Virus record (IMG/VR): IMGVR_UViG_3300009285_000597
Span: 1 to 26,138 of that record
DNA from: a virus
Length of the DNA stretch: 26,138 nucleotides
Strand: one strand, 5' to 3'
The notes below the pieces were generated by a model. The model saw only the letters and a program-made list of their open reading frames with translations. It was not told the origin of the DNA and searched no databases. The translations under genes were made by a program, and so were the position numbers. Position 1 is the stretch's first letter. Each line of letters begins with the position of its first letter. Below are positions 1 to 26,138 of this stretch, in pieces.

Positions 1-42
1 AAGAACCTTTACCACTAGTTATTTCCTAACTTGGTAGGTTTA

Positions 43-65
43 CTGGGAGCCTTCCGGGCTTCCAG
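43..65 (+). other. Stem-loop upstream of the first gene
   Basis: Bases 43-51 and 57-65 form a 9-bp stem with one G-U pair around a 5-base loop. No T tract follows, so it is not a clear intrinsic terminator. It may be an mRNA end or leader structure. Nothing else is visible in bases 1-80. Confidence 0.4.
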
Positions 66-92
66 ATAAGCCTATGAAAGAAGGTGATTAAG

Positions 93-359
93 TTGAAAAA
101 TTTAACAGTCAAAACTGCTTTGATGTGGATATTTATAGTGCTGGGTGTTTTCTCTTTCTTTGTAGAAGGGATTACGCCCCTGCAAATGTTGCCGCTTCTA
201 ATGTTTATAGTGTTTTCAATATTGCATCTTTATGCCAGCAAAGACCTGAGGATAGGAATAATCGTTTTGTCTATAATTATGTTCCTGGTTAATCTAAACC
301 TATTCTCAGTAGTTGATATGGTCTTGTGGGGTATAGCCACTGTAGTTTATATAAATTAA
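93..359 (+). CDS. Small hydrophobic membrane protein, function unknown
   Basis: An 88-residue protein that is almost entirely hydrophobic. It shows about three membrane segments, roughly residues 5-23, 28-47 and 52-85, separated by short polar turns such as ASKDLR. I chose TTG at 93 because a strong ribosome site, GAAGGTGAT, ends at 88. The in-frame GTG at 84 lies inside that site, so it is probably not the start. A five-codon ATG frame at 74 is also embedded there. It sits just before the small terminase gene. Small membrane proteins near packaging genes can be holins or other lysis factors, but nothing here proves that. I do not recognise the family. Confidence 0.6.
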   Translation: MKNLTVKTALMWIFIVLGVFSFFVEGITPLQMLPLLMFIVFSILHLYASKDLRIGIIVLSIIMFLVNLNLFSVVDMVLWGIATVVYIN

Positions 360-388
360 GCCTACTGTAAAGCAGGGACAAAAGACCA

Positions 389-397
389 TGATATAAT
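389..397 (+). promoter_or_regulatory. Extended -10 promoter for the packaging genes
   Basis: TGaTATAAT is a perfect extended -10 element. Its last T lies 7 nt before the A of the ATG at 404, so transcription is predicted to begin at the start codon. No ribosome site precedes that ATG. No good -35 is seen, as expected for an extended -10 promoter. Confidence 0.65.
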
Positions 398-403
398 CGG
401 TGC

Positions 404-802
404 ATGGCGAATCCTGGGGGTAGACCGACGAAGTACACATTAGAACTGATTGATAAAATAGCTGAATATCTTGAGGAGGCGATTCCTGAAAATCAGAAAA
501 TACCGACAGTTGAAGGATTATGTCTTAAAATAGGGATAAATAGAGACACAGCATATCAATGGGCAAAAGAACATAAGGAGTTTTCCGACACTTTAGACTT
601 AATTAAAATAAAACAAAAGGAGTTCTTAACTGAAATAGGGATATTTGGGGGAAAAGAAATAAATGCGAATATTGTGATGCTTTTACTGAAAGTGAACCAT
701 GATATGATTGAGATGATTAAAACTGATATAACCAGTGGAGGAAAACAGCTTCCAGCACCTATTTATGGAGGAAGATCTACAGAACGAGTATCAGACGAGT
801 GA
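404..802 (+). CDS. terS: Terminase small subunit
   Basis: A 132-residue protein that begins with a basic GGRPTKYT segment, followed by a helix-turn-helix-like region (about residues 30-60, with VEGLCLKIGINRDTAYQWAKEH) and helical segments. This is the usual architecture of phage small terminases, which bind the packaging site and load the large subunit. Its position directly before the large terminase supports the call. The start is ATG at 404, with no Shine-Dalgarno site but a TATAAT box exactly one promoter length upstream. The 3' end overlaps the next gene in another frame. Confidence 0.75.
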   Translation: MANPGGRPTKYTLELIDKIAEYLEEAIPENQKIPTVEGLCLKIGINRDTAYQWAKEHKEFSDTLDLIKIKQKEFLTEIGIFGGKEINANIVMLLLKVNHDMIEMIKTDITSGGKQLPAPIYGGRSTERVSDE

Positions 803-1958
803 TACGACTGCTACAAAGAAAATCTTTAGTCTAAAAAAAAGAATACGAGCGGTATCAGGTGGGACTGCCGCCTCAAAGACCTTCTCAATAATAATCTGGT
901 TGATTGACTATTGCCAGTCTTCTAAGAACAGAAACAAAATAGCAACAGTAGTTTCGGAATCATATCCCCATTTGGAAAAGGGGGCGATGGTGGACTTTAA
1001 GAACATTATGAAAGACCGGAATTATTGGAGCGACGATAGATGGAACGGAAGCAGACACTCTTACGAATTTGAAGTAGGGAACAAACTTGAGTTCTATTCA
1101 GTGGATACTTACGGAAAAGCACATGGTCCGCGGCGTGATGTTTTGTTTCTGAATGAGTGCAACAATCTTGCATATAACATTGTTGACCAGTTAATAGTTC
1201 GTACTAGGGAAGTGGTCTGGATGGACTGGAATCCAACGAATGAGTTTTATTTTTACACCGAAATGCTTGGCAAAAGAGATGATATTGACTTCATAACTCT
1301 TACTTATCTGGATAACGAAGCTCTTGACGAGGTAACCAAGAAAGAGATTCTTTCACATAAGAATAACAGGAATTGGTGGAAGGTTTATGGTTTGGGACAG
1401 CTGGGAGAAGTTGAGGGGAGGATATACACCGGGTGGCAAACAATTGAAGAGGTGCCGTTTGAAGCGAGGTTGGAGAGGTACGGACTTGATTTTGGCTATT
1501 CTAACGATCCTACGGCGATTGTAGCGGTTTACAGATACAATGGTGGGTATATTCTGGATGAAATAACTTACATAAAGGGGTTATCAAATAAAGATATAGC
1601 CGACATACTTATAAACGAACGGCGATGTTTAGTAATTGCGGACAGTGCGGAGCCTAAAAGCATTGATGAGATAACTTCGTATGGAATAAGTATCCTGGGC
1701 GGACTTAAAGGGGAAGGTAGTGTTAATAAGGGAATCCAATATGTCCAACAGCAACGGATCTCTGTCACTAAGCGTAGCACCAATGTCTTGAAGGAATACC
1801 GCAATTATCTTTGGCAGACGGACAAGGAAGGGAAAATCATAAATGAGCCGGAAGTTGTCTGGAATCATTCAATGGACGCCATTAGGTATGCAATTAACAG
1901 TATGAATGTGGAGACAGAGTACAAGCCAGCCCCGCTTAAAAATTGGACTATAGCATGA
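765..1958 (+). CDS. terL: Terminase large subunit (packaging ATPase and nuclease)
   Basis: A 397-residue motor protein that pumps DNA into the prohead and cuts the concatemer. Seen in the sequence: a P-loop SGGTAASKT (G32 region), a Walker B-like strand DVLFLNEC (D125-E131, with Asn-Glu rather than Asp-Glu), a following WMDWNPT motif, and a C-terminal RNase H-fold nuclease with acidic residues at D242 (GLDFGYSND), D293 (IADSAEP) and D371 (HSMDAIRYA). The family assignment is secure. The start is uncertain: ATG at 765 is used here, but GTG at 735 is in frame and would add ten residues. Either start overlaps the small terminase gene. A TGaTATAAC box lies at 724-732. Confidence 0.92.
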   Translation: MEEDLQNEYQTSDTTATKKIFSLKKRIRAVSGGTAASKTFSIIIWLIDYCQSSKNRNKIATVVSESYPHLEKGAMVDFKNIMKDRNYWSDDRWNGSRHSYEFEVGNKLEFYSVDTYGKAHGPRRDVLFLNECNNLAYNIVDQLIVRTREVVWMDWNPTNEFYFYTEMLGKRDDIDFITLTYLDNEALDEVTKKEILSHKNNRNWWKVYGLGQLGEVEGRIYTGWQTIEEVPFEARLERYGLDFGYSNDPTAIVAVYRYNGGYILDEITYIKGLSNKDIADILINERRCLVIADSAEPKSIDEITSYGISILGGLKGEGSVNKGIQYVQQQRISVTKRSTNVLKEYRNYLWQTDKEGKIINEPEVVWNHSMDAIRYAINSMNVETEYKPAPLKNWTIA

Positions 1959-2224
1959 GAGAGTCTTTTGTCACTATTTCGGTCAGCATGAAGATGTACG
2001 GCTGGTCGAAGTGGGGCGGAGCCAGGGAGGGATTAGTTAAGGAAAACCTGGACATTTGGTATTGCCAGACTTGCGGTGGGAAGCTACTGGGGATCTTGCC
2101 ATCATATATGTTCCCGGTTGACGAGTTAGGTAGAGATTTTGTAAGGGTCTGCTCTTTTTGCAAGGCGAAGGCGGTTATCAAAAAGCTAACCTATTGGCAG
2201 GAAATACTCAAGTTGATGAGGTGA
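1955..2224 (+). CDS. Small zinc-ribbon protein, function unknown
   Basis: An 89-residue protein starting at the ATG of an ATGA overlap with the large terminase stop. It contains CQTC and, about 35 residues on, CSFC, a pair of CxxC knuckles likely to bind zinc. The N-terminal third (YGWSKWGGAREG) is rich in Gly and aromatics. It is translationally coupled to the terminase and followed by a promoter for the portal gene. Small zinc-ribbon proteins are common among phage packaging genes, but their role is unknown. Confidence 0.6.
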   Translation: MRESFVTISVSMKMYGWSKWGGAREGLVKENLDIWYCQTCGGKLLGILPSYMFPVDELGRDFVRVCSFCKAKAVIKKLTYWQEILKLMR

Positions 2225-2225
2225 A

Positions 2226-2255
2226 TTGAAAACCTAGTTATGACTGACGTATATT
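2226..2255 (+). promoter_or_regulatory. Late-type promoter (copy 1) for the portal gene
   Basis: TTGAAAACCT at 2226-2235, then 14 bases, then the -10 TATATT at 2250-2255. The portal ATG is exactly 36 nt from the first T, 7 nt past the -10. This matches the five other copies described below in sequence and spacing. The predicted mRNA is leaderless. Confidence 0.75.
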
Positions 2256-2261
2256 GAGAAC

Positions 2262-4292
2262 ATGGCAAGCCAAGAAGAACTCCTGAAAGAAGTAATGTCT
2301 CACTATAAGGCATGGACTGATGACAGAGACTTAAGAATGACTAGGAAATACGGGTGGGATGACATAACCGATGCTTATTACGGCCAATTGCCTGATGACT
2401 GGCCTTTTACTTCGCATACGACAGACCCAAGAATTAGGACGGCACTCATTGAGAAGAATGCCAGGCTGGTAAATGGTAAGTTAAGGGGTAGATTGGTGCC
2501 GCGGGAAGCGGGAGACATCATCAGCGCCCGGATTAACAATACTAAGCTGGATTTCGATTGGGATAATGCCAGTGAGGGTGGGTCAATGCTGGTTAAAATA
2601 TCAATTTGCGATATTGATACCAGGCTGTATCAAAGCAAATTCGGCCTGATCAAGTGGAAGTGCGAATATGATGATGAGGGCAAGATTACCTTTGAGGGGA
2701 ACGAGTTCACTCCGTTGGATATTCGCAACTGTGGAATGGATTTCGCCGCTTCGCATGTAAAGGATGCCAAATGGTTTCAGTATTTAAGCTGGGAGTTCAT
2801 TGAAGACTTGGAAAAACAGAGGGATTCAGAGGGCAAGCTTTTGTTTAAGAACCTGGGGAAAATAAAGGCTGACATTTTGGCTAGAAAAACTGAAACGGGA
2901 CTGGTTTCTTCCACTCGCAATACTCAATACACTAGCCGAATGAAGACGATACAGGGACTAGAAGACCGAGTGGGAACCGATATTGCTTTTCCCGTGCTTC
3001 TTGTTGCCCATGAATTAAGGAATGATGAGTGGATTGATTTCTGCCCGGAGCATAGTGAGATCATCAGACATATAGATAATCCCTACAAGCATGGCAAGAT
3101 ACCGATTGCCCAACTCAGGTATTACCCAATTCAAGATGATCCGTTAGGTGAGAGTGAAGTGGAGAGTGTTATCCCTCTCTGGAAGGCGATACAGGCTACA
3201 GTTTGTGCTTACATGGATGAGGTTATTCTTAAGATGCGCCCCCCGCTTAAGATAATTGAGGGCGCAGTTAGGTTGGAAACAGTTGTTTATAACCCCGAGG
3301 CCCAATGGTTAATGACCAGACCTGATGCAGTGACCGAGATGCAGAGTAACGGTGAGGCGGTGAGGTACTTTGAGACAACTTATGGCGCTTTGGTGTCGGC
3401 ATTCAATACTGCAATGGGGATGATGAGTCAAGGAGTGAGCGGAATAGACCAGTTCAATCCCGAGAAGACGGCAACTGAAGTAAGGGCATCGGTTAAACAG
3501 CAAAATGCGAGAGATGAAAAGAACCAGAGCGACCTAGCCGAGTTTATCAAGGATATAATGCTTTTCTGGCTGTCGAACAACAAACAGTTTCTCTTTACCG
3601 ATCCCAAGAAGAAAGAACATATTATCAGGATTATCGGGCAGGAAAACTTCGCTTACTTCAAGCAAGCCGGAATGGATGAAATGATAGTCCCGCCCGAGGT
3701 CATTGAAATGATCGGCGACATTATTGAGCAAAACCCTAATACCAGCGATGCCGAGATCCAGCAGATGATGGACGCAGGCGCCCAACCCAAGTACCCAGTC
3801 ATCACCAATCCCGAAGAGAAGGACTATACCAAGATGAATATGAAACCCAAGATGCAAATTAACGAGACGGGAGATATAGCGGAAGTATATGCTACCCCAG
3901 AGGACTTCCAGGGAACCTATGACTACATTGCCGATGTTAAAAGTATGTCTGTGGGAGCTAATGAGGAAATGATTCAGGGAAGACAAAACGCCATAACAGC
4001 TTTAACCACTAACCCGGTTGTGTTACAATTACTGGCAGGAGAAGGATTTAGACCCAAGGTCAAAGAACTGTTAGAATCGAGCTTTGAAGACCTGGGACTG
4101 AAAGATGCCTCGAGATTCTTTGAAAAGATCCAACAACCAGCCATCCCCGGCCAGCCTGGCCCAGGAGAAGCGCCAGGAGTTACTCAAGCAGGAGTTGGGC
4201 AAATGGGAGGCATTCAACCGCCTGTCGGGCAACCCGGATTACCAGTCCTACCTCAAGCCCCTGTTGGAATCAATCCGCAACAAATGGCCTGA
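2262..4292 (+). CDS. Portal protein
   Basis: A 676-residue protein directly after the terminase and before the scaffold and capsid genes, the standard place for the dodecameric portal through which DNA enters and leaves the head. It is mostly mixed alpha/beta with long helices in the second half (around residues 390-450, SGIDQFNPEKTATEVRASVKQQNARDEKN, typical of the clip and stem region). It ends in a Pro/Gly/Gln-rich tail (from about residue 625). Size and order fit the podovirus-type portals. No ribosome site is present; the ATG is placed for a leaderless mRNA. The last 188 nt are shared with the next gene in the +1 frame. Confidence 0.85.
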   Translation: MASQEELLKEVMSHYKAWTDDRDLRMTRKYGWDDITDAYYGQLPDDWPFTSHTTDPRIRTALIEKNARLVNGKLRGRLVPREAGDIISARINNTKLDFDWDNASEGGSMLVKISICDIDTRLYQSKFGLIKWKCEYDDEGKITFEGNEFTPLDIRNCGMDFAASHVKDAKWFQYLSWEFIEDLEKQRDSEGKLLFKNLGKIKADILARKTETGLVSSTRNTQYTSRMKTIQGLEDRVGTDIAFPVLLVAHELRNDEWIDFCPEHSEIIRHIDNPYKHGKIPIAQLRYYPIQDDPLGESEVESVIPLWKAIQATVCAYMDEVILKMRPPLKIIEGAVRLETVVYNPEAQWLMTRPDAVTEMQSNGEAVRYFETTYGALVSAFNTAMGMMSQGVSGIDQFNPEKTATEVRASVKQQNARDEKNQSDLAEFIKDIMLFWLSNNKQFLFTDPKKKEHIIRIIGQENFAYFKQAGMDEMIVPPEVIEMIGDIIEQNPNTSDAEIQQMMDAGAQPKYPVITNPEEKDYTKMNMKPKMQINETGDIAEVYATPEDFQGTYDYIADVKSMSVGANEEMIQGRQNAITALTTNPVVLQLLAGEGFRPKVKELLESSFEDLGLKDASRFFEKIQQPAIPGQPGPGEAPGVTQAGVGQMGGIQPPVGQPGLPVLPQAPVGINPQQMA

Positions 4293-4446
4293 TCCTGCCC
4301 AAGAAGGATTTGACCGAAAGTACATCATTGAGTTCGCTCGGGCGCAGGCATACCTGGAAATATACAACCTTATGGAAACTTCGGGGAAGATGATTGAGAA
4401 CATTCGTAAGCAGATGGAAGAACCAGAGAAAAATTATGCAATATAG
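4105..4446 (+). CDS. Small helical protein overlapping the portal 3' end
   Basis: A 113-residue protein, charged and helical, with a core such as LLKQELGKWEAFNRLSGNP followed by YLKPLLESIRNKW. Similar short proteins often follow phage portals, but I cannot name a function. The first 188 nt are shared with the portal C-terminal tail in a different frame, and both readings look like genuine protein. ATG at 4105 has no ribosome site. TTG at 4195, preceded closely by CAGGAG, is a possible later start. The 3' end overlaps the next gene. Confidence 0.55.
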   Translation: MPRDSLKRSNNQPSPASLAQEKRQELLKQELGKWEAFNRLSGNPDYQSYLKPLLESIRNKWPDPAQEGFDRKYIIEFARAQAYLEIYNLMETSGKMIENIRKQMEEPEKNYAI

Positions 4447-4612
4447 GTGTTCTCGATGTTGTAAGATTAGGGATGAAAGAGAATTTTATGTTGATAGAAC
4501 GAGAAAAAGTGGCAAGCAAGGTTGGTGTAAGAATTGTGGGAGTGAATATTACAAAGGGGCACCAAGATATTATTTTTTAAGAGAAATAACCATACTATCC
4601 AATGAAATCTAA
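4436..4612 (+). CDS. Small zinc-finger protein
   Basis: A 58-residue basic protein with CSRC near the N-terminus and CKNC about 25 residues later, separated by a KIRDEREFYVDRTRKSG-type linker. This is the pattern of small phage zinc ribbons resembling the zinc site of endonuclease VII and HNH-like proteins. No nuclease catalytic histidine cluster is visible, so it may be only a DNA- or RNA-binding remnant. I chose ATG at 4436 over an upstream in-frame start because it begins the conserved part and overlaps the previous stop by 11 nt. Confidence 0.6.
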   Translation: MQYRCSRCCKIRDEREFYVDRTRKSGKQGWCKNCGSEYYKGAPRYYFLREITILSNEI

Positions 4613-4820
4613 ATACTTTTTCGAGCAGTTCAAGGACCAGATACAAGTAGAACACAAGCAATTTGAGACACACTTAGAGGAAAAAGAAGTATTGGGAAAC
4701 AAATGCCAGCATTCCGGCAAGGTGAAAGCAGTTTCAGGAGGATTAAGGTGTCAATGCGGAGCCGGTTGGCAAGGATCGCAACTCAATGTTTTACTAGATC
4801 ATTTTAACCGTGTGATATAA
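4602..4820 (+). CDS. Small Cys/His protein, function unknown
   Basis: A 72-residue protein with a charged helical N-terminal half and a C-terminal half carrying CQH and CQC (about residues 35-52), which could bind one metal. It overlaps the preceding zinc-finger gene by 11 nt. Its stop codon is part of the TGATATAAT promoter of the scaffold gene. It is the third small Cys-rich protein in the packaging region. Confidence 0.5.
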   Translation: MKSKYFFEQFKDQIQVEHKQFETHLEEKEVLGNKCQHSGKVKAVSGGLRCQCGAGWQGSQLNVLLDHFNRVI

Positions 4821-4821
4821 T
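4813..4821 (+). promoter_or_regulatory. Extended -10 promoter for the scaffold gene
   Basis: TGaTATAAT, identical to the element at 389-397, overlapping the stop of the preceding gene. The ATG at 4832 is 11 nt past the box, so the predicted leader is only about 4 nt. No ribosome site precedes the start. Confidence 0.6.
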
Positions 4822-4831
4822 TAGTGAAAAC

Positions 4832-5770
4832 ATGGCTGATGAAGCATCTGATTCTAAGATTGTTGATAGATTGAAGAACCAACCCCCTTTTGAAGAAGAT
4901 ACAGAGCCAGAGAAACCATTGGGTGTAGAGGAAGAGGAAGAAACACAAGAAGAAACGCCAGAAACCCCCGAAGAACCAGAGGAAGTTGAAATACCGGCGG
5001 AAGAACCAGCTGAAGATGAACAGAAGAAACGCACGCAAGAGCAATTTGAGAAGTTAAAAGAACATAACGCTAGTTTGAAGGAGGAGTTGGAGAAAGAAAA
5101 GATTAAAAAGCAAGTTCCAACCAGGAATGCTCTTGATGCTTTAATTCCCCAAGAACCATCTCCAGTCACTAATGTCGTTCCTACACCCCAGCAATACCCG
5201 AACCTCTCTCCGAAAGAAATAAAAGATGTGTTTGCGGGGTTAGTTGATAGCCAAGGATATGTAGACAGCGGTCTTTTAATCGAAACTCTCAAGGAAACGG
5301 ACAATAGAGCCAAGGAAGCAGAACAACGGGTACAACTTGCAGAACAGGAGAACAAAAGGATTAACCGAAGGATGGATGACTTTGAGAGAAAAGAAATAAT
5401 GAGGAAAGTCCACGAAATGTATCCCAAGATCAATCCAGAGAATGCCGACTCTGATAATCCGGCCCTTAAGTTTGATGAGGCTTTTTATGATGCCTTCCAA
5501 GGGGAAGTCATACGCCAGTGGTCAACAACTGGCCAGGAGGATGTGTGGTTAGCGGCTAAGAAATGGAGTGATATACTGTATGGAGACATGAAGAAGGCAG
5601 ATAAGGAAAAAGCGGAGGAGGCGGAACTGGCAAAGAGAAATATAAATGCCACCACCGCCAAGCAGACTAATCAACAGGGGACAGGTAAAGACCAGGATGA
5701 ACTGATTATGGGTACAAGATTGGGCAGAAAAGGATCACTGGCGGAGAGATTGAAGAGATCTGGGTACTGA
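4832..5770 (+). CDS. Probable head scaffolding protein
   Basis: A 312-residue protein with an extremely acidic, Pro/Glu-rich N-terminal region (about residues 25-72), predicted coiled coils (about 70-95 and 155-195, rich in E, K, Q) and a basic C-terminus ending in LAERLKRSGY. A charged, helical, low-complexity protein located between portal and capsid, with a basic C-terminal end that could contact the capsid, is the usual form of a phage scaffolding protein that templates the prohead. No protease motif is seen, so removal would not be autocatalytic. The assignment rests on composition and position. Confidence 0.65.
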   Translation: MADEASDSKIVDRLKNQPPFEEDTEPEKPLGVEEEEETQEETPETPEEPEEVEIPAEEPAEDEQKKRTQEQFEKLKEHNASLKEELEKEKIKKQVPTRNALDALIPQEPSPVTNVVPTPQQYPNLSPKEIKDVFAGLVDSQGYVDSGLLIETLKETDNRAKEAEQRVQLAEQENKRINRRMDDFERKEIMRKVHEMYPKINPENADSDNPALKFDEAFYDAFQGEVIRQWSTTGQEDVWLAAKKWSDILYGDMKKADKEKAEEAELAKRNINATTAKQTNQQGTGKDQDELIMGTRLGRKGSLAERLKRSGY

Positions 5771-5775
5771 TATTG

Positions 5776-5805
5776 TTGCAAACCTCATCTGGTATTTACT
5801 AGACT
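5776..5805 (+). promoter_or_regulatory. Late-type promoter (copy 2) for the SPS-repeat gene
   Basis: TTGCAAACCT at 5776, 14 bases, then TAGACT at 5800-5805. The ATG is at 5812, exactly 36 nt from the first T. One mismatch to the consensus in the -35 block. Confidence 0.7.
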
Positions 5806-5811
5806 TTCTTC

Positions 5812-7050
5812 ATGGGCGTAGATTATGAAACAGTCGAGATATTGAAGTCTATTGATGGTTCCTTGAGGTCTCTGGTGGCTTATCAGTTGGGTGTTGTTTC
5901 TGTTTCGCCCTCCATTTCTCCGAGTGTTTCTCTGTCACCTTCTGTCAGTCCCAGCCTATCCCCCTCTGTTTCACCCTCAGTGTCTCCAAGTACGGGTCCA
6001 GCAACAACTATATTCAACCCGACTTACGACAGGAGAGGATACCATGCTGGCGGGGGGAGCTGGTCTGCAGACAGGGATGCTGTATTAAGTTCTGGTGATG
6101 ACGGGCTAGGTATTATCCGTAATGAGTCGGACGGAAACGTGCAAAGGTACTTTATGACATTTGATACCTCTGGAATAGATGACGATGCTATTATTAACTC
6201 TGCTACTCTTGAGTTTTACCGTGACGATACCGTTAATGCCTACGATGATACTGGTACTAACAGGCTTGAGCTTATCCAGACAGAACAATTTAGTGGGACT
6301 GTGTATGCAAGTTCAGACTTTTCTAAAGTAACATTCACCTCCGGCGGGAATATAAACTTTGCGGATACAACAGATGATACTTATAACACAATTACTTTAA
6401 ACGCTACGGCTTTGGGCTGGATAAATAAAACGGGATATACAAAACTGGCTTTAGTTGCAGGCAGGGATTTCGATAATGCAGTTGTTAGTGGGGCGGCTAA
6501 TATAGCCTTCCAAAATAGGAATGAAACTTACCCCGTTAAGCTGAACATTAGTTACTCTGCAATTTCGGTTTCTCCTTCAGTCTCACCTTCCAAGAGCCCA
6601 TCATTGAGCCCCAGCCTATCGCCGTCCCTGTCCCCCAGCTTGAGTTCCTCATTATCCCCAAGTCTTTCACCATCACTTTCGTCTTCCCTATCACCCTCAC
6701 TTAGTCCGAGCCTGAGTCCCAGTATTTCCTCCTCAGTCTCACCTTCGGTTTCTTTGAGCCCCTCGCTCAGTCCCAGCTTGTCTCCTTCCATTAGCTCAAG
6801 CCTCTCTCCAAGCGAGTCCCTCTCACCCAGCCTCAGTCCCAGCATTAGCCCCTCTCTGTCTCCATCCTTGTCGCCAAGTTTGAGTCCATCTCTGTCGCCG
6901 TCACTGAGTGAAAGTTTGAGCCCCTCTCTGTCAGCGTCCCTTTCACCTAGCCTCAGTCCGTCTCTGTCCCCATCCCTCAGTCCGAGCATTAGCCCATCAG
7001 CCAGCCCGAGCTATTCTCCGAGCGCTTCAGTGTCTCCAAGCCCTTCATAG
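5812..7050 (+). CDS. Ser-Pro-Ser repeat virion protein with a central DNRLRE/CBM96-like domain
   Basis: A 412-residue protein in four parts: a short N-terminal segment (1-29), a first SxSPSxSPS repeat block (30-61), a beta-rich domain (about 66-250), and a second repeat block from about 252 to the end. The middle domain has the pattern of DNRLRE/CBM96-like modules (MTFDTSGIDDDAIINSATLEF, then TLNATALGWI), which are beta-sandwiches often linked to carbohydrate binding. The gene lies between scaffold and capsid genes and has a late-type promoter, so it is probably a virion component, such as a decoration or head fibre protein. The repeats would form an extended, stiff stalk and are potential sites for Ser O-glycosylation. 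Function is inferred. Confidence 0.6.
   Translation: MGVDYETVEILKSIDGSLRSLVAYQLGVVSVSPSISPSVSLSPSVSPSLSPSVSPSVSPSTGPATTIFNPTYDRRGYHAGGGSWSADRDAVLSSGDDGLGIIRNESDGNVQRYFMTFDTSGIDDDAIINSATLEFYRDDTVNAYDDTGTNRLELIQTEQFSGTVYASSDFSKVTFTSGGNINFADTTDDTYNTITLNATALGWINKTGYTKLALVAGRDFDNAVVSGAANIAFQNRNETYPVKLNISYSAISVSPSVSPSKSPSLSPSLSPSLSPSLSSSLSPSLSPSLSSSLSPSLSPSLSPSISSSVSPSVSLSPSLSPSLSPSISSSLSPSESLSPSLSPSISPSLSPSLSPSLSPSLSPSLSESLSPSLSASLSPSLSPSLSPSLSPSISPSASPSYSPSASVSPSPS
5899..5991 (+). repeat. N-terminal SPS-coding repeat block
   Basis: Tandem four-residue units of the form SxSP, with x mostly V, I or L. Units are repetitive at the protein level but use varied Ser codons (TCN and AGY), so the DNA repeats are imperfect. 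Confidence 0.8.
6565..7047 (+). repeat. C-terminal SPS-coding repeat block (~160 residues)
   Basis: About forty SLSP-like units in tandem with occasional SS, SES, SAS or SK interruptions. Serine is coded by both TCN and AGY and proline by several codons, giving near-repeats in DNA with conserved protein periodicity. The long open frame on the opposite strand here is a by-product of this composition. Confidence 0.85.
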
Positions 7051-7052
7051 GG

Positions 7053-7082
7053 TTGATAACCTCCGACCAACTTATATACACT
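7053..7082 (+). promoter_or_regulatory. Late-type promoter (copy 3) for the capsid gene
   Basis: TTGATAACCT at 7053, 14 bases, then TACACT at 7077-7082. It begins two bases after the stop of the SPS-repeat gene. Unlike the other copies there is no ATG at +36; the predicted transcript starts near 7089 and has a leader of about 105 nt. Confidence 0.65.
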
Positions 7083-7088
7083 CCAATT

Positions 7089-7193
7089 ACAAAGGTGTCC
7101 GGTGCCCCGACAATAAACTGGGCATTAACCTATCAATCTTTGTGAACCCTTACATAGGTTCTCAAACATAAAGTAGGAAAGTAGGTGATCATA
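7089..7193 (+). promoter_or_regulatory. Structured 5' leader with a strong ribosome site for the capsid gene
   Basis: Two possible hairpins are visible: TGCCC (7103-7107) with GGGCA (7120-7124), and AACCTAT (7127-7133) with ATAGGTT (7154-7160). A strong ribosome site, GTAGGTGAT (7181-7189), lies 4 nt before the ATG at 7194. The design suggests high and stable capsid mRNA translation, unlike the leaderless neighbours. No known riboswitch was recognised. Confidence 0.5.
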
Positions 7194-8129
7194 ATGGCAT
7201 TTAAGTCAACATACACAACCTCAGCAGGAAATGAAATGCGGGAGTCCTTATTGGACATCATTCGTGATGTATCTCCCAATGAGGATAACTACTTCACATC
7301 AAATCTTGCGAAAGGTCCAGTAGCTACTCAAACCTTGCATCAGTGGAACATCTACCACGAAGCAAGAGCTTCTTCTATAAGTCCAAGTGTTCAGGGTGCA
7401 GATACAACGTATCCCGAACCTCAGATTGAAGTTCGATCTACGAACTATACTTGTATTCTTGAAACCCCAGTCGCCGTCTCTCGTACTAAAGCGTCCATCG
7501 CTATGATTACCGGGGAGGATGAATTTGGGAAGGACAAGGAGAGGGCATTGAGGAGACTCAAGAGCAAAATGGAATACGCAGTCGTTAATGGTGCCGCGGC
7601 AGTCGGTTCTTCCGCCGCCGCCGCCCAACTTTGCGGTATCTGTGGCTCTGTAACCACGAATGTATCTACATATCCTTCTGGATTGCAGTCATTCACGGAA
7701 ACTATTCTCAATGACATGGTGCAACAGTCATGGAACTCCGTTGGAGCTTCCTATGTTGCTGATGTGTTAGCCGTACCAGTTGTCCTGAAAAGGAGAATTG
7801 CTACTTTCGGAACCACCTTGACGAGAACTATCCCGGCCTCTGAAAAGAGACTGACCAAGGAAGTTCGCGTCTACGATTCCGATGTCGGTCCGACCATTAT
7901 GGTGCTCGCCCACAAAGATATTCCTTCGGGAGTATTAACTAATCAGGCTCTGCTTGTCAGAGAAGATTTGTTAGAATTGTCCTTCTTGGTAAAGACAGGC
8001 GAACCGCACTGGGAGAATCGGGCAAAGACAGGAGACCGTGAGAATGGAACCTATATCACTGAGTTTACTTTTGTAAACTTTGATGAACAGGCTTCCGTAA
8101 AGCACGCAGGTTTTCTAAGAACCCTTTAA
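7194..8129 (+). CDS. Major capsid protein, SU10/DUF5309-like
   Basis: A 311-residue protein that forms the head shell. The N-terminal part (LLDIIRDVSPNEDNYFTS, then TLHQWNIYHEARA, then EVRSTNYTCILETPVAVSRT) follows the pattern I know from the SU10-type major capsid family (DUF5309), an HK97-fold capsid. The mid region (EDEFGKDKERALRRLKSKMEY) resembles that family's helical spine. It lies after the scaffold gene, has its own promoter, an optimal ribosome site and a terminator, consistent with the most abundant virion protein. ATG at 7194 is preferred over the in-frame GTG at 7185, because the latter falls inside the ribosome site. Confidence 0.85.
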   Translation: MAFKSTYTTSAGNEMRESLLDIIRDVSPNEDNYFTSNLAKGPVATQTLHQWNIYHEARASSISPSVQGADTTYPEPQIEVRSTNYTCILETPVAVSRTKASIAMITGEDEFGKDKERALRRLKSKMEYAVVNGAAAVGSSAAAAQLCGICGSVTTNVSTYPSGLQSFTETILNDMVQQSWNSVGASYVADVLAVPVVLKRRIATFGTTLTRTIPASEKRLTKEVRVYDSDVGPTIMVLAHKDIPSGVLTNQALLVREDLLELSFLVKTGEPHWENRAKTGDRENGTYITEFTFVNFDEQASVKHAGFLRTL

Positions 8130-8146
8130 CTGAAGGTTAATCAGTT
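8128..8146 (+). other. Stem-loop at the capsid gene stop codon
   Basis: AACTGA (8128-8133) pairs with TCAGTT (8141-8146) around a 7-base loop and covers the end of the TAA stop. It lies just before the terminator and may help stabilise or end the capsid mRNA. Confidence 0.4.
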
Positions 8147-8152
8147 AGAAAG

Positions 8153-8177
8153 AGTCCCGCTGATAACGGGACTTTTT
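8153..8177 (+). terminator. Intrinsic terminator after the capsid gene
   Basis: AGTCCCG (8153-8159) pairs with CGGGACT (8167-8173) around a 7-base loop, followed at once by a T run to 8177. This is a textbook rho-independent terminator and the only convincing one in the window. Confidence 0.88.
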
Positions 8178-8226
8178 CATGGAGACTTTTCTTGGAGTTG
8201 CCCACCATGATGATTACTCCCGTGTA

Positions 8227-8232
8227 TATAAT
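8227..8232 (+). promoter_or_regulatory. -10 box, upstream of two
   Basis: TATAAT with an upstream GTG, 11 nt (first base to first base) before an ATG at 8238 that is in frame with the gene below. It restarts transcription after the capsid terminator, together with the box at 8279. Confidence 0.45.
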
Positions 8233-8276
8233 ATAAGATGGTTGTGTTCATATCATCATGCGGAGCTTCATTCGGG

Positions 8277-8284
8277 TGTATAAT
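8277..8284 (+). promoter_or_regulatory. -10 box next to the preferred start
   Basis: TGTATAAT, with TATAAT at 8279-8284 and the ATG at 8292, 13 nt from the first base. Near-leaderless geometry like the other virion genes. No clear -35. Confidence 0.55.
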
Positions 8285-8291
8285 TATTAGG

Positions 8292-8702
8292 ATGGCTTCG
8301 GATAAAGTGATTACAGTGGGTAAGGATGAGTTTGAAGAAGTCCCTGAAACTGCCGTAGCCGCTTCTAGGTGGTTAGTTGAGATATGGGAGAGATTAGGGA
8401 AGCCTGATACACCTCTAACTGAAGCTGGTGCAAAGTTAATGAATGTAATTATCGCAGTGTGGGAAGAGTTGTACCCCCAAGAGGTAGTTGAGTGGTATGG
8501 GGACCGCAAGGATTACAAGGCTAGTGAGTTATCAATCCAAGAGCAATTAAAAAAACATACCGGCAGGAGTTTGGCTTCGTATCCCTTCCCTGTTTTCCAA
8601 ATGATGCGGAAGCTGTTTCCCAAGTTCAAGCCGGGAGACAGGGCAAGTTGTCTGAAATTAGTAACTAAGTGGCCAATGTTTTTGTATGCCGTGAAGAAAT
8701 GA
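8292..8702 (+). CDS. Small helical protein after the capsid gene, function unknown
   Basis: A 136-residue, mostly helical protein (VAASRWLVEIWERLGKP, then AKLMNVIIAVWEELYP). Its place directly after the capsid gene suggests a head or head-completion role, but I do not recognise the family. ATG at 8292 is preferred because it begins ATGGC, like most leaderless starts here, and sits at the right distance from a TATAAT box. ATG at 8238, with its own TATAAT, would add 18 residues (MVVFISSCGA...). The stop overlaps the next gene by ATGA. Confidence 0.6.
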   Translation: MASDKVITVGKDEFEEVPETAVAASRWLVEIWERLGKPDTPLTEAGAKLMNVIIAVWEELYPQEVVEWYGDRKDYKASELSIQEQLKKHTGRSLASYPFPVFQMMRKLFPKFKPGDRASCLKLVTKWPMFLYAVKK

Positions 8703-10477
8703 TCCTGTCCTGTTGTATTATCGTTGGCGGGGATCATGAGCTTGAAAGCCTCAAGCGGGTAGTAAACTCCGTGCTTCCGTACACGGATGAGGTGATTATT
8801 ACGGCTAATGGAGCCTCCGTATACGGAATAGAGCAATACTGCAAAACCGAGCCGACGATAAAGTACTTTTATCATGCCTGGACTAAGGACTTCTCTGAAC
8901 AAAGGAACTTTTGTGCCTCCAAGGTAAGAAAAGACGCCGATTACTATTTTTGGATAGACGCCGATGACGTCCTAATTGGTGGGGAGTATTTGCCGATTAT
9001 TGCCACTAACGCCAAGAAACGGGGATTAGATGTGGTTTTCTTCACTTACTGGTATGGATGCTTGTTTAAGGGAGAACCGTCTGTAGAAACTATGGAGAAA
9101 GTGGAATTGACGCAGGTACGGGAGAGACTACTTAAACCTGGCTCGACTATTTGGAGAAAAAGGTTGCACGAAACTCCCGTGCCCGTAGAGAATCTGGATT
9201 TTACATATACGGAGGTTAAATATTCTGAGGAGTTCCCCATTGTTTGGCTTCACTTAGGAGTGGACAGAAACATGCCGATTGAGAAGCAGATAACCAAGAC
9301 GGCCAGAAACAGGGAATTATTGGAGTTGGAGTTGGATGATGAGAGAAAGAAGGGAAACGCTGATCCCCGGACACTGGTATATCTGATGAAGATATACTCC
9401 GAAACAAACGAGGAGGAACTTTTGAATAAAACCCTGGAAATGGGAAATGAGTATTTAACTAAATCCGGCTGGGATGCTGAGAGAGCAATGTGTTGTTGCA
9501 TGATGGGGAAAGCCCTAGGGAGACTGGGGCGAGACCAGGAAGCTAAATCCTTTCTCTTTAAATCTATCGGTGAATATCCATACGACCCCATGTTATATCT
9601 GCATCTTTCAAGGGTTTGTTATAACCTCAAGCAATTTCGGGAAATGAAGCACTGGCTGGAGTTTGCACTTACCTTAGATCCTTTGGAGGCCATGTCTAAT
9701 GTTAGTAATCTGTTAGAGTTAAAACTTCTCTCAGAAGAACTGGCAATGCACTACGCATTTGAGTCTGAAAGGAATGTGAGAAAGGCCCACAAGGCGATGA
9801 AGATGCTATACGATGAGTTACCGTCACCTGAGAATAGGGAGAAGCTGGAGTATTTGGAAGAGCTAAAGAAACTAGATGAAGCAAGTGAAGCGGCCCATAG
9901 ACTAACTCTTTATTATCAGGACCAAGAAGACTCCGAAGGTGTAGTGAGAGTGATTGAGTCTATGCCGGAGGCGATGCGTAATCTGCCTTTTGCCTGGGCT
10001 ATGTATAACAAACATAAGACACCCAAAACCTGGGGTAAGAATGAGGTTTGCTACTATGCTACCTTCGGGCGACCCCATCTTGAGAAATGGGATGGCAATA
10101 GTTTGGCCAGAGGTTTGGGCGGATCAGAGACGGCAGTAGTTAGGCTGTCTGAAGAATGGGTTAAAGCAGGCTGGAAGGTAGTTGTTTATGGTGATCCCCT
10201 TAAGGAAACCGAAATAAATGGGGTTAAGTATTTGCCCTTTTATCAATTCAATCCCCGTGACTCGTTTAATATCCTTATCAACTGGCGAAGCAATCATCTG
10301 GCGGGGAAGGTAAAGGCTAAGAAGTTCATGGTGGATTTGCATGACTTAGTTAGTCCGGTGCAGTTTAAGAGTCGGGAAAAGCAGGTTGATAAATTTATGG
10401 TCAAGTCCCAGTTCCATGCCTCACTGTTGGAAGGAATCGAGTTGGAAAGGATAGAAACTATATCAAATGGCATTTAA
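8699..10477 (+). CDS. Glycosyltransferase: GT2 domain, helical-repeat region, N-terminal half of a GT-B domain
   Basis: A 592-residue multidomain protein. Residues 1-190 form a GT-A fold family 2-like domain (SCCIIVGGDHELESLKRVV; metal-binding WIDADD at D87-D90). About 210-440 is helical and TPR-like (MGKALGRLGRDQEAKSFLFKS). About 452-592 is the N-terminal Rossmann half of a GT4-like GT-B enzyme, with glycine loop GLGGSETAVVRL (G474) and ending in ...ETISNGI, which is normally the inter-domain hinge. The C-terminal half of that domain begins in the next gene, in the +1 frame. It is coupled to the preceding gene by ATGA. It probably transfers sugars to a protein or glycan; substrate unknown. 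The in-frame start at 8669 is rejected. Confidence 0.8.
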   Translation: MILSCCIIVGGDHELESLKRVVNSVLPYTDEVIITANGASVYGIEQYCKTEPTIKYFYHAWTKDFSEQRNFCASKVRKDADYYFWIDADDVLIGGEYLPIIATNAKKRGLDVVFFTYWYGCLFKGEPSVETMEKVELTQVRERLLKPGSTIWRKRLHETPVPVENLDFTYTEVKYSEEFPIVWLHLGVDRNMPIEKQITKTARNRELLELELDDERKKGNADPRTLVYLMKIYSETNEEELLNKTLEMGNEYLTKSGWDAERAMCCCMMGKALGRLGRDQEAKSFLFKSIGEYPYDPMLYLHLSRVCYNLKQFREMKHWLEFALTLDPLEAMSNVSNLLELKLLSEELAMHYAFESERNVRKAHKAMKMLYDELPSPENREKLEYLEELKKLDEASEAAHRLTLYYQDQEDSEGVVRVIESMPEAMRNLPFAWAMYNKHKTPKTWGKNEVCYYATFGRPHLEKWDGNSLARGLGGSETAVVRLSEEWVKAGWKVVVYGDPLKETEINGVKYLPFYQFNPRDSFNILINWRSNHLAGKVKAKKFMVDLHDLVSPVQFKSREKQVDKFMVKSQFHASLLEGIELERIETISNGI

Positions 10478-12002
10478 ACAGCACAAACTATTTTGGTGCA
10501 GTTCCTATGATAGGGGAATACAGTATCTTCTGTTTATGTGGCCGGACATAAAACAAGCATTCCCTGACGCTGAGTTACATGTCGCTTATGGTTGGGACAC
10601 CTTTATCCAGCTTTCTAGGGGCAATCCAGAGCGTATGGAATGGATGAGATCGGTGGAAGCATTATTGAAACAACCAGGGATAACTCATTATGGCAGAATC
10701 GGCAAGAAAGAGTTAGCAAAAGTCCGGCAATCGTGTGGAATTTGGGCGTACCCGACTGATTTTAAGGAGATTAACTGCATTTCCGTTCTTGAAGCGCAAT
10801 CTGACGGCCTTGTACCTGTAACTATATCACTAGCGGCCCTACAGGAGACCGTAGGTAGTGGAATTAAGGTGTCGGGCGACATAAGAGACAAGAAAATACA
10901 GGATGCTTATTTAACGGAGCTGTTTTTGTTGATGGGAGACAAGGAAAGATGGGAAAAAGAATCTAAAAAAGCTAAGAAATTCACAAATAAGTATTACTGG
11001 TCAACAATTTCGGGCGAATGGATGAAATTTTTTGATAAACCGATTAGCATTCCCAAGGTTTCAGTGATAACACCGACCATTCGGGAAGGATGGTGGAGAA
11101 TAATGGCCGAAAACCTTGCAGGCCAGACTTACAAGAACATGGAGTGGATTATTGTTGATGACTACCCGACAGATAGGCGTGCAATTGCAAAAAAATACGC
11201 TAAATGTTACAAACTGGACATTAGATACTTCCGGGGAGATAAAGTAACACGTTACTATACCAGACAGTGCGGGTTGGTCAGGGCGAACAACAAGGCGTGG
11301 CAGAATGCCAAGGGTGAGCTATTAGTTTGGTTACAAGACTTCATTCTTATTCCCGACAATGGGATTGAGAACCTGGTAGACATCTATCGGCACAACCCCA
11401 ACGCACTAATTGCCCCGGTTGATGTTTACTACGACTGTGAGAAACCTAACTTGGAGAACAAGGAAGACTGGTGGGCAAGGGAGGACGCATCTATAGACAC
11501 TAAGGACGTTTTAACCAAGGAGACTTGGCGAAATGTTCGAGTGCAAAATCTAGGAATGAGGGAAAGCGAGAACCCATTTGACTATGAAGCTAATTATGGT
11601 GCTATTCCCAAACATATTCTGGATGAATTAAATGGCTGGTGGGAGTTTATGGACGATGGACTGGGTTATGATAATACAGAAATTTGCTATAGGGCTATGA
11701 AACTGGGCTACGGACTAATTATAGACGACACAAATATATCAAAGTGTATCAATCTGTGGCCGATTATCGGTGGTTTGTCCCAGAACATTACATCGAGGGA
11801 GAGAATGTTAAATCCGCCAAGGTGGTTGTGGCTCAAGCAACAGACGGAGGGTGGAAAACTCTCCATTAAAAGAGATACAAAGTTAGATGAGAGTATTTCT
11901 TTGCCGTTTGAAGTGCCCAAAGAGATTGAAGATAAAGATTGCGCAAAATGGATACAGGATAACGCCTTAGATATTTTAAAGACCTGGGAGGGGGTGATAT
12001 AA
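10467..12002 (+). CDS. Glycosyltransferase: C-terminal half of a GT-B domain plus a GT2 domain
   Basis: A 511-residue protein. Residues 1-190 are the C-terminal, nucleotide-sugar binding half of a GT4-like enzyme: LFWCSSYDRGIQYLL (C11 region), PDAELHVAYGW, and an E-x7-E signature in EINCISVLE (E101-E109). Residues 196-430 are a GT2-like domain (PKVSVITPTIREGWW, WIIVDD), in which the usual DxD is a less typical WLQDF. It starts at an ATG 11 nt before the stop of the preceding gene, in the +1 frame. The missing first half of the GT-B domain is the C-terminal part of that gene, so the two proteins may work as a complex, or be one gene broken or frameshifted. Confidence 0.8.
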   Translation: MAFKQHKLFWCSSYDRGIQYLLFMWPDIKQAFPDAELHVAYGWDTFIQLSRGNPERMEWMRSVEALLKQPGITHYGRIGKKELAKVRQSCGIWAYPTDFKEINCISVLEAQSDGLVPVTISLAALQETVGSGIKVSGDIRDKKIQDAYLTELFLLMGDKERWEKESKKAKKFTNKYYWSTISGEWMKFFDKPISIPKVSVITPTIREGWWRIMAENLAGQTYKNMEWIIVDDYPTDRRAIAKKYAKCYKLDIRYFRGDKVTRYYTRQCGLVRANNKAWQNAKGELLVWLQDFILIPDNGIENLVDIYRHNPNALIAPVDVYYDCEKPNLENKEDWWAREDASIDTKDVLTKETWRNVRVQNLGMRESENPFDYEANYGAIPKHILDELNGWWEFMDDGLGYDNTEICYRAMKLGYGLIIDDTNISKCINLWPIIGGLSQNITSRERMLNPPRWLWLKQQTEGGKLSIKRDTKLDESISLPFEVPKEIEDKDCAKWIQDNALDILKTWEGVI

Positions 12003-12122
12003 ATGCCTTATAAATCGGAGAAACAGCGAAAATATATGCACGCTAAATTGCCCAAATTAGCCGCCAAATGGGATAAGAAATACGGGGGCAAGATAGTTAA
12101 ATCCAAGAAAAAGAAAAAATGA
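12003..12122 (+). CDS. Small basic phage protein with SEKQRKYM motif
   Basis: A 39-residue Lys-rich protein: MPYKSEKQRKYMHAKLP, then LAAKWDKKYGG and a run of Lys. Very short proteins with the S-E-x-Q-R-x-Y-M/L pattern and a following A-x-x-W are frequent in tailed phages, but their role is unknown. GGGGGTGAT just before the ATG is a strong ribosome site. Its stop overlaps the next start by ATGA. Confidence 0.7.
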   Translation: MPYKSEKQRKYMHAKLPKLAAKWDKKYGGKIVKSKKKKK

Positions 12123-12814
12123 CCGTCTTTTATCGGATGAGTCTAAAGAACTCGGCACATGAGGCAAAGCGTCCACGCCATGCTTATGACAAACTGGCAT
12201 TGGCGGGGATGTGTTTAAGGTCGTTTGTGGAGGCATTTGCTGAGATTAAGCCCAAGGTGAGGTTTCTATTGGATCATTGTCCACCCGAGTGGGCTGTGAT
12301 GATTAACAGGACTTTGCCTTGGGAACATGAGATTGAGAATTTACCTTTTGCCGGCCAGGATGTTTCATATCTGGCTCAGTTGGATCGGGCTAAGGAATTG
12401 GATGATTATGTTTTGTTTCAGGAGGATGATTATGTGTACTTGAGAGGTGCTGGCAAGAAGATTGAGGAAGCACTAAAGGTCTTGGAGTTTATAAATCCTT
12501 ACGATCATCGGGAGTTTTATACAATTAACACCGACTTCCACCGTGGACCATTTGAAATTAAGCTGGTGGGAGAGCAACACTGGCGAACGATTGATTTTAA
12601 TACCATGACCTACGGCTGTCACTCCGGCAGATTAACGAATTACTGGGAAGCCCTGCATAAACACGGCTTCTGGGATAAGAATACTTGGGATGAGATGGCT
12701 AAGGAAGGAGCTAAATTGTGGAGTCCGATTCCATCTTTATGTACACACATGCACACCGACTTTTTATCACCAGGGATTTTATGGAAGGAGGAATTTGACC
12801 GGTTGGATAAATAA
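12119..12814 (+). CDS. Glycosyltransferase-like protein (GT-A fold)
   Basis: A 231-residue protein. The core VLFQEDDYVYL (D103-D104) looks like the metal and nucleotide-sugar binding acidic site of GT-A enzymes. It is followed by ...NTDFHRGPFEIK and a C-terminal part rich in His and Trp (SLCTHMHTDFLSPG). It lies inside a glycosyltransferase/methyltransferase cassette. The family is not the classical GT2, so the assignment is fold-level only; sugar donor and acceptor are unknown. The start is ATG of the ATGA overlap with the small basic gene. Confidence 0.6.
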   Translation: MTVFYRMSLKNSAHEAKRPRHAYDKLALAGMCLRSFVEAFAEIKPKVRFLLDHCPPEWAVMINRTLPWEHEIENLPFAGQDVSYLAQLDRAKELDDYVLFQEDDYVYLRGAGKKIEEALKVLEFINPYDHREFYTINTDFHRGPFEIKLVGEQHWRTIDFNTMTYGCHSGRLTNYWEALHKHGFWDKNTWDEMAKEGAKLWSPIPSLCTHMHTDFLSPGILWKEEFDRLDK

Positions 12815-12833
12815 AGACAAGTGCAAGAAGCAC

Positions 12834-13313
12834 ATGAAGCTGGACATTGGCTCTGGCAATCCTTCACAAGGGGAAGTTCAACCTGAAGGATACGTTTTGA
12901 ATGATATAGAACACCACGCCAACATTGATTTGGTCTGCGATATTAAAAATCTGGCTCAATATATACCGAAAGATTATTGTTCAGAGATTAGAGCTTCACA
13001 TATTTTGGAGCATTTTGGGACAAAAGAAGTGACTGGGATAGTGAAGATAATACATGAGCTATTAGAGAAGGATGGGAAATTGGTGATCTACGTTCCCAAC
13101 TTTAAGTGGCACTCTGAACTGGCGGCAACAGGGAATGACGAAATGGCTGTCCACTACGCCTTTGGTGGTCAGTTGGATCAATACGATTATCATAAGACAG
13201 GCTTTACCCCCAAGATATTGAAAAACCTATTGGAGGCAAATGGATTTGAAGTAGTAAGAATGATCGGGGCCACAAGCATTGAGTGTGTTGGATTGAAAAC
13301 CTCAACCAAATAG
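12834..13313 (+). CDS. SAM-dependent methyltransferase (class I)
   Basis: A 159-residue methyltransferase with motif I LDIGSGNP at residues 3-10, an acidic residue at the end of strand 2 (LNDIE), a post-motif ASHILEHF, and LLEKDGKLVIYVPN as strand 5. This matches small predicted methyltransferases found in polysaccharide clusters, which often methylate sugars. The start is ATG at 12834, because motif I starts at once after it; upstream in-frame extensions lack similarity. Its last 21 nt contain the -35 block of the adaptor gene's promoter. Confidence 0.75.
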   Translation: MKLDIGSGNPSQGEVQPEGYVLNDIEHHANIDLVCDIKNLAQYIPKDYCSEIRASHILEHFGTKEVTGIVKIIHELLEKDGKLVIYVPNFKWHSELAATGNDEMAVHYAFGGQLDQYDYHKTGFTPKILKNLLEANGFEVVRMIGATSIECVGLKTSTK

Positions 13314-13322
13314 TTATAACCT
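13293..13322 (+). promoter_or_regulatory. Late-type promoter (copy 4) for the adaptor gene
   Basis: TTGAAAACCT at 13293, 14 bases, then TAACCT at 13317-13322. The ATG is 37 nt from the first T (one more than usual). It overlaps the end of the methyltransferase gene. The -10 is identical to that of copy 6. Confidence 0.7.
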
Positions 13323-13329
13323 TTGGGTA

Positions 13330-13962
13330 ATGACGCTGAATCAGATTTTGTTAGACTCTTCTGCTGTCTTAGACCTTTCTGGTGATTTACCAACAGGGGA
13401 CGAATTAACCTTGAGGCGTAACTATGCTAACCAGGCGGTGGAAGACGCGGCGGCGACAGGTCAATTACCAGAGTTTAAGGTGGAGTATCAGCTTTATACC
13501 ACAGGGGGCACAGAAGTACCACTTCCGGGTTTCAGGGAACTTATGACTAACCCCAGAGCTTTGTCCTCAACCGGGTGGAGAGAGTTTAATGAAGTGGAGT
13601 TGGAAAACAGGGAGGATGCGATAGACGATGGTCTTGATTTCTGCACTATCACCGGAAATCCCCAAGCCGGGTATGTGGCGAACTTTAGCGTCAATCTTGT
13701 ATCAGGAATGAGTCTATCCGTTATTTACCAGCGTTATCCTTCCGGCATGCCCTCCCTAACTAGCGTTTGCGAACTCTCCGATCCGACTTATATTACCAGG
13801 AAGATTGAAAGCTATGTCCTTTATTCCAGGGGAGATGATAGGTTCCAGACCGCCGAAGCCAGAGCCAATAGCGTGTTACTTAACATGACTGGGCGGAAAA
13901 TGAAAGGAACTGGGGGTCAATACAGGACAACCCAAGCCGGTTTCAATAACCCCCTAGAGTAA
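13330..13962 (+). CDS. Probable head-tail adaptor/connector protein
   Basis: A 210-residue protein. The N-terminal part is helical (LTLRRNYANQAVEDAAATGQLP), followed by a beta-rich core (FKVEYQLYTTGGTEVPLPGF) and a helical C-terminal part. This layout and its place before the nozzle gene fit the adaptor that binds under the portal in SU10- and P22-like podoviruses. The assignment is mainly by position. The late-type promoter separates it from the sugar-modifying cassette. Confidence 0.55.
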   Translation: MTLNQILLDSSAVLDLSGDLPTGDELTLRRNYANQAVEDAAATGQLPEFKVEYQLYTTGGTEVPLPGFRELMTNPRALSSTGWREFNEVELENREDAIDDGLDFCTITGNPQAGYVANFSVNLVSGMSLSVIYQRYPSGMPSLTSVCELSDPTYITRKIESYVLYSRGDDRFQTAEARANSVLLNMTGRKMKGTGGQYRTTQAGFNNPLE

Positions 13963-13966
13963 ATGA

Positions 13967-15910
13967 ATGCCGATATTTCTTACAAAAGAACCTCCATACA
14001 AACGTAGAGCTGATGCGGAAGCAGAGTGGAACACTTGCCGGAAGGGATTAAACCTGCTTCTTAGGCCAACGGAACTGGGAAGGGATGAGTTGGCCTTGGC
14101 GGATAATATAATGCTGGTAGGTTCGGGCGTGCCTACGGGACGCTGGGGAACCGAAGTTTATTTCAACGCCAATGTTACTGGTTCAATCAGGGGTTTCGGG
14201 AAGTACAAGAGCAATGATGGGACAACTGATGAGTTCTTTGCTTTAACCGACGAGGGTTTCCTAGCTAAGAAAAACGACTCCAGTTACACGGTAATTACTG
14301 GTCAGTCCTGGCCATCGGGGACGATGATCCATTCAGAGCAGTTGGGAGGGACAAGTTATGTAGTTTCAGAGGATGTTGATTTGACAAGTTATGCTGGAAG
14401 CACATTAACGGTATTTTCTAAGATCGGCGCCCCTACTGGCTTATATGCTACTAACTTCTCAGGAGCTACTGGCTCTAACCGTTCCAGTTACAAGATTGTG
14501 GCAATCGGAGCCAATGGTGGCCAAACAACTCCTTCGACAAATTATGTCTTGTCTAACTTACCAACGACTCTCTCCGATTCTGAATACCATCTTTTCTGGA
14601 CGGCTCCATCTTGTGCGACATTGAGCGGATACGAAGTATACCGGGGGCGAGCTGGCGATGAGACCTTTTTGGCAACAACTGACCCGACTGTAACTAAGTA
14701 TATAGACAGGGGTGAAGAGGCCAGCCAGACAATCCTTACTCCCGCTACAAATACCACTGGTGGGGTAAAGAGTAACTTTATTGTTAAATACAAGGATAGA
14801 CTGCTTGTGGTAGATGATGCGGAACCTAATAAATTATTGATAAGCGGCAGGTATCCGTACCACACCAAATTCAGTTGGTATGACGGTGGTGGGTATATTT
14901 ATATTGACCCTGACTCCGGTGACAATATAACTGGCATTACCGTCCAGCCTATTGCCGACAGGATAGTGGTCTATAAGGAATACTCTTCTTATCTTGTGGA
15001 GTTGAGTCTGGTTCAGATTGGTAATTACTACGTTCTTGATCCTAAGTACAATCCCATTTCAACTTCAGTGGGTTGTTCAAACCAAGACACAATTCAAACG
15101 GTTGAAAATGACTCTTTCTACTTTGGGAGAAACGGAGTTTATGTTACGGGATATGAGCCTAATTTCTTAAATATCATCAGAACTAACGAAGTAAGCGCTA
15201 AGATGAGACCATACCTAGACACTCTTAATCAGACAGATTATCAAACTGCTTGTGCTTTGTATGTAGACCACAAATATATTCTCTCCTTCCCCCAGAAAAA
15301 GGAAATGATTATGTATGACCGGGAGCGGGGAGCGTGGACGGGACCGTGGAGATTTCCTTTCGGTATTTCCCATATGGCTAAGTATATTGATACTTCTGGT
15401 AATGAGAAATGGATACTGGGAAGCACTGAAGGGAACACTGTTTACAATTTTAATGTTGATGTGAACAGTGATGACGGAGAAACAATCACTAAGACATTGA
15501 GGTTGAATAAAGAAGACTTTGGAGACTGGACAACCCTACATATTGTGGAGTTCTTCTATTTCTTATTCAGGAATATCACTGGGGAGACCACGGTAAGCAT
15601 TCTCTTGGAGAATAAAGATGGGGATGTGACTACGGCTAAGTCCTTCACCATAAGCGGAGCTGAAGTAGGAGGTTCTACGGGCTGGGGAATGGATATGTGG
15701 GGAACTGTTATGTGGGGGCAAACCAATACTTTTACCGTCCAGGTATCAACGGATGAGATTAGTCGCTGGGGGACATTGTTTAAGGAAGCAAGGTATATCC
15801 AATTGGAGATTTCTACAACTGCCGTAGGTTCCCAATTCGAGTTTTTAAAGGCAAAGATTACAGGTAAGGCGCGAGGGAAGGGGGCACTTAGCGGTTCTCA
15901 GCGCGTGTAA
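13967..15910 (+). CDS. Probable tail nozzle protein (beta-propeller)
   Basis: A 647-residue, almost wholly beta protein. An N-terminal arm (TKEPPYKRRADAEAEWNTCRKGLNLLLRPTEL) precedes repeated beta-blade sequences, such as GSIRGFGKYKS, FIVKYKDRLLVVDDAE and RERGAWTGPWRF, with an inserted fibronectin III-like domain around residues 155-257 (SGYEVYRGRAG, then TKYIDRGEE). Podoviral nozzle proteins form a hexameric tube of beta-propellers below the adaptor, and this order matches. The ATG at 13967 lies 5 nt after the preceding stop and has no ribosome site. Confidence 0.65.
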   Translation: MPIFLTKEPPYKRRADAEAEWNTCRKGLNLLLRPTELGRDELALADNIMLVGSGVPTGRWGTEVYFNANVTGSIRGFGKYKSNDGTTDEFFALTDEGFLAKKNDSSYTVITGQSWPSGTMIHSEQLGGTSYVVSEDVDLTSYAGSTLTVFSKIGAPTGLYATNFSGATGSNRSSYKIVAIGANGGQTTPSTNYVLSNLPTTLSDSEYHLFWTAPSCATLSGYEVYRGRAGDETFLATTDPTVTKYIDRGEEASQTILTPATNTTGGVKSNFIVKYKDRLLVVDDAEPNKLLISGRYPYHTKFSWYDGGGYIYIDPDSGDNITGITVQPIADRIVVYKEYSSYLVELSLVQIGNYYVLDPKYNPISTSVGCSNQDTIQTVENDSFYFGRNGVYVTGYEPNFLNIIRTNEVSAKMRPYLDTLNQTDYQTACALYVDHKYILSFPQKKEMIMYDRERGAWTGPWRFPFGISHMAKYIDTSGNEKWILGSTEGNTVYNFNVDVNSDDGETITKTLRLNKEDFGDWTTLHIVEFFYFLFRNITGETTVSILLENKDGDVTTAKSFTISGAEVGGSTGWGMDMWGTVMWGQTNTFTVQVSTDEISRWGTLFKEARYIQLEISTTAVGSQFEFLKAKITGKARGKGALSGSQRV

Positions 15911-15912
15911 GG

Positions 15913-15942
15913 TTGAAAACCTATGATGACTTAATTTAGTAT
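15913..15942 (+). promoter_or_regulatory. Late-type promoter (copy 5)
   Basis: TTGAAAACCT at 15913, 14 bases, then TAGTAT at 15937-15942. The ATG at 15949 is exactly 36 nt from the first T and starts a 26-residue mini-gene ahead of the coiled-coil virion protein. Confidence 0.72.
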
Positions 15943-15948
15943 TTCGAT

Positions 15949-16029
15949 ATGGCACAGAAAACAAAGTTAGGAAAGAAATTATCTAAGTACGCCCAAAAGG
16001 TGATAGCAAGGAGAAAGGCAAAGAAATAA
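15949..16029 (+). CDS. 26-residue basic peptide, function unknown
   Basis: A tiny open frame coding a Lys/Arg-rich helix-like peptide (MAQKTKLGKKLSKYAQKVIARRKAKK). It begins with ATGGC at exactly the expected site for a leaderless mRNA from the promoter at 15913, and its stop is one base before the ATG of the next gene, so it is likely translated and coupled. It could be a small virion DNA-binding peptide or only a translation leader. No family is recognised. Confidence 0.5.
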   Translation: MAQKTKLGKKLSKYAQKVIARRKAKK

Positions 16030-16030
16030 T

Positions 16031-17248
16031 ATGGCGCAACTTCTGGGAAATGTGGTTGATTGGCTTGGTACAAAACTAAACTTACCGGAAAGGGGTTGGA
16101 GTGAAAGAATCGCAGGTGGTGCAACAACTCGTACTGGCTCAACTCCTTACGCTCAATCTTGGTCTCAACCGAGGATGCTTACACCTGAAAGTACATCCTC
16201 TGTGGGTCAAAACGTATTACAAAAAGCTGGCGTGGGGATGATAAACCCTTTAATATCGAGTAGAAACCTACCGACTTCTCCCGGTGGTCAGGTTTTAGGT
16301 ACAACTAAGGTAGGTGGAGGCGGTGGTGGAGGTGGAGGCGGTACTACCTCCCAGACACAACAAACCCAAGCAACATCTGGTCCCTCTGAACAAGATTTGC
16401 TTCAGGCAGAATTAGATAATATCTTCAATCCAGTGTTCAGTGCTTTGCAAGGGCAGGAAGAAACCTTGAGGCAAAACTATGCACCAGTAGAAGGACAGAT
16501 AACCGCCCAAGGAGAACTTTCAAAACAGACCGTCGGCGGTCAGTATGAAACCGGAGCTAAACAATTGACACAAGAAGAAACTGGTCTGGGAACCAGGAGG
16601 GAAGATGCTTTAACATCGGCTACTAGACTTTACAATGAACTTCAGAGAGGTGGACAACAGCGGTTTGGTGGTGCTTCCTCAGCAGGTGAGGCTTTTCAAA
16701 CATTAACGGCAACCGAACAACAGAGAAGGCAGGGGACAATTCAAGGCCTTTATGAAACTGGAATGCAAAAGGTTACAGATCTAAAGGCGAGCCTAAAACA
16801 AAAGTACGACCTTGCAGTTCAGGAAATAACTCTCCAAACTCAACAGTATATTGCCGATGCCCAAACCCAATTCAGAGATGCTTTACAGTCAATTAAGAGC
16901 GCCGTGTCTATGGCTCAGTCTGATAAAGCTACCGCCTCCATGAATGCTTTGCAGGACTTGAGGAATAGAATATACACGATCAATGCGCAAAATTTGCAGT
17001 TCGCTCAACAGTTGGCTCTTAACAATGAAATAAACCTGAAAACGGTTGATGACTATACAGCCAAGATTGCTCAGTTCGGTGCCCAAGCTGGAATAGTGGG
17101 GACAAACTTCGGTACACAGGCTATGAATACTGCGGGGACAACGAGTTATGGCATTGGTTCTACCCAAACACCTACGCCAACTACACCAACTGGTGTAACG
17201 ACTGGTCAGTGGTATAAGGACAAAGATGGAAATTGGGTGCAGGGCTAG
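16031..17248 (+). CDS. Coiled-coil, Gln-rich putative internal virion protein
   Basis: A 405-residue protein. Residues 1-90 are low in structure, then comes a run of ten Gly (about 94-104) and a QTQQTQ stretch. Residues 120-340 form a long helical region rich in Gln, Ala and Thr, interrupted by GG, which looks like a coiled coil. The C-terminus (TPTPTTPTGVTTGQWYKDKDGNWVQG) is Thr/Pro-rich with a short WYKD..NWV end. Between nozzle and the large internal protein, this fits an ejection or internal virion protein of a podovirus. It is translated one base after the upstream mini-gene, with no ribosome site. Confidence 0.5.
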   Translation: MAQLLGNVVDWLGTKLNLPERGWSERIAGGATTRTGSTPYAQSWSQPRMLTPESTSSVGQNVLQKAGVGMINPLISSRNLPTSPGGQVLGTTKVGGGGGGGGGGTTSQTQQTQATSGPSEQDLLQAELDNIFNPVFSALQGQEETLRQNYAPVEGQITAQGELSKQTVGGQYETGAKQLTQEETGLGTRREDALTSATRLYNELQRGGQQRFGGASSAGEAFQTLTATEQQRRQGTIQGLYETGMQKVTDLKASLKQKYDLAVQEITLQTQQYIADAQTQFRDALQSIKSAVSMAQSDKATASMNALQDLRNRIYTINAQNLQFAQQLALNNEINLKTVDDYTAKIAQFGAQAGIVGTNFGTQAMNTAGTTSYGIGSTQTPTPTTPTGVTTGQWYKDKDGNWVQG

Positions 17249-17249
17249 T

Positions 17250-17279
17250 TTGAAAACCTCGGCTAAATTGAAGTAACCT
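17250..17279 (+). promoter_or_regulatory. Late-type promoter (copy 6) for the large internal protein
   Basis: TTGAAAACCT at 17250, 14 bases, then TAACCT at 17274-17279. The ATG at 17286 is exactly 36 nt from the first T. It begins right after the stop of the previous gene. Confidence 0.72.
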
Positions 17280-17285
17280 AGGCCA

Positions 17286-20200
17286 ATGGCATTTAATTTC
17301 TTGCAGGTTGCTCTTGGAAAGGTAAAACAGAAGGCTTCTGATTTGGGAAAGTATTTTGATCCGTCTTCCAATGCTGGACAGAACTTTTGGAGTACACCAG
17401 TTGCTAGGGGAATGGCAACTTTTCAACAGACAAACCCACTACAGACAGGCTTCGATATTGCGAAGGGGGCAAGTGGTGAATATGCGGCTAGTGTAAACAG
17501 GGCTGGTGGCCAAAATTGGGCACCAATACCTAGTGCTAAATACACTCCACGAAACGTAGCCCAACTAGTCGGCACTAAAATCCCTCCATTTGTAACTGAT
17601 ATAGTGGCATGGCAGCAAAGCGGAATAAACCCGACAATAGAACGGGGAATGAAGTTTGCAGGTGCGACAGCTAGGATTTCTCCTTTCCTGGGGCCAAAGA
17701 TAGCTTCTTTTGAAGAAACCATTGCTAAGATCCCCAGTCTTTTAAAAAAGAAGCCAGTTGCTTCCAGTGCGATCCATCTTCCCGAAAAGGGAGTCTATGC
17801 AGAATTAACACCAGAGGAACTTACAGTTCTAAAGAATGAAGTAAAAAATATCCCAGTCACTAAAGGAGATATTCCACACCTAACACCGCTTACTAAATTA
17901 AAGGGAAAGGCGAAGGCAGTATCGTTAGAGGAAATCAAGGAATTATCACCAAATGTTGCTAAAGCTACTAAAGGACTATCCATCCAACCTAAAGGAGTAG
18001 GAGTTAAAATGGCTCAAATACCCCAAAAAGCCCCGAAGTTGAAGTTGGCTCAGGAGAAAACCATTCCAGCACCAGTAGAAAAACCACCCACAATAGCAGG
18101 AGCGCCAGGACTTGATGGTCGTCAAGCAGGCGGTGTAGGAGTTTCCCCATCAGCTCCTATTATATCAGATGAGGATCTCGTCTCTCAGTTATCCAAGGTT
18201 ATTAAAGAGGCTAAACCGTTAAGAGGATTACAAGAGAAGATTTATACAAAAGAGAGAGGACAGAAACTAGCCAAGATGATTTCAATGGGAGAGAAAGTCC
18301 CAGGAGAAGCTGGTTTATTTGCCAGGAAAGGGGCATTAAAAGGAGAATTAACCAAGGTTGACCTTGAGCCCATAAGGCAGAACTTTACCCAGGAGAATGT
18401 GGACAGGATTTTCGAGATGGTTTGGAAGAATAAAAGTCTAGGGGAGTGGGAGAAAGTAACCGCTGGGGATGCGATGGGTAAATTACTTAATCCTCAAGGA
18501 ACGGCAGTCCCTACTAAAAATGAGCTTGAGTTGTTATACAGAGTTTACGGTAAGGATTTCACCGAGTCTATTCTTTCAAAAAGAACACTATTTGAGAAGC
18601 TGGGCGAATATGCAATGCAAGCGTACAATCTTCCCCGCTCCATGATGGCTGGTGTGGCAGACTTTTCAGGGACTTTGATGCAGAACCTTGTTTTTGCTTA
18701 TCGCCACCCAGTTATCACAGCTAGGAATTTTGGTTTACAGGTAAAGATGTTTGCCAATGAAAACTTCTATAAGGCAAGTATGGAAGAAATAGCCTCACGT
18801 CCAACTTATGAACTTATGAAAAAGGGAAGGGTTAAATTGACAGAAGTCAGTCCAGTTATGACTGCAAGGGAAGAACAATTTATGTCAAGTTGGGCCGAAA
18901 AGATCCCTGGTTTTGGTAAATTGGTAAGAGCTACCGGACGGGCATGGACAGGTTTTCTCAATCGAATGAGGGCGGATGTATTTGACCAGATGGTAAATAG
19001 TTATAAAGGGGTTGGTGGAGATATGAATAGCCCCACATTCTTAAAAAGTTTGGGGGAATTTGTCAACAATGGAACGGGGAGAGGGAGCCTAGGGACTTTT
19101 GAGAGTTCAGCGAATATCTTGTCCCAAGGTATGTTCTCAGCGAGAAAATTGGTTGCGTCAGTCCAAATGGTTAATCCCGTTTGGTATATAAAGGCCGATC
19201 CTTTTGTAAGAAAAGAGGCATTGAAGACAATGCTGGCTTTTGTAAGTGGAGGGATCACAATTACCAGTCTTGCCAAACTTGCTGGCGCAGACGTTGGAGA
19301 TGACCCAACCAGCGCAGACTATGGAAAAATAAAGGTAGGTAATACCCGATTCAATGTTTGGGGACCGTATCAGCAGATTGCGGTTTTGTTTGCTAGACTT
19401 TGGAAGGGATATGGTACATCTTCCACGTCAGGAAGGAAGTTTACACTGGGAGAGGGGTATAAACCTACAACACGCCTCGATCTTATTAGCAGGTTTTTTG
19501 AAAGTAAGGAGCATCCAACTCTTTCCTTAATCCTTGGTGCATTGAGGGGGCAGAACCAGATTGGGCAACCGTTTGACATATACGGCGAAGCACTAAACAG
19601 ATTTATTCCTATGGTTTTGGCCGACGCATACGATCTTTATAAAGAACATGGGCCCGTCGGACTATTGGGAACGGTCCCAGCTATTCTTGGTATTCCAACG
19701 CAAACCTATGGAAAGCAACTTCCCAACCTTGAAACCACTCCATCTGGCACACCAACCATTAAATTAAAGCCAGTTGGTGGTTTGGCTGAAGATATTATGG
19801 CTAAAATTAGGGGAACACCAATATCAAATGTCCCTGTAACTCAACAACAGGGGATAGTTAATACAATTGAAGCTCAAAAGAACAGAGAAGCCCAGATAGA
19901 AGAACTGAAGAAACAGGGAGTTAGAGGCCAGACTCCCCTAACGAACGTTTATATTAAAGAAGATGGCTCGGTCTTAGATTTGTCTGAGGTACTAAATATG
20001 CCCTCTACTTCTTCCTATGAAAAAGCCTTGAAAGAGAAGAAGGCCTATACCCTGGCAGATGACATACTTAATCTCCCAGTTGAACAACAAGCCCAGGCTT
20101 TCTACTCTCTGGGGATTAGTCCAGAGAGTGCTACTTACTACAATGTGGCTCGTCAGGAGAACCTGATTAAAACTGCTTACATTAACGATGAAATAGGTAA

Positions 20201-20531
20201 ACTAGATACCAAGAACCGGGGCGACTTGATTAACTACCTCGTTTCTCAGAGGAAAGTAATCAACGGCGACATGGTGCTGGCTAACGGGGTAGTAGATGAG
20301 CTTTACGAGAGGCAAATTATCAGCGAATCAGAAAAGAAGATGCTCAAGAATCTAAAGATTGTTGATGGGAAACCCGTAACTAAACTCACGGGCAGAGGTA
20401 AAAAAACCGCCCTCAAGAAAGTATCCTTGCCAACACCGAGTAAAATGAAACCAATAAGGAGTATGAGATCATTATTATCCCAAACCAAGAAACTGAAGAT
20501 TAAAAGATATAAGTTTAGGAAGAAACTCTAA
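17286..20531 (+). CDS. Large (1081 aa) internal virion/ejection protein
   Basis: Residues 1-150 include amphipathic and hydrophobic stretches (FWSTPVARGMATFQQ). About 150-310 is Lys/Pro-rich and disordered. About 320-880 is a long helical region with segments such as DFSGTLMQNLVFAYRHPVIT, then VNPVWYIKADPFVRKEALK, then DPTSADYGKIKVGNTRFNVWG. The last block closely resembles a C-terminal module I know from very large phage polyvalent and internal proteins. The end is strongly basic. No lysozyme, protease or helicase motif was found. Position after the nozzle and size fit an ejected internal protein that helps DNA cross the cell envelope. Its stop TAA overlaps the next ATG (TAATG). Confidence 0.6.
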   Translation: MAFNFLQVALGKVKQKASDLGKYFDPSSNAGQNFWSTPVARGMATFQQTNPLQTGFDIAKGASGEYAASVNRAGGQNWAPIPSAKYTPRNVAQLVGTKIPPFVTDIVAWQQSGINPTIERGMKFAGATARISPFLGPKIASFEETIAKIPSLLKKKPVASSAIHLPEKGVYAELTPEELTVLKNEVKNIPVTKGDIPHLTPLTKLKGKAKAVSLEEIKELSPNVAKATKGLSIQPKGVGVKMAQIPQKAPKLKLAQEKTIPAPVEKPPTIAGAPGLDGRQAGGVGVSPSAPIISDEDLVSQLSKVIKEAKPLRGLQEKIYTKERGQKLAKMISMGEKVPGEAGLFARKGALKGELTKVDLEPIRQNFTQENVDRIFEMVWKNKSLGEWEKVTAGDAMGKLLNPQGTAVPTKNELELLYRVYGKDFTESILSKRTLFEKLGEYAMQAYNLPRSMMAGVADFSGTLMQNLVFAYRHPVITARNFGLQVKMFANENFYKASMEEIASRPTYELMKKGRVKLTEVSPVMTAREEQFMSSWAEKIPGFGKLVRATGRAWTGFLNRMRADVFDQMVNSYKGVGGDMNSPTFLKSLGEFVNNGTGRGSLGTFESSANILSQGMFSARKLVASVQMVNPVWYIKADPFVRKEALKTMLAFVSGGITITSLAKLAGADVGDDPTSADYGKIKVGNTRFNVWGPYQQIAVLFARLWKGYGTSSTSGRKFTLGEGYKPTTRLDLISRFFESKEHPTLSLILGALRGQNQIGQPFDIYGEALNRFIPMVLADAYDLYKEHGPVGLLGTVPAILGIPTQTYGKQLPNLETTPSGTPTIKLKPVGGLAEDIMAKIRGTPISNVPVTQQQGIVNTIEAQKNREAQIEELKKQGVRGQTPLTNVYIKEDGSVLDLSEVLNMPSTSSYEKALKEKKAYTLADDILNLPVEQQAQAFYSLGISPESATYYNVARQENLIKTAYINDEIGKLDTKNRGDLINYLVSQRKVINGDMVLANGVVDELYERQIISESEKKMLKNLKIVDGKPVTKLTGRGKKTALKKVSLPTPSKMKPIRSMRSLLSQTKKLKIKRYKFRKKL

Positions 20532-20896
20532 TGGACATTAAGATAGTTGGTACAACAGGGGAAGAAGTTAAACAGGAACCGATGAAGGAGTCTGATAGTT
20601 TACCAGTGATAACGGGTGACCTCATGGTTCAATCAGTGGGACAGATGTTTGACATGAGACCAGCGGAAATACTGACCTGGAAGGAGAAAATAGGTCTTCT
20701 AATTGATTACGCTAAGACTCAAACCGATGATCGTACACCGGAGGGCATCAAATGGGCCATCAGGAGTCTCCAGGGGCGCGTAGGAACCCCTCCATTGGGT
20801 GAGAAGTGGGTGAATTACCTTTCTAAATATGCGTGGCTAAAATTAGATGAGATTAGATTGAAGAAGGAGGTCGAAAATTATGAGCGTAATAAATGA
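20531..20896 (+). CDS. Small virion-region protein, function unknown
   Basis: A 121-residue protein. After an unstructured N-terminus (about 1-35) it is helical (ILTWKEKIGLLIDYAKTQ, then GIKWAIRSLQGRVGTPPLGEKW). It shares one base with the preceding stop and overlaps the next gene by 17 nt, so it is coupled to both. Transcribed with the internal protein gene. No family recognised. Confidence 0.55.
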   Translation: MDIKIVGTTGEEVKQEPMKESDSLPVITGDLMVQSVGQMFDMRPAEILTWKEKIGLLIDYAKTQTDDRTPEGIKWAIRSLQGRVGTPPLGEKWVNYLSKYAWLKLDEIRLKKEVENYERNK

Positions 20897-21212
20897 TTTG
20901 TATTCTTTACTATTCGGAAGAGTTGGTCCTGCAAAAGGAACCGACATTGATCTTGCAGAGCATGGACGGGCTGGTGGTATATCAACTGGACAGCCGTTTA
21001 AGTTTATAGATTCGGTAAACTATGCCATTAAAATAACCGAGAGCGGAAGTTACACCTATATTGCTTATGCCAACCCCGGAACCTTAGAAAGCGAGGATAA
21101 ATGGAAGGCTATGAGATTGGATGAAACAAGTGGGATTAGAATTGAATGGGCTGACGGGGATACTAATTTCGATAATTTAGCTTCAGATTTGACTGCCCTA
21201 ACCTACTCTTGA
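20880..21212 (+). CDS. Small beta-rich structural-region protein
   Basis: A 110-residue protein. A short N-terminal helix (SVINDLYSLLFG) is followed by beta segments in the pattern YTYIAYANPGTLESEDKWKA, then IRIEWADGDTNFDNLASDLTALTY. Proteins with this pattern (YIxYAxPG...W...DG...FDN) are frequent in phage tail or fibre regions, but a function has not been assigned to my knowledge. The start is supported by AAGGAGG at 20864-20870, 9 nt before the ATG, one of the few strong ribosome sites here. Confidence 0.65.
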   Translation: MSVINDLYSLLFGRVGPAKGTDIDLAEHGRAGGISTGQPFKFIDSVNYAIKITESGSYTYIAYANPGTLESEDKWKAMRLDETSGIRIEWADGDTNFDNLASDLTALTYS

Positions 21213-21238
21213 CAAGGATCTATGAAAAGTAGAATAAT
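21209..21238 (+). promoter_or_regulatory. Promoter for the Tad2-like gene
   Basis: A perfect TTGACA at 21209-21214, an 18-base spacer, then AATAAT at 21233-21238. The ATG is at 21248, so the predicted leader is about 3 nt. It lacks the AACCT extension of the late-type promoters and looks like a plain host sigma-70-type promoter, with possible earlier expression. Confidence 0.6.
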
Positions 21239-21247
21239 GTCTGTGAA

Positions 21248-21466
21248 ATGGCACAGCTAGAACAGCTTTTGAATTTTAGCGAAGCGTTAAAAGCCGTTCT
21301 TGACGGCAAAAGAGTCACCAAGAAAGAGTGGGGGGACAAACGGCATTACGGACTTCTTGTAGATTATCTTTTGCATATCCATAAGGCTGGAGAAGACGGG
21401 GAAACGACCCACCCCTGGATATTAAATGAGGGCGACATCGTGGGAGAGGATTGGATAGTCTTGTGA
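21248..21466 (+). CDS. Tad2-family (DUF2829) anti-Thoeris protein
   Basis: A 72-residue protein covering a full DUF2829/Tad2-like domain: LNFSEALKAVLDGKRVTKKEW (residues 8-28), a beta segment GLLVDYLLHIHKAG, then PWILNEGDIVGEDWIVL (56-72), whose conserved end D..A/G.DW is characteristic. Tad2 proteins bind and sequester the cyclic ADP-ribose signal molecules of Thoeris defence, blocking effector activation. The match is by remembered sequence pattern, not a search; DUF2829 also occurs in proteins of unproven function. It has its own promoter and a predicted near-leaderless start. It lies between the virion genes and the second sugar cassette. Confidence 0.72.
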   Translation: MAQLEQLLNFSEALKAVLDGKRVTKKEWGDKRHYGLLVDYLLHIHKAGEDGETTHPWILNEGDIVGEDWIVL

Positions 21467-21660
21467 GTGAGGAGAGAGAAGTTACTATTAGATATTCCTC
21501 GAAATTAGTAGCTCAAATAAGAGAAAAGGACCCCCAATTTCTAGCCATGACCGAGCAGTGGGAAAGAGTATTCGGTGGGAAGGTTGAGGTTAAGTTGGAA
21601 GATGGTATTTTAGTTGTTAAAAGAAATGTTGCCAATGAAATTGAGCATCCTAATCCCTAG
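21463..21660 (+). CDS. Small protein coupled to the Tad2-like gene, function unknown
   Basis: A 65-residue protein (MSEEREVTIRYSSKLVAQIREKDPQFLAM from GTG; then WERVFGGKVEVKLEDGILVVKRN). GTG at 21463 is chosen because it overlaps the Tad2 gene stop (GTGA); an upstream in-frame TTG at 21451 is possible. It has a beta-helix-beta look and might be a DNA-binding or accessory protein. Its tight coupling to the anti-defence gene makes it a candidate for a linked counter-defence role. No family recognised. Confidence 0.5.
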   Translation: MSEEREVTIRYSSKLVAQIREKDPQFLAMTEQWERVFGGKVEVKLEDGILVVKRNVANEIEHPNP

Positions 21661-22537
21661 CAAGAATTGTTCATACTCAATGAAAACGGTTCAAGACGTG
21701 TTGGATAAGGCCGTAGGTGATATAGAGGTAATTGTAAACGTAGATGATGAGTGGCCAGATGAAATAATTAAAGATGAGAGAGTTAAATATCTCCACCCAG
21801 AGAAACCGATAGGCATGCGCGGGGGAATAAACGCTGGGCTGAGAATAGCCAAGGGAGATTACATAATGAAAACCGATGACCATTGCCTATTCGCTAAAGG
21901 TTTTGACAAGACATTGGCGGAAGACATGCAGAAGAATTGGTTGGTAATTCCCAGGCGTTATCCTCTGCATGCCGACGAATGGAGGAGAGACGAGAGAATG
22001 CCGATCAAGGATTATCATTATCTGGCTTTTCCAAGGATTGGTAGCAAATATGGTCTTGGTTTATTCCCTCAGGAATGGAAGCAGAGAACCTACGAGCGGA
22101 TGAATGATCCTAAATACGAGATAGATGACACCATGACTTTCCAGGGTTCGTGCTGGTTTGCCAATAGGAAGTATTTTATGGAACGAGTCGGGCTTTTGGA
22201 TGACAGCGCAGATGCCTACTCTACTTTTTCAGGAGAGCCGTTGGAGATAGGGTTGAAGTATTGGCTTGGTGGAGGTGAGATTAAAGTGAATAAGAAAACC
22301 TGGTACGCCCACCTGTTCAAAAACAGGGGGTATTACGCAGGGAGACAAAAGGACAAGGACTATAAACTTGAACTTAAAAACATAGCCGGACATACCTGGG
22401 CCTGTAGACATTGGATGAATGATGAAGAACCAAAAATGATACACAAATTCGAGTGGTTAATTGAGAAGTTCTGGCCTATACCAACTTGGGAGCCAGACTG
22501 GAGGGAAAAATGGAAGAAACTGAACTCTGCCAACTAG
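21635..22537 (+). CDS. Glycosyltransferase, GT2-like
   Basis: A 300-residue GT-A fold enzyme. It starts MKLSILIPSKN and has VNVDDEWPDE, RGGINAGLRIAKGDYI and a metal-site MKTDDHCLF (D81-D82-H83), the DxH form seen in polypeptide N-acetylgalactosaminyltransferase-type enzymes. The C-terminal part has MTFQGSCWFANRKYF and KVNKKTWYAH, acceptor-side features of this type. ATG at 21635, with the strand MKLSILIPS at once, is chosen over an earlier in-frame TTG or ATG start. It is clearly paralogous to the gene at 23133. Substrate unknown. Confidence 0.8.
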   Translation: MKLSILIPSKNCSYSMKTVQDVLDKAVGDIEVIVNVDDEWPDEIIKDERVKYLHPEKPIGMRGGINAGLRIAKGDYIMKTDDHCLFAKGFDKTLAEDMQKNWLVIPRRYPLHADEWRRDERMPIKDYHYLAFPRIGSKYGLGLFPQEWKQRTYERMNDPKYEIDDTMTFQGSCWFANRKYFMERVGLLDDSADAYSTFSGEPLEIGLKYWLGGGEIKVNKKTWYAHLFKNRGYYAGRQKDKDYKLELKNIAGHTWACRHWMNDEEPKMIHKFEWLIEKFWPIPTWEPDWREKWKKLNSAN

Positions 22538-23136
22538 CTTACAAATACGGAACCGATAAGTGCCCCAGACTTAAACACAGTTACACGCCTGTCTACCATG
22601 AGATGTTTAAGGATAAAAGAGAATCTATTAAGAAAGTTTTGGAAATGGGGATAGGTTGTTATGAGGACATGAAATTTCTTGATACGGTGTTTGATCCTGG
22701 TCTCAATCGGCATTATCATCGGGGGGCGAGTTTGTACATGTGGAGGGACTTTTTTCCTAATGCAACAATTTACGGAGCTGATTATAAGCCTGAGACCCTA
22801 TTTGAAGACGAAAGGATAAAGACTTTTTTGTGTGATGAAAGAAAAAAGGAGGAAATAGAGACTTTAGTTGAATACACTGGGCTGGATATTGACATTTTTA
22901 TTGATGATGGTTCTCATGCCTGGTGGAATCAAGCGTTTCTAGCTAAAACAATTCTCCCGCTTTTGCAAAAGGATGTGATTTATATAATTGAGGATGTTGA
23001 GTTTCCCGATAAGATAACTAAGTACTTAGAAGAGTATGAATGTAGTATTCCTAGACTCCCATACACTCTCTATAAAGTGGGACGTTACAAAAACAAGATA
23101 CCGAAAGATAGGTTAATGGTTGTTAAAAATAAATGA
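22510..23136 (+). CDS. SAM-dependent methyltransferase
   Basis: A 208-residue class I methyltransferase. An N-terminal LAYKYGTDKCPRLKHSYTPVY precedes motif I VLEMGIG (43-49), ATIYGADYKP, and IFIDDGSHAWWNQ (D132-D133-H136). The order and the DDGSH motif match a family of small-molecule/sugar O-methyltransferases (MycE/CmcI-like), which act on nucleotide sugars or glycosides. ATG at 22510 overlaps the preceding stop by 28 nt and lies after GGGA. The terminal ATGA overlaps the next gene. Confidence 0.75.
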   Translation: MEETELCQLAYKYGTDKCPRLKHSYTPVYHEMFKDKRESIKKVLEMGIGCYEDMKFLDTVFDPGLNRHYHRGASLYMWRDFFPNATIYGADYKPETLFEDERIKTFLCDERKKEEIETLVEYTGLDIDIFIDDGSHAWWNQAFLAKTILPLLQKDVIYIIEDVEFPDKITKYLEEYECSIPRLPYTLYKVGRYKNKIPKDRLMVVKNK

Positions 23137-23948
23137 AGCTCTCTGTTGTTATTCCCGACTACTGCGATCCCCTTTTAATAAAGACCATAGACTCTTTATT
23201 GGAAGGTTCTGAACTGGGTTCTGACTTGGAGGTAATAGCCGTGATTGATGGGTACGAGCCAGAGTTTGCGTTAAGAGAAGATCCCAGGGTCAGGTATATT
23301 AAGTTAGGCAAGAACCGGGGGATGAGGGGGGCTATCAATGCTGGGGTGGACATAGCAAAAGGCGAGTTTATTATGCGTACCGATGAACACTGTTGTTTTG
23401 GAAAGGGCTACGACAAGATTCTGACCGATGCTTGCCAGCCCAATGAGATAATGACGGCCAGAAGATATTATCTTGACCCGGTTAAGTGGGAGGTCATGCA
23501 AGACAAAGGCTTCGTAGATTACGAGAAGTTGGTTATCCAAAATGTTTCCGAGGGAGTCCGCAAGTTTTCTGGTAAGCCCTGGAAGGAGCGAGACGAGAAA
23601 AGAAAAGACGTCATGGTGGATGAAACCCAAGCCCAACAAGGGAGTATGTGGATTGCCAACCGTGAGTTTTTTCTCAAAACAGTTGGCGAATTAGATACTG
23701 AAAGTTATGGCCCCCTTATCCAAGATAGCGTGGAGGTATCTATGAAGTATTGGAAGGCCGGAGGAAGGGTAATGGTCAATAAAAATTCGTGGTTTGCCCA
23801 CAAACATAGAGACTTCCCAAGGACGCACAACAATGGTAGTCCAGAGAACCCAGCCCAGAACGAAAAAGGCTATAAGTACGCCCTCGACACTTGGGAAAAG
23901 TATTACCAAGAGGTATTACTTCCTAGATGGGTTGATTGGGGAAAATGA
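23133..23948 (+). CDS. Glycosyltransferase, GT2-like (paralogue of the gene at 21635)
   Basis: A 271-residue enzyme. It starts MKLSVVIPDYCDP, with VIDGYEPEF, RGMRGAINAGVDIAKGEFI and MRTDEHCCF (D84-E85-H86), and later QQGSMWIANREFF and VNKNSWFAH. Almost every motif lines up with the gene at 21635, but with changes at the acceptor side, which suggests duplication and divergence to a new sugar or linkage. It overlaps the upstream methyltransferase by ATGA. Confidence 0.8.
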   Translation: MKLSVVIPDYCDPLLIKTIDSLLEGSELGSDLEVIAVIDGYEPEFALREDPRVRYIKLGKNRGMRGAINAGVDIAKGEFIMRTDEHCCFGKGYDKILTDACQPNEIMTARRYYLDPVKWEVMQDKGFVDYEKLVIQNVSEGVRKFSGKPWKERDEKRKDVMVDETQAQQGSMWIANREFFLKTVGELDTESYGPLIQDSVEVSMKYWKAGGRVMVNKNSWFAHKHRDFPRTHNNGSPENPAQNEKGYKYALDTWEKYYQEVLLPRWVDWGK

Positions 23949-24637
23949 AGACAATGGGAGATATAACTGTTCTCTACTACACCTCAAACATGGAAGACCC
24001 ACTTTTTGAACGAAGAGTACAAAAGACTTTGTTAGAGAATTGTGGCGACCTTCCTATTATTTGTGTTTCCCAAAAGCCTATCCAGTTTGGGAGGGGAAAA
24101 AACATTGTGGTTGGCGAGCATGGTGTTTCCGGGTTCAACATGTTCAGGCAGGTGCAGATAGGATTAAAAGAGATTAAGACCAAGTTTGTTATCTCTGCTG
24201 AGGCTGACTGTTTATATCCGCCAGACTACTTCACTTTCGTCCCGCCAAAGAACGATATATGTTACCGAAACTCTAACCTCTATGTTATGGGAGACCACCG
24301 AAACTACTGGTATCACAAGCCCACGGGAGCCACTCATGCTCAAATCGTAGGTAGAGAGTTTTACTTAAAGACATTGGATAAGTTATTTGAAAATGCGCCT
24401 GAATGGTCGGCAGAGGAAAAGAACTTCCCCAAAGAACGGCTCGGCAGGTCGGATGTATTTGATAACATAGAGTTTTACCGAACGGAGAACCCCGTGTTTC
24501 AGATTAAAACACACCGCAGTATGCGCTATTTTACCCATAGCGAGAGAGAACCGGTTTATGATCTACCATACTGGGGGAATGGAGAAGTAATCCGTGCATA
24601 TTATATGGAAGGGATGAAAGAAGTGTATGGGAGCTAA
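23945..24637 (+). CDS. Glycosyltransferase-like protein (EAD motif)
   Basis: A 230-residue protein with ITVLYYTSN at the N-terminus, then LPIICVSQKPIQFG, and an acidic motif FVISAEADCLYPPDYF (E86-A87-D88) in the GT-A catalytic position. C-terminal KTHRSMRYFTHSE supplies basic/His residues. Resembles small phage-encoded GT-A proteins. It is related to the gene at 25388: the motifs SQKPIQFGR and SLKPIDFGR, and the following acidic triplet, correspond. The start is ATG at 23945, an ATGA overlap; upstream in-frame starts exist. Confidence 0.65.
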   Translation: MKTMGDITVLYYTSNMEDPLFERRVQKTLLENCGDLPIICVSQKPIQFGRGKNIVVGEHGVSGFNMFRQVQIGLKEIKTKFVISAEADCLYPPDYFTFVPPKNDICYRNSNLYVMGDHRNYWYHKPTGATHAQIVGREFYLKTLDKLFENAPEWSAEEKNFPKERLGRSDVFDNIEFYRTENPVFQIKTHRSMRYFTHSEREPVYDLPYWGNGEVIRAYYMEGMKEVYGS

Positions 24638-25385
24638 AAACATTTTAGAGGGGTTATCTCTAAGAGGTCGGCCAGCAGAAATACCGGATTGTAGCCGTGA
24701 TGACCTGCCCCAGTTCTTTGTAGACCGGGGTTATAAAGTCGGTGCCGAGATCGGTGTTTACAAGGGTGAGTACACCAAAAAGTTCTGTGATGCCGGATTG
24801 AAAATGTATGGGATCGACCCCTGGAGGGCATATAACAATTACAACGAATACCAGAGTTTAGATCCGAAATCAGAATACAGTTCGCTTAAGGAAAGGGAAG
24901 GCCTAAGTAGGTTCCAAACCAGACAGGACTTTCTGTATGCCCACACCCAAAGACACCTAGCCGAACACTTAAAAAGTGGGCGGTGTGAACTTATCAGGAA
25001 AACATCTATGGAAGCCATAGGAGATTTTAAAGACGAAAGTCTGGATTTTGTTTATATTGACGGACATCATGGCTTTAGGTATGTGGCTGAAGATTTATGT
25101 GAGTGGACTCCGAAAGTCAGAAAGGGTGGAATTGTCTCAGGACATGATTATGCTCTCAACAAGAAAGGAGCCAGAGATCCATACGTCCTACAGGTGAAGT
25201 ATGTACTTCATGCTTTCACTGAAGCGTTTGGTGTGAACAACTGGTACGTTCTAGGTGGAAAGCACCCGAAGGGTGAAAGAATTATGGCAGATAGGGGAGG
25301 CCAACTTTACAGTGATACCTTCGTGTCGGGTGACAAAAAAGAAATCAGAGATCGGTGGAGGAGTTGGTTCTGGGTAAAGGAGTAA
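24627..25385 (+). CDS. SAM-dependent methyltransferase (class I)
   Basis: A 252-residue enzyme. Motif I is KVGAEIGVYKGEYTKKF (39-47 core), then MYGIDPW as strand 2, and DFVYIDGHHGFRYVAEDLCEW (D140, D146-H149), then KGGIVSGHDY. The YIDGxH motif is typical of Methyltransf_24-type enzymes. It overlaps the previous gene by 11 nt. Together with its neighbours it probably finishes a methylated glycan. Acceptor unknown. Confidence 0.78.
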   Translation: MGAKNILEGLSLRGRPAEIPDCSRDDLPQFFVDRGYKVGAEIGVYKGEYTKKFCDAGLKMYGIDPWRAYNNYNEYQSLDPKSEYSSLKEREGLSRFQTRQDFLYAHTQRHLAEHLKSGRCELIRKTSMEAIGDFKDESLDFVYIDGHHGFRYVAEDLCEWTPKVRKGGIVSGHDYALNKKGARDPYVLQVKYVLHAFTEAFGVNNWYVLGGKHPKGERIMADRGGQLYSDTFVSGDKKEIRDRWRSWFWVKE

Positions 25386-25387
25386 AT

Positions 25388-26095
25388 ATGAAAGGGGCTA
25401 TTTACTATACCGAGAACCGGCTTGATCCAACAATAATGCAGGTCTGTCAGAAGCAATTGCGAAAGAGTTTTAGCGGGAAGATAGTTTCGGTTTCACTTAA
25501 ACCTATTGATTTCGGCAGAAACATTGTTTTGGAGGGGTTGGTAAAGAGCTATCCCACTTATGTCAAGCAAATTTTGACTGCTCTTGGGGCCTCCACTGCA
25601 GATGTGGTATTTTTTACGGAGCATGATGTGCTATATCATCCATCCCATTTTGACTTCATTCCCGCCCGTGACGATATTTATTACTACAACGTCAACAACT
25701 ACCGCTGGCGATGGGGAACGGATATAGCTATTACTTATGATGAGCTTTCTTCACTCTCAGGTTTGTGTTGCAACAGGGAACTAGCCTTGAATCACTACAA
25801 ACTCAGAATGGAAGCAATTGAACAAATGGGGCTGGACGCGCATAGGTTCAGGGAGCCGAGATGGGCGAGAAGGTGGGGATATGAACCGGGAACCAAACCC
25901 AAAAGAAGGGGTGGTTTTTCGGATGAGGAACATGAAACATGGAGGTCCGAATATCCGAATGTTGACATTCGTCACAGTGGGACGTTCAGCCATCCTAAGA
26001 CATTCAGAAGGGAGTTTAAGCACTTGCCGACGACTTTTAGGGAAGTTGATATTAAAGATATACCGGGATGGAATTTAAGAGAGTTATTCCCATGA
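25388..26095 (+). CDS. Glycosyltransferase-like protein (EHD motif)
   Basis: A 235-residue protein starting MKGAIYYTENRLDP, with VSLKPIDFGRNIVLEG and VVFFTEHDVLYHPSHFDFIP (E78-H79-D80) at the GT-A catalytic place. It pairs with the gene at 23945 as a diverged paralogue (ICYRNSNLY / IYYYNVNNY and acidic triplets). The C-terminal half (about 140-235) is basic and rich in His and Arg. ATG at 25388 follows a good AAAGGAG site (25376-25382) and is preferred over an upstream in-frame start at 25355. Its stop overlaps the next gene. Confidence 0.68.
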   Translation: MKGAIYYTENRLDPTIMQVCQKQLRKSFSGKIVSVSLKPIDFGRNIVLEGLVKSYPTYVKQILTALGASTADVVFFTEHDVLYHPSHFDFIPARDDIYYYNVNNYRWRWGTDIAITYDELSSLSGLCCNRELALNHYKLRMEAIEQMGLDAHRFREPRWARRWGYEPGTKPKRRGGFSDEEHETWRSEYPNVDIRHSGTFSHPKTFRREFKHLPTTFREVDIKDIPGWNLRELFP

Positions 26096-26138
26096 GAGAT
26101 TTGAGTGTTTTCATTCCTGCCCGCTCTGAGGAATTTCT
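26092..26138 (+). CDS. Start of another glycosyltransferase-like gene (cut by window end)
   Basis: An ATGA overlap starts a frame reading MRDLSVFIPARSEEF, which continues off the window. The L-S-V-F-I-P-A-R pattern is the first strand of GT2 enzymes, as in the neighbours at 21635 and 23133. Only 15 residues are visible, so the call is tentative; the cassette clearly extends beyond the edge. Confidence 0.5.
   Translation, partial: MRDLSVFIPARSEEF

Follow-up and report, generated by a model that had tools for sequence, protein, structure and literature searches.

A predicted virion-gene promoter class and a capsid-leader pseudoknot in a clade of uncultivated phages with SU10-type capsid proteins

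Promoter-like sites in the window

The window, the whole stretch of DNA analysed here, is an entire virus record of 26,138 bp which carries terminase and portal genes and an SU10-type capsid gene. A pattern scan of the window for TTGNNAACCT-N14-TANNNT returned exactly six exact matches, all on the + strand; in 100 dinucleotide shuffles of the window the same pattern occurred 0.02 times on average and never more than once. These six sites, referred to as class A, are listed in Table 1 with the neighbouring features. All gene starts are predictions.

The scan recovered just the six positions proposed in the initial annotation (2226, 5776, 7053, 13293, 15913 and 17250), and the geometry described there was confirmed: the -10 starts at offset 24 from the first T in every site, an ATG follows at offset 36 in four cases and at 37 in one, and all six sites are intergenic, in agreement with the claimed placement at gene junctions. 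The mismatches in the AACCT extension which had been reported for 5776 and 7053 were not found, AACCT being intact in 6/6 sites; the real mismatches are in the -35 hexamer (positions 4-5), which reads TTGCAA at 5776 and TTGATA at 7053. The 26-codon ORF that follows the 15913 site lies directly ahead of the long gene gp405 (16031-17248).

Table 1. Predicted promoter sites, leader elements and associated genes of the window
Feature	Coordinates	Strand	Downstream start or gene	Basis
Class A site, TTGAAAACCT-N14-TATATT	2226..2261	+	ATG at +36, portal 2262-4292	portal by PHROG 1216
Class A site, TTGCAAACCT-N14-TAGACT	5776..5811	+	ATG at +36, SPS-repeat protein 5812-7050	pattern scan
Class A site, TTGATAACCT-N14-TACACT	7053..7088	+	no ATG at +36; predicted to drive the capsid leader	same layout in ~24 relatives
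Class A site, TTGAAAACCT-N14-TAACCT	13293..13329	+	ATG at +37, gp210 13330-13962	pattern scan
Class A site, TTGAAAACCT-N14-TAGTAT	15913..15948	+	ATG at +36, 26-codon ORF 15949-16029	pattern scan
Class A site, TTGAAAACCT-N14-TAACCT	17250..17285	+	ATG at +36, gp1081 17286-20531	pattern scan
Class B site, extended -10 TGATATAAT, no TTGNNAACC	389..397	+	6 nt before ATG 404, small terminase	
Class B site, TGTGATATAAT	4813..4821	+	10 nt before ATG 4832, scaffold-like gene	
TATAAT	8279..8284	+	7 nt before ATG 8292, probable gp154 start	
Ordinary sigma-70-like promoter, TTGACA-N18-AATAAT	21209..21238	+	9 nt before ATG 21248	
H-type pseudoknot: stem 1 7096-7099/7109-7112; stem 2 7103-7107 (TGCCC)/7120-7124 (GGGCA)	7096..7124	+		
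Shine-Dalgarno AGGTGA of the major capsid gene	7183..7188	+	ATG 7194	read directly
Major capsid protein	7194..8129	+		Pfam SU10_MCP, E 6.5e-48

Less stringent scans did not separate these sites from the background. No excess was obtained when three mismatches were allowed (16 versus 13.7), because the specificity of such a scan is low, and none was obtained with a generic sigma-70 pattern (30 versus 33.7).

The motif and its genes across the phage clade

Related contigs (~30) were reached in IMG/VR through the capsid protein, and the clade was counted as the 32 loci with a major capsid protein identity of at least 44%. In these loci TTG[AC][AT]AACC[TC] occurred 88 times on the sense strand and 7 times on the antisense strand, by which an equal frequency at random coding positions, the outcome against which the initial annotation had set its promoters, is rejected. 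When an ATG was required at 35-39 nt, 56 sense sites and a single antisense site were left. The histogram of motif-to-ATG distances showed a peak at 36-39, and the permuted motifs gave flat distributions.

Sites were also compiled by anchoring on a TTG, a -10 and the ATG of a long ORF. TTGs located 35-39 nt before such an ATG and followed by a -10 carried ACC at positions 7-9 in 49 of 74 cases, compared with 0 of 127 for TTGs at other offsets. A6, A7, C8 and C9 are identical in all 49 compiled sites, A6 having been left unselected; position 4 is A or C in 98%, and position 5 is always A or T (C in 0/49); outside this compilation, a few TTGACAACC sites occur in the clade. The class consensus is TTG[AC][AT]AACC[TC]-N14..16-TANNNT.

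The genes that follow class A sites were surveyed in 17 genomes or fragments. A site preceded 14 of 18 portal genes, 13 of 16 gp210 genes, 12 of 16 gp1081 genes and 7 of 16 gp405 genes; for family 14 the count was 5/11. Among the other genes only 4 of 427 were preceded by a site, all four in the virion region, and no site was seen before an early gene in the genomes surveyed. Some orthologues have no recognisable class A site. In G007, a genome with overlapping ends and with early-type genes on the opposite strand, the ATG-linked sites are all within the virion module. At the level of sequence, class A is tied to virion genes at a fixed distance of 36-39 nt from the ATG, and to the same orthologues clade-wide.

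Outside the clade, the distant locus L071 (35% identity) has the motif at portal and tail genes as well, and the other distant loci showed no set of sites comparable to that of the clade. Scanning of the collection for the exact ATG-anchored motif gave 32 stretches, many of them probably chance matches. In the phage collection searched, the portal protein had no match and the best capsid identity was 29%. A literature search for the motif strings returned only papers with unrelated-looking titles, in which the strings are most likely primers. All six window sites belong to this predicted promoter class, and the phages that share it form an uncultivated clade whose capsid proteins are of SU10 type.

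The same phages use other promoter forms. Class B sites consist of an extended -10, TGNTATAAT, close to the ATG, often at the small terminase, scaffold and gp154 genes (7 of 16 gp154 orthologues have them). The scaffold and several early genes are preceded by TTGACA-N16..18-TATAAT, 5-11 nt before the ATG; in the window, the gene starting at ATG 21248, behind an ordinary sigma-70-like promoter, is Tad2-like by Pfam PF11195. An archaeal TATA/BRE reading was rejected, since TTGACA-TATAAT and TGnTATAAT sites are present.

The -10 of class A is of the sigma-70 form (TANNNT, for which a 16-18 nt spacer is usual), with a spacer of 18 in all six sites and of 18-20 in relatives; a TG precedes it in 1 of 33 sites. 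The -35 region is not the ordinary TTGACA: the 49 compiled sites read TTG[AC][AT]A followed by ACC. The view that the motif differs from a plain sigma-70 promoter was thus upheld, AACC being invariant in the 49 sites and the early and scaffold genes using the perfect TTGACA-N16..18-TATAAT. The usual -35 is present at other genes; therefore the polymerase accepts it, and class A is something else.

Predicted leaderless transcripts and the capsid leader

Between the end of the -10 and the ATG there are 6-8 nt, which predicts transcripts with no leader or almost none. Leaderless genes of bacteria are marked by a TANNNT some 12 nt ahead of the start codon (PMC3160421), and this layout was found in 5 of the 6 window sites and in most class A sites of relatives. 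Like the TA-led genes (Zheng et al. 2011, PMC3160421), class A genes leave no room for a Shine-Dalgarno sequence; that study deals with genes of cells and with the -10 only, whereas class A is found at genes of phages and has a conserved TTGMWAACCY element farther upstream. The class A mRNAs of virion genes are accordingly predicted to be leaderless or nearly so: the host RNA polymerase would recognise the -10 through its primary sigma factor, transcription would start at or within ~2 nt of the A of the ATG, and the leaderless late mRNAs would be initiated by their 5'-terminal AUG. The initial annotation spelled out neither leaderless mRNAs nor a structured leader from the 7053 site.

The 7053 site and its counterparts in ~24 relatives have a different layout: the class A site is followed by no ATG, and a stem begins 39-46 nt from the first T. 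The stem has 4-7 pairs and encloses a 9-nt loop, usually TGATGCTCC, in which TGCTC pairs with GAGCA just past a TAAAC linker; in the window this pairing has changed in a compensatory way, stem 2 reading TGCCC/GGGCA. The resulting pseudoknot would start 3-10 nt after the predicted transcription start in the clade, and ~7 nt after it in the window. The -10 spacing is kept at most capsid-leader sites though no ATG follows, which favours a promoter over a translation signal.

In an alignment of 25 sequences, 93.1% of the cells were paired, compared with 80.0% in shuffled alignments, and none of 500 shuffles reached the observed value. Cells changed on both sides numbered 31 (8.8 in shuffles), and slid controls, with the partners moved by 1-3 columns, were paired in only 26-44%. 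No match to the pseudoknot was found in Rfam. A scan of viral contigs for the pseudoknot core gave 25 stretches, most of them in contigs already known as clade members; among ten newly seen contigs, five have class A upstream, and among these five, the three whose downstream genes could be read run into scaffold or capsid. By comparative sequence analysis, a pseudoknot in the capsid leader has strong covariation support. For the capsid gene (in some relatives the scaffold gene), class A would make a leader with a pseudoknot at its 5' end, followed by a Shine-Dalgarno sequence, and the likely role of the pseudoknot would be to protect and/or regulate the most needed mRNA.

The leader of the T4 gene 32 mRNA carries a pseudoknot. 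The clade element resembles it in form, as an H-type pseudoknot within what is predicted to be the 5' leader of a phage transcript; unlike that of T4 gene 32, it lies 3-10 nt from the point where a capsid or scaffold mRNA is predicted to begin.

Candidate readers of the AACC element

The initial annotation had proposed a phage-specified or modified RNA polymerase. Of its reading, a promoter class that is tied to virion genes and differs from ordinary sigma-70 promoters was supported. A phage RNA polymerase was not supported, neither a polymerase nor a sigma factor having been found in 14 phage records; the host polymerase may be modified, or an activator may be at work. Sigma region 4 (Sigma70_r4) was above the cut-off in 0 of the 14 records, with a positive control, and the single-subunit RNA polymerase family PF00940 had no match in them, a weak test as its control was also silent.

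The window record has no early region, and in the relatives, where early regions are poorly conserved, no conserved candidate factor gene was found. Searches for a shared small HTH regulator with phmmer, a regular expression, Pfam and PHROGs returned only scattered, unrelated HTH proteins, and the families listed for 89 small non-virion proteins, taken from four relatives, did not include MotA or AsiA. Mor binds further upstream. A 66-aa protein of G003, itself encoded behind a TTGACA leaderless-type promoter, resembles the HTH half of the Mu Mor/C late activators (PF08765, phrog_532); unlike a clade-wide regulator of that type, it was found in G003 only among the relatives. G006 and G007 have other small HTH proteins, none common to the clade by the methods used. 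The proteins conserved in the clade by position and size are those of virion genes and glycosyltransferase-like genes.

A Micrarchaeota MAG was considered as host and rejected. The only match among the genome contigs was a phage contig of 23.8 kb in this MAG. It is probably mis-binned, because its GC differs (41%, compared with 31-36% in three contigs sampled from the bin) and its promoters have a bacterial form.

The T4 middle promoters are the nearest working analogy to class A. In these, the place of the -35 is taken by a phage element at -35 to -26, with sigma region 4 being remodelled (PMC2988021). In both systems the sigma-70 -10 is kept, a class-specific element overlaps the -35 region (~-36 to -27 in class A) and a temporal class, a predicted one for class A, is marked. 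The elements differ, however: the MotA box is WWWTGCTTTA at 12 +/- 1 bp from the -10 (PMC2988021), which the class A consensus TTGMWAACCY, at 14-16 bp, does not match; class A keeps the TTG of the -35, and T4 middle promoters are defined without reference to leaderless starts. Class A was not filed as a T4-type middle promoter because the sequence differs and no MotA/AsiA family appeared. The middle/late promoters of Thermus phage P23-45 (gp39), of extended -10 type (reviewed in PMC7403470), are similar in that phage promoter classes differ in -35 dependence. Class B, with an extended -10 and no -35, resembles them; class A does not, since its -35 element is longer and a TG precedes the -10 in only the one site of 33 given above.

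The account we favour, and consider probable, is a dedicated virion-gene promoter class used by the host RNA polymerase, with leaderless starts, the capsid leader as the exception, and AACC read by an added factor. The invariant AACC, absent from the ordinary promoters of these phages, would most likely be read by a phage activator or by a remodelled sigma region 4, and a temporal switch would lead from the TTGACA and extended -10 promoters to the late genes, functionally like T4 MotA/AsiA. A putative phage co-factor that acts on the host polymerase, in the manner of MotA/AsiA, is likely. We infer promoter function via the host polymerase, a start at the ATG, leaderless translation, late timing, an AACC-reading factor, and 5'-end protection or regulation by the pseudoknot. 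A more specific version, which we put forward tentatively, is that the host polymerase is steered to TTGMWAACCY by a phage-encoded factor whose family is undescribed, that nearly the whole late programme is leaderless and that the dedicated 5'-terminal pseudoknot stabilises or autoregulates only the capsid (or scaffold) mRNA.

The host primary sigma factor might itself prefer TTG..AACC, with no phage factor, in which case nothing but DNA replication, supercoiling or the strength of the promoters would make the class late. The sigma-70-like TANNNT and TTG-A -35 at 18-20 nt spacing would fit, as would the failure to find a polymerase gene (control silent), a sigma gene or a conserved regulator in the phages; but early and scaffold genes of these phages have perfect TTGACA-type promoters, the survey of genomes showed no class A site before an early gene, and in the one MAG with a relative it is the phage contig, not the remainder of a bin that may not be the host, that carries the exact motif matches (4 of 5). 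We regard this explanation as unlikely. An RNA polymerase or sigma factor encoded by the phage and reading a late promoter of its own would account for a motif specific to the clade and to virion genes, yet the -10 is sigma-70-like, the searches of the 14 records described above gave neither protein (the PF00940 control being silent) and the conserved proteins belong, by position and size, to virion and glycosyltransferase-like genes, which makes it very improbable. We rank last, as hardly probable, an RNA or translation element or another DNA site (e.g. for packaging, or an operator) that is no promoter: the fixed distance to the ATG could be so explained, but not the capsid site, which has no ATG at that distance and in most cases keeps the -10 spacing, nor the fact that a genome has several sites, which lie at junctions between genes and almost always on the late strand.

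The preferred account, a dedicated promoter class with an added factor, would give a simple late-promoter code for a phage clade without a close match in the phage collection searched, most late mRNAs of which are predicted to be leaderless. The clade also provides a well-supported new phage RNA pseudoknot, and the motif can be used to find and annotate such phages. If the factor reading AACC is phage-encoded, it would represent a new way of redirecting the host RNA polymerase.

Pseudoknot in capsid and scaffold leaders

A covarying H-type pseudoknot was found in the window and in relatives (L010:9906, L056:2905 and L121:5131, among others). It lies 3-10 nt away from where the capsid or scaffold mRNA is predicted to have its 5' end. 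Rfam holds no family for this capsid/scaffold-leader pseudoknot. Two contigs that were not identified as belonging to the clade, L172:2029 and L175, also share the pattern of the pseudoknot core, and their upstream stretches are similar; the class A promoter, which precedes virion genes, was absent at both of these pseudoknot-core sites.

Window features and proteins of two other loci

The window features and the proteins of two other loci (L141, L159) are collected in the table. The 26-codon ORF ahead of gp405, a long virion-region gene, can be compared with a 27-aa ORF located at a similar promoter in G005, a related phage record. The MAG containing L159 is labelled Micrarchaeota, and the presence of the 385-aa protein in it may reflect bin contamination.

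Features and their promoters
Position	Feature	Promoter
Window 5812-7050	412-aa protein, long SPSLSPS-type repeats	own class A
Window 7089-7193	capsid leader with the H-type pseudoknot	
Window 8669-12814, 21614-26095	several glycosyltransferase-like and methyltransferase-like genes	
Window 15949-16029	26-codon ORF, gp405 directly downstream	class A, start exactly at +36
Window 21248-21466	72-aa protein, Pfam Tad2-like (anti-Thoeris), E 7.9e-9	ordinary TTGACA
L141:1486-1683	66-aa HTH protein, Mor/C-like (E 2.9e-7 for the PHROG late transcriptional activator)	TTGACA-N16-TATATT, leaderless type
L159:532-1689	385-aa protein, sigma-70 region 4	

Glycosyltransferase-like and methyltransferase-like genes

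These genes occur both within and after the virion module, and one such family was present in each of the 17 records compared.
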